64,000 bases of DNA from Nemophila menziesii (lineage: Eukaryota > Streptophyta > Magnoliopsida > Boraginales > Hydrophyllaceae): NCBI GenBank assembly GCA_029959085.1, contig JARWIR010000001.1, forward strand, positions 69,874,899 to 69,938,898. The letters run 5' to 3'. Made by a program: the position numbers and the translations under genes. Under the pieces are notes generated by a model, which was not told where the DNA came from, ran no database searches, and saw nothing but the letters and a program-made list of their open reading frames with translations. Below, piece after piece: positions 1 through 64,000 of the stretch; position 1 is the stretch's first letter; every line of letters starts with the position of its first letter.

Positions 1-1130
1 CAAGAAACTCCTAACACCCTTGACAAAAACTGGGGGTGGTAGAGTTTTGATGACTTCAATCTTCGCACAATACACCTCCATACCCTTACTTAGAACCTTG
101 TGTCCCTGAACAGTCCCCTCTTGAACCATAAAGTGACACTTCTCATATTTCAAAACCAAATTAGTTTCTTTACATCGTATAAGCACCTTCTAAAGGTTGT
201 TAAGACATTCATCAAATTTATCACTGAATACCTAGAAATAATCCATGAGCAATTCTAATTTTTTTATATCAAGATCGCCACAATACATCGCTAAAATATA
301 GTTGGTGCATTACATAATCCAAACAACATTCTCCGGAAGGCAAACGTACCTGGAACAACACAGATCTGATTGTACCCCGAATATCCATCGAGAAAGCAAA
401 GGTAATCTCTTCCCACAAGCTTGTCTAACATCTGATCGATGAATGGTAAAGGAAAGTGATCCTTCTTCATTGCTTTGTTAAGCTTACAGTAATCTGTACA
501 CACTATCCACCCCACAACCGTTCTCGATGGTATAACTTTATTATCTGAGTTGAGGATGGTGGTGATTCCTCCTTTATTTGGTACACATTGAGCGGGACTC
601 ACCCATTCACTATTCAATATAGAGAATATGATCCTCACATCTAACAATTTGATCAACTCCATTCGTACCACTTCCTTCATTACCGACATAAGTCTCCTTT
701 GACCCTCAATAAACCTCGCCTTTTTGTCTTTAAGGATGATTTTGTGTTGGCAAATGGTTGGAATAATACCTTTGATATCAGCAATAGTCCATCCAATCGT
801 CTCCTTGTTGGCTCGGAGAACTCACAACAATTTATCTTCTTGAGGGCCTATCAGGTTAGTAGAAACAATAAAAGGTAACGTATTATCAAGTCCCAGATAA
901 GCATACCTCAAGTGAGATGGAAGTGGTTTCTCTTCAAATTCTGTGGGAGATTCAAGAGATGGTTTCTTCATTGGATCAATATTCCCCGGTCCACAAACTT
1001 GTTCATAACCTCTATTCTTAAGCCACGTGTTTCCAGACCCGAGAGCTACCACTACTTCGGCTAGATCCTCGTGTAGCTCAGATAGGTCAAGTGTCAAAGC
1101 GGCTTGCAAAATATCATCAAAAATTGTCAT
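1..1130 (-). pseudogene. Athila-type pol fragment (PR-RT linker and RT), the host that element A entered
   Basis: Read on the minus strand, 822-1130 encodes the linker after the protease ([13 protein letters not shown], then [11 protein letters not shown]), 291-689 encodes the RT palm start ([24 protein letters not shown]), and 1-290 continues through the degraded part after the polymerase motif to [13 protein letters not shown]. These are the same blocks as in the intact polyprotein at 22445-28078. Stops and frameshifts separate them, and about 15 residues are missing between the YNQI and GTFAF blocks. The 5' part is cut by the LTR at 1131 and should resume beyond element A's other end, outside the window. 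This is the oldest layer seen. Confidence 0.85.
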
Positions 1131-2687
1131 TGATGTCTCCCTTTTTGTGATAAATATATGCCCTTAGGAGACATTATTTTAGGTATATATTAGACTTATT
1201 TGATAAACTTTTATGCTTATTTGATCATATTGGACTTTATCCTCTCAAAAATTGTATTATTTGCATTTTTAGAGCTTTTGTCCGTTAATTCGTAGTTTTT
1301 AGCATAAAGTTCTTAGGTAAATGGATGCTATGGAGCACCAAGATGAAGAGAATAAGTGAATTTTGATGTCTTAGATCAAGAGGAGAGGTCAAAAGAGAGA
1401 AAGCACCACTCAAAGAGTCGAAGAAAAGCATAGGAATCTGGGAAGATATTGATTCTTTCTAATTTCGAGCCAAAATAGTACAGATCCAAGTCTAGTGATT
1501 CAAATGAAAAAGGTGTGCCTTTGAGTTAGCTCGAATCGAGGAATAGAATCATGTGATTTGGACTTAAGACGCAAAAGTTACACCCGTTTTACTAGAGTGT
1601 GTGTAAAAGTTACGGGAATTACTTATTGGGCTTGGGATTTTAATCATCTAATTAAATAAGATTAAATCCCAATCCGATTTGTATTAGTATAAATATCCTT
1701 TTAGATCTCATTTTTTAGTACGCTTCATATTTTTCCAAGAGTCAGAAGAGAGCAAAAAGGTAGACGACAGCGGATGAGCTAGAGAAGTCATTTTCTTCAA
1801 TAACAACCTAACCCATTCATTTAACTAGGTCTTTTTGTCCTATTTCAATTTTAGGAATTAGGATTTCTTTTTTTTCTTTTTTTTTTTACTTTTAACATGA
1901 TCTAAACATTTAGTGTTTGAGAATCGCAATATGGATTAAGCCCTAATTTATACAATTTGATTTTTTCCCGAATTTGGGATTATTTGTTTTAAATTAAGTT
2001 AGGTATTTTGTATTGACTATTAGCGAGCTTGTTTACTATTTTATATTAAGGCGCGAATCAGAAATAGGTATTTGTAATTCGGCTATTCACTAGTGATCAG
2101 GATTACCTTGACGGGGAGTTTGATTACGGACACAGGGAGTAGACGCGTGGTGTTCGTAAATGATCCTGACAGGCTTGACTAACCATGTAGCCAATTGGGT
2201 AAAACACTTCAACATCCGAAAGTTGGTATAGTCGCCCTGAAGGGGTTTCTAATACCGCAGGATAGCTCCCTAGTCCACCCTGACGGGGGTTAGGAGAATT
2301 AGAGTCCCGACTAATACATAAATACAGACTTTACCCTTAAATGGAAGCATTAATTGTATGAATTTAGGGGGATCCCTTGCGAGACTCAAGTACACCTCTC
2401 ATCTTGCGTTCACATCTCTTTAGTTTTAATTCATTTACTTTTTGTTAAGCTTTAGTTACTTATTTATTTGTGTCCAGTAGTTTAATCTTTAAAAACAAAC
2501 AAAAATCTTCTATCATTTATTTCTGTATTAGAAATTACTACTACTAATCTTTTGAACACTTGAGTTATTCTAGTCGAATCTCTGAGAACAAAATCCCTAA
2601 TATCTATCTATTACTTGGAACGACCCGTACACTTGCGGTCATTAGGTCCTCTTATTTATCGTTAATTTCACACCCCAGGACCCACCA
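1131..2687 (+). repeat. 5' LTR of element A
   Basis: It begins TGATGTCTCC and ends CCCACCA just before the primer site, 1557 bp. A TATA box (TATAAATA, 1688-1695) places the transcription start near 1720. Four short hairpin-like units (CCTTGACGGG near 2105, CCTGACAGG near 2164, CCCTGAAGGG near 2235, CCCTGACGGG near 2279) lie in the transcribed part. The minus-strand solo LTR at 9581-11195 is a second copy of this LTR family, sharing both ends and the internal landmarks. Confidence 0.88.
1688..1695 (+). promoter_or_regulatory. TATA box of the element A LTR
   Basis: TATAAATA lies in an AT-rich stretch about one third of the way into the LTR, the usual U3/R position. The other LTRs have a comparable TATA at a comparable place. 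This is a positional inference only. Confidence 0.5.
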
Positions 2688-2693
2688 AGTTTT

Positions 2694-2711
2694 TGGCACC
2701 GCTCCGGGGAT
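2694..2711 (+). promoter_or_regulatory. Degenerate tRNA-Asp-type primer binding site of element A
   Basis: TGGCACCGCTCCGGGGAT follows the LTR end by six bases. The intact elements here have TGGCGCCGCTGCCGGGGAC. The copy in A has a G-to-A change and a lost base, in keeping with age. Confidence 0.75.
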
Positions 2712-2821
2712 TGCAGCGTGTGATCCCGGTGTTTAATCCATAAGTAGTTTTAATTGTTTATTTTTCAGTTTTACGCTTGACTTGTGTTTTTGTCTTTTTC
2801 AGCTCCTTAGGTTTTTGGTGA

Positions 2822-3235
2822 ATGTACTCGGACCCCGAGGGCATGATAAAAGCTACTAGGAAACGTCAAAGAGAGTTACGCAAGCTAGAGAAGGAAATGG
2901 CCGAAGTAAACAACAACAATGTTGATGATCCTCAGGTGGAATTGGATGAGGATGGAAATCCTATAGTTCGTCAACCTCCGATTCCTCAAATTCCAAACAA
3001 TCAAAATCAAGGAATTCTCCCTTTACCTGGAGGACAAGCTCAACTCCAATTGGGATATGATCCTTGGTTCATGCAAGATCCTGAACAAGTCCCATTTCGC
3101 ACTCCTGCTACAGGTGTTGGCCCTCCAGATTTATTCAAGTTGCAAGATTTAGACCCGATCAGGGTATGCTAAACCAATTCCAAGACTTTAGAAATTGTAG
3201 AGGAGTGGCTGGATAAGATGCAATTCATGCAGTAC
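2822..3235 (+). pseudogene. Element A gag, N-terminal remnant
   Basis: The ORF starts at ATG 2822 and runs 116 codons. It holds an arginine/lysine-rich N-terminus, a proline/glutamine stretch and the conserved DPWFMQDPEQVPFR block, which matches [15 protein letters not shown] in the intact element. After 3172 the frame breaks, and sequence related to [19 protein letters not shown] continues only in fragments to about 3235. The rest of Gag, including the zinc knuckle, is absent: the next recognisable block (3380) lies just before the protease. A deletion of over 1 kb is inferred by comparison with 22445-28078. Confidence 0.75.
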
Positions 3236-3379
3236 AGAATTTTATGCATCATATATCTGCATCATATATAACGTGATAAGGTTTTTTGTCACAAAAATAA
3301 CCGATGTAGATGAAATATTATTTATGCATCATATTAATGTTAAGATCACTCACCACATATTAATATTCCATTCTTAGAT

Positions 3380-6300
3380 GCTATTAGAGGAGTACCAAAA
3401 TATGTGAAATTCTTGAAAAGAGCTATCACCAACAAACACGCATATATTAAGAATGAAATGATAGGTTTGCCAGAAGAATGTAGTGCAATATGCAGAGTAA
3501 GTTTCCACCTAAATTACTAGATCCTAGGAGTTTTACTATTCCAATTTCTATTGGTGAGGAGTGGCAAGGGAGAGCTCTGTGTAATTTGGGTGCCAGTATC
3601 AATCTCACACCTAGATCGTTTTTTGAGAAGTTGAAGATAGGAATTGCAAGAACCACCACCATGGTCTTGCAATTGGCTGATAGATCCCTCGCACATCCAG
3701 AGGGAAGGATGGAAGATGTCTTCATCAAGGCATGTAGTTTAATCTTTCCTTGTGATTTTATTATACTTGATTATGAAGCGGATAGGAATGTCCCCATCAT
3801 TTTGGGAAGACCGTTCCTAGCCATGGGGTGTACTCTTATAGATGTAGAGACTTGAGAATTGATAATGCGTGTTCAAGACGAGGAGGTTAAGTTCAACGTG
3901 TTTAGGGCAATGGAGTTTCTAGATTCCGAGGATGAATGCTTCCGGGTGGATGAAACTGATCAAGCCACGCAAGAGGTATTTAATTATATGAATTTTGATG
4001 ATATCTTGTAGGCTGCCCTAAAACTTGACTTACCGAAGATGATTAAAGACTGAAACAGTGGAAGCTCTAAATTCTGAAAATACAAAGCCTAGGCGTCTTG
4101 CCTATGAGCCAGTGAGAGAATTGGGGGAGACTGAACCTCAAAAGAAACCATCTATTGAGTCCTCTTCACAATTATAAGAGAATCCGCTTCCGTCGCACTT
4201 GAGGTATGCTTATCTGGGTACTAACAACACTTTACATGTTATTGTTTCAGCTACTTTTGAGTCCTCAAGAAGACAAATCGTTGTGTGTACTACGATCTAA
4301 TAAAGAGGCAATTGGATGGACTATTGCTGACAACAAAGGTATTAGTCTTACCAATTCCCAACACAAAATCATTCTGGAAGATGAAAGTGCACACTCAGTT
4401 TAAGGTCAAAGGAGATTAATGCCAGCAATGAAGAAAGTGGTCAGGAAAGAAGTAACCAAATTACTTGATGCGGGAATCATATTTCCCATAACTAGTAGCG
4501 AGTGGGTGAGTCCCGTTCAATGCGTACCAAAGAAGAGTGGTATCACTACTATCCTAAATGATCAGAATAAATCCACACCCTCAAGAATTGTTGGTTGGAG
4601 AGTGTATGGATTATTGCAAGTTGAACAAGGCCATCTAGAAAAGATCATTTTCCTCTTCTGTTCATAGATTAGATGTTGGATAAGTTACCCGGAAGAGAGT
4701 ACTATTGTTTTCTTGATGGGTATCCAAGTTATAATCAGATATGCATAGACCCTCCAGATCAACATAAAACAACATTTACATGTCCTTTTGGTACCTTTTC
4801 CTATCAAAGGATACCATTTGGATTGTGTAATGCACCTGCTACTTTTCAGAGGTGTATGATGGCAATATTCTGGGACATGATCGATCGATTCCTTGACGTA
4901 TTTTGGATGACTTTTCTATTTTTAGTGATAACTTTGATGATTGTTTGCAGAATCTAGAAAAGCTGTTAATTTGATGCAAGGAAACTAACTTAGTTTTGAA
5001 TTGGGAGAAATGTCACTTCATGGTCCGTGAGGGAATAGTGTTTGGGGCATAAGGTTTTAAGCGCATGTTTATAGGTTGATCGGGCAAAGATTAAAGTGAT
5101 CAAAACTCTTCCACCTCATGTTTCTGTTAAGGGGTGCGAAGCTTCTTGGGTCATGTTAGGTTCTATTGTTGATTTATCAAAGATTTCTCTAAGATAGCCA
5201 AGCCGTAGTGTAACTTACTCGAGATGGACACCAAATTCCTTTTTGACGAATCTTGCATGTTGGCATTCTTGGAAATCAAGGAGAAGCTCATATCCGTTCC
5301 GATTGTATTTCCTCCTAATTGGAATATTCCGTTTGAATTTATATGTGATGCTAGTGATCTTGCTATGGGTGCTGTGTTGGGTCATAGAAAAGATAAGGTA
5401 TTTCATTCCATTTACTATGCGAGTAAGACCTTCACAAGTGCTCAGATTAATTATACTATGACTGAGAAGTATTTATTAGTTGTTGTTTACGCGTTTGACA
5501 AATTTTATTCATATCTTCTTGGGGCGAAGGATGTTGTATACACGGATCATTCTGCGATAAAATACCTTATTGAGAAGAAAAATGCGAAGCCACTTTTGAT
5601 TAGATGGGTATTGTTGTTACAAGAGTTTAACTTAGAGATTCGAGATCGAAAGGGGAGTAAGAATCAAGTAGCAAATCATTTGTCGCGTCTTGAAGGTTCT
5701 AAGGTTAATAGTGGACCAGAGTTGGTCAAAGAAGAGTTTCCTGATGAGAGTTTATTTTTGATACACGCAGCTGGTACTCCTTGGTATGCATAGTGAATCT
5801 CATCGTGAGTGGGTCCTTTCTTGAAGTGGCTAACTCACAAGAGAGGAAAAGATTAGCTCACCGTGCTAAGCAGTTCTTTTGGGAGGATCCTTTCCGCTAT
5901 AAAACATGTAGTGATCAGATGGTGAGAAGATGCATAACTGAAGGTGAAGTCCGCGCGGTAGTTGCAAGTTGTCATGATTCACCCTATGGAGGACATTTCA
6001 AAGGTGATCGTACAACTGCGAAGGTACTTCAGTCCGGTTTTTATTGGCCTACTTTACATAAATATTGTCATGCATATGCCAAAGAATGTCATAGATGCCA
6101 ATATACCAGTAATATATTAAAAAGAGATGAGATGCCACGTAATAATGTTCTTGAAGTTGAGATATTTGATGTGTGGCGTATTTATTTTATGGGTCCCTTT
6201 GTACCATACAATGAAAATCTATACATCATACTAGCTGTTGATTACGTGTCAAAATGGGTAGAGTATGTAGCTCTACATACGAATAATTCGCGAGGGTGAT

Positions 6301-7087
6301 AAAGTTCTTGAAATCACACATCTTCATGAGACATGGACCACCTAGAGTTATTATTAGTGATGAAGGTACGCACTTTGTGAAAAAGTACTTGAAGGCAATC
6401 TTAGAGAAGTATAGGGGGTGAGACATCGTGTATCTACTGCTTATCGTCCACAAACAAACGGTCAAGCCGAGGTCTCTAATTCAAGCTCAAATCCATTCTA
6501 GAGAAAACTGTTGGACCAATGCGTAAGGATTGATCAATGAAGTTAGATGATGCATTATGGACGTATCGTACCGCGTTCAAGATGCATGTTGGTGCATCTC
6601 CGTATCGCATGGTTTATGGTAAGGCTTGTCACTTACCTTTTGAGCTTGAATTAGGTGCATATTGGGAGATAGCGGAGTTGAACTTATATTCTACTCTATC
6701 CGGTGAGAATCGTATGTTGAAACTGAATGAACTTGATGAGTTTTGATTTCGTGCCTATGAGAATGCTAAACTTTACAAAGTGAAAACAAAGAAATGGATA
6801 TGGCATGATAATCGCATTCATGATTTTTTTTTGAAGTTGGACAAATGGTCCTGAAGCACAAATCTAAGTTCAGTAACTATCCGGGGAAGTTAAGATCGAA
6901 ATGGTCTGGTCCTTATATTGTGACCAAGGTTACGCCTCATGGGGTTATAGATATTGAGAATTCAAACTAGCACCACACCTTCATGGTGAAGGGGCATCGT
7001 TTAAAGATATCTCATGGAGGCGAGGATACCAATCGCGTGGAAGATCCACATCCCGGGGAGGTCATGTTCCTCCTCGAAGCTACATAG
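3380..7087 (+). pseudogene. Element A pol (PR-RT-RNase H-IN), decayed
   Basis: Recognisable blocks in order: pre-protease AIRGVPKYVKFLKRAITNK-like (3380), protease with CNLGASINLTP in place of the CDLGAS active-site block (3490-3855), RT (4206-4960, [27 protein letters not shown]), RNase H (5224-5793, [20 protein letters not shown]), IN zinc finger (CHDSPYGGHF, CHRCQ), IN core and the GPYIV C-terminal block (about 6900). Many stops and frameshifts break it. The expected polymerase box has collapsed to VFWMTF. The end is taken as TAG at 7085-7087, aligned with the end of the intact copy. Confidence 0.85.
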
Positions 7088-7288
7088 TGTGAGAGGTAAC
7101 CCGTCGAGCTTAACAATGCTAAAAAAAAGTCATTTCAATTGTATATTAGTTTATCGCTTTCATGTCTGTCAATTCCTAGTGTATATTAGAGTAAGTGTTG
7201 TTTATTAGTGTATAATTTTAAGAAATGAGAAAGGTAGTGTGTTAATTGTGTAAGAATTGATCTTGGGGTGAAAAAAAACGGGAAATAT

Positions 7289-7744
7289 GCGATACACTGC
7301 AGCTTGGTGCGGTATACCGCACCATAGCTGCGGTGCACCACACCCAAGGAAAACCGTCATGGCAGTAATGTAATTGGGTACATGTGTGAGACACCAGTCC
7401 AAAAACCGTGTTGTCGCTCGTGCGTGTACCATGCCACGGGTTCCAACAGAGAAATCTTGCGGTACACCGCATCATACCCGCGGTGCACCGCAGGTCCATA
7501 AACAGTAAAACCGTTGAGAATTCGGGGGTTCATTTCAGTGCACATACAAAAAAATTGTGCGGTACACCACACCATACCCGCAGTGCAGCACATGGTCCAA
7601 GACCGTTACAACGGTTTGACAAATCAGGTCCATTGTCGAGAGACGCTTGTCAATACCGTGTCGTCAGAAGCGCAGAACCGTAACATGGTATTGGGAGCGC
7701 ATGATGTCACTCGCGGTACACCGCAAGGAAGTGCGGTACGCTGC
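7289..7744 (+). repeat. Paired near-palindrome array of element A (GCGGTACACCGC type)
   Basis: Twelve-base dyads of the form GCGGT-AN-ACCGC occur at 7289, 7309 and 7330, at 7459 and 7480, at 7559 and 7580, and at 7713 and 7733. Within a cluster the centres are 20 or 21 bp apart; clusters are 100-170 bp apart. The array lies between the pol stop and the accessory ORF. The surrounding sequence is AT-rich, so the GC dyads stand out. Long ORFs overlapping it (for example 7514-8068) look like by-products of the repeats. Confidence 0.85.
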
Positions 7745-8165
7745 AAGGAGTCAGTTGGGAAGATAATTGTGAAATTTTTGGATTTGAACCTAACAAAACT
7801 TAACCTTAGCTGTTTCCCAAGTCCCCAAAAACGATATTTTCAATTCCAAACCCAAGAAAAACACTTTGAAGAGACAAAAACACACTATGACCTTTCCTCC
7901 ATCAACCATAAATGTTCTAATATATTCCAAACATATAATCAAACATCAAATCCTTCAAAAACACCAAGAAATCTTCATTTTAATCCTAATTACTTCTTCA
8001 TCAAAGCTTTAATCTTAACCATTAAACCTCTCCCATACCATAACATAATCATTACCCATCACATATAATACCACATACCTTTTTCCTATATCCTCAAAAC
8101 ATCAAAGTTCAAAACTTTTCTCTAGGTTTTGAATTTTTGAAGTTTTGAGGTTGAGGTCCATTGAG

Positions 8166-8280
8166 ATGACAAACAGAACCGATTCCTTGTGCTACAATCG
8201 TAAACCGAGCAGTAATTCCAGAATTAGAAATTCTCTTGGGGCTACTGCAGACAAAGCAATTGAAATTCCAGATTCAATAT
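8166..8280 (+). pseudogene. Element A accessory ORF, 5' part
   Basis: ATG at 8166 starts MTNRTDSL..., which aligns with MTNRTGDF at the start of the accessory ORFs of elements B and C. It continues to the IEIPDS block, where element D interrupts it at 8281. The same block resumes at 60668. The leader before the ATG contains CTCTAG preceded by pyrimidines (about 8120), a possible splice acceptor for a subgenomic mRNA. Confidence 0.75.
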
Positions 8281-11200
8281 TGGTGTCACCTAAGGTGTGA
8301 TAAAAATATGATAAATAAATACGGATGATGATGCACAAACATCCTAGACTAAACTAGTTACGCACTGCAAGTATCACAGGTCGTACGCAAGTTTTAGTGA
8401 TAAGTCAGATTCGTTCTCAGGGACTTAGTGTATTATACGAATGGGTAACAAAATAGAGTAGTAATTAATAATTAAAAACATGAAAAGTAAATAAATATGA
8501 TTGAGGACATAATTATTAAAGTAAATAAACAAAGACAATAAAATAAAATAAGAAAGAATATAGATGAGAGAATATAGCTCAGGTTTTGCTCGTATGCACT
8601 AATCCTTCTATTTCTTCTACTAGTTAATAAGGGTGATTATAGCTCTTAGATAAGTAGTCAGGATTCTAAATACCTCCTAATCCCCTTCTGGGTGGACTTA
8701 GGTGGCGACCTCACAATTACCAAGGGACTTAACTAATGTGCTCCTACGCCACAGGTTCTTAGATGAGACTAGCTTGCAAATAATGATCGCTGATTAAATC
8801 AAACCCTAATGACTATCTAGTTAGGAAAGCCCTTCCGGATCACTACCGCACACTAGACGTTTATGTGGTGTGTCAATAATTAGACACCCCTTCCGGGTGA
8901 CCATCTAACTACTATTAGCATAACCCTAAATTGATCAGGTTTAAGACAGACAATAAATTAAAGCACATAAAACAAATATATGGTTAAGCAGCTAGAATCA
9001 ATTTAAAATAGTTCTCACAAAGAAACATAGATATAAGAAAATAGAATTCATAGATTATACATATCAAAACCCAAGATATGGAAAAATTAGTTCATACTAG
9101 AAAGAAATAAACTGAAATAAAGATACATACTGTCAACTTGCTCTCTTGAATGACTAAAGATTGGACTAAGGGTTAGAACTGAACAAGGACGGGCAAGGAC
9201 ATGTTTACAATAGTTAAATGGTGTATTTATAGAAGTCTAGGAAGCCCTAATTTGGATTTCTTGGAGTAGGAGGCAAGCAATTGGACTATTTTACCAAATC
9301 AAATTCGTAGCCTAAAATATAGAAAAGGTAAGAAACTGTTGCTGTCTTGTTTTGGCAGTAAATTCTTTAATATTGCTCCGATTTTCGCCTACTTTATATC
9401 GAAACGACCGTAATGAAAGCTATACACTTTAGCTTCAGACCATTGTTCCAAAATCCCAGCCGATTTTAAGTTATGATCACTTTAGTGGACGTAGCTTCTG
9501 AAATTCAAATTTACTTGACAACTTTATCTTTTCCCATTTTATCTTTTACTTCCTTTCTCTTATCTCTTGTAATTGATTTGTGGTGGGTCCTGGTGTGTTA
9601 TAAAATTAATACGATAAATAAAGGAACCACAATACCGCAAGTGCACGGTTGTCCAAGTAATATTCGATAAATCGGGTTTCGTTCTCAGGGACGGATTAGG
9701 TTTAACTCAAATATTTATCAGATAGTAGAAATAATTGCTTGACAGAAAAGTAAAATAATATGATTTTTGTTTGGTTTTTCTAATAACTAAAGAAGCAATA
9801 AAATAAAGACTACAAATAAATAAATGAAAAGAAATAATGCAAATAAAAGACTAGCTTCAGAGATGAGAGATACTTGAGTCTCGCAAGGAATCCACCTAAT
9901 TAACGTAACCTATGCTTTGTTTAAGGGTAGAATTGGTATTATAATACTAGTCGGGACTCTAATGTCTCCTAGCCCCCGTCAGGGTGGACCTAGGAGCTAT
10001 CCTAAAGTACTATGAACCCCTATATGGGCGAATATGCCTCTTCGGATGATATGAATTTACCTCTTTGGATATGCAATTAGTTAAGCTTGTCGGTCAATAA
10101 CGAACATTACACGGGTATTACCTAAGTTTGTATTCAAACCCCCCTGTCGGATGATCACTTCGCCACTAAAGTGAATAGCCCAAATACTGAAAGATATTTC
10201 TAGTTGTACCGAAAATAAATAGTGATTAAGAACAAAGTAATATCCAATATATAAGACTCAATTCAATTTAAATCATAACAATCCCAAATTCAAAACATTG
10301 AATAAATTAATTAGGGTTCATCCCTTTATTGCGATTCTCAAGTATATGAAAGTTTAACTCATAAATAAATTAAAGACTGAAATTAAATAGATAAAAGACA
10401 TCATATTCAATTACAGAAAAGAAATTGATAACCTAAGGGTTTGGTTGGCTATTGTTGGAAGAACATAATTCCTCTAGCTCTAGCTTTTCCTCTGCCTTCT
10501 TGCTCTGACTTGAAAATATGAAGCCTCTGATGTAATTCTCTGAAGTGTTTGACTCTCTCTAAGGATGTTTTAATGTGAAGAATAATTGAGAGGTGTTGAA
10601 TAATGAGGTCTAAGAGAGCTTATATAGGTGCTTAAAAACGTTTTAGGGTTTAGGTTAAAAGGATTAGGTTAAATTATAAAAAAACCCAAACCCATCTTTT
10701 CTTTTAATTCCCGTAACTGGTGTGCAACCTTTAGTAAAACGGCTTTAACTTTTGCATAACAACTCCAAATGGGCTGATTCAACTTGGAGAATCTTCCTAA
10801 CTCAATAGGCTATCAAACCAAGTTTCACGGCCCAAGGCTAAATCCGCTCCTAAGTAGCCAAAAAACAGCAATCTTTAACAGTCTTTCAGATCTGCAACTT
10901 TTTTAATTAAGTTCTTGAAAATTCTTTTCTTTTCTTTAGCTCCTCCACTCGATCTAAGATTTTAATTCTCACTTCTCCTCCTTGTAGTGGTTTCTTCATG
11001 AATTCATAAACCTACTAACTTTAAACTAAAACAAACAAATTAACGCACAAAAGCTCTAAAAATGCAAATAGTCTAATTCCAAGGAGAGAAAGTGCAATAT
11101 GACGAAATAAACATAAAAGTCTATCAAATAAGTCAAATATTTACCTAAACGATGTCTCCTAAGGGCTAATATATAGAAAAAATAGGGATACATCAATTTG

Positions 11201-11406
11201 TCATCTAATTAATTATCATATATCTGTAAAGCTTAACAATTAACAAACAATTAAACCAAATATGCTCTAAAAATAATAAATCATCAAATCAAGACAAGAA
11301 ATAAGAAAATATAATAATACTAATAAAAATAGATTAATTTTTTCCTAAATATTCCTAAAATGATGTCTCCAACCTAGATTAAATCATCACAAATAAAGAG
11401 ACATCA
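8281..11406 (-). repeat. 3' LTR of element D, split by a solo LTR
   Basis: On the plus strand it starts TGGTGTCACC and ends GAGACATCA next to the PPT. Removing the inserted solo LTR and one TSD copy leaves 1506 bp. A TATA box (complement of CTATAAATAC) lies near 9222. Hairpin-like units with CCTTCCGGGTG and CCTTCTGGGTG cores lie near 8691, 8828 and 8888, in the transcribed part. Confidence 0.85.
9581..11195 (-). mobile_element. Solo LTR of the element A family inside D's 3' LTR
   Basis: 1615 bp. It reads on the plus strand from TGGTGGGTCC to ATACATCA and is the reverse complement of an A-type LTR. It is flanked by ATTTG at 9576-9580 and 11196-11200. No internal region or second LTR accompanies it, so it is what remains after LTR-LTR recombination. 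The flanking D sequence joins cleanly when it is removed, by comparison with the D copy near 60460. Confidence 0.9.
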
Positions 11407-11442
11407 AGACCACCAACTCAAAGTTGTATCATCCCGATACAA
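11407..11442 (-). promoter_or_regulatory. Element D polypurine tract with upstream hairpin
   Basis: The complement of 11407-11420 is TTGAGTTGGTGGTCT-like, directly before the 3' LTR. Just upstream on the minus strand, 11424-11442 forms TTGTATC-GGGAT-GATACAA, a 7-bp perfect stem. Elements B, C and E have the equivalent hairpin at the same distance. In retroelements the PPT primes plus-strand synthesis; the role of the hairpin is not known to me. Confidence 0.75.
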
Positions 11443-12873
11443 TAAAGATAAAAGCAAAGGGTAGTCTCTAAATACACACCTAGGTCAATTAAGCAATTTG
11501 GGAAAATCTCATGTAATAATATTTACAAACTACATACATGCACACTTGTTATATCTACGATCAACACGACTTGATTTCAAGATTAGATTAGTTTCGCAGT
11601 GTAAGAAGGTGAGGATCTTTACTCAGTTCATATAAAAAAGAATCATAAGGTCTTTAAGGTTGTAATGTTGGCTTAGGGACGGTATGATAGTATATTTGGA
11701 TAATTTAGAGTGAGATTTTGGCTCTTTCCTCACTAGCCATCAACAAATCGCCCTAGAGCTTGAGTTACTCTCATAAAACATTTCTTACTCAACCCAATGA
11801 TTTTCTTGATGCACCAAGTAGCATCCCCAATAACCCAATTAAAGCATAAAGATGTTCACATAAAAATTCCACATTGCCGGTCCAAATATATAATCTTTTC
11901 ATATTATTTTTTTCTTTTGTATAGATATGACTCTCTTTTTGATGTTGAGATATCATGCTATTTTTTCTCTATTTTTTTTCTTTTCCTTTTATGCTTTTCA
12001 GCTTTTCTCATTTACTCTTATCTCGGCAAAAGGCTAAAATATAATAAACATGTGAATCATCATCAATATATAGAACAAACCACAATTAATAAGCTCAAAA
12101 ATCCCAACCTGATAATATTTCCCATAATGGTGGACCCACCACCCCATACTCAAGCTCTAAAACAATAGTCTATGCATCGCGATTCGAGTGCGAGTCATAT
12201 GGAAAAGTCCTATAATCTAAAGGGATATGGCTTATAATGTGGCTAATAAAAAGGCTTTATAAAGGCTAGAAGGGGATGATAAGGATATAAAATATAATAA
12301 TTTGGACAACAAGCTAAAAGGCAACAAGGCGCTTATCAAAGAACCACCTTAATCACTTTCTAAACTATGCAATTTCGTTATTCTCGTACCTTTAGCGTGT
12401 TCATCAAATGGGTTTATCATCTCGCTTGGATCTCATGACCTACAGACTACTCATGGCTCCCTGAGATCGAACATACTTTCTATCGCATTGCTAACTAATA
12501 TTTTCTTTACTATCAATGTATGTTTCCTGCAAATAATTAAAGCATACAAAATATAGCAGCTCATATACATACTACTTTCTATCATCAACTTACTAAGCTT
12601 ATGCTTTCAAGCTATTAAACACACTCTACATCTAATTCCAATGTATAAATTTTTTTAATTTCTACCTAAAAATAGAAATTTCATAGAAAACTGGAGATGA
12701 GAGGCAACGAATCCCCACACCCCCAACTCAAAAATGAGGCGTGTCCCCACGACTCGAAAGATACTACATAAATAATTTAAAATAAGTAGATAAAGCATAT
12801 ACATAAATGGTAACGATGAAAGAGAACATACTCTCTAGGCTACTGCCTCGCATTATGACATCCAAGATAGGAT
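11443..12873 (-). other. 3' UTR of element D
   Basis: No gene. It contains, on the minus strand, a hairpin (12736-12755) followed by a PPT-like CCCCACACCCCCAACTCA complement (12713-12730), a second PPT-like site (12136-12153), and the two arms of a long-range pairing (GCCGG near 11875 and CGGCAAAAGG near 12023) around a T-rich loop. The apparent ORF at 11797-12168 is a low-complexity by-product. Confidence 0.65.
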
Positions 12874-13577
12874 TTACTGGATCTTTCTTTTATGGAGTGT
12901 CATGATGTGCACTTGATTAGCTTTGATTTGTGCCACCTCATTGGCCAAGAAAGTTTGAGCTGCTTCGACTTTATTTAATCGCTCCTCCATCTTTTCTCGC
13001 CAAATACGATCTTTTTCTTCTTTTGAAATTTTCGTAATTCCCGCTCCTCTCAAAATTGTCTTGATCCAAGCATTGAGAATATTGTTACTCGTCTTATACT
13101 TTACTTTCTCTTCTTCACCGGGAATCACATTCGCTTTCCGAACAAGGCACGTAATCATAGTAGGACATTCCACATTAAATAATGAAGTAGGAGAGACAGA
13201 AAATAGCATCACCTCCTCAAAGATCAACTGTGCCACATCCACTTCTTCTCCCCTTAAAATACAATCCAAAAAGATTGCGTTCTTCTTAGGTACATCTGAA
13301 TATCTCGTGTTTCCAAAGGCATTAGGTGAAAGAAAATTGTGCCAAACTCTTGTATCTGGTTGGAGATATTTGTAAGCACAAGGTGCATTTAATTCTCCCT
13401 TATGTGTTTGCACTTTCTCCTAATCTAAGACATGCTCAAAAAGTAGATTCCAATAGAAAGTCTTGATATTTTCCACTGTTTCTCTATACTTACATGGTCC
13501 AACTAATTTCTTGAACTGGAAGTGGTTTCTAATCTCTTCAACTGTAAAAGAAACTAACTTGCCTCTAACTGGAACAC

Positions 13578-14968
13578 TGTTGGCATATAGCCTCCCTTAA
13601 TAGGTTGTTTTAATGTGACAAATCCTCTTATGTTTAGTGTGCTAATTACTCTTGTTATATATATTCCTTCTTGCACTCTTTTTCATCAAAAAGCACTTCT
13701 TTATCTTTTAGATCAAAGCTTTAGTGTTATATGTTATGAAACTAATTCTCATATAAATACTTTTAACCTTATCTTTGTGTACATTGAGAATTAGCTTTAG
13801 TGATCAACTTCAAAGGTTCTTAGAATGATGTTTCCAACAACTTTCGTGAAGAAGATTTATTGATCCAAGTCATTATCTTTCAAAGTTACTTGGCGCGGTA
13901 CACCGGACGAATGGCGCGGTACACCGGACCAAGAATGCGGACCAGGGCGCGGTGCAGAGGCTAGCCCGTCAGTAAGTTAGAAAATCAAACCATTGAAGTG
14001 CGATACACCGCACGAAATCTTGCGGTACACCGCAAGAAAGGTTTTTCTGCACAAAAGACAAGTCATAAGTAATATATCCGTTGGGAGATTAATAGATCCG
14101 TTGGATCCAAGTCTTATGACCGTTGGAAGCCATTTTCTACTATAAATTGAAGCTCTTTGAAGGCTACAAACACACCAACTAATTACACACATTAAGGGGC
14201 TTAATTGTTATCATTCAAGAAGGTGTCAAAAGCTATACATAGTCAAAATCAACCTTAGTGAGCTTATAAGTCCTTTCAAGGAGTTAATCAAACAAGCCAC
14301 AAAGGTTCTATCTACTCAAGAGGAGTTCACAAGCTTTATAGTTCATATCCACTCTTTTAGGAGTTTAGTTACAAGCTTTTATAAGCAACCCTTTAAACAC
14401 TTTGTTTCTATCCTCTTAAGTCTAGGTCTTGTAATAGATAGATTAAGAGAGAATTCAAGTATAGGGAGTATACTTGGTATTCTTGTGTTGTGATTACACA
14501 AGTGGTTTGTCCTTCGTGTTATCGAAGAGGTTGTAAGGGTTATTGTGTTCTCGACCCGGTTAAGAGAGACACGGGAGCTTAGTGAAAAGCTTGAAATCCT
14601 AAGGAGGCTTCCTTAGGTAGTGGATGTAGGGAAACCGAACCACTATAAATCGTGTGTATCTTTCTATCCCTACTCTATTTACTTTCCGCACTTTATATGT
14701 TTGTTAAGATGCTAGCATGAATATTGTGATATTGATTATCTTGTTTATCTAACATATTGTCATCTAGAGTAGTAAGAGATTAGAAACTCGTTTTACTTGT
14801 ATCACTTATATATCGAACCTCTTAGCTTATCCATTGTATGATCCCTTAGGAGTTTGTTATATTAGTTGACTTAGAAGTTTCTTTCTTAAACTTATAATTG
14901 TCCAAAAGATTTTTAATTAGGCATTAATCTTATTAGTAATCCTATTCACCCCCCCTCTAGGACTTTCA
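13578..14968 (+). mobile_element. Solo copia-like LTR (TGTTGGCATA...GGACTTTCA) inside D
   Basis: 1391 bp, flanked by AACAC at 13573-13577 and 14969-14973. The 3' end carries the run CACCCCCCCTCTAGGA and internal landmarks (CCGAACCACTATAAATC, GACCCGGTTAAGAGAGACAC) that I associate with large plant Ty1/copia LTRs. Orientation is inferred from those landmarks. There is no internal region, so it is a solo LTR. It splits the accessory ORF of D. It also holds a paired-dyad array like those in the Athila elements. Confidence 0.85.
13895..14033 (+). repeat. Paired near-palindromes in the solo copia-like LTR
   Basis: GCGGTACACCGG occurs at 13895 and 13916 (21 bp apart), with a decayed third unit 21 bp on at 13937. 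A second pair, GCGATACACCGC at 14000 and GCGGTACACCGC at 14022, is 22 bp apart. Motif and spacing match the array at 7289-7744 in the unrelated element A. Confidence 0.85.
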
Positions 14969-15878
14969 AACACAACCTTTACTAGCTCGGCTAAAGAGGC
15001 CTAAATAGAATTCAGGAATCTAACTCAACACATATATTTGAACGTCTTACCATGAACGTAGACCAACCCAATCTTTCACTGATCTCCAAGAATATCTTGT
15101 ACTCACCTTTACTGACATCTTCTTTAAATACTCTCTCATAAGCAAAAGGAAGTTCCTGTAATTGTTTCTTTGCTGAAGCTATCAAGGCCTCTGAAACTTC
15201 TTCTTTTTCTTCAGGTGTTGGACTCTCGATCTGTAGGGGTTGTGGTGTCTTCTTTACGAAAGCTGGAACCTTTTTACCCAGTGAATTTACCACAATTAGC
15301 TGTCCTCTCTTCTCTTGACCTGTTTTTCCCTTTACGTTGGAACTTGAAATTTTCTTAATTGATTTCTTTTCAATAGAACCCAATACCTTTCTTTTCTTCA
15401 TCTCCTTAACAGTGGATAATGTTTCTGATCTTTTATTCATCTCAATTAACCTCCAACTCAAAGCTTTCACAACTCTTGAAATTTGAAACTCTTGATTATA
15501 GGTTGAACAAGCTTTATCTGGGTTAGGGAAGGTGTTATGATGATGATTCTCTATATGGGTATGATACATTCTTGCTTGATTGGTATGGATCTAAGAAATT
15601 GTTGGATGAGATTTGGAAATTTAGGCTTTTGATTCTTGGATTCAAAGTGTTTTCATATGATTTGGGTGGTTGAATATTCTTTATAATAATGTGGAGAAAG
15701 GATTGGATGTATTTTTATGGTGATTGGGTAGTGTTTTGATGTTTGGGGAAGGTTTGTTGAAACTTTAATGGAGTTGGGAGAGGTTTGGAGAATAAAAGAG
15801 ACTTAAAGAATTGAAAAATTCGGAATAGAACTAACCTCTTCTTCTTTTTAACCTAAAAACGAAATTTCTCTCTCTTTC

Positions 15879-16134
15879 CAGTGGCAGCCGCTGGCATACC
15901 GTTCCCAAACCGTGTCGACACTCGCGCCCACGGTTTTTCCCAATTACTCTCGTCATTGTACCTGATTTCCCCTACCGTGCGACCGTTTTTTTGCACCGGT
16001 ATACCGGCCTTGTGAGCGGCATACTGGTCCGGCTTTTTGACTTTTCTCTTTGTATCGGCTATGGACCTGATTTTGGGATCCGTGTCACGGTTTTTTGACC
16101 CACCGGCATACCGGTCATCTCACCAGATAGTCGG
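15879..16134 (-). repeat. Paired near-palindrome array of element D (CCGGTATACCGG type)
   Basis: Clear pairs are CCGGTATACCGG at 15996 with GCGGCATACTGG at 16016, and CCGGCATACCGG at 16103 with CCAGATAGTCGG at 16123. Each pair is 20 bp centre to centre. A decayed pair lies at 15879-15901. The array sits between the pol remnant and the accessory ORF, as in the other elements. Confidence 0.8.
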
Positions 16135-16349
16135 CGGGTGGGTCAGAATGTGCTAAAATCATTCTCTTTTCTTCCCTAACTCGTTTTTCTTAGTACCTAA
16201 ACATCAAAACACAAATACCTTTCTCAACAATGCAATATCAACTAAAAACAACTAAACTAAACATGAATTAAAAACATAATAAAATTGCGGGTTGTCTCCC
16301 GTACAACACTTTTATTTAGCGTCTTTCAAAGTTAGACATGTTAGCTCTA

Positions 16350-16668
16350 TCAAGATTTGCGAATATATCCTCCCCAGCAACGAGCAAGGCTATGAACGTC
16401 TACTAACCTTCGTTTGATGCCCCTCTTGGGACTGATCTCTATCACCTTAGCTGAAACAACTTCAGTGACTATGAATGGTCCCATCCACGAGTCTTTGTAA
16501 CTTCGTGGCCTATTTTCCGGTTTGTGGGCTATCCATAAAACTTCATGGCCGACCCCAAAGTCAATTTTTGGCTCAATATCCACAGGTTTTGTGTGGATTT
16601 CTTCTGGGACTTTGTGATGTGAAAGGCTGTGGATGGTGGGAATTATGGGATCTAACTTCCCTGGTTTC
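16350..16668 (-). pseudogene. Element D IN C-terminal-like remnant
   Basis: The minus-strand ORF 16350-16583 contains GHEVLWIAHKPENRP, DSWMGPFIVTEVVSAKVIEI and RRLVDVHSLARCWGG. The order corresponds to [35 protein letters not shown] and [14 protein letters not shown] at the end of the intact polyprotein. The same frame extends upstream to about 16668, directly against the protease end, after a frameshift. RT, RNase H and the IN zinc finger and core are therefore missing, not merely decayed. Confidence 0.65.
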
Positions 16669-16924
16669 TTACCCCAGACATGGAAAGGTAATTGTTCCCT
16701 CTCGAAAGTTGATGATGCTCTGACTTGTGGCCATCAAAGTCCTTCCAAGTATAATTGGAACCTGCTTATCTGCATCAAAATCAAGTATAACAAAGTCAGT
16801 AGGGATGGTGATATTACCAGTTCGGACATGTACGTCTTCGACTGTTCCCCATGTCTTGGTAATTGAGTTCTCAACAAACTGCAACTTCACTGGAGCTTTC
16901 TCTGTTTTCTGAAGTCCAAGTTTA
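16669..16924 (-). pseudogene. Element D protease, C-terminal half
   Basis: On the minus strand it reads KLGLQKTEKAPVKLQF, then TDFVILDFDADKQVPIILGR, matching [20 protein letters not shown] of the intact protease. The N-terminal half lies at 29774 onward, on the other side of element B. The join is marked by the B target duplication GTTTA (16920-16924 and 29774-29778). Confidence 0.85.
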
Positions 16925-18490
16925 TGGTGGTCCTTTGTGTGTTCTAAAAATAAATGCAAATGCTAATCGAACCACAACCGCAAGTGTACGGTTGTCCCAA
17001 GTAGTATGTATGATAATACAGATTCGTTCCAAGGACGGATGGTTGATCAAAATGTTTAGCAAGTAGTGATTGATGCACTTATGAAAGTAAAAGATAATAA
17101 AATGTTTGTTTGGTTTTGTTGATTAAAGCTAATGAATGTAAGACAAATAATTAAATGCAAGTAAAAGCTAAGACGCAGGTAAACTAAGTGAAAACGCAAT
17201 ATGAGATGTAGTACTTGAGAACGCAAGGATCCTCCTAATCTTACTTCCTAACTTATGCTGTTTAAGGGCTAAATCGGTCAATTACAATGGTCGGGATTCT
17301 AAATTCCTTATACCCCCGTCAGGGTGGACTATAAGGCGATCCTAAAGTGTCACTAGTCCCGTCAGGGTAAATATGATCCACCGTTGGATGATTAAGTGTT
17401 TTACCTCATTGGCCCTAGAATTAGCTAAGTTCGTCAGAATCAATAGCTTTTATCCTAGATTGAATAATTAATTCTATACCTAAACCCTCCGTCAGGATGA
17501 TCCACACGCCACATATGTGAAATAGCTTAGATACTAATACCTAATCTTAGTTCGCGACTCTAAAATCAGTAAATAATCACAAATTATCGAAAAGAGTAAT
17601 GAACCCAATATAATTTAATTTAATTTAATATAAACCCAAATTCAACATTCGTTATTTCATAAAATTAAGATTCACCCATTGTTTGTTCTCAAGCACTATG
17701 AAAAGCTTAGCTCATATTAAAATTAAAAACTAAATTAAAAGAAATGGAATTCATATTGTTTACAGAATTAAAATATAAAAAGAACATAATTTCCGGAATT
17801 GGAATGACTACGAACGGAGCTATAGACCCACTCCAGCTCTTGTAGCTTCTTCTTCTTCCTTCTGTTGCTTCTCTCTGGTGTTTTAATCTTGTGGAATGTG
17901 AATTGTTTCAAAAATAGAAGTCCATACCTCCTTTTATAAGCATAAATTCGTTCTAGGGCTTGGACCAGAAAATAGAATATTACTTAAATGTCCAAGCCCA
18001 CTTTCTAAGCCCAAAATCCCGTAACTGCTGATACACCTTCACTAAAACGGCTTTTCCCGATGCGTTATGACTCCGATTTACCTCATTCCAGTTGCTAAAG
18101 TTCCGTAACTCGATAAGGAATGTTTTCTCTTCTAAGGTCAGCGGCTAAATCATCGCTTAAGCACCTCGAAATCAGCAATCTATAGCCTGGAAAATGGATT
18201 TTCAGCTCTAAAAATAATATCTTCGGGATTTATCTTCAAGTCTTGACTCTAATTCACGATCTTTGACTTTCTCCTCGGATTCCTCTCCTAGCTAACATCT
18301 AAAACCTGTAAACTTTACACTAAAAATACCAATATTACGCGCAAAAGTTTAATAAATTAAAAATGCTAGAAATAAAAAGGGAATTCCGGATTATTGCAAT
18401 TTAAGTCCAAAAGTCTATCAAATTAATTAAATAAACACAAAAAATGATGTCTCCTAAGGGTCTAAAATAAGAACAATTAGGGAGACATCA
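16925..18490 (-). repeat. 3' LTR of element B
   Basis: 1566 bp, TGGTGGTCCT to GGAGACATCA on the plus strand. Near-identical to 28213-29773. It contains the four-unit CCCGTCAGGG hairpin array (17315-17490) and an extra 5-bp AATTT-type repeat near 17610. Confidence 0.95.
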
Positions 18491-18526
18491 AGACCCCCAA
18501 CTCAAACCTTTGTCGTCCCGACAAAG
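18491..18526 (-). promoter_or_regulatory. Element B polypurine tract with upstream hairpin
   Basis: 18491-18504 is the complement of TTGAGTTGGGGGTCT-like purine tract, abutting the 3' LTR. 18508-18526 reads, on the minus strand, CTTTGTCG-GGA-CGACAAAG, a perfect 8-bp stem with a GGA loop. Element E has the same geometry with a different stem (TTGTATCG-GGA-CGATACAA). Confidence 0.85.
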
Positions 18527-19973
18527 TAAAACAAAACAAAGGGGTAGAAGTAAGCGTATAAACAAATAGAAGCTAGCAAATAAACCCTAAAGCAATTCTC
18601 AGAATAAACCTCATATAGCAAACTCTAGAAACTAATATACACATACACTAATCATGCAACATCAAACCTAAATAATCTCAATCATAAAATTAAAGTCGCA
18701 ATGCTTGAAGGTTACACTTGTACTCATCTCTGTATGATGGCTATAGGGTGGTCATTAATCCTACCTCGCTTTGAATGTTCCACCTAGTGCATTCCCTATC
18801 AACAGAATCATAAATTCACTACGCACTTAGGAATCACGAGGTCTTTACGGTTATAATATTGGCTTAAGGACGGGTGTGGATGTATATTTGGTAAATTTGA
18901 AGTGAGCTTTTGGCTCTCTCCTCACTTACCATCAACAATGTCCTCGAGCTTGAGTTAACGCTCAAAAGATGTTCTCACTCACCCATATACGCAACAATTT
19001 AGCGTCCCATGTCTACTCACTATAAACAAGATGATTTTCAGAAAAAATCCCACTTTGCCGGATGTTTTATGTATTTTTCTTTTTCTTTTCTTTTTTCTCC
19101 TTTTTTTTGTACAGAAGCAAACCGGGTTCCCGGTTTTGACGAATCCGGGTTCCCGGTTCCTACTGTATGGATTTTCAACTTTTTTTTTTATTTTTTTTAT
19201 TTTTTTTCTTTCTTTTTCATTTTTCTTCATTCCCGGCAAAGGGTTACAAGTATATATCATCTGCAATTGTGCTACAATACAAAACATATCCATCCCATCC
19301 CATTAAATTCCCCATATATGGTCCCACCACCCCAAACTCAAGCTCGAGACATGTCTCAGGATTGTGATTCAAGTGCGGGTCATATGGTCATGCCTAATAA
19401 TCTAAGGGATAATGGCTTATATCGTGGCTACAAAGAAAAGGCTAAAGGCTCAAAGTGGGCTAAGACGGATAATAATTAATACAAGGGATAGAAGGCTAAA
19501 AAGGCACAAATGGCTAACAAAGAACTGCCCCTATCATTTTCCTAAGTACATAGCTTGTCTTTAGTTCATATCTAGGTGGGTTCTCTACTAATTAGGATTT
19601 CACGTTCTACACACCAAACATATTCCTTGAGTACAAGCTTACTTCATTTGCATTGTTCATTAATTTTTCCTATCAATTACCTATGTTCGCATGCAATTGT
19701 AAGTGCGTTTTATATCAATCCCTAAAGTCCACTATTTACTATCATAGATTTATCAAAAGTATGCTTCAAGGGATATTTAAAAATTTCTACAGTCAAACGC
19801 AACTCCGAAAATTCTTTTATTGAAAGCAAATAAAGCAAATAACACATAAAAATTGGGATGAGGCAACGAACCCCACCCCAAACTCAAAAATGAGTCGTGT
19901 CCCCACGACTCGAAAAGACTCAATAAAGCATTTAAACTAATATACACTAAGAGGAAAGTTTAGAAAACGTATC
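18527..19973 (-). other. 3' UTR of element B
   Basis: Non-coding. From the accessory ORF toward the LTR it holds a hairpin (19892-19911, GAGTCGTG-GGGA-CACGACTC) with a PPT-like tract (19871-19886), a second PPT-like tract (about 19323-19340), then CCCTTTGCCGGG (near 19224) and its partner CCGGCAAAG (near 19060). Those arms enclose a T-rich loop (plus strand) and a pair of AACCGGGTTCCCGGTT-type dyads centred at 19127.5 and 19150.5. ORFs predicted across it are low-complexity. Confidence 0.75.
19892..19911 (-). promoter_or_regulatory. Internal hairpin next to a PPT-like tract (element B)
   Basis: Minus-strand GAGTCGTG-GGGA-CACGACTC, an 8-bp perfect stem, is followed after a few bases by TGAGTTTGGGGTGGGG (complement of 19871-19886). 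It starts just after the accessory ORF stop. Equivalent modules are at 47073 (C), 37366 (E), 12736 (D) and 61952 (A). Confidence 0.75.
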
Positions 19974-21290
19974 TTAACCAGCGCGAGGCTGGTTATCGGT
20001 GTTGCGTTCTGGACCTTTATCTCGCGTAATAGCATCATAAATCGCGTTTTGAAGTGTATTTACGCCTAGGATTAAATTTCGAAGCAGGTCCAATTCTTTT
20101 GTAACGTTTCCCAAGGTAGCAATCATCCTCTCCTGATTTTCTTCCAACACCTGAATCTTCGCCTCCAACTCAGGTACAGTTTTCACTTTCTTTGATTGAG
20201 GAGTTCTCGGACTTCTTGTAGTTCGTGTTGCTTCTTCATGGATGTTCTTGATTGTGCTCAAGGCTATACTCACACCAACTGAAACAGTATCAATATCTGC
20301 GTCCTTACGCGGAATCTTTGCGTCTAAACACAACTGAGTAATAGTACAAGGAAACTTCAGATTTTGTTGTTTCATTGGTGATTTCACGAACTCCATGATT
20401 GTATCATAAATGATCTTTGCAACATCAAATGGTTTCTCCTCCAAAATACACTTAATAACAAATATGTGCTCTTTCTTCAACTCGGAAGTGTGTTTAATAC
20501 CAAAGAAAGTGGGTATTACGAAACGAGACCAAACCTTTGCACGAGGTGTCAAACTACTGCTGTAAAACTGTCCAGGATATCTTTCACCTTCAGGAATTGG
20601 GCTAGTCCCATTAATAAGCACGGTCCCCCAAAGGGATTCAAAATCAAAAGAAGGGTCATTAAGAATTTCTTGGAAGGGGCATGTTCCAGAAAAGTTGGAT
20701 AGTTTCAATGATTTCCGAATACGTTCAATAGAGAAAGGAACTACCTTTTTGCGGATATCAATGGCATCATGGGAGGTAGCTAAACCTTCGTAAAATTCTC
20801 ACACAAAAGTAGGAATAAACTCAAGCTTCCTTTCTTGTAACTCTTTCCAACCAAACTTAGCACATGTCACAGCATATTCCTTGTAATCACTACTCATAAT
20901 ACCCTTAGGAAAATTCGTCTCCTCACCAAATTTCAAAAATTCAATTCTTTCACGAACCTGAGTATTCCAACAAGTGTAAACCCTCTTAGGCTTGTGGGCC
21001 CACATCTTCATACGCGGAGGTTTTTGAACGGGTGCTTCCGGAATCTCTTGTTCAGTTTCCTTCTCAATGTTCTTCGTAATTTCCTCTTCTGGTTCCTTCT
21101 CATTTTCAATCTCATCAATCAATCTTCTCTTGTGACATGTGACTTCTTTTCTGTTAGAATCAAGCTTAACTTCGTCAATTTTTCGTTTAGGACGCGAATC
21201 AGGAATCTCAATAGCTTGATCTTGTGAACCACCAATGGTGGTCTTTCTTCTAGGAGCAGTTCTTCGAAAATCGCCGGTTCTGTTAGTCAT
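19974..21290 (-). pseudogene. Element B accessory ORF, one nonsense codon
   Basis: The frame runs from ATG (complement 21288-21290, MTNRTGDFRRTAPRR) to the stop at 19974-19976, 438 codons, with a single TGA at 20799-20801. Element C has CGA there, so the change is a CpG transition. The N-terminal ~110 residues are charged and low-complexity (EEEITKNIEKETEQE). The middle holds VRERIEFLKFGEE, FGWKELQERK and AKVWSRFVIPTFFGIKHTS, which I relate to plant 'putative transposon protein' ORFs. The C-terminus (VPELEAKIQVLEENQERM onward) reads as a coiled coil. No signal peptide or membrane span is visible, so an envelope role is not supported. Confidence 0.75.
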
Positions 21291-21689
21291 CTCTTTTCAC
21301 CCCAAACTCAAAACTTCAAATAATGAAAAACTTAGGGAAAAGTTTAGAATTTTGATGTTTTGAGGTTTAAGAATTTAAGAACTAGGTGAAATATGAGATG
21401 GGTCTTGGTTAATTTGTATGGGAGAAGAAAGAATTGGGTTTAATTTAAGGAATTGGGTGAAGAAGAATCTTGGGAAAAACTAAGGATTTGATGATATTTT
21501 GGAGAGGAGGTGAGTTGATCTTATGTTTTTTTTTTTTTGTGGTGAAAGAGGGTAGGATTTGATGATATATAGTGTTTTGGTAGATGAATTTCGGAGGTGG
21601 GGAGGCTATTGGTGCGTTTTAGGTAAAGACTTGGAAAAGAGGCTAAGAAACTAGGTTAAAACACCTCAAAACCGACATCACAGCTTTCA

Positions 21690-22212
21690 AACCGGGTTCC
21701 CGGTTTTGGCAAACCGGGTTCCCGGTTCCGCGTCGCTGTGACGGCGCGGAAAAACAATGTGGACTTTTTTTTTTTCAAAACGCTGGACCTCAAGACGCGG
21801 GGTCAGAGATTTTACTCGCCGAAACCAGGTACCCGGTTTCTGTGGAATGCGGGTTCCCGGATTTTCTCGATGGCGCGAATGAAAACGCGCCAAAACGCAG
21901 CACCCCAAAACGCTGGACCAGAGAATTTCACCATCAGCAGCTCCGAAACCGGGTACCCGGTTCTGTGGAATGCGGGTTCCCGGTTTTGTGTCGATGGCGC
22001 GAACCAAAACGCAGCAAAACGCAAGCCACCAAAACGCTGGGTCAGAGATTTTCAAAAGTTACAGCACCGAAACCGGGTACCCGGTTTCGCCAAATGCGGG
22101 TTCCCGGTTCCGACGCTGTGTCATGAACCCAAAACGCAAGGTGCTGCGTATATAGTGTTGGTACCAGCTCCAAAACCGGGTTCCCGGTTTTTGCGAAACC
22201 GGGTTCCCGGTT
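21690..22212 (-). repeat. Paired near-palindrome array in a ~125-bp tandem repeat (element B)
   Basis: Dyads of the form AACCGGG-TT/TA-CCCGGTT occur in five pairs. Centres are at 21697.5/21719.5, 21830.5/21854.5, 21954.5/21978.5, 22078.5/22101.5 and 22181.5/22204.5, that is 22-24 bp within pairs. Three pairs sit in tandem units beginning AAAACGCTGG at 21777, 21907 and 22031 (periods 130 and 124). The array lies between the pol stop and the accessory ORF and is much richer in GC and CpG than its surroundings. Confidence 0.9.
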
Positions 22213-22444
22213 TCTCCTGGACATCCAACCTCTTGTTCTTCTGTTTTCGCCAAATCGACCCCAAACTCAAGTCCTTTTTACCCCTGAAATTATCAAAAAC
22301 AACTACCCTTCCTCATTTCTTAATAAAAACAATAAAATTACGAAAATCAAACTAATCTAAATTGCAAAAATGTAAAAACTCAGCTAATATACAGTAATTG
22401 GCTTTTGTTTAACGTCGTTAAGCTCGACGGGTTACCTCACGCTT

Positions 22445-25400
22445 CTAAGGAGTCTCGAGGAGATACATGACCTCCCCGGGATGTGGATCTTCCGAGCGAT
22501 TGGTATCTTCACCTCCATGGTATATCTTTAATCTGTGACCGTTAACCATAAAGGTACGGTTCTCTAGCGGATGTTCTATTTCTATTGCCCCATGAGGTGT
22601 AACTTTGGTCACAATGTATGGACCTGACCACTTAGATCTTAAGTTACCCGGATAATTGCTGAACTTTGAGTTATATTTCAATACTCTTTGCCCCACTTCA
22701 AAGTTCTTTGTACGAATCCGATTGTCATGCCATTTCTTTGTGTTTTCTTTGTAAAGTTTGGCATTTTCATAAGCATGCAAACGGAATTCATCAAGTTCAT
22801 TAAGCTTCATCATACGATTCTTTCCGGCTAAGATAGGATCTAAGTTCAACTGCGCAATTGCCCAATAGGCACCCATTTCAAGCTCTAAAGGTAAGTGACA
22901 AGCCTTACCATACACCATACGATAGGGAGATGCACCAAATGGAGTCTTAAACGCAGTACGATAGGCCCACAATGCATCATCTAACTTCATTGACCAATCT
23001 TTTCTTGTAGAACCAACGGTTTTCTCTAGGATTGACTTGACTTCGCGGTTCGATACTTCAGCTTGACCATTGGATTGTGGATGATATGCAGTAGATACAC
23101 GGTGTCTAACTCCATACTTCTCTAGAACAGCCTTCAGATATTTATTAACGAAATGAGATCCACCATCGCTAATAATCACTCTAGGTGTGCCATGTCTAGT
23201 GAAAATATGTGATTTCAAGAACTTGATCACCACTCGTGAATCATTAGTAGGTAAAGCCACCGCTTCTACCCACTTAGACACATAATCAACATCTAATAAG
23301 ATATAGAGGTTACCATTTGAAGGAACGAAAGGACCCATAAAGTCTATGCCCCACACATCGAATATCTCGACCTCTAACACATTATTACGCGTCATATCAT
23401 CCCTCTTGGATATGTTTCCGGTAAACTGGCATCTCGTACATTTCTTAACATATTCATGACAATCTTTTATAAGAGAAGGCCAGTAAAAACCTGATTGAAA
23501 TACCTTTGCAGCAGTTCTGTCTCCTTTGAAATGTCCTCCATATAATGAATCATGGCATCCAGCTATAATGGCTTGAGTCTCTTCCCTTGCTACACATCTT
23601 CGTATCATTTGGTCAGCACAAACTTTATAGAGGAACAGATCCTCCCAAAAGAACTGTCTAGCACGATGAGCTAACCTCTTTCTTTCTTGATAAGTAGAAC
23701 CTTCAGGAAAAACACCACTCACCACTAAATTCGCAATATCTGCATACCACGGAGCCTCATAATCTCGAACAACGAATAAACTCTCATCAGGAAACTCTTC
23801 TCTAACTGCTTCAGTACCACTATTCATCTCTGAACCCTCTAAACGCGATAAATGATCTGCAACCTGATTCTCACAACCCTTTCTATCTTTGATCTCTAAA
23901 TCGAACTCTTGAAGTAATAACACCCATCTGATTAACCTTGGTTTCGCATCTTTCTTCTCCATAAGAAATCTGATCGCGGAATGATCTGTATAAACAATAA
24001 CTTTCGCTCCAAGAAGATAAGAGCGAAATTTATCAAACGAATATACAACTGCTAGCAACTCTTTTTCTGTAACTGTGTAATTAATCTGAGCACCACTAAA
24101 AGTTTTACTAGCATAGTAAATAGAATGAAAAAGTTTCTCTTTCCTCTGTCCTAATACAGCTCCCATACATAAATCACTCGCATCACACATAACTTCAAAC
24201 GGTAAATTCCAATATGGAGGTAACACTATAGGAGCAGAAATAAGCTTTTCTTTGATTGCTTTGAAGGCCGCTAAGCAAGCTTCATCAAAAAGGAATTTGC
24301 AATCCTTTTCGAGTAAGTTGCATAACGGTTTAGCAATCTTAGAAAAATCCTTAATAAAACGCCTAAAAAAGCCAGCATGGCCAAGAAAACTCCTTACCCC
24401 TTTAACAGAAACAGGTGGGGGAAGAGTTTTAATTACCTCTATCTTTGCTCTATCAACTTCTAATCCAGCACTCGAAACTTTATGACCCAGAACAATACCT
24501 TCACGAACCATGAAATGACATTTCTCCCAGTTTAACACCAAGTATGATTCTTTGCATCTAACCAACACTTTCTCCAAGTTATCCAAACATTTGTCAAAAT
24601 CATCACCAAACACGGAGAAATCGTCCATAAACACTTCTAGGAAATTATCAATCATATCCCAGAAGATGGCCATCATGCATCTCTGAAAGGTAGCGGGAGC
24701 ATTACACAACCCAAATGGCATTCTGCGATATGCAAATGTACCAAATGGGCATGTAAAAGTAGTCTTATGTTGATCTTCTGGAGCCACGTAAATCTGATTG
24801 TACCCGGAGTAGCCATCCAAGAAACAGTAATATTCCCTTCCGGCTAATTTGTCTAACATCTGATCAATGAAGGGCAAAGGGAAATGATCTTTTCTGGTGG
24901 CCTTGTTCAGCTTTCTGTAATCCATGCAAACTCTCCAACCTACTACCGTTCTTGAAGGAATCGCCTCATTTTTATCGTTAAGAATTGTTGTCATTCCTCC
25001 TTTCTTTGGTACACACTGAACCGGACTCACCCATTCACTACTCAAAATGGGATAAATAATCCCCGCATCTAAAAGCTTGATCACCTCTTTCTTTACCACA
25101 TCTTTCATCACGGGCATCAATCTCCTTTGGCCTTCAACTGAGCGTGCGTTAACATCTTCAAGTATGATTTTGTGTTGACAATAGGATGGACTAATGCCTT
25201 TGATGTCAGCAATTGTCCAACCTATTGCTTCTTTGTTGGCTCTTAACACACGCAACAGTTTATCTTCGTGAGGACCTGTTAAATTAGCTGAAACAATAAC
25301 AGGTAGAGTTTCATTAGTACCCAAATAAGCATACCTCAAGTGTGCTGGCAATGGTTTTTCTTCCAACTCCGGAGGAGATTCAATTGAAGGCTTCTTTTTA

Positions 25401-28078
25401 GGAATAATCTCCCCCGGTTCTCGAACAGGTTCATAGGCAAGACGCCTATACTTCGGATTTTCAGAATTTAGAGCTGCCACTGTTTCGGTAAGCTCCTCCA
25501 TCATCTCAGGTGAATCTAATGTCAAAGCAGCCTGCAATATATCATCAAAATTTAAGCAATTAAATACCTCTTGCGATGCTTGCTCTACCACATCCATTCT
25601 GAAGCAATCTTCCTGAGAATCTGGGAACTTCATAGCTCGAAATACATTGAATTTCACTTCCTCATCTTGTATCCTCATTGTCAGTTCGCCATTTTCTACA
25701 TCGATCAATGTTCTCCTCGTAGCTAGGAATGGTCTACCCAAAATAATGGGGACATTTCTATCTGCATTGTATTCAAGTATTACGAAATCAACAGGAAATA
25801 TAAGTGTACCTGCCTTGACAAGGACATCCTCAATGCGGCCTTCAGGATGAGCAAGAGACCTGTCCGCCATTTGCAAGACCATAGAGGTAGGTCTTGCGTT
25901 TCCAATTTTGAGCTTATCAAAGACTGACTTGGGCATCAAGTTGATGCTCGCCCCCAAATCACATAGCGCCTTTCCTTTCCATTCTTCTCCAATCGATATG
26001 GGAATCGTGAAACTCCCCGGATCAACTAGCTTCGGAGGTAATTTACTCTGGCAAATTGCACTACACTCTTCCGGAAGGCCAATCATCTCATTATCACAGT
26101 AGGGCCTTTTATTAGTGAGGGCCCTCTTCAAAAACTTCGTATACTTAGGAATATCTCGAATTGCCTCAAGTAACGGAATATTAATACTCAAACCCTTCAC
26201 TCTATTAAAGAACTTCTGAAAATCAGCCATATCACCCTTTTTCTGAACTCGCGATGGAAACGGTGGTGGAGGGCGATTGCTTACAATTTCATCTCTCTTT
26301 TTCGGAATTTCTCTTGGTCTTTCTATTTCTTCCACCTCACTATCTTTCTCATTCTCTTTCTCTTTCTCACCCACTTCCTTTTCTTTTCTTGGGACTTCTT
26401 TCTCTTTCATAACGGGAAAAGGAGGTGGAGGGAGGTTCTTACCACTTCTCAACGTAACAGCCTTGCAATCTTCACGTTGTGTTGGATTTTCCGTATCGCT
26501 AGGAAGTTGCCCTTGTGGACGCTGATTCAGTTGTTTATTAATTTGACTTAGCTGATTCTGGAAAATCTTCATATTTGCTTCAGCTGCGTTCTGACGTTCC
26601 AAAGCTTGTGTTTGAAGAGCAATCAAATTTTCAACGGTTTTCTGAAGGGTAACTACTCCTTCTTGTGGATGGGCAGGTAGAGCTTTCTGGTTTAAATTCT
26701 CATCGTAGGTATTCTGAGGAGCTTGTCTTTGTACATAATTGTTTTGATTCTGTCCTCCTTGATGATTGTTGTGTGGTCTTGGATTATAGTTGTTGCCTTG
26801 AGGACGCGGCTGATACGCGTAAGTAGGATTGGCTGCCCCATTGGGATTTGAGTATTGAAACCCAGGATGGTTTCTGTTAGGCTGATATCCATTACCACTT
26901 GAATTGAAATTACCTCTATTGGACATAAAATTCACTGATTCTTGGTTATTCGGACAACTTTCCTCATCATGATCATCTACCTTACAAATCGAACACATAT
27001 AAACCTCTTGTGCAGCATGCACGGCTACCTTCTTACCCGAAAATCCTTCTTTCACAGCTAGAGTAAGCTGCTTCAATTGTTGCTCTATGGTATTCTGGAT
27101 CTTATTCTCAAACGTAGCAAATTTTTCTTCCATGTCAACATTATTTACTCCCTTAACTGGTGTTCTTACTGAGCTCCACCCAACTTCATTCTTGACTGTT
27201 CTCTCTAAAATGATCTTGGCATGAGCGGGTTGAACTTGAAGAAAACCTGCACCACATAGCGTATCCAACTTCTCTCTCGAAGTTCCATCAAGGCCTCTAT
27301 AAAAGATCTTTAACTGTTGTTGTTCTGAAAAGCCATGATTGGGAACTTTCCGCAAACACATCTGAAATCTTGTCCAACTCCTACCCACAGTTTCCTCATA
27401 TTCTTGACGGAAATGCGTCAATTCTAATTCAGCATCTAACCTCATGTTACTTGGGTAATACCTGTCAAAGAACGCAATCTCTAATTGGTCCCAATTAGTA
27501 ATCTTCGTAGGATCTTGCGTATCGTGCCATTCACTTGCTCCATCAATGACAAAGAATTTAAAAGCAACAAAATACATCTGTTCTCTTGAAACCCCTTGTG
27601 TGATATAAGAATCACATATCTGTTTGAATTTCTGTACCGCTCTAAGAGGATCTTCCGAGGGTTTTCCGCGAAAATTTCCAAAGTTTTGGAATTGAGCTAG
27701 AATACCCGAATCTGGACGGAATCTCGGAACATTAATATCTGGAGCACCTACTCCTATAGCTGGAGCACGGAATGGAACTTCTGGAGGACCATTAGTAAAC
27801 CACGGATCTTGATTCATCACTATCTGGACTTGAGGATTAGGATTTAGTGGTTGAACTTGAGGAATAACGCCTGGAGCTAAAGGTTGGCCATTTGCATCTA
27901 ACTGGCCTTGTCCATTGTGTTGACCTTGAATAGTGATATTCTCCATTCTGTTACTTAATTCTTCTACTTCTAAAGCTTCTCGTTCTCTTCTTCTTCTGTT
28001 CGCAAGTCTGATCAACGATTCTGGATTACTAAGGATCAGAGGTGCTGGCTCTAGATCCTTGAATAGCCTTCTTCGCAT
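22445..28078 (-). CDS. Gag-Pol polyprotein of element B, intact
   Basis: 1877 residues from the ATG complemented at 28076-28078 ([13 protein letters not shown]). Element C starts at the same place (MRRKLRFEPQ), so I prefer it to an in-frame ATG at 28207 that overlaps the primer site. Gag core is about residues 115-290 (FFDRYYP, WTRFQ), with a zinc knuckle C362-C365-H370-C375. A Q/N-rich linker precedes the protease (CDLGAS, D706). RT is about 990-1200 (FMDD at 1150-1153). RNase H has CDASD, EKELL and YTDHS. IN has H1509-H1516-C1547-C1550, then D1579, D1638 and E1674 (D-58-D-35-E), and a GPYIV C-terminal module with no chromodomain. It should yield the capsid and replication enzymes. Confidence 0.95.
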
Positions 28079-28187
28079 ACACCAAACCTGAAAACCTGAA
28101 AAAGCTAACAAACAAAAAGCGTAAAACTGATAAAATAAAATAAATGCACTTATCACTAAAGGATAAACACCGTGGTCACACGCTACC

Positions 28188-28206
28188 GTCCCCGGCAGCG
28201 GCGCCA
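28188..28206 (-). promoter_or_regulatory. tRNA-Asp-type primer binding site of element B
   Basis: The minus strand reads TGGCGCCGCTGCCGGGGAC six bases after the 5' LTR. From memory of plant tRNA-Asp it matches the 3' acceptor end with one difference. A tRNA-Asp primer is usual for Athila elements. Confidence 0.9.
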
Positions 28207-28212
28207 AAAACT

Positions 28213-29773
28213 TGGTGGTCCTTTGTGTGTTCTAAAAATAAATGCAAATGCTAATCGAACCACAACCGCAAGTGTACGGTTGTCCCAAGTAGTATGTATG
28301 ATAATACAGATTCGTTCCAAGGACGGATGGTTGATCACAATGTTTAGCAAGTAGTGATTGATGCACTTATGAAAGTAAAAGATAATAAAATGTTTGTTTG
28401 GTTTTGTTGATTAAAGCTAATGAATGTAAGACAAATAATTAAATGCAAGTAAAAGCTAAGACGCAAGTAAACTAAGTGAAAACGCAATATGAGATGTAGT
28501 ACTTGAGAACGCAAGGATCCTCCTAATCTTACTTCCTAACTTATGCTGTTTAAGGGCTAAATCGGTCAATTACAATGGTCGGGATTCTAAATTCCTTATA
28601 CCCCCGTCAGGGTGGAATATAAGGCGATCCTAAAGTGTCACTAGTCCCGTCCGGGTAAATATGATCCACCGTTGGATGATTAAGTGTTTTACCTCATTGG
28701 CCCTAGAATTAGCTAAGTTCGTCAGAATCAATAGCTTTTATCTTAGATTGAATAATTAATTCTATACCTAAACCCTCCGTCAGGATGATCCACACGCCAC
28801 ATATGTGAAATAGCTTAGATACTAATACCTAATCTTAGTTCGCGACTCTAAAATCAGTAAATAATCACAAATTATCGAAAAGAGTAATGAACCCAATCTA
28901 ATTTAATTTAATATAAACCCAAATTCAACATTCGTTATTTCATAAAATTAAGATTCACCCATTGTTTGTTCTCAAGCACTATGAAAAGCTTAGCTCATAT
29001 TAAAATTAAAAACTAAATTAAAAGAAATGGAATTCATATTGTTTACAGAATTAAAATATAAAAAGAACCTAATTTCCGGAATTGGAATGACTACGAACGG
29101 AGCTATAGACCCACTCCAGCTCTTGTAGCTTCTTCTTCTTCCTTCTGTTGCTTCTCTCTGGTATTTTAATCTTGTGGAATGTGAATTGTTTCAAAAATAG
29201 AAGTCCAGACCTCGTTTTATAAGCATAAATTCGTTCTAGGGCTTGGACCAGAAAATAGAATATTACTTAAATGTCCAAGCCCACTTTCTAAGCCCAAAAT
29301 CCCGTAACTGCTGATACACCTTCACTAAAACGGCTTTTCCCGATGCGTTATGACACCGATTTACCTCATTCCAGTTGCTAAAGTTCCGTAACTCGATAAG
29401 GAATGTTTTCTCTTCAAAGGTCAGCGGCTAAATCATCGCTTAAGCACCTAGAAATCAGCAATCTATAGCCTGGAAAATGGATTTTCAGCTCTAAAAATAA
29501 TATCTTCAGGATTTATCTTCAAGTCTTGACTCTAATTCACGATCTTTGACTTTCTCCTCGGATTCCTCTCCTAGCTAACATCTAAAACCTGTAAACTTTA
29601 CACTAAAAATACCAATATTACGCACAAAAGTTTAATAAATTAAAAATGCTAGAAATAAAAAGGGAATTCCGGATTATTGCAATTTTAGTCCAAAAGTCTA
29701 TCAAATTAATTAAATAAACACAAAAAATGATGTCTCCTAAGGGTCTAAAATAAGAATAATCAGGGAGACATCA
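28213..29773 (-). repeat. 5' LTR of element B
   Basis: 1561 bp. On the minus strand it starts TGATGTCTCCC and ends ACCACCA next to the primer site. It includes a likely TATA (TATAAAA, complement of 29215-29221) and a 5' end inverted repeat (complement of 29728-29737 against 29764-29773). By eye about 1.2% different from 16925-18490. Confidence 0.95.
29215..29221 (-). promoter_or_regulatory. TATA box of the element B 5' LTR
   Basis: The minus strand reads TATAAAA after GCT, about 550 bp into the LTR. The same position in the C LTR reads ATTATAAAAGGG. Confidence 0.55.
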
Positions 29774-30499
29774 GTTTATCGAACACATACTTTGGCATAA
29801 GATTCACACCTGGACCCACATCACATCACACATAGCTTTCATCTTGAGCATGCCATTTATTTGAATAGGAAGATTAAAGCTTCCTGGATCTTTAAGCTTC
29901 AATGGTAACTCTTTTTCAACTCTTCTTGAGACTCTCTCAGCATGAGCCACAGTCTCTTTCCTGGCTTTTACACACGCTTCTGGAATAACTTGCATGAAAA
30001 CTTGTTGTGGTGTAAGCCCTTTCTTCGTAATCTCAAGAATTTGGGCGTTGATATTTTCCAGAGTATACGCCTTTACAAATGTCTTGAGTTCAATGTCAAC
30101 CTTCAGATTTATATCAGGAATAGTTGGTGACATTGTTTGAATGATCGGTGGCAAGCCCACCTTCTCTTCTTCTTTCTTTTCTTCTTGCACATCAGGTGCA
30201 ACTTATTCTTTCAACTCTTTTGAGGCTTCTTCCTCTTATTCTTTAGCTCTAGCAGCTTGTAACTCCATAACCGATCTAATCTCTTCTTGCATATCTCTTA
30301 GAAGGTTTATAAAGTCGGATCTTTTAGACGAATCCTCTTCTTCATAACAGTCAGAGTCTTCGGGGCTAGACTTGGTTGGTTCTTCTTTAGTTTTGGGAAC
30401 TTCCACGGCACTTTCTGCATCATGCGGTACTTCCTTATTCACTTCTATTCCAAGGAAAATTTCTTTACAAGCTTCGAACCCAACATTGGCATCACCTCC
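29774..30499 (-). pseudogene. Element D Gag C-terminal region and protease N-terminal part
   Basis: Minus-strand ORFs 30236-30442 and 29804-30190 form one decayed region. It has an acidic/serine stretch (EESSPED-like, DSDCYEEED), a helical segment (FINLLRDMQEEIRSVM), then LPLKLKDPGSFNLPIQING and MKAMCDV, the lead-in to the protease active site (compare [18 protein letters not shown] and KALCDLGAS in B). The frame continues into NLMPKYVFDK at 29774, where B interrupts it. The linker is quite unlike that of B, C and A, so D is a distinct lineage. The right edge is the E insertion, TSD CCTCC at 30495-30499. Confidence 0.8.
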
Positions 30500-32013
30500 T
30501 GATGTCTCCTCATTAGTGATAATAAAATCTAATTCCGAGACATCATTTTAGGCGTATTTATTAGTTTATAGGTCGATTTTAGCTTGAATTAGTGTACTTT
30601 CCTATTTTGGGCCTTGAATTAATTAATTATTATTTTTAGAGCATATTGGGTTTAATTATTTATTTAGTGTGAATCTTTAGAGATATATGGTAATTAATTA
30701 GAGTCCAAGTTGGTTCAAAGAGCTAAAGGAAAGAAGATAAACATGGGAATTGAAGATAAGGAAGTCAAAGCTAAAAACATGGAAAAGGATAACCTGACTT
30801 AAATATGAATTTCTGCACCTACGACCACAAATCAGCTTATATCTTAAAATCGGTGAGGAATTTGGAGAAACGGTCAAGATTAAAGTTGAATAACTTTTTT
30901 GAGACGATGAATTTGGTATACTCATACGCGTCAAACGGATAAGTATTGAAGCTGTTAGGACCAAAAGAAAAACGAGGCTGATTGCATGTTTTTGGGCTAC
31001 GAATTTGAGTTGGGCTTGGAGCCCATCTTTACCTTTTCCTTCAAGAAAACGAATTAGGCCAACCTATACACTATAAATACGGCATCTTAGCACTCTAAAA
31101 TCATCCTTGGTGAAACCTTAAACCAAGAGGAAGCTTACAACACAAGAAAAGAAGCCTGGAAGGAGCTGTGCATCAATAATGTCTTCTTCTACCTCTGAAT
31201 TTGTAATTTCTTTCTTTTCTTCCATTAGTATGAACTAAAATTCTATTAGCTTGAGTTTTTAGCATATATGTGTGAACCCTAGTTTTGGTTGACATATATC
31301 TAATTTGGGAATTTTATGTTTTAAATTGAATTATTGTTTTTATTCTCTGTTTATGTGTTTGGATTTATATTCTGTGTTCTTGTGGAAGCGCGCCCATATA
31401 GAATTACCATCTAGTAGTTAGGTCACCATTGACAACGGTGTTTAATTACATGTTTAGCACATAACGTCTAGTATTCGGTTTAGATCTGACAATTCAACCT
31501 AACTAGATAATCACCATGGTTTAGTATATATTGCTATTTACCAATTGCAGGAACAGTTTGCTTAGGACTCCTTATTGACACAGGTAAACCCTATTTAAAA
31601 CTACCTAGCACAATTGGAACCGATTATTGAAATACTACATAATTCACCCTTACATGTTTAGAACGTCAAAACTAGTGGGGATTACATGCTATTGACTCAA
31701 GCTATACTCTCATACTACTTCTTCTCTTGCATTTAAATTTCTGTCTTTACTTTTGTAGTTTAATTTAGATTAATTGAAAACCAAATAAATATCTATTTGT
31801 CTTTACTTTTTCTGCGTTTTAATTGTTCTAGCTTTTTATATTTGCACTTGGTTATTGCATAAGATTCCCCTAACCTTCGTAGTCTCTGCGGAACGAATCT
31901 TACTTAATCATTAAAACTTGCACTCGATCTGTATACTTGCAGAACCGTGCCAGTCTAGGGTGATTATTTGCACATTATTTATATCATATTTTATCACACC
32001 CTAGGCCGTACCA
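30500..32013 (+). repeat. 5' LTR of element E
   Basis: 1514 bp, TGATGTCTCCTCATT to CCGTACCA. TATA box CTATAAATAC at 31071-31080. The leader holds a hairpin-like CACC-ATTGACAAC-GGTG near 31422. The 3' copy (51418-52930) differs at scattered positions. Confidence 0.92.
31071..31080 (+). promoter_or_regulatory. TATA box of the element E 5' LTR
   Basis: CTATAAATAC, about 570 bp into the LTR. LTR F has the identical string near 63514 and the D LTR has it near 9222, so it is conserved across this LTR group. Confidence 0.6.
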
Positions 32014-32019
32014 AGTTTT

Positions 32020-32038
32020 TGGCGCCGCTGCCGGGGAC
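32020..32038 (+). promoter_or_regulatory. tRNA-Asp-type primer binding site of element E
   Basis: Exact TGGCGCCGCTGCCGGGGAC, six bases after the LTR end. Confidence 0.9.
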
Positions 32039-32136
32039 TACATCGTTAGTCCTTGTGCCTATATCTTGTGCTTTTACTTCAGTTAGTTCTATTTTACGCT
32101 TTTGTCTTTTAGTTTTTGTTTTATAGATAGTTACAT

Positions 32137-32931
32137 ATGATGAATACAAGGAGACTTGAGTTACCCATCGAGTTTAGAGTGCAACCACAAAGAATTCGCA
32201 CTCCAGAAATCCAAGCCGCTAAATTTAGGCCCGATCTAGGGATGTTAACGCAGTTTGTAACTCATAGGCTATTTAGCGGTGCTGCACAACAAGATCCGAT
32301 CCGATATATTCAGAAATTCATGCAAATCTGTGATGCTTATATCGTAAGAGGAGTTACTAGGGAACAAGTGTACTACGTGATGTTCCAGTTCTTCTTGACC
32401 GGAGGTGCAAGCAATTGGTACGATATCCAATATCCTCATGTCATTCCAGATTAGGACAAGCTTCAAGCAAGATTCCTAGACCAATTCTATCCGGTTAGTA
32501 GACGATTAAAAGATATGTTGGAGCTTGAACAATTTATACATGAAGACATAGAGAGTTTGGGTGAAGCATGGTTACGATTTAATGAAAAGAAGCCGAGATG
32601 TCCATACCATAAATCATCGCCGGAATATTATTTAACCTTGTTCTATGGAGGACTTAATGACAATTCAAGGGAGAAAGCAGATTCGTTAGGAAACAAAGGT
32701 TTTGTGTTACTAGATCCTGAAGAAGCCGAAATTTGTATGGAGAGAATTCTTGAGAACGAGAGAAGTTGGCCAAGGAAACCTGAAAAAGAAGAAACTTCAG
32801 AATCTCTGAAGCTTAATAAATTGTCCCAACAACTCGAAGAACTACAAGAACAAGCTCGAACAATTGCTCAGGTAAATGTAGTACGTGCAATACCTTCGTG
32901 TCCTGGTTGGGGATCAAGAAATCATGGGTAG
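32137..32931 (+). pseudogene. Element E gag, truncated
   Basis: The frame starts MMNTRRLELPIEFRVQPQR and carries the Athila Gag core (FRPDLGMLTQF, QICDAYIVRGVTREQ, RFLDQFYPVSRRL, LTLFYGGLNDNSREK). A TAG at 32452-32454 interrupts it. Near 32900 the sequence passes from the helical region after the core (LNKLSQQLEELQEQ) directly into [18 protein letters not shown], the end of the protease. The zinc knuckle, linker and protease active site are lost in one deletion. Confidence 0.85.
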
Positions 32932-35900
32932 ACCATTCTTAGTCACGGGGCGTACACTAATAGATGTTGAGAATGGTGAATTGATCATGAGGGTACAAGA
33001 CGAACAAATACGATTCAATGTGTTTAAGGCTATGAAGTTACCGAATTCAAAAGATGATATTTCAAAATAGATGTCATCGGAAAAATTACACAAGAAGTCT
33101 TCAATGAAGCAAGCTTAGATGATGATCTTGACGAAGCATTAACACTTGAATCACAAGAGGAACTCGAGATTCCCCCTGAAAAAGTTGCTGCATTAGGATC
33201 AAATATAAGAGAACTACTTCGAGAATCAGGTGACATTGAACCAATAAAGCAACCATCCATAATATGTCCACCTGTTCTCGAAGAAAAACCGCTTCCTGAT
33301 CATCTACGCTATGCATATCTAGGTACGAACAAAACTTTGCCTGTTATTATTTCTGCTAACCTTTCAGGTCCTCAATAAGAGAAGCTACTTCATGTGCTTC
33401 GCGCTAACAAAGAAGCAATCGGATGGACTATTGCCGACATCAAGGGAATTAGTCCTTCCGTTTGCAAACACAAAATCATTCTTGAGAACGAAGGTGGGCG
33501 ATCTATAGAGGGACAAAGAAGACTCATGCCAGCTATGAAAGAAGTGGTGAGGAAGGAAGTTCTCATGTTGTTAGATGCAGGAATAATCTATCCGATTGCT
33601 AGCAGTGATTGGGTTAGTCCAGTGCAATGTATTTCAAAGAAAGGAGGTATCACTACCATCCTTAATGATCAAGGTGAAGCTATACGATCACGAACAGTTG
33701 TGGGGTGGCGAGTATGCATGGATTACCGAAGACTCAACAAAGCTACAAAGAAAGATCACTTCCCGCTACCATTCATTGATCAGATGCTAGACAAACTTGC
33801 AGGGAGAGAGTATTATTGTTTCCTTAACGGATATTCGAGTTATACTCAGATTTGTGTGGATCCCCTTGATCAACACAAAACAACTTTTACTTGTCCGTTT
33901 GGTACTTTTTCTTATAGAAGAATGCCGTTTGGTTTATGTAATGCACCTGCCACGTTCCAGAGGTGCATGATGGCTATATTTTGGGACATGATTGATAAAT
34001 ACTTGGAGGTTTTTATGGATGATTTTTTGGTGTTTGGAGATAGTTTTGATGATTGTCTGAATAATCTTGAGAAGGTCCTTGTGAGATGTAAAGAAAAAGA
34101 TCTTGTGCTTAACTAGGAAAAATGCCACTTCATGGTTCAAGAGGGAATTGTGTTGGGACATAAGGTTTCGAAGGCAGGAATGGAGGTTGATCGTGCTAAA
34201 ATTGAAGTTATCAAAACATTACCACCTCCAGTTTCTGTAAAAGGAGTGAGAAGTTTCTTGGGTCACGCAGGATTTTATCGAAGATTTATTAAAGATTTCT
34301 CCAAGATCGCCAAACAGCTTTGTTCTTTACTTGAAAAGGATACTCCTTTTAAATTTACTGACGAATGTCTTCAAGCGTTTTTGACGATTAAGGAGAAACT
34401 GATCTCTACACCTATCGTTATATCTCCTAATTGGAAAGCTCCGTTTGAACTTATGTGCGATGCTAGTGATCACGCTATGGGTGTTATGTTGGGGCAGAGG
34501 AAAGACAAGATCTTCCACACGATTTATTATGCAAGTAAGACTATCAACGCTGCCCAGATGAATTATACAGTGACGGAGAAAGAGATCTTGGCCGTAGTAT
34601 ATGCTTTTGGTAAATTCCGTTCCTATCCGATTGGGAAGAAAACTGTTGTATACACGGACCATTCAGCTATCAGATACCTTATGGAGAAAAAGGACGCTAA
34701 GCCGAGTCTTATTAGATGGGTACTGTTGCTTCAAGAATTCGACATAGACATTCGAGACCGAAAGGGATGCGAGAATCAAGTTGCTGATCATTTATCAAGG
34801 CTCGAAGGATCTGATGCGAACAAGGAACCATTATTGGTTAAAGAGGTATTCCCTGATGAACAACTTTTTGCTATTAAAGATGCGTTTGTGCCATGGTATG
34901 TAGATCTAGTCAACCTCATCGTGAGTGGTGTATTCCCCAAGGATATCCACCCACAACAAAGACAAATATTATCTCACCAGGCTAAACAATACTATTGGGA
35001 TGAACCGTACCTCTGGAAAATTTGTAGTGACCAAGTAGTTAGAAGATGTGTCCATGAAGGCGAAATGGATAAGATTATAGCAAGCTGTCATAATTTACCA
35101 TATGGAGGTCACTTTAAAGGCGATAGAACTGCAACTAAAATTCTTCAATCCGGTTTCTACTGGCCTACCCTACACAAAGATTGTCATCGTTTTGTCCAGT
35201 CATGCCAAAGATGCCAGTTCACTGGTAAAATATCAAAAAGGGACGCGATGTCGCTTAACAATATCCTAGAAGTTGAAATCTTTGATGTATGGGGAATAGA
35301 TTTCATGGGACCTTTCATCACCTCCCATGGAAATCTTTATATTTTGCTTGCGGTAGATTATGTATCAAAGTGGGTAGAAGCAGTGGTGACACCAAAGAAC
35401 GATGCTCAAACAGTGATTAAATTCTTAAAAACAAACATCTTTTCAAGACATGGTACACCACGTGTTCTCATCAGTGATAAAGGTACCCATTTTATTAATG
35501 CTCAACTGAGAAACCTCCTTCGTATGTTTGGAGTGAGACACCGCATTTCAACCGGTTATCACCCACAAACTAACGGTCAAGCTGAAGTTTCCAACCAGGA
35601 AATCAAATCTATTCTTGAAAAGACCGTGAACAAAACGAGGAAAGATTGGTATTTAAAGCTAGATGATGCTCTCTGGGCTTACAGAACAACATTTAAAAAC
35701 ACCCGTTGGGGCATCTCTATATCGCATGGTCTACGGAAAAGTGTGTCATCTACCTATTGAACTTGAAGCTCGAGCCTTCTGGGCTATTAAAACTCTGAAT
35801 CTAGACCCAGAACTGGCCGGGAAACAAAGGTTGATGCAGTTGAACGAGTTGGAGGAGTTTCGCTATCTTGCTTATGAAAATTCACGCCTCTACAAGGAGA

Positions 35901-36180
35901 AAACAAACGATGGCATGATAGACGACTCTGTCCAAAGCATTTCGAGAGAGGACAAAAGGTTTTATTATACAACTCTCGATTTTTTAACTACCCAGGAAAA
36001 CTTAAATCCCGTTGGGGAGGACCTTACATTGTTATAAAAGTCACACCTCATGAAGCGATTGAAATTGAACATCCAACCGAGCAAAGGACATTCATGGTGA
36101 ATGGCCAGCGTTTGAAAAGATACCATGACAGTGAGGACTTTGGGCGAGAGGAAACAATCCATCTCGTAGAAAACGATTAG
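32932..36180 (+). pseudogene. Element E pol (protease end, RT, RNase H, IN), broken
   Basis: After the protease end, the linker (33070-33390) leads to RT (33394-34116, SDWVSPVQC, FMDDF), RNase H (CDASD, TDHSAI), IN zinc finger ([15 protein letters not shown]) and IN core ([28 protein letters not shown]), so the IN triad is visible. Stops are at 33068, 33376 and 34114 (TAG where B has TGG). A frameshift near 35698 and more after 35900 break the C-terminus, whose last block (FMVNGQRLKRYHD) ends at about 36180. The 542-codon stretch 34132-35760 is the longest open part. Confidence 0.88.
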
Positions 36181-36408
36181 CCTGAGGTACACGTCTAACT
36201 CAAAGACGTTAAACAAAAGTGCTCTTGGGAGACACCCCTTATTTAAATTTCTTTTTAGATTAGTTTATTGCTTTGTAGTGTATAATTTTAAGTTAGTGTA
36301 TATTTTTAATTGTGTTACAAGCTAATAGGAGAGAAAGGTAGTGTGTTGTTGTGCAGAAAATGAGTTTGGGGTCAAAAGGACTTACTTGGGAAAAATTCGG
36401 TTCACTGA

Positions 36409-36743
36409 CCGGTATGCCGGTCAGACCACCGGTATGCCGGTGGGAAGACGCGTGCCCACGGGTTGGTGACTCGGTTTCATTGCCGAGAGGTCCCAAAAAG
36501 AAAAGCCAGGCGCACCGGTATGCCGCTCAGGGCACCCGTATCCCGGCCAGAGGAAAAACATGTGGCCACGGGGTTCACGCCACAGGTTTTTTGACGGAGT
36601 CGCTCCTGGACGAAAAAAAAGCACCGGTATGCCGGCGAAGGAAAAACACGTGCCCACTGGTAGAGTCTCGGGTTCATTGATGAGAGGTCCAAGAAGAAAA
36701 TACGTCCAGTACCGGTATGCCGCCGAAACAGCCGGTATACTGG
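36409..36743 (+). repeat. Paired near-palindrome array of element E (CCGGTATGCCGG type)
   Basis: Pairs at 36409/36429, 36515/36535 and 36712/36732, each exactly 20 bp apart, plus a single unit at 36624. Between them are repeats around ACGTGCCCAC (36450, 36560, 36650) and GAGAGGTCC (36484, 36682), so the larger unit is about 100-200 bp. Position is again pol stop to accessory ORF. Confidence 0.88.
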
Positions 36744-37101
36744 CGATAGGTCGATTTTGAAGTGTTTGAATCCTATTTTACTTCTTACCTTATCAAACTT
36801 AACCCTAGCCTCTCCCACACAAAATTTTCAGACCCAAACACTATATATAGACCTTGAAGCTTGTCCAAACCTTCACAATTAACACAACAACATCAATAAT
36901 TCTCTCCTCCATCCTCCATAAACACAATTTCTTCATCAAATTCATCACACTACACCATTAAACACCTTCAAGAACATCAAGCTTTCAAGAATTCTTCCAA
37001 AATTCATCAAAAAACCTTTCTCTTTCATCAATTCCAAGCAACAACCTCAAGCTACACCAATTTATCTTAACTTTTAATTCATCCTTGGTATAACTTGAAT
37101 T

Positions 37102-37290
37102 GTGGGTAAATCAAAAGTTGAAAGATTACAAGAAGATAACAGAGAACTTTGGGTGGAAGTTACACAGATGCAATCACAGCTGGAAGATATAACCTTGGAA
37201 AGGGATATTGATAATTATTCCGATCCCTCTTCTTCTTCGGAGGAGGAGGACATGATGGATCTCTATGGCCAGCCAGGAAAGCCACTCTAA
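37102..37290 (+). pseudogene. Element E accessory ORF, C-terminal coil remnant
   Basis: Sixty-two codons open at a GTG, with no upstream ATG in frame. LQEDNRELWVEVTQMQSQLE reads as a heptad coiled coil, and an acidic tail (SSSSEEEDMMD) follows. It occupies the place of the C-terminal coil in B and C. The leader sequence runs straight into it, so the N-terminal and core parts appear deleted. It could also be a very short independent ORF. Confidence 0.5.
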
Positions 37291-37365
37291 TCCTTTTTCT
37301 TAATAGCTTGTATGCATTAGGTAGTTTAGTTATTTTTAATTTTATTTCTTTCTTGAGTCTTTTTC

Positions 37366-37405
37366 GAGTCGTGGGGACACGACTCACTTTGAGTTGGGGG
37401 TGGGG
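37366..37405 (+). promoter_or_regulatory. Internal hairpin plus PPT-like tract of element E
   Basis: GAGTCGTG-GGGA-CACGACTC (37366-37385, perfect 8-bp stem) is followed by TGAGTTGGGGGTGGGG (37390-37405). It has the same layout as the terminal PPT module at 51382-51417. Confidence 0.75.
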
Positions 37406-37468
37406 ATTCGTTGTCCTCATCTTCTTTTCGTTTTTGCATAAAATTTAAAATTTTTAGGTTGAATTAAG

Positions 37469-39039
37469 TGATGTCTCCCTAATTGTTCTTATTTTCGACC
37501 CTTGGGAGACATCATTTTTGATGTTTAGTTGAATATTTTGATAGACTTTTGAGTTAAAAATGCAATAATCCGGAATTCCTATTTTATTTCTATTATTTTT
37601 GATTTATTAAACTTTTGCACGTAATCTTGTGTATTTTAGTGAAAATTTTGTAGGTTTTGAATATTAGCTAGGAAAGGAATCCGAGAAGAGAGTCAAAGAT
37701 CGTGATATGGAGTCAAAGCTTGAAGATAAATCCCGAAAGAATTATATTTTGGAGCTGCAAATCTGGAAAACAGGCCAAAGATTGCTGATTTCGAGGCACT
37801 TACGAGTTGATTTAGCCGCTGACCTTTTGAAGAGAATGTTCCTTATCGAGTTACAGAAATTTAGCAAGTGATTTTAGGACAATAGGAGTTATAACGAATC
37901 GGCTAGAACTGTTTTAGTGGAGGTGGTGCAGCAGTTACGGGATTTTGGGCTTAGAAAATGGACTTGGGCTTTTAATTAGTGATTTAATCTTAAGTCCAAG
38001 GCCTAATCCGTTTTTATTATTATAAAAGGGCCTTTTTACTTCTATTTTTCATACAACTCATTATTCATAAGCAGAAGCATAAGAGAGAAGTCAACGAAGG
38101 AAGAAGAAGAAAGCTGTAGAGCTGGAGAGTGTCTATATCTCCATTCTCAGCCAAATCCAATTCCGGAAATTAGGTTTTCTTTAATTTTAATTCTGTAAAA
38201 CACTATGAGTTCGCTTTCTTTTAATTTAGTTTTAATTTCTATTAGCATGAGCTAATTTCTTTTGGTACTTGAGAAGGCATAACGGGTGAATCCCTATTCT
38301 GTTGAATTTCATATGTCTGAATTTGGGTTTTTAATAAATTAGATTAAATTGGGTCTTTTACATTTTTCTGTAATTTGAGATTATTTACTGTTTTCGGAGT
38401 AATTAACCAAGAACAGGTGTTAGTATCTAGGCTATTCCACATATGTGGCGTGTGGATCATCCTGACGGAGGGTTTAGGTACGGACTTAATTACTTAATCT
38501 AAAATTGAAACTATTTGATTCTGACGAGCTTAGTTAATTTTAGGGCCAATGTGGTAAAATTACTTAAACATTCGAAAGTGGATCATATTTACCCTGACGG
38601 GACTAGTGACACTCTAGAATAGCCTTGTAGTCCACCCTAACGGGGGTACAAGGAATTTAGAATCCCGACCAATGTTAATTGACCAATTTAACCCTTAAAC
38701 AACATATGTTATGAAATAGAACTAGGAGGATCCCTTGCGTTTCTCAAGTACTGCCTTCTCATATTTGCGTTTTACCTTCATTTCCTTGCGTCTTAGTATT
38801 TAATTGCATTTTTACTTTAATCTTTCATTACTTAGAATTAATACAAACAACCAACCAATCATTATATCTTTTATCTGCTTTTGTAAGTGCAACCATTCAT
38901 TATCTGATAAGCATTGTAGTTAACCAACCGTCACTGAGAACGAATCTGTTATCACTATTATTACTTGGGACAACCGTACACTTACGGTTGTGGTTCAATT
39001 ACTTTTTGCATTTATTTTAGAACACACAAAGGACCACCA
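37469..39039 (+). repeat. 5' LTR of element C
   Basis: 1571 bp, TGATGTCTCCC to GGACCACCA. The first 46 bp form an inverted repeat (37469-37479 with 37504-37514). TATA-like TTATAAAAGGG is near 38022. Four TGAC-loop hairpin units (ATCCTGACGG near 38460, TTCTGACGAG near 38519, CCCTGACGGG near 38592, CCCTAACGGG near 38635) lie in the leader. Confidence 0.95.
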
Positions 39040-39045
39040 AGTTTT

Positions 39046-39064
39046 TGGCGCCGCTGCCGGGGAC
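39046..39064 (+). promoter_or_regulatory. tRNA-Asp-type primer binding site of element C
   Basis: Exact TGGCGCCGCTGCCGGGGAC after the LTR. Confidence 0.92.
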
Positions 39065-39177
39065 GGTAGCGTGTGACCACGGTGTTTATCCTTTAGTGAT
39101 AGTTGCATTTATTTTTATTTTTATCAGTTTACGCTTTTTTGTTTGTTCTTCTCTTTCAGAATTTTTAGGTTTGGTGC

Positions 39178-40740
39178 ATGCGAAGGAAGCTTAGATTTGA
39201 ACCACAAGTTCAAATCCTTGATAATCCGAACTCGTTAATCAGACTTGCATATAAGAAAAGAAGAGAATAAGAAAAAGAGGAAAAAGAAATGGAAAATAAC
39301 CAAGATCCCTGGTTTGTTAATGGTCCAGAAGAAGTTCCATTCCATGCTACTGCTCTAGGGGTAGGTGCTCTAGACATAGATGTTCCGAGGTTTCGTCCAG
39401 ATTCGGGTATGTTAGCTCAATTCCAAAGTTTTGGAAATTTTCGTGGTAAAGCTGGAGAAGATCCCGTCCGAGCAGTACAGAAGTTCAAGCAGATATGTGA
39501 TTCTTACATCACACAAGGGGTTTCAAAGGAACAAATGTATTTTGCTGCGTTTCGATTTTTCGTTATTGATGGAGCAAGTGAATGGCACGATACACAAGAG
39601 CCTACGAAGATAACAAATTGGGATCAACTAGAAACTGCTTTCTTTGACAGGTACTACCCAAGTAACATGCGGTTAGATGATCAACTTGAATTAACTCATT
39701 TCCGTCAAGAATATGATGAAACCTTGGGTAAAAGCTGGACAAGATTTCAGATGAGCTTACGTAGAGTCCCCGATCATGACCTTTCAGAACAACAACAGCT
39801 AAATTTTTTTTACAAAGGTCTTGATGGGACTTCAAGAAAAGACTTAGATTTGCTATGTGGTGCTGGGTTTTTACAAGTTCTACCGGCTCATGCGAAACAC
39901 ATCCTAGAGAGAACGGTAAAAAATGAATTTGGATGGAATTCAGTAAGAACCCCAGTTAAAGGAGTGAGTAAAGTTAATATCAAAGAAAAGTTCGCTACCC
40001 TTGAGAACAAGATTCAAACTACCATAGAGAAACAACTAAAACATCTCACTTTAGCTGTAAAAGAAGGATTTTCGGGTAAGAAGGTAGCTGTGCAAGCTGC
40101 ACAAGAAGTTTATATGTGTTCGTATTGTGGTGTAAATGATCATGATGAGGAGAGTTGTCCGAATAATCAAGAGCCTGTGATTTTTGTCTCCAATAGAGGA
40201 AAATTTAATTCAAGTGGTAATGGATATCAGCCTAACAGAAACCATCCTGGGTTTCAATACTCAAATCTTAATGGGGCAGCCAATCCTACATATGCGTATC
40301 AGCCGCGTCCCCAAGGTAACAACTTCAACCCAAGACCACATAATAATTATCAAGGGGGACAGAATCAAGGAAAATATGTGCAAAGAAAAGCTCCTTAAGA
40401 CACTTACAATGAAACCATGAACCAAAAAGCCTTACCTGCCCACCCACAAGAAGGTGTGATTACCCTTCAGAAAACCGTTGAGAACCTAATTGCCCTCCAG
40501 ACGCAAGCTATTCAGAATCAACAAGTGTCTGACGCAAGTATCAAACTATTACAGAACCAAATGGATCAAATCACAAAATAGCTTAATCAACGTCCACAAG
40601 GGCAACTCCCTAGTGACACAGAAAATCTGAGACAACATGAAGATTGCAAAGCTGTTACTTTCAGAAGTGGTAAGAACCTCCATCCACCTCCTTTTCCTGT
40701 TATGAAAGAGAGAGAAGTTCTAAGAAAAGAAAAGGATGTG
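39178..40740 (+). pseudogene. Element C gag, broken
   Basis: It starts at ATG 39178 (MRRKLRFEPQ), aligned with the start chosen in B. The long open part 39289-40398 covers the Gag core ([23 protein letters not shown]) and a zinc knuckle CSYC...HDEESC, followed by the N/Q/P-rich tail. In-frame stops: TAA 39268-39270, TAA 40396-40398 and TAG 40579-40581. A frameshift lies near 40735. The product, if any, would be truncated Gag. Confidence 0.88.
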
Positions 40741-43700
40741 TGGGTGAGAAAGAGAAAGATTTTGAGGTTGAAGAAATAGAGAGGCCGAGTGAGATTCCAA
40801 AGAAGAAAGATGATGTTATGAGTAATCACCCTCCCCCACCGTTTCCATCTCGAGTTCAGAAAAAGGGTGATTTGGCCGATTTTCAGAAGTTCTTTAATAG
40901 AGTGAGAGGCCTTAGTATTAACATTCCGTTGTTGGAAGCTATCCGAGATATTCCGAAGTACACGAAATTTTTAAAGAGAGCCCTCACTAACAAAAGGCCA
41001 TACTGTGATAATGAGATGATTGGTCTTCCTGAAGAATGTAGTGCTATTTGTCAAAGTAAATTGCCTCCAAAGTTACTTGATCCTGGGAGTTTCACAATTC
41101 CGATATCGATTGTAGAAGAATGGAAAGGTAAAGCACTATGCGATTTGGGTGCAAGCATAAATCTTATGCCCAAATCGATCTTTGATAAGATGAAAATTGG
41201 AGAAGCAAGACCTACTTCGATGGTTTTGCAAATGGCGGATCGATCTCTTGCACATCCAGAAGGCCGAATTGAAGATGTCCTTGTTAAGGCAGGTACGTTA
41301 GTATTTCCTGTTGATTTCGTTATACTTGAATACGAAGCGGATAGGAATGTCCCCATTATTTTGGGAAGACCATTCCTAGCCACGGGGCGTACATTGATTA
41401 ATGTAGAAAACGGAGAATTGACGATGAGAATCCAAGATGAGGAAGTCAAATTTAATGTGTTCTGAGCTATGAAGTTTCCAGATTCTCAAGAAGATTGCTT
41501 TCGAATGGATGTAGTTGAGCAGGCATCGCAAGAGGTATTTGATTGTTTTAATTATGATGATATCTTGCAGGCCACTTTGACATTAGACTTACCCGAGATG
41601 ATGGAAGAGCTTGCCGAAATAGTAGCAACTCTTAATTCTGAGAATCCAAAGTATAGGCGTCTGGCCTATGAACCTGTGAGAGAACCGGGGGAGATTATTC
41701 CTAAAAAGAAGCCTTCAATTGAATCTCCTCCGGAATTGGAAGAAAAGCCATTACCGGCAAACTTGAGGTATGCGTATTTAGGTACTAATGAAACTCTACC
41801 TGTTATTGTTTCAGCAAATTAACAGGTCCTCAAGAAGATAAACTGTTGCGTGTGTTAAGAGCCAACAAATAGGCAATAGGTTGGACAATTGCTGACATCA
41901 AAGGCATTAGTCCCTCCTATTGTCAACACAAAATCATACTTGAAGACGATAACGCACGCTCAGTTGAAGGCCAAAGGAGATTAATGCCCGCTATGAAGGA
42001 AGTCGTGAAGAAGGAAGTTATCAAGCTTTTAGACGCGGGGATTATTTATCCCATCTCGAGTAGTGAATGGGTGAACCCAGTTTAGTGTGTACCGAAGAAA
42101 GGAGGAATCACAACAATTCTTAATGATCAAAATGAAGCAATTCCTTCAAGAACGGTAGTTGGTTGGAGGGTTTGTATGAATTATCGTAAACTAAACAAGG
42201 CCACCAGAAAGGATCATTTTCCACTTCCTTTCATTGATCAAATGTTAGATAAATTGGCGGGTCGAGAGTATTACTGTTTCTTAGATGGTTATTCTGGGTA
42301 TAATCAGATTTACGTGGCTCCAGAAGATCAACATAAAACAACATTTACATGTCCCTTTGGTACTTTTGCATATCGCAGAATGCCATTTGGGTTGTGTAAT
42401 GCACCTGCTCCTTTCAAAGATGTATGATGGCCATCTTCTGGGATATGATCGATAATTTTTTTGAAGTTTTTATGGACGATTTCTCCATGTTTGGTGATGA
42501 TTTTGATAGATGTTTAGATAACTTGGAGAAAGTGTTAATCAGATGCAAGGAAACAGATTTGGTCTTAAACTGGGAGAAGTGTCATTTCATGGTTCGCGAA
42601 GGTATAGTTCTGGGTCACAAAGTTTCGAGTGCTGGATTAGAGGTGGATAGAGCAAAGATAGAGGTAATTAAAACTCTTCCCCCTCCTGTCTCTGTTAAAG
42701 GGGTTAGAAGTTTTCAGGGCCAGCTGGCTTTTATAGGCGTTTCATTAAGGACTTTTCTAAGATTGCTAAACTGCTATGCAGCTTACTTGAAAAGGATTCC
42801 AAATTCCTTTTTGAGGAAGCTTGTTTAGCGGCATTTCAAGCAATCAAAGAAAAGCTTATTTCTGCTCCTATAGTATTACCTCCAGATTGGTGTTTACCTT
42901 TTGAAGTTATGTGTGATGCGAGTGATTTATGCATGGGAGCTGTATTGGGACAGAGAAAAAATAAGATATTTCATTCGATCTATTATGCTAGTAAAACTTT
43001 TAATGGTCCTCAAGTTAACTATACAGTTACAGAGAAATAATTGCTAGTAGTTGTGTATTCATTCGATAAGTTTCGCTCTTATCTTCTTGGAGCGACAACT
43101 ATTGTTTATACAGATCACTCAGCGATTAGATATCTTATGGAAAAGAAGGATGCTAAACCGAGGTTAATCAGATGGGTTTTATTGCTTCAAGAATTCGATT
43201 TAGAGATTAAGGATAGAAAGGGTTGTGAGAACCAGGTTGCAGATCATCTATCGCGTCTTGAAGGTTCAGAGATGAATGGTGGAATTGAAGTACTTAGAGA
43301 AGAGTTTCCTGACGAGAATTTGTTTGTTGTTCGTGATTATGAAGCTCCTTGGTATGCAGATATTGCAAATTTAGTTGTGAGTGGTTCTTTTCCTGAAGGA
43401 TCCACTTATCAAGAAAGAAAGAGGTTAGCTCATCGTGCTAGAAAATTCTTTTGGGAGGATCCGTTCCTCTACAAAGTGTGTGCTGACCAAATGATAAGAA
43501 GATGTGTAGCCAAGGAGGAAACGGAAGCCATCATAGCTGGATGTCATGATTCACTTTACGGAGGACACTTCAAAGGAGATAGGACTGCTGCTAAGGTCTT
43601 CCAATCCGGTTTTTACTGGCCTTCACTTGTAAAAGATTGTCATGATTATGTAAAGAAATGTGCGAGATGCCAGTTTACCAGAAACATATCCAAGAGGGAT

Positions 43701-44654
43701 GAGATGCCACGTAATAATGTGTTAGAAGTTTAAATATTCGATGTTTGGGGTATAGATTTTATGGGTCCGTTCGTTCCTTCAAATATTAACCTCTACATCT
43801 TATTAGCTGTTGATTACGTGTCTAAATGGGTAGAAGCTGTGGCTTTACCAACCAATGATTCACGAGTGGTGATTAAGTTTTTGAAGTCACATATTTTCAC
43901 TAGACATGGTACACCTAGAGTGATTATTAGCGATGGCGGATCTCATTTCGTTAATAAGTATTTGAAGGCTGTTCTAGAAAAGTATGGTGTAATACACCGT
44001 GTATCTACTGCATATCATCCACAATCCAATGGTCAAGCTGAAGTATCAAATCGTGAAGTAAAATCAATCCTAGAGAAGACTGTTGGTCCTACAAGAAAAG
44101 ATTGGTCAATGAAGTTAGATGATGCGTTGTGGGCCTATCGTACTGCGTTTAAGACTCCAGTTGGTGCATCTCCGTATCGTATGGTGTATGGTAAGGCTTG
44201 TCACTTACCTCTTGAGCTTGAAATGGGTGCCTATTGGGCAATTGCACAGTTGAACTTAGATCCTACCTTAGCCGGAGAGAATCGTATGATGAAGCTTAAC
44301 GAACTAGACGAATTCCGATTGAATGCCTATGTAAATGCCAAACTTTACAAAGAAAACACAAAGAAATGGCATGACAATCGGATTCGTGTAAAGAACTTTG
44401 AAGTGGGACAAAAAGTATTGAAGTATAATTCAAAGTTCAGCAATTATCCGGGTAAGCTAGGGTCTAAGTGGTCGGGTCCGTACATTGTGACCAAAGTTAC
44501 ACCTCATGGGGCGATAGAAATAGAACACCCGCTTAAGAACCGTACCTTCATGGTAAACGGTCATCGCCTAAATATATACCATGGAGGTGAAGATACCAAC
44601 CGCTTGGAAGATCCACATCCCGGAGAGGTCATGTATCTCTTCGAGACTCCGTAG
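40741..44654 (+). pseudogene. Element C pol, broken
   Basis: Protease ([11 protein letters not shown], about 41140), RT (42176-42700, FMDDF), RNase H (43041 on, TDHSAI), IN ([25 protein letters not shown]) and the GPYIV end are all present in order. Lesions: TGA 41463-41465 where B has a CGA codon, a 1-bp loss near 41818, TAG 41870, TAG 42083, frameshifts near 42415 and 42715, TAA 43038 and TAA 43731. The last 297 codons (43761-44654) are open and very close to B. Confidence 0.9.
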
Positions 44655-44888
44655 AAGCGTGAGGTAACCCGTCGAGCTTAACGACGTTAAACAAAAGCCA
44701 ATTCATTGTATATTAGTTTGAGTTTTAATTTCCGTAGTGTAAATTATTTCGATTTTCATATTTTTAGTGTTTATTAGTAAGAAATGAGGAAGGGTAGTTG
44801 TTTTTGATGATTTCAGGGGTAAAAAGGTCATGAGTTTGGGGTCGAAAGGGCGTAAATAGAGGAAAAAGTGGTGGTGTTCCAGGGGCAA

Positions 44889-45299
44889 AACCAGGAACCC
44901 GGTTTCGAGAGCAAAAAATTCCGAGTTTCTGACCCAGCGTTTTGGGTCCCGCCAAATTGCTGCGTCATCACTGCATCTTCATTCGCGCCATCGACGGAAA
45001 CCGGGAACCCGGTTTCGCACAAACGGGGAACCCGGTTTTGGTGCTGTATTTTTTTAAAGTTTCTGACCCAGCGTCTTCGAGCCCGCTTTCTGCTGCGTCT
45101 TGGTCCGCGTCCTCGTTCGCGCCGTCGACACGAACCGGGGCCCTGGTTTTGCACAAACCGTGTACCCGGTTTCGAAGGGTAACTTTCTGACCAAGCGTTT
45201 TAGGGTCCAGCCATTATTTGCGTTTTGAGGTATAAAAAAAATTTAATTAAGTCTTGTTTTCGCGCCGACACAGCGACGCGAAACCGGGAACCCCGGTTT
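44889..45299 (+). repeat. Paired near-palindrome array of element C
   Basis: AACCGGGAACCCGGTT-type dyads are centred at 44896.5 (partner decayed), 45006.5/45029.5, 45140.5/45163.5, and a single unit at 45281-45299. Pair spacing is 23 bp. TTTCTGACCCAGCG-like blocks recur at about 44935, 45060 and 45187, giving a tandem period of about 127 bp, the reverse complement of the unit in element B, as expected from opposite orientation. Confidence 0.88.
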
Positions 45300-45688
45300 G
45301 CACTGTGATGTGGCGGTTTTGAGTCTTTTAACCTAGTTTTTCTAGCCTCTTCTGCAAGTTTTTACCAAAAACGCACCCACACACTTCCCACCTCCGAAAA
45401 TCATCATTAAAACCTATATATATCATCAAATCCTACCCTCTTTCACCACAAAAACACAAGATCAACTCACCTCCTCTCCAAACTATCATCAAATCCTTAG
45501 TTTTTCACCAAGATTTTTCTTCACCCAACCCTTAAATTAAACCCAATTCTTTCTTCTCCCACACAAATTAACCATTACCCGTCTCGTATTACACCTTATT
45601 ATTAAATTCCTAAGCCTCAAAACATCAAAGTTCTAAACTTTTCTCTAGTTTCTCACTATTTGAAGTTTTGAGTTTGGGGTGGAAAGAG

Positions 45689-47010
45689 ATGACTAACAGA
45701 ACCGGTGATTTCTGAAGAACTTCTCCTAGAAAGAAGACCACCATTGGTGGTACTCAAGAACAAGATATTGAGATTCCTGATTCGCGTCCTAAACGCAAGA
45801 TTGAAGAGGTTAAGCTTGCTCCCAAGAGAAAAGAAATCACAGGTCAGAAGGGAAGATTAATTGATGAACCAGAAAGTGAGGAAGAACATGAAGGTGAGAT
45901 TGAGAAAGAAATTGAGGATGAGAAAGAACAAGAAGTTCCGGAAGCACCATTTCAACAGAAACCTCCACGAAGAAAGATGTGTGTCCATAAGCCAAAGAAG
46001 GTTTATACTTCTTGGAATGACCAGGTTCGTGAACGAATTGAATTTTTGAAGTTTGGTGAGGAGATGGATTTTCCTAAGGGTATTATGAGTAGTGCTCATA
46101 AATATTATGTTGTTGCTTGTGACAAGTTTGGTTGGAAAGAATTGAGAGAAAGGAAGCTTGACTTTATCCCTACCTTTGTGCGAGAATTTTATGAAGGTTT
46201 AGCCCTTTCCCATGAGGCAATTGAAATTCGCAAAAAAGGTAGTTCCTTTCTCTATTGAACTTATTCGGAAATCTTTGAAGTTACCCAACTTTACTGGGTT
46301 ATGTCTGTTCCAAGAATCCCTTAATGATCCATCCTTTGATTATGAATCCCTTTGGGGAACTGTGCTTATTAATGGGGCTAGCCCGATTCCAGAAGGAGAA
46401 AGGTATCCTGGACAGTTTTACAGCAGTAATTTGACACCTCGTGCGAAGGTTTGGTCTCGTTTCATAATCCCTACTTTCTTTGGAATTAAACACACTTCCG
46501 AGTTGAAGAAGGAACATATAATTTTTATCAAGTGTGTTATGGAGGAGAAACCGATGAACGTTGCTAAAATTATTTATGACACCATCATGGAATTCGCGAG
46601 AGCTCCAATGAAACAACAAAATCTCAAGTTTCCTTGTACTATCACTACTTTGTGCCTAGACGCAAAAATTCCGCGTAGGAACGCAGATATTGACGGTGTT
46701 TCAGTTGGAGTGAGCATGGCATTGAGTACAATTCAGAATATCCATGATGAAGCAACACGAGCTACGAAGACTCCTAGAGCTTCTCCATCAAAGAAAGAAA
46801 AGAGTGTTCCTGAGTTGGAATAAAAAATTAGGGTGTTTGAGGAGAATCAAGAGAAGATGATTGCTACCTTAGGAAACGTTACAAGAGAGCTGGACCGTAT
46901 TCGCAATTTGATCCTTGGCGTGAACACACTTCAAAACGCGGTTTATAATGTTCTCACGCAAGAAAAAAGGTCCAGAAGGCAACACCGGTAACCAGCCACG
47001 CGCTGGTTAA
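45689..47010 (+). pseudogene. Element C accessory ORF, broken
   Basis: ATG 45689, MTNRTGDF then TGA where B has CGA (CpG transition), then a long open frame to about 46235. There, an extra A in a run of A residues shifts the frame just after EIRKK. The core continues at 46212-46823 (AKVWSRFIIPTFFGIKHTS, CTITTLCLDAKIPR). A TAA at 46821 replaces a codon before the coiled-coil tail (VFEENQEKMIATLGNV). The end aligns with NQPRAG in B. GAGTTTGGGGTGG directly precedes the ATG. Confidence 0.85.
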
Positions 47011-48433
47011 GATACGTTTTCTAATCCTTCCTTTTTAGTGTAGATTAGTTTAACTTGCTTTGAGTCTTTTTCGAGTTGTGGGAACACGGCTCATTTTTGA
47101 GTTTGGGGTGGGGTTCGTTGCCTCATCCCAGTTTTATGTGTTATTTGTTTTATTTGCTTTCAATAAAAGAATTTTCAGAGTTGCGTTTGACTGTAGAAGA
47201 ATTTAAATATCCCTTTAAGCATACTTTTGATGAATCTATGATAGTAAATAGTGGACTTTAGGGATTGATATAAAACGCATTTAGAATTGCATGCAAACGT
47301 AGCTAATTGATAGGAAAAATTAATGAACAATGCAAATGAAGTAAGCTTGTACTTAAGGAATATGTTTGGTGTGTAGAACGTGAAATCCTAATTAGTAGAG
47401 AAACCACCTAGATATGAACTAAAGACGAGCTATGTACTTAGGAAAATGATAGGGCAGTTCTTTGTTAGCCATTTGTGACCTTTTTAGCCTTCTATCCCTT
47501 ATATTAATTTTATTCGTCTCAGCCCACTTTGAGCCTTTAGCCTCTTCTTTGTAGCCACGATATAAGCCATTATCCCTTAGATTATTAGGCATGACCATAT
47601 GAACCGCACTTGAATCACAATCCTGAGACATGTCTCGAGCTTGAGTTTGGGGTGGTGGATCCACTTATGGGGAATTTAATGGGTAAGGATTGATGTGCTT
47701 TGTATTGTAGCACAATTGCAGATGATATATACTTGTAACCCTTTGCCGGGAATGAAAAAAAAAATGAAAAAGAAAGAAAAAATAAAAATTCGAAAACCCT
47801 ATACAGTAGAAACCGGGAACCCGGTTTGCAACTGTACAAAAAAAAAAGAAGAAAAAAGAGAAAAGAAAAAGAAAAAATGAAAGAATAAACATCCGGCAAA
47901 GTGGAATTTTTCTGAAAAAAAATCATCTTATTTGTAATGGGAAGACATGGGACGCTAAATTGTTGCGTAAATGGGTGAGTGAGAACATTTGTGAGCGTAA
48001 ACTCAAGCTCGAGGACATTTGTTGATGGTAAGTGAGGAGAGAGCCAAAAGCTCACTTCAAAGTTACCAAATATTCATCCACACCGTCCTTAAGCCAATAT
48101 TAAAACCATAAAGACCTCGTGATTCCTAAGTGCATAGTGAATTTATGATTCTGTTGATAGGGAATATACTAGGTGGAGCGTTCAAGTCGATTTAGGATTG
48201 AGGAACACCATATAGCCATCATACAGAGATGAGTACAAGTGTAATCTTCAAGCATTGCGAAGTTAATTTTATGATTGAGATGATTTGTGTTTGATTTTGC
48301 ATTATAGATGTATGTGTATATTAGTTTCTAGAGTCTGCCATATGAGATTTATCTTAAGAATTGCTTTAGGTGTATTTGCTAGCTTCTATTTGTTCTTACG
48401 TTTACTTCTACCCCTTTGAGTTGTTTTGTTTTA
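47011..48433 (+). other. 3' UTR of element C
   Basis: Non-coding. The hairpin GAGTTGTG-GGAA-CACGGCTC (47073-47092, two G-U pairs in RNA) precedes TGAGTTTGGGGTGGGG (47098-47113). A second PPT-like tract is at 47641-47658. CCCTTTGCCGG (about 47739) and CCGGCAAAG (about 47894) bracket an A-rich loop containing one AACCGGGAACCCGGTT dyad (about 47811-47827). A further conserved short inverted repeat, GTGAGGAGAGAGC then GCTCAC, is near 48030. Confidence 0.75.
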
Positions 48434-48469
48434 CTTTGTCGGGACGACAAAGGTTTGAGTTGGGGGTCT
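48434..48469 (+). promoter_or_regulatory. Element C polypurine tract with upstream hairpin
   Basis: CTTTGTCG-GGA-CGACAAAG (48434-48452) is followed by TTGAGTTGGGGGTCT (to 48469), directly before the 3' LTR. Confidence 0.85.
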
Positions 48470-50041
48470 TGATGTCTCCCTAATTGTTCTTATTTCCGAT
48501 CCTTGGGAGACATCATTTTTTATGTTTAATTGAATATTTTGATAGAATTTTGAGTTAAAAATGCAATAATCCGGAATTCCTATTTTATTTCTAGTATTTT
48601 TGATTTATTAAACTTTTGCGCGTAAGCTTATGTATTTTAGTGAAAAGTTTGTAGGTTTTGAATATTAGCTAGGAAAGGAATCCGAGAAGAGAGTCAAAGA
48701 TCGTGATATGGAGTCAAAACTTGAAGATAAATCCCGAAAGAATTATATTTTGGAGCCGCAAATCTAGAAAACAGGCCAAAGATTGCTGATTTCGAGGCAC
48801 TTACGAGTTGATTTAGCCGCTGACCTTTGAAGAGAATATGTTCCTTATTGAGTTACAGAAATTTAGCAAGTGATTTCAGGACAATCAGAGTTATAACGAA
48901 TCGACTAGAGCTGTTTTAGTGGAGGTGGTGCAACAGTTACGGGATTTTGGGCTTAGAAAATGGACTTGGGCTTTTAATTAGTGATTTAATCTTAAGTCCA
49001 AGGCCTAATTCGTTTTTATTATTATAAAAGGGGCGTTTGACTTCTATTTTTCATACAACTCATTATTCATAAGCAGAATCATCAGAGAGAAGTCAACGAA
49101 GGAAGAAGAAGAAAGCTGTAGAGCTGGAGAGTGTCTATATCTCCATTCTCAGCCAAATCCAATTCCAAGAATTAGGTTTTCTTTAATTTTAATTCTGTAA
49201 AACACTATGAGTTCCCTTTCTTTTAATTTAGTTTTAATTTCTATTAGCATGAGCTAATTTCTTTTGGTACTTGAGAATGCATAACGGGTGAATCCCTATT
49301 CTGTTGAATTTCATATGTCTGAATTATGGTTTTTAATAAATTAAATTAAATTGGGTCTTTTACATTTTTCTGTAATTTGAGATTATTTACTGTTTTCGGA
49401 GTAATTAACCAAGAACAGGTGTTAGTATCTAGGCTATTCCACATATGTGGCGTGTGGATCATCCTGACGGAGGGTTTAGGTACGGACTTAATTACTCAAT
49501 CTAAAATCGAAACTATTTGATTCTGACGCGCTTAGTTAATTTTAGGGCCAATGTGGTAAAATTACTTAAACATTCGAAAGTGGATCATATTTACCCTGAC
49601 GGGACTAGTGACACTCTAGAATAGCCTTGTAGTCCACCCTGACGGGGGTACAAGGAATTCAGAATCCCGACCAATGTTAATTGACCAATTTAACCCTTAA
49701 ACAACATATGTTATGAAATAGAATTAGGAGGATCCCTTGCGTTTCTCAAGTACTGCCTTCTCATATTTGAGATTTACCTTCATTTACTTGCGTCTTAGTA
49801 TTTAATTGCATTTTTACTTTAATCTTTCATTACTTAGAATTAATACAAACAACCAACCAATCATTATATCTTTTATCTGCTTTCATAAGTGCAACCATTC
49901 ATTATCAGATAAGCATTGTAGTTAACCAACCGTCCTTGAGAACGAATCTGTTATCACTATTATTACTAGGGAAAACCGTACACTTGCGGTTGTGGTTCAA
50001 TTACTTTTTGCATTTATTTTATAACACACAAAGGACCACCA
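48470..50041 (+). repeat. 3' LTR of element C
   Basis: 1572 bp, TGATGTCTCCC to GGACCACCA, followed by the TSD TTAAG. It is the partner of 37469-39039. Confidence 0.95.
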
Positions 50042-50699
50042 TTAAGGCATAGAATATGTTGAATGAACCTGTTGAGCATGATTTAATTAGGTCAATGATA
50101 GTAAGTAGTATGTTTTTGAAAGATGTTATAGTTATGTTAAGGTGCATGTATGAAAACAGGATATAAAAGATAGAAAAGTTAATGAGCAATGCTAAGAAAT
50201 CACGTTGAAACTTAGGGAGAGTTATTTGGTTTGTAGAACGTGAGGTTTGAAATTAGTTGAAAACCCACTTGTCTATGAATTAATAATGAAAAAGTGACGA
50301 AATCCGGTAGTTAGAAAAATGAATAAGACAGTTCTTTCATGATAAAACCACTTGAAGTCTTTTATACCTTCTCACCCTTTTATTTGATTATTGTTATTAT
50401 TTATCCGTCTTAGCCCCTCTGAGCCTTTCTAAAGCCTTTTATTTAACCACATTATAATCCATACCCTTAGTTTGTAGGACTTATATATATGACCCGCACT
50501 CGAATCGCAATACCTGTAACAAGTCGTTTTAGAGCTTGAGTTTGGGGTGGTGGGTTTCATCATTAGGGAACATTGGGTTTGGGAAATTGTAAATGTGATT
50601 TTATTGATGATGAAAAAGTTATTATTGTAACCCTTTGCCGGGGTAATAGTGAATGAAAAAGAAGCTACGAGCTAAATTTACCAACAAGGGTATAAAAAG

Positions 50700-50739
<40 letters not shown>

Positions 50740-51381
50740 AAATTAGTGTGATATCTCGAACATCAAAAAGAGAATCATAGCTATACAAAAGAATAAATTG
50801 ATATGAAAAGAATATATATATTCGGACCGGCAAAGGGGGATTTGTATATCATCACAAAAGGTTTTAATTGGGATTTATTGGGGATGCACATAAAACGCAT
50901 CAATAAATTGGGTTGAGTGAGAACATCTTCGAGTGAAAAATCAAGCTCTAGGGCGATTCGTTGATGGCTAGTGAGGAGAGAGCCAAAAGCTCACTTTTCA
51001 TTTTCCAAATATACCACACCGTCCCTAAGCCACGTTATAACCAAAGACCTTAGGATTTCTAACTACTTGGTGGAGAAACAGTTGAGCTATTAGGTAGTAG
51101 GTAAGTGGACCATTGAATGCTAGGACCTATGAACAACCTATAACCTGTAACAGGAACTAAGTTATCATCCTCTCCTTCTGGCATTGCGAAATTAATCTTG
51201 ACTTGAATTTATGGATCGTTGATTATGTGTATATTAAGCATACTTGTGCATTATTTATTGAGCATTACTACATGAGACTTTTTAGATACTATGCTCTAGG
51301 ATCATTCATTCTGTTTAGTTCTTATTCTCCTCCGACTTCTTCTTCTTGTTTATTGGACTACCCTACTGTTCTTTACTTTTA
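50042..51381 (+). other. 3' UTR of element E, distal part
   Basis: Continuation of E after the C insertion. It holds a PPT-like tract GAGTTTGGGGTGGTGG (50538-50553), CCCTTTGCCGGGG (about 50630) and CCGGCAAAGGGGG (about 50827) around a loop that contains an (AT)17 microsatellite, and the conserved GTGAGGAGAGAGC/GCTCAC inverted repeat (about 50970). No gene is recognised; ORF 51203-51406 is not supported by homology to the other elements. Confidence 0.7.
50703..50736. repeat. (AT)17 microsatellite
   Basis: Seventeen AT dinucleotides in the variable loop of the E 3' UTR. Other elements have A- or T-rich tracts at this place instead. Confidence 0.95.
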
Positions 51382-51417
51382 TTGTATCGGGACGATACAA
51401 CTTTGAGTTGGGGGTCT
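51382..51417 (+). promoter_or_regulatory. Element E polypurine tract with upstream hairpin
   Basis: TTGTATCG-GGA-CGATACAA (51382-51400) is followed by TGAGTTGGGGGTCT (51404-51417), abutting the 3' LTR. Confidence 0.85.
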
Positions 51418-52930
51418 TGATGTCTCCTCATTTGTGATAATAAAATCTATTTCCGAGACATCATTTTAGGCGTATTTATAAGTTTATAGGTCGATTTTAG
51501 CTTGAATTAGTGTACTTTCCAATTTTGGGGTTTGAATTAATTAATTATTATTTTTTGAGCATATTGGGTTTAATTATTTATTTAGTGTGAAGCTTTAGAG
51601 ATATATGGTAATTAATTAGAGTCCAAGTTGGTTCAAAGAGCTAAAGGAAAGAAGATAAACATGGGAATTGAAGATAAGGAAGTCAAAGCTAAAAACATGG
51701 AAAAGGAAAACCTGCCTTAAATCTGAATTTCTGCACCTACGACCACAAATCAGCTTATATCTTAAAATCGGTGAGGAATTTGGAGAAACAGTCAAGAGAA
51801 AAGTTGAAGATCTTTCCGAGATGATGAATTTGGTATACTCATACGCGTTAAACAGATAAGTATTGAAGCTGTTAGGACCAAAAGAAAAATGGGGCTGATT
51901 GCATGTTTTTGGGCTACGAATTTGAGTTGGGCTTGGAGCCCATCTTTACCTTTTCCTTCAAGAAAACGAATTAGGTCAACCTATACACTATAAATACAGC
52001 CTCTTAACACTCTAAAATCATCCTTAGTGAAACCTTAAACCAAGATGATGCTTACAACACAAGAAAAGAAGTCTTGAAGGAGCTGTGCATCAATAATATC
52101 TTCTTCTACCTCTGAATTTGTAATTTCTTTCTTTTCTTCCATTAGTATGAACTAAAATTCTATTATCTTGAGTTTTTAGCATATATGTATGAACCCTATT
52201 TTTGGTTGACATCTATCTAATTTGGGAATTTTATGTTTTAAATTGAATTATTGTTTTTATTCTCTGTTTATGTGTTTGGATTTATATTCTGTGTTCTTGT
52301 GGAAGCGCGCCCATATAGAATTACCATCTAGTAGTTAGGTCACCATTGACAACGGTGTTTAATTACATGTTTAGCACATAACGTCTAGTATTCGGTTTAG
52401 ATCGGACAATTAAACCTAACTAAATAATCACCATGGTTTAGTATATATTTCTATTTACCAATTGCAGGAACAGTTTGCTTAGGACTCCTTATTGACACAG
52501 GTAAACCCTATTTAAAACTACCTAGCACAATTGGAACCGATTATTGAAATACTACATAATTCACCCTTACATGTTTAGAACGGCAAAACTAGTGGGGATT
52601 ACATGCTATTGACTCAAGCTATACTCTCATACTACTTCTTCTCTTACATTTAAATTTATGTCTTTACTTTCGTAGTTTAATTTAGATTAATTGAAAACCA
52701 AATAAATATCTATTTGTCTTTACTTTTTCTGCGTTTTAATTGTTCTATCTTTTTATATTTGCACTTGATTATTGCATAAGATTCCCCTAACCTTCGTAGT
52801 CTCTGCGGAACGTATCTTACTTAATCATTAAAACTTGCACACGATCTGTATACTTGTAGAACCGTGCCAGTCTAGGGTGATTATTTGCACTTTATTTATA
52901 TCATATTTTATCACACCCTAGGCTGTACCA
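51418..52930 (+). repeat. 3' LTR of element E
   Basis: 1513 bp, TGATGTCTCC to CTGTACCA, followed by the TSD CCTCC. An apparent ORF at 51668-51859 is also present in degraded form in the 5' LTR and is not considered a gene. Confidence 0.92.
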
Positions 52931-52935
52931 CCTCC

Positions 52936-54380
52936 TTTGATAGCTTTCAATTATTTTGCTTCCATAATATTAGTAAGAACTTTACTCATTTGTTCTACTT
53001 GCATACCTAAAATCTGAATTGAAGCTTCTTGTTCTCTTAACTTTTCGTTCTGTGAATGATTATTTGTGGTTATAAGATCCATGAAATTTTTCAATTGTTT
53101 ATCTCCCACAACTCCCTCTTGAGGATATTGTGGTAAAGCCTTCTGAGCTAAAGCATCGGTATAAGTATCATTGGCAGGTTGTTGTGGAGGAGCAGGTTGA
53201 TTATAATTCTGATCTCCCTGATACGGACCTTGACCTCTTGGTTGGTAAGAGTTATTATGGGGACGAGGTTGATAAGTACCTTGATTAGTGGCCCCCTGGG
53301 GATTTGAGTACTGCATACTCGGATGATTCCTTTTACCATATTGATAATTTTCTTGGTTGGATATGAAGTTAACAGATGCTAGATTTCCTTCGCACTCTTC
53401 CCATGTACGATTTGGTACCTCACACTTCGAACAACCCTGTGCCTCTTGCACTACATTTGCTGCGGCTAAATTCTTTTACATCTCAAGCTTAATTTATTTG
53501 ATTTGATTATCTGATTCAGTTAATTGAGCTGAATTGACAGTATCTACATCTATTCGAAGCGTACCTCTGGTGTTTGTAATAGGAGCTCGCTAAAGTGGCC
53601 AACTCCTTTATGTTTCTATTATATGTTCCATACCTCGGTAGCTTCTGTCGGATCCATGGACACAAATCCTCCCCTTCCAAGATTATCTACCCTCAATCTA
53701 CTCTCGGCATTAATACCTTAATAAAACATGAACATGATATCTAGCTAACTTTTGTTGAAACCTTGTCCATGCGTCTCCTACTTCTTCTTCATTCTCTTGG
53801 CAAAACTTAGCAAGCTTCATCTGATCTTTGAGTCTCATACTCTTTGGATAAAAACGGTTAAAGAATGCGGCTTGAAGTTCTGTCCAAATATTCAATGTAC
53901 CTGGTGGTTGTCTATCTAGCTGATCACCAACTTTGCCGTTCAGAAAGAACGAAAACATGTGACAATACAGTTGCTCGCGTGTAATGCCTGGAGTAATGTA
54001 GGCATCACAAATCTGCATGAACTTTTAAATCGCTCTCACCGGATCTTGAATTGCAGTACCACTGTAGAGTCCAAAATTCGAAAATTGACCGAGCATACCG
54101 GATCGGGCCTGAACTTGATATTCTGGATCTCTGGAGAACGATAACCTAATGGTTGAACTCGAAAAGGTGCTCCCAAGCCTGGGAGATCTTGTACGTGTCT
54201 GTTAAGATTTCTGTTATCTCCTAGTGGTGGTGGTGGTGGTGGTCCTTGAGGACCGAGTGGCGGATCCATTGATGGAGGATCCTCTCCTACTCGTTGTTCT
54301 GCCATCGCTCTTCGTCGTTTTCTGTTTTCTTTTATACGTTTGTTATAAGCTGTGAAGCTCCTCTCGGGATCCGCAAGCAT
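52936..54380 (-). pseudogene. Element D gag, N-terminal two thirds
   Basis: It starts MLADPERSFTAYNKR at 54380, with a proline/glycine-rich stretch (DPPLGPQGPPPPPP), then the Gag core in fragments: YRSPEIQNIKFRPD, QICDAYITPGITREQ, FFNRFYPKSMRLKDQ, DAWTRFQQKLARY. The zinc knuckle CSKCEVPNRTWEEC has R where H is expected. An N/Q/P-rich tail and a helical segment follow. Frameshifts lie near 54090 and 53720. Element E interrupts it at 52936, and it resumes at 30494. Confidence 0.85.
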
Positions 54381-54494
54381 ACACTGTTAAACCCGAAGAG
54401 ACAAAAAAAACCAAAAGCATAAAAATGGAAAAATAAAAATAATTAAAAACTACTACTACTAAAAATAAATAACCCACACACTAACGAGACACAA

Positions 54495-54513
54495 GTCCCC
54501 GGCAGCGGCGCCA
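54495..54513 (-). promoter_or_regulatory. tRNA-Asp-type primer binding site of element D
   Basis: The minus strand reads TGGCGCCGCTGCCGGGGAC, six bases from the LTR at 54520. Confidence 0.9.
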
Positions 54514-55358
54514 AAAACTTGGTGTCGCATAAGGTGTGATGAAAATATGATAAATAAATACAGATAATGATGCACTAACACCCTAGACTAAACATGTTAC
54601 TCACTGCAAGTATCACAGGTTGTACGCAAGTTTTAATGATAAGTCAGATTCGTTCTCAGAGACTTATTGTATTATACGAATGGGTAACAGAATAGAGTAC
54701 TGATTAATAATTAAAAACAGGAAAAATAACTAAATACAATTGAAGAGATTATGATGAAACTAAATAAATTAAAGAAAAATACGAAAGAATATAGATGAGA
54801 GAATATAGCTTAGGTTTTGCTCGTATGCACTAATCCTTCTATTTCTTCTACTAGTTAATAAGGGTGATTATAGTTCGTAGATAAGTATCAGGATTATAAA
54901 TTCCTCCTAACCCCCTTTTGGGTGGATTTAGGTGGAGACCTCACAGTTACCAGGGGACTAAACTAAGGTGCTCCTACGCCACTAGGTTCTTAGATGAGAA
55001 TGGCCTGCAAATAATGATCGGTGATTAAATCAACCCCTAATGACTATCTAGCTAGGCAAGCCCTTCCGAATCACTACCGCACACTAGACGTTTATGTGGT
55101 GTTTAAGTAATTAGACACCCCTTCCAGGTGACCATCTAACTACTATTAGCACAACACTAAATTGATCAGGTTTAAGACAAACAATAAATCAAAACACATA
55201 AAACAAATCTATGGTTAAGTAGTTAGAATCAATTTAAAATAATTCTTCCAAAGAAACTTAGATATAAGAAAATAGTATTCATAGATTGTACATATTCAAA
55301 ACCCAAATTATGGGAAAATTAGTTCATACTAGAAAGAAATTAACTAAAATAAAGATAC

Positions 55359-56138
55359 TGTTGGAATTTTTTAAGTAAAGATAATTTATTTTATTAATTC
55401 TATCATGTTTTTGAAAGAAGTGGAAAATACTATTTGTGTATAATAGTCCCACTTTATTCTCTGGGGAAAAAACCGTTGGAATTATTTAATATAAAATGGT
55501 TTTCTTTACTTGATGGAATTTTAATGGCTTTTTATTATATATTGACGACTCTTTAATTCTGTTGTTACGGAAGTTGCTATTTCTTGGTCAAGAATACGTA
55601 TGCCTTTAATGAGCATTAAAGAGTCTTTATCACCTACCATTGAAGAGCATTCAAGTGACGGTTTTTTGTCTTACCATTTCTTCTTTAAATAGTGACTTTG
55701 TCACTTGCATTTCTAGAGAAGAAAAACAAAACTATTCTTGAGAGAATAGCAAAAATATTCTAGAGATAATAGAAAAAAAACCATTTCCAGAGAGGTCAAA
55801 AAACTATTCTAAAGAGAATTAGACATTATTCTAGAGGGAATATAGAAGAAACTTAATTCAGAAAAAACTTCTTTCTACTCTTTTCTTTTTCCATATTCTA
55901 ATATTTTCTAGATTATAGTAGAATTATTGTTAGAGATACCGGTACGACCGGAATATCTTTTTAACGCAATTTTGTATAGTATGTAGTAGTCCTTTTCTTG
56001 AATTTTGGTGTAAGTTTCATTATTTTTAATTCATTGTAATAGTGTAGTATTACTTTAATTGAGAATTATTTCGTTTACTATTTTTTGGAATTCCATTTCT
56101 TTATTTTTTGAAAACTACTGATTGTTATTTTTCCAACA
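55359..56138 (+). repeat. 5' LTR of element G
   Basis: 780 bp, TGTTGGAATT to TTTTCCAACA. It contains a cluster of GAGAATA/TTCTAGAG repeats (55735-55860) and TACCGGTACGACCGG (55937-55951). Confidence 0.92.
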
Positions 56139-57914
56139 ATTTAAAAAGACATTACTTTTATATCACTGGTTGTTTTTTGAAATGGTTTTCCTATCTCGGC
56201 AGTTGCATGAATGCAAAGGACTTTCCCGACGTGACTCTGTTGGAGCCTTTCAATGGTTCCAACTATAAACATTGGGCACGAAAGCCACTAATATACCTTG
56301 AACAATATGAACTAGACCTTTCCGTTCTTGAGGTACTCCCCGCCATTGAGGCCAATGGGGAATATACCAAAGAACTACATGCTAGGTTTCTGGCTCCCAA
56401 AGTTGGGTTTAAGAAAGCTAATTTAGTGGTTAGGGGATGGATCTTGGATAATGTGATGAACCCTACCTTTTATATGTGTGCCGTTGAGAAGTCAACAAAG
56501 ACTATCCGTGAAACGGTTTACAAAAGGCACGAGGGTGATGACTCCAATGAGAAGTAATACGTCACCAAAAAATGATCCAACAAGATCTAATTAGTCCCAT
56601 ACAAGTCTAAAAGTGAATCGACTCAAGGATAAGACCTTATTTTTCCATATTTATATAAGTTTTAGGATTACTTTTGACCCTTACTTTCTTATACAACCAC
56701 CATACGACTCTTTTTGCACTAACTATCATTTACAAACATGATTATACACCAATTGGATGTTAAATCTATGTTTGAATGAAAATATATATGAAGATATCTA
56801 TATAGTGCAACTTGAAGGGTTGGTGGTTTTTCGTCAAGGGGATAAAGTATGAAAAACTTAGGAAATTGTTTTGGGTTTTTAAAAGGCCACCTTGCTAATG
56901 AAAGTACCAAAAGTGTATAATGTCATACACCTATTATCAAAATTGCAACACAAACTGATCCATCTTTTATTAAGGTACTATTTCATTAGCACGGTGGCCA
57001 TTTAAAAACCCAAAACAATTTCCTATGTTTTATACTTTATCCCCTTGACCAAAAACCACCAACTCTTCAAGTTGCACTATATAGATGTCATCATCTATAT
57101 TTTCATTCAAACATAGATTTAACATCTAATTGGTGTATAATCATGTTTGTAAATGATAGTTAGTGCAACAAGAGTCGTATGGTGGTTGTATAAGCAAGTA
57201 AGGGTCAAAGTAATCCTAAAACTTATATAAATATGAAAAAATAAGGTCTTATCCTTGAGTCGATTCACTTTTTGACTTGTATGGACTAATTAGATCTTAT
57301 TGGATCATTTTAGGTGACATATTACTTCTCATTAGAATCATCACCCTCGTGCCTTTTGTAAACCGTTTCACAGATAGTCTTTGTTGGGTTCATCACGTTA
57401 TCCAAGATCCATCCCCTAACCACGAAATTATCTTTCTTGAATCCAACTTTGGGAGCCAGAAACCTAGCATGTAGTTCTTTGGTATATACACCATTGGCCT
57501 CAATGGCGGGGAGTACCTCAAGAATGGAAAGGTCTAGTTCATGTTGTTCAATGCATATTAGTGGCTTTCGTGCCCAACATTTATAGTTGGAACCATTGAA
57601 AGGCTCCAACATAGTAACGTCAGGAAAGTCCTTTGCATTTAATAATGAAGCAACTGCCGAGATAGGAAAACCATTTCAAGAAACAACCAATGATATAAAA
57701 GTAATATCTTTTTAATTTGTTGGAAAAATAACAATCACTGGTTATAAAAAAAAATAAAGAAATGGAATTCCAAAAAATAGTAAACGAAATAGTTCTCAAT
57801 TAAAGTAATACTACACTATTGCAATGAATTGAAAATAATGAAAGTTACACGAAAATTCAAGAAAAGAACTACTACATACTATACAAAATTGCGTTAAAAG
57901 ATATTCCGGTCGTA
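55943..57914. repeat. ~1 kb inverted duplication in element G
   Basis: The left arm, 55943-56908 (LTR 3' part plus gag start), is repeated in reverse complement at 56974-57914, with a 65-bp spacer. The right arm contains an inverted LTR end (57719-57914, beginning TGTTGGAAAAATAAC) and an inverted gag (57322-57612). The spacer sequence TCATACACCTATTATCAAAA recurs inverted just past the right arm (57921-57943). Arms are near-identical but carry small indels. Confidence 0.88.
56207..56557 (+). pseudogene. Element G copia-type gag fragment
   Basis: From ATG 56207 (MNAKDFPDVTLLEPFNG), the block FNGSNYKHWARKPLIYLE fits the N-terminal Gag motif of plant copia elements (GxNYxxW). It ends at TAA after GDDSNEK with 116 codons, far short of a normal Gag. 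The inverted copy is at 57322-57612. Confidence 0.7.
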
Positions 57915-58400
57915 TTGCACTTTTGATAATAGGTGTATGACATGATCCACTTTTTGTACTTTACTTCATGGGACTTACTTATTTTATTTTTGTATTTATG
58001 AATAAAAGAGGTGAGGGAAGCGGATCCTAAGGAAAAAAATTCATTTGAGTAAATAATGGAATTTACCTTAGTTAGTATTACTTTGTTGGAAAGCTTTGAC
58101 TCCGTTGATATAATGTTTGGTAAAAACTTCCTTATAATACTAGTATTCATGAATAAGAGAATTGTGGGGGTTGTACCCCTTAATGAATATGAAATAATTG
58201 TAAGGAATATGATATTCTCAACGAACTATACTCAACTTGTTATTGTCTATATTGTAAAGAGACTCAAGTGGTGATAATTGGGTTATTAGCTGTCATTTAA
58301 TAATACGAGAGAGGTACTATTGATCTAAATTTGCATTTTAAAATAACTTATGTAGTTATTGAGAGATTTTTGTTACGCAAACTTGGTCACATATAAATGA
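57915..58400. other. Element G internal sequence, nothing recognised
   Basis: Short ORFs on both strands (58056-58274 plus, 57872-58150 minus) show no domain I recognise. This may be decayed pol. Confidence 0.4.
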
Positions 58401-58408
58401 TGAAATAA

Positions 58409-58466
58409 ATAGTTGATTCGTTTACTAAAAAACTTAACCGGGAGAGTAATCCTAGAAAAATTGAGT
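58409..58466 (+). pseudogene. Element G RNase H C-terminal tail (copia type)
   Basis: One frame reads IVDSFTKKLNRESNPRKIE then stop, close to the DPLTKGLxRE signature at the end of plant copia RNase H. Upstream the frame is broken. It supports an originally complete copia pol. Confidence 0.45.
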
Positions 58467-58594
58467 GATAGGTCTAGAACCCATTAATGGGGAACCTATG
58501 ACTAATAATTATATATGATGCACTGACTTCCTATCTATATAGTGTAAATTGTGCATACATGAGAAAATTAAAACTTAATGAAATCATAGCCATA

Positions 58595-58860
58595 CGTGGT
58601 GGTCCTATTGAGACAGACTTGATGAATTCACTGTTGAGGTTGTTGTATATTTCACATACTTAATGAATTAATAGACATGTGTGACGGTCCTATCGAGATG
58701 AACTTGATGAATTCACCGTTAAGGTTGTTGTATATTGATCATAATATGAGTTCAATGAGACGTCCTTGATGTTCCCAAGGGATGAGTTTTTAGACTCACC
58801 ATAAATTCATAGCCTGTAAGGGTGGTCCTAAAGAGAAAGGACTTGATGAATTCACGAGAC
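58595..58860 (+). repeat. Direct repeats in element G 3' UTR
   Basis: A unit of about 55 bp with GGTCCTAT-GAGA-GACTTGATGAATTCAC and GGTTGTTGTATAT occurs at about 58595 and 58682, with a partial third copy at about 58821. Confidence 0.75.
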
Positions 58861-59198
58861 ACATAATAAGGCTGAGCATTATTGCTCTTAAGGATCTCGA
58901 AATTCGAGAGGGGTCGGTTAATGCGGCCAGTCACTCTTGGAGATCACCTGTGTGTAAGGAAAGGGTGATGTTTGAGGAATCTATAACTATCAACCGGGTA
59001 GAGTATGTGCTGTGAGGGTCTCGATCGAAAACTATCAAGTTCAAGAGTACGTTCACTTGATATGTTTTTGGTGGTTGCCTCACTTCACTACATGTCAATT
59101 CAAATCGAAAGATACTGCCACTTAAGTACAATTCACCCAAATGCTGGTATTTCTGGAAACATGTTCACCTTCTCTCCCAAAGAACATGAGTGGGGTAT

Positions 59199-59977
59199 TG
59201 TTGGAATTTTTAAATAAAGATAATTATTTTATTAATTCTTTCATGTTTTTGGAAGAAGTAGAAAATACTATTTTTGTATAATAGTCCCACTTTATAATCT
59301 AGGTAAAAAAACCGTTGGAATTATTTGATATAAAATGGTTTTCTTTACTTGATGAAATTTTAATGGATTTTTATTACATATTGATGACTCTTTAATTCCG
59401 TTGTTACATAAGTTACTATTTCTTGGTCAATAAAACGTATGCCTTTAATGAGCATTAAAGAGTCTTTATCACCAACCATTGATGAGCATTCAAGTGACAG
59501 TTTTTTGTCTTACCATTTCTACTTTAAATAGTGACTTTGTCACTTGCATTTCTAGAGAAGAAAAACAAAACTATTCTTGAGAGAATAGCAAATATTCTAG
59601 AGAGAATAGAAAAAAAACCATTTCTAGAGAGGTTAAAAAGACTATTCTAAAGAGAATAGAAGAAATTCTTCTAGAGGAAATATAGAAGAAACTAAATTCA
59701 GAAAAAACTTCTTTCTACTCTTTTCTTTTTCAATATTCTAATATTTAATAGATTAGAGTAGAATTATTGTTAGAGATACCGGTACGACCGGAATATCTTT
59801 TTAACGCAATTTCGTATCGTATGTAGTAGTTCCTTTTTTAAATTTTTGTGTAAGTTTCATTATTTTCAATTCATTGTAATAGTGTAGTATTATTTTAATT
59901 GAGAATTTTTTCGTTTACTATTTTTTAGAATTCCATTTCTTTATTTTTTAAAACCAGTGATTGTTATTTTTCCAACA
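59199..59977 (+). repeat. 3' LTR of element G
   Basis: 779 bp, TGTTGGAATT to TCCAACA, followed by TSD GATAC. It is preceded by GAGTGGGGTAT. Confidence 0.92.
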
Positions 59978-60667
59978 GATACATATTGTCAACTTGCTCT
60001 CTTGAATGACTAAGGATTGGACTAAGGGTTAGAACTGAACAAGGACGGGGAAAGACATGTTTACAATAGTTAAATGGTGTATTAAAAGGAGTCTAGGAAG
60101 CCCTAATTCGGATTTCTTGGAGTAGGAGGCAAGCAATTGGACTCCTTTACCAAATCAAATTCGTAGCCTAAATTATAGAAAATATAAGAAATTGTTGTTG
60201 TCTTGTTTTGGCAATAACTTCTTTAATATTGCTCCGATTTTCACCTACTTTATATCGAAACGACCGTATCGGATATATATACACTCTAGTTCCTATCCAT
60301 TCTTCTAAATTCCAAGCAGATTTTAAGTTATGACCACTGTAGTGGACATAGCTGCTGAAATTCAGATTTACTTGAAAAATTTATCTTTTCCTATTTTACC
60401 TTCGACTTCCTTTATCTCCAATTTCCATCATAATCTTCTTTCCTTTATCTCTTGGATTTGATTTGGCATCTAATTAATTACCATATATCTTTAAAGTTTC
60501 ACAATTAACAAACAATTAGACCAAATATGCTCTAAAAATAAATCATCAAATCAAGACAAGAATAAGAAAATATAATAATACTAATAAAAATTGATTAATT
60601 AATTCCTAAATATTCCTAAAATTATGTCTCCAACCTAGATTAAATCATCACAAATAGGGAGAAATCA

Positions 60668-61883
60668 GATATCTATGCCTAAGGTTGGAGAAGTTCAGAA
60701 AAACATGAAGAGAAAAGAGAACCCAAGTAAGGCTACTCCTAAAAAGCCTATCTTGGAAGAAAAAAAAGTTGAAGAACCCATTATGAGTGAGCTAGTTAAT
60801 GAACAACGTTATGTGAGAATGAAGATGATGGCTGAAAACCTAAGAGGCCATTCATGAGTTGGTAAGAACAAGTTTGTGACCGGTTTGCTAAATTAAATTT
60901 TGCTGTTGAAAAGGAATTTCTGGAGGACATTATGAATAGTGAATTTAAAGATTACGCAGTTGCATGTGATGAGTTTGGATGGACAGAGTTGAGAAGCAGA
61001 GAACTGTCTTACATTCCAGTCTTAGTTCATGATTTATTAAGAATTGGTATTTGCGGAAGGTGATTCACTGAAATTCGTAAGAAGATTGTTCCTTTCTCAG
61101 TTAAGCACATTTGTGAATTATTTAAATTACCAGAGGGTCCATGTCAATACCATGAAGAGTTTAATGATCTAGCCGTCCAATGGGATTCGTTCTACAATCA
61201 GGTTTTAATTTATGGGGTTAAACCCATTCCTGAAGGCCAGAGATATCAAGGGCAGATACTTTGTATTCAATTTCTACAGCGCGCGAGAGTATGGTCCCGT
61301 GTCATAATTCCTACCTTATTTGGAAATGCCCATACTCCTGAGGTATCATGTGAGCAACTCATCTTCATTAAATGCATACTTGATAAGAAAGAAATAGATG
61401 TAGCTCGCGTAATCAATGACCTCATAATGGTTTACGCAAAATCTCCTATTGGGCAACACAACCTTAAGTTTCCGTATTTAATTACCTCGATATGTGTGAA
61501 AGCAAAAGTGCCACACATAAACGAAGAGGATGAACCACGTGAATTAGGAGAGAACATTACTATGACTACAATTGCAAACATTCATAGCGAAGCCAAGAAA
61601 TTGGGTATGGAGTTAGATAAGACCTTTGGGGAAGATAATGGAGCAAGACCTCCACCATGGAAGAAGAAAACTCCTAAAGATAATGATGTGATAAAAAAAT
61701 GAGAACTTTGGAATAGACTCAGGAAGGGATGGTGAAGACTATGGGACATATGAAAAAGAGTTCGAGGTGATGAAGGCCACTTTATGCAAGATGAGTGCAA
61801 TAACTAATGATCTATACTTCTTGATGAAGAAGAATTCAGAACCTCGACTTGAGACTCTATGTGATCAACCTAGAGCTGATTGA
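60668..61883 (+). pseudogene. Element A accessory ORF, 3' part
   Basis: It resumes after element D. A lysine-rich segment (MPKVGEVQKNMKRKENPSK) is followed by blocks matching B: FKDYAVACDEFGWTELRSRE, RKKIVPFSVKHICELF, ARVWSRVIIPTLFGNAHT, FIKCILDKKEIDVARV and FPYLITSICVKAKVPH. Several frameshifts and stops lie between 60855 and 61300. The tail aligns with NQPRAG as CDQPRAD, stop at 61881-61883. Confidence 0.8.
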
Positions 61884-62960
61884 GATATGTTTCCCTATCC
61901 TTTTCTCATTTAGTAGTGTATATTATTTTATTTTATTTATTGAGTCTTTCAAAGTCGTGGGGACACAACTTATTTTTGAGTTTGGGGTGGGGTACTCGAT
62001 GTCCTCATTCCCAGTTTTATGTGTTATTTATTTTATTGCTTTTAATAAATTAATTAAGGATTGTGTTGACTATAGAGTATTTTAAATGTCCACATAAGCA
62101 TGCTTTTTATAAATTTATGACAGAAAATAGGGGATCTTAGGAGTTAATGTATAACGCACTTTGATTGTATGCAAACGTTAGATGATTGATAGGAACAATT
62201 AACGAACAATGCAAAAGTAGTAAGCTTGTACTTAGGGAAAATGAGTGGTGTGCAGAACGTGAGATATAAATTAGTAGAGAACCCACTTAATTATGAACTA
62301 GAGGCAAGCTATGTAACTAGGAAAATGATAGAGGCAGTTCTTTGATAGACATTTGAAACTTTTTTAGATTTATACCCCGTGATTAATATTATGCTTCTTA
62401 GCCCCAATTTTAGCCTTTAAGACTTTCTTTTGTTGCCACGATATAAGCCATATCCCCTTAATTTATAGGACTTTCCATATGACCTGCACTTGTATCACGA
62501 TCCAGAGACTTCCTGTCTTGAGCTTGAGTTTGGGGTGGTGCGATTCATTATTGCAAAATTACATTGGGAGGGATTTCTATGCCTTTGTACTTTGTTTGCA
62601 ATTATTGATGATATATTATTTGTAACCCTTTGTCGGGGTCTTTGAAGAAAAAAGAGAAAAAGAAAAAAAATTATAAGAGACGTGACCATTCACATAAAAA
62701 TGACGGTCAGGGATATCATACAAAAAATGAAAAAGAAAAAGAAGTATATATAAAAGTGAAAAATAAAGTAACCAGCAAAGTGGAATAATTTTTGGAATCA
62801 TCTTTAGTATTTATTTGGTTAATTGGGGGATGCTAAATTAGTACGTCAAATGGGTTGAGTGAGAACGTATTCGAGTGTAAACTCAAGCTCTTGGACAGTT
62901 TCTTGATGGTAAGTGAGGAGAGAGATAAAAGCTCACTTCAAATTTACCAAATATACATAC
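61884..62960 (+). other. 3' UTR of element A
   Basis: Hairpin AAGTCGTG-GGGA-CACAACTT (61952-61971, one mismatch) then TGAGTTTGGGGTGGGG (61977-61992). A second PPT-like tract is at 62523-62540. CCCTTTGTCGGGG (about 62629) and CCAGCAAAGTGG (about 62772) bracket an A-rich loop. GTGAGGAGAGAGA/GCTCAC is near 62915. LTR F cuts it at 62961, before A's own terminal PPT. Confidence 0.75.
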
Positions 62961-64000
62961 TGATGTCTTGGAGACATCATTTTAGGTGTATTTAATAGGT
63001 TAAATGCCAATTTTTACTTATATTTGTTTATTTTCCTATTTCTTGTCTTGATTTGATTATTTATTATTTTTAGAGCATATTGGGTATAATTGTTTGTTAA
63101 ATGTGAAGCTTTAAAAATATATGGTAATTAATTAGATACCAAATCAATTCTAAGAGATAAGGGAAATAAGATATTGATGGAAATTGGAGATAAAGGAAGT
63201 AAAAGATAAGTATGGAAAGGTAAAGTTGCCATATAAATCTAAATTTCACCAGCTACGACCATAAAAGTGATCATAGCTCAAGACTGGCTTGGAATTTGGA
63301 AGAATGGGCTGAAGAAAAGTTATAGAGCTTTCCGAGACAATCAGTTTCGATATAAAGAAAGCGTCCAACATATCCGTATTGAAAGAGTTACGACCAAAAC
63401 AAAACAACAACAATTTCTTACCTTTCCTATATTTTAGAGTTACGAATTTGATATGGAAAAGAGTCCTATTACTTACCCTCTACTCCAAGATTTCGACCTA
63501 GGGTTTAGAATACCCTATAAATACACCATCTATTCAGAAGAAACACATCCTTGGCCAATCCTTAGGCCAGGAAGAAGCCTACATCAAGAGAAGAGAAGTC
63601 TGGAAGGAGTTGAGCATCAAAATGTGTCTTCACAAGACTCCAAATTTGTAATTGTTTTCTTTTCTTTCTCTTGTATGAACTAATTTATTTTAGTTTAAGA
63701 TTTGGAATATGTGTATGAACCCTATACTTGTTTTACATATATTTTAATTTGGGATGCCATCATTTCTCTGTTTTACGTGCTTTCACTTATTGTCTGTTTT
63801 CCATACGGTGCACAACGTATAGGATTACCTTAATAGTAGTTAGATTGTCACCCGGAATGGGTCTGTAATTATTGAAACACCACATAAACGTCTAGTGTGC
63901 GGTAGTAATCCTGACAAGATTTTCCTAACTAGATAACCATTAGGGTTTTATTTAATCACCGATCATCATTAGTAGGCCAGTCTTATATAGGAACCTAGTG
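62961..64000 (+). mobile_element. LTR F: D/E-type Athila LTR, partial at window end
   Basis: It begins TGATGTCTTGGAGACATCA, in which the usual ~30-bp spacer between TGATGTCTCC and GGAGACATCA has been lost. It then follows the E/D LTR pattern: ATTTTAGGTGTATTTA, GAGCATATTGGGT, TATA box CTATAAATAC (about 63514), GTCACCCGGAATGGGTCT (63847). It is unlike A's own LTR, so it is a separate insertion into A's 3' UTR rather than A's 3' end. Whether it is a full element or solo LTR lies outside the window. Confidence 0.8.

Follow-up and report, generated by a model that had tools for sequence, protein, structure and literature searches.

What is the role of the short GC-rich palindromes that stand in pairs between pol and the accessory open reading frame (ORF) of Athila elements in Nemophila menziesii? 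The question arises from a window of 64,000 nt (JARWIR010000001.1, positions 69,874,899-69,938,898), the whole stretch of DNA analysed, wherein an earlier note had recognised paired dyads in five elements. We propose, with a probability of roughly 0.5, that the dyad arrays make up the upstream portion of an internal promoter from which the accessory ORF would be transcribed, and that a dimeric factor, probably of the host, would bind them. The elements are labelled A-F, and the name Athila is taken over from the earlier note.

Layout of the elements

Element B has the Ty3 order gag-PR-RT-IN, and corresponding pieces are present in the other elements. On the sense strand (minus in the window for B and D, plus for A, E and C), the end of pol is followed by about 235 bp, a CpG-rich dyad array, a TATA-like box (in B, C, E and part of A, but not D), about 280 bp and the accessory ATG (Table 1). 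The distance from the pol end to the first called dyad is 225-254 bp in 5/5 elements, the pol ends of A, D and E being approximate.

Dyads are present at all five places reported earlier, and each array lies between pol and the accessory position. The location is not exclusive, however, given that strict sites also occur downstream of the accessory ORF in B and C and in an insert within D. The claim that every Athila family carries such arrays is too wide. The F linker is located outside the window, and a related element from another plant (L081) carries no such array. This element is one of two loci (L081 and L082) recovered by an integrase-piece scan of genome contigs, both in bacterial assemblies and identical to each other at 6,897 of 6,906 positions; we interpret both as contaminating plant DNA and treat them as a single outgroup.

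Table 1. Dyad arrays and associated features of the window.
Feature	Position	Strand	Remarks
A array, TGCGGT-NN-ACCGCA dyads	7289..7744	+	pairs 21 bp apart; GC 0.524, CpG o/e 1.05
A accessory ATG (MTNR...)	8166..8168	+	read from sequence; frame cut by other sequence from ~8280 (repeat boundary)
D array, CCGGTATGCCGG / CCGGTATACCGG dyads	15879..16134	-	GC 0.535, CpG o/e 1.17
D accessory ATG (MNKR...)	15438..15440	-	read from sequence
D accessory ORF piece	13126..13581	-	~29% identity to B (tblastn)
Paired dyads in ~1.4 kb insert within D accessory ORF	13894..14040	.	21 and 22 bp apart; strict sites 13896, 13917, 14023; CpG-rich stretch 13841-14091
B array, AACCGGG-NN-CCCGGTT dyads	21690..22212	-	pairs 22-24 bp apart, inside tandem units of ~124 bp; GC 0.547, CpG o/e 1.30
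B TATA-like box	21565..21571	-	126 bp past last called dyad centre; 33/33 compared bases identical to C
B accessory ORF (PF20167)	19974..21290	-	ATG at 21290; in-frame stop just before 20798
B downstream dyad pair	19117..19160	-	23 bp apart; A-rich tracts on both sides; strict sites 19123, 19146
E array, CCGGTATGCCGG dyads	36409..36743	+	pairs 20 bp apart; GC 0.576, CpG o/e 1.05
E TATA-like box	36842..36849	+	104 bp past last called dyad
C array, AACCGGG-NN-CCCGGTT type dyads	44889..45299	+	pairs 23 bp apart; GC 0.523, CpG o/e 1.46
C TATA-like box	45415..45423	+	
C accessory ORF (PF20167)	45689..46979	+	ATG position from the B alignment; frameshift near 46240
C downstream dyad	47807..47826	+	in extended inverted repeat TACAGT...ACTGTA, flanked by A-rich tracts; strict site 47814

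A common core in three motif types

There are 27 strict CGG-N4-CCG sites in the window, compared with a mean of 1.9 and a maximum of 5 in 60 dinucleotide shuffles. The five arrays hold 21 of these (strict CGGNNNNCCG counts: A 4, D 2, B 9, E 5, C 1), whereas three are in the insert within D and three are downstream of the accessory ORF of B or C. A scan of CGG-Nn-CCG with n from 0 to 12 has a sharp peak at n = 4, with 27 sites versus 0-5 at every other length. Relaxed calls, which allow one mismatch and require symmetry in 6 or more of the 8 pairs, number 31 in the window versus a mean of 1.6 and a maximum of 4 in 40 local-composition shuffles. When each linker is compared with 300 shuffles of its own, the strict counts (A 4, D 5 with three from the insert, B 9, E 5, C 1) stand against shuffle means of 0.05-0.25. 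The single C site is not significant in this test because most C sites have one mismatch.

Contrary to the earlier note, the excess over shuffled sequence is confined to the CGG-N4-CCG form. An excess of dyads in general was considered and rejected, since generic 12-bp dyads (at most one mismatch, any composition) show no clear excess in any linker, with counts of 7, 15, 13, 9 and 7 and shuffle means of 5.6, 14.5, 8.5, 6.3 and 7.5.

On the sense strand there are three motif types, all of which have the CGG-N4-CCG core: GCGGT..ACCGC in A, CCGGTATGCCGG in D and E, and CCGGG..CCCGG in B and C. From type to type, the bases next to the core, on its outer and its inner side, change jointly on both arms. 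The motifs had been described as family-specific; the types do differ, but D and E share one type, B and C share another, and the common core had been missed. Motif type also does not track pol divergence among these few lineages, in that D has the same motif as E and is by far the most diverged element (integrase piece identity to B of 28%, versus 58% for E and 56-80% for A). Within the 4-bp middle, the inner pair is complementary in 58/61 strict sites of A and 35/37 of B/C, and mostly non-complementary in E and D (complementary in 29/172 and 13/38, respectively). Asymmetric middles such as TATG keep a single orientation within a family.

Spacing and constraint of the paired dyads

Among relaxed sites in the window, 10/10 neighbour spacings of 60 bp or less are 20-24 bp, and none is from 25 to 78 bp; two of the ten fall outside the five arrays, in the D insert and the B downstream pair. 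Another 72 copies give 67 spacings, of which 65 are 20-23 bp, although these are not independent trials because copies share descent and the arrays hold tandem units. By family, the values are 21 bp in A (17/17), 20 bp in D (8/8), 22-23 bp in B/C (9/9) and 20-21 bp in E (31/33, the remaining two being 28 and 42 bp). The pairing reported in the earlier note is therefore upheld.

In the diverged A family, dyad 14-mers are 0.869 identical, whereas 14-mers drawn at random from the array reach 0.753 (sd 0.040). The dyad value is matched by 9 of 20,000 random draws and by 0/583 rigid shifts, and is possibly inflated by aligned repeats. CpG positions in A are kept at 0.824 in the arms, 0.716 elsewhere within the array and 0.538 outside it. 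Between B and C, identity is 0.79-0.85 in dyads and 0.60-0.66 in the rest of the array, but the dyads, at 0.79, do not exceed the 0.84 of sequence beyond the array. There is no plain conservation excess in the young E family (dyads 0.947, rest of array 0.938, upstream 0.968), wherein CpG retention is 0.893, 0.846 and 0.889, respectively. Compared with the remainder of the array, shared variants in E avoid the arms significantly under only one of the four thresholds applied (p 0.21, 0.013, 0.056 and 0.14), the dyad columns having been chosen from the same alignment used for this test.

The best reading of the dyads is a candidate platform for a dimeric protein. Each dyad would offer two inverted half-sites, whose CGG/CCG core is invariant and encloses a middle of 4 bp, and two dyads about two helical turns apart may place two dimers on one face of the DNA. 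The earlier note had proposed such a platform with drifting specificity, and the form, phasing, place and constraint in A fit this proposal, but the core does not drift.

One possibility is that the pairs are a functionless by-product of tandem-repeat turnover, wherein a palindromic unit was copied and its 20-24 bp spacing inherited. Tandem arrays are present (21819-22107, period 124; 13894-13940, period 21; 36507-36545, period 20), their unit number differs from copy to copy, and both the one orientation of middles such as TATG and the lack of a conservation excess in E speak for this explanation. However, near-equal spacing and the same place after pol recur in three motif types whose linking sequences are unrelated, the A dyads change less than the surrounding repeats, and the CGG core is common to Sireviruses (see below). 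We consider this explanation unlikely.

The TATA-like box and the accessory ORF

A TATA-like box follows the array in B, C and E. Among 30 E loci it is present in 17, and in 13 of these it is located 103-104 bp past the last called dyad; the remaining 13 loci have TATATAT instead. The box is found in 7/19 A rows, is absent or unclear in the other 12 and in the A copy of the window, and is missing or unclear in D. The five arrays and the D insert make up six of the eight CpG-rich stretches of the window (GC of at least 0.5 and CpG o/e of at least 0.6).

An extra ORF with PF20167 is located between pol and the 3' LTR in B, C and F, with a piece in D, whereas E has only a short frame (about 150 aa in better copies) without PF20167. 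Because the array precedes the TATA-like box, leader and accessory ORF, it most likely serves as an activating region at the upstream side of an internal promoter. Array, box and a leader of about 280 bp would then give a separate accessory mRNA. Against this reading, what has been predicted in print for the Athila accessory ORF is a spliced mRNA, and PMC2829016 (section 20) names no more than predicted splice acceptors.

The binder could instead be the accessory protein, as suggested in the earlier note, with autoregulation or VANC-like anti-silencing as the outcome and with site and protein co-evolving. The arrays stand directly before the accessory ORF, and the protein is rich in basic residues in its N-terminal part and has a long C-terminal helix modelled at low confidence. 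VANDAL elements, which are plant DNA transposons, carry short motif arrays in noncoding DNA that are bound by the element's own protein, VANC, in anti-silencing. The present arrays are likewise short noncoding motif arrays in a plant transposon, but in a retrotransposon rather than a DNA transposon. E retains its arrays even though a PF20167-type match was found in 0/30 loci (within about 1.5 kb downstream, the queries being a C-terminal piece of B and a piece of F), the motif is common to D and E despite strong divergence, and the core also occurs in Sireviruses and the D insert. Structure prediction for this protein, made with the B piece and 8 rows, gave an unusable model with a mean pLDDT of 43. 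None of 695 candidates scored when the accessory ORF was compared with a large protein database, and a scan of viral contigs with the accessory alignment confirmed nothing. This co-drifting binder is improbable, and a host transcription factor is the more likely one. Searches for a plant protein known to bind the site yielded nothing usable.

Least probable is action as RNA, wherein transcript hairpins serve siRNA production, packaging or processing (the RNA cruciform of the earlier note): folding clearly beats shuffles in B (z -7.6, 0/100) and A (z -4.75, 0/100) and small RNAs are in excess over maize Sirevirus palindrome clusters (available part of PMC10760457, citing Bousios 2016), but folding is marginal in E (z -2.2, 3/100) and fails in C (z -1.7, 7/100) and D (z -1.15, 26/200), a tetraloop has no need of the complementary inner pair seen in A and B/C and mostly lacking in E/D, and siRNA output accounts for silencing, not for the element retaining the sites. 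An Rfam scan of the window gave no match at gathering scores.

Comparison with known systems

The Athila arrays are a variant of palindromes already described in Sireviruses. According to the available part of Bousios et al. 2010 (PMC2829016), Sirevirus RM boxes are palindromes present in many copies, with a CGG-CCG core in all but one of the 13 elements that Table 3 lists. Of 79 copies in the linker, 77 stand upstream of ENV, and the clusters define CpG islands for which an internal promoter was suggested. The present sites are alike in core and abundance, in clustering ahead of an ORF that is env-like or accessory (the interval from pol to the accessory position holds 21 of 27 strict sites) and in forming CpG islands. 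In addition, the D motif CCGGCTAGCCGG matches the core of the Citrus RM-box consensus AATCCGGCTWRCCGGATT given there.

The differences are that the carrier elements are Ty3/gypsy rather than Ty1/copia, and that the middle is fixed at 4 bp versus 4-6 bp in the Sirevirus table (our own count). RM boxes are also plentiful in Sirevirus LTRs (PMC2829016, available part), whereas the six annotated LTRs of B, C and E have no strict site. In Sirevirus LTRs a TATA box comes shortly after the clusters; here a TATA-like box follows the internal array in B, C, E and 7/19 A rows and is unclear in D. The earlier note knew of no phased paired dyads in this region of plant Ty3 elements; the palindromes and their place are matched by RM boxes, but the available part of that paper makes no mention of spacing. 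An open-licence library yielded no published description of arrays of this kind in Athila. Del LTRs (Ty3/gypsy) contain plastic CpG islands (PMC4029996), which are similarly CpG-rich, length-variable stretches in a plant Ty3 element, but these islands are inside LTRs and palindromes go unmentioned in the available part of that source.

We infer dimer binding, promoter activity and a host origin of the factor. As to its class, the D insert has only weak target-site and terminal similarity. Perhaps retrotransposons with an accessory gene from two superfamilies (Ty1/copia Sireviruses and Ty3/gypsy Athila), and further plant transposons like the D insert, have converged on one regulatory code of CGG-Nx-CCG palindromes, pair-phased here, which a single family of dimeric host factors would read at an internal accessory promoter, although we regard this broader proposal as tentative and rather doubtful. 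Arrays placed before a TATA-like box make an internal promoter for the accessory ORF of these plant Ty3 elements directly testable. A core truly common with Sireviruses would be a sign of one host factor used by unrelated elements.

A phased dyad motif in five retrotransposon copies

There are 27 occurrences of the strict dyad CGGNNNNCCG in the window, and 21 of them are located in five arrays, which are clusters of CGG-N4-CCG dyads (short palindromes) between pol and the accessory ORF of the LTR retrotransposon copies A to E. Three others reside in an insert in the D accessory ORF and three downstream of the B/C accessory ORF. By comparison, shuffled windows carry a mean of 1.9 and a maximum of five strict sites. 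Middles of any other length between 0 and 12 bp yield zero to five sites each in the window, and there is no clear excess of generic dyads. If one mismatch is allowed and at least six of eight symmetric pairs are required, there are 31 sites, versus a mean of 1.6 and a maximum of four in shuffles preserving local composition. One of these relaxed sites, at 27408 within the B coding frame, is probably due to chance. All 10 neighbour spacings of at most 60 bp among the relaxed sites measure 20-24 bp.

An earlier note described the motifs as family-specific. This holds for the neighbours of the core, which differ by family and vary between motif types on both arms together, but the core is constant, and when all are read in sense, ACCGGTATGCCGGT is common to D and E, and AACCGGG-NN-CCCGGTT to B and C. 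The A motif is TGCGGT-NN-ACCGCA. An extra motif, CCGGCTAGCCGG, is found in D copies 20 bp from CCGGTATGCCGG, and it matches the core of the consensus that Table 3 of PMC2829016 gives for the Citrus Sirevirus.

The window contains nested LTR retrotransposons of this 1.5 Gb genome, for which the label Athila is the naming of the earlier note and is not tree-based. C is nested within E, and D (minus strand) is split by B. B and C form a single family with a PF20167 accessory ORF after pol, disrupted by an in-frame stop in B and by a frameshift in C.

Coordinates of features in the window, except where another locus is named
Feature	Position	Strand	Remark
Array of A	7289-7744
Array of D	15879-16134
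Array of B	21690-22212
Array of E	36409-36743
Array of C	44889-45299
LTRs of B	16925-18490 and 28213-29773	-	98.5% identical
LTRs of C	37469-39039 and 48470-50041	+	96.5% identical
LTRs of E	30497-32013 and 51415-52930	+	96.4% identical
pol end of A	near 7081	+
Accessory ORF of F	at 61064		PF20167
Downstream dyads, B/C family	19117-19160, 47807-47826
Insert in D accessory ORF	about 13600-14975		~1.4 kb, unclassified
CpG-rich stretch of D insert	13841-14091
Other CpG-rich stretches	2111-2311, 54121-54321		no strict dyads
PPT-like GAGTTKGGGGT	36362, 37391, 44832, 45670, 48457, 51405	+
PPT-like GAGTTKGGGGT	18493, 21299, 22258	-
GTC...GAC repeat region	44655-44700, 36175-36220	+
GTC...GAC repeat region	22444-22400, 16367-16300	-
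GTC...GAC repeat region	about 4010		in L081

Conservation in other copies

We fetched 8 B/C, 30 E, 30 A and 12 (short) D loci, the first three sets being chosen by best match and thus not a random sample. Removal of three window copies and five overlapping or duplicate A loci leaves 72 copies (B/C 7, E 29, A 24, D 12), all within one genome and with near duplicates remaining among some A loci of one contig. At least one site is present in 71 of the 72, the exception being a single A locus that lacks any, and 65 of 67 spacings of at most 60 bp are 20-23 bp (the remaining two are 28 and 42).

The degree of constraint on the dyads differs among families. The A alignment comprises 19 of the 30 loci, the other 11 being duplicates, second pieces or partial matches; 18 copies match the window copy, from which alone dyad sites were defined, at 71-84% identity in the search, and two rows seem unrelated downstream. 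Identity in A dyad 14-mers is 0.869, versus 0.753 (sd 0.040) for random array 14-mers (9 of 20,000 as high), no rigid shift of 583 reaches the dyad value, and CpG retention declines from 0.824 in the arms to 0.716 in the rest of the array and 0.538 outside it, although these figures are possibly inflated by similar repeats aligned to each other. Plain conservation in E reveals no dyad excess (0.947 for the dyads and 0.938 for the rest of the array, with 0.968 upstream and 0.944 downstream). Variants common to at least four of the 30 E copies are absent from all 40 arm columns; they occur in 5 of 20 columns of the middle and in 36 of the array's 293 other columns. At thresholds of 3, 4, 5 and 6, the comparison of arms with the rest gives p values of 0.21, 0.013, 0.056 and 0.14. 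Between B and C, dyads are more similar (76/96) than the rest of the array (191/290) but not than sequence outside it (756/900 downstream).

Arrangement between pol and the accessory ORF

In all five elements the first called dyad begins 225-254 bp beyond the end of pol, an end that is estimated from tblastn in A, D and E. A TATA-like box lies 3' of the array in B, C and E, and the B and C boxes agree at 33 of 33 compared bases. TATATAT occupies the box position in 17 of 30 E loci, 103-104 bp downstream of the last called dyad in 13, 212 bp in three and 53 bp in one. A TATAA form is found in seven of 19 A rows and is absent from the window copy, and D has no trustworthy TATA-like box after its array. 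The distance from box to ATG is 281 bp in B and 277 bp in L010, an E-family locus.

ORFs of A, B/C and E share an MTNR start. The E-family frame, about 150 amino acids long, reaches at least 140 in 16 of 30 loci (L009-L038), and none of the 30 gives a PF20167-type match. The shortness of the frame and the lack of a match suggest loss of the domain, yet the arrays are kept.

Six of the eight window stretches with GC of at least 0.5 and CpG o/e of at least 0.6 are the five arrays and the D insert. Within the insert itself, CGG-N4-CCG dyads are paired at 21 and 22 bp, and its target-site and terminal similarity is weak. A dyad or pair is also located 3' of the accessory ORF in all eight B/C loci (L001-L008), and that of C sits within a longer inverted repeat, TACAGT...ACTGTA, flanked by A-rich tracts.

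A PPT-like sequence is found ahead of the array, immediately 5' of the accessory ATG and ahead of the 3' LTR; in the linkers of Athila4 and Calypso, PMC2829016 notes a single extra PPT. Directly after the pol end of B, C, E, D and the outside element L081 there is a short GTC...GAC inverted repeat followed by TTAAA or similar. The repeat is degenerate in A, and a GGGAG..CCC element adjoins it in E, D and L081.

Possible function of the arrays

A role in RNA structure is a weaker alternative, as folding clearly exceeds that of shuffles for A and B only. The constant core in paired half-sites, the variable middle and the two-turn phasing resemble binding sites for dimeric proteins, and the arrays may be bound by such proteins. 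The strongest rival explanation is tandem-repeat turnover free of function.

A known counterpart is the RM box of Sireviruses (Ty1/copia). According to PMC2829016, these palindromes have a CGG-CCG core, form CpG islands with a suggested internal promoter, and occur in linkers only of elements with ENV, 77 of 79 linker copies being upstream of it. In its Athila/gypsy/Metaviridae passages, Athila is mentioned only for the extra PPT and predicted splicing, and our searches of an open-licence library brought up no description of such arrays in Athila.

L081 and L082 are near-identical plant retrotransposon DNAs, with an integrase 60% identical to that of B, from bacterial assemblies titled Solirubrobacter sp. 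CPCC 204708 and Geminicoccus harenae CPCC 101083, where they are probably contamination. L081, the sole outside element, lacks dyads in the ~2.9 kb that follow its pol frame, and no accessory relative is present there either; this one case fits the Sirevirus rule that linker copies need ENV.

As the putative binding protein, a host factor is preferred over the accessory protein because the arrays persist without PF20167, because the core is constant while accessory proteins diverge, and because Sireviruses and the D insert carry the same core. Given their location in front of a TATA-like box and an ORF, the arrays may form part of an internal promoter.
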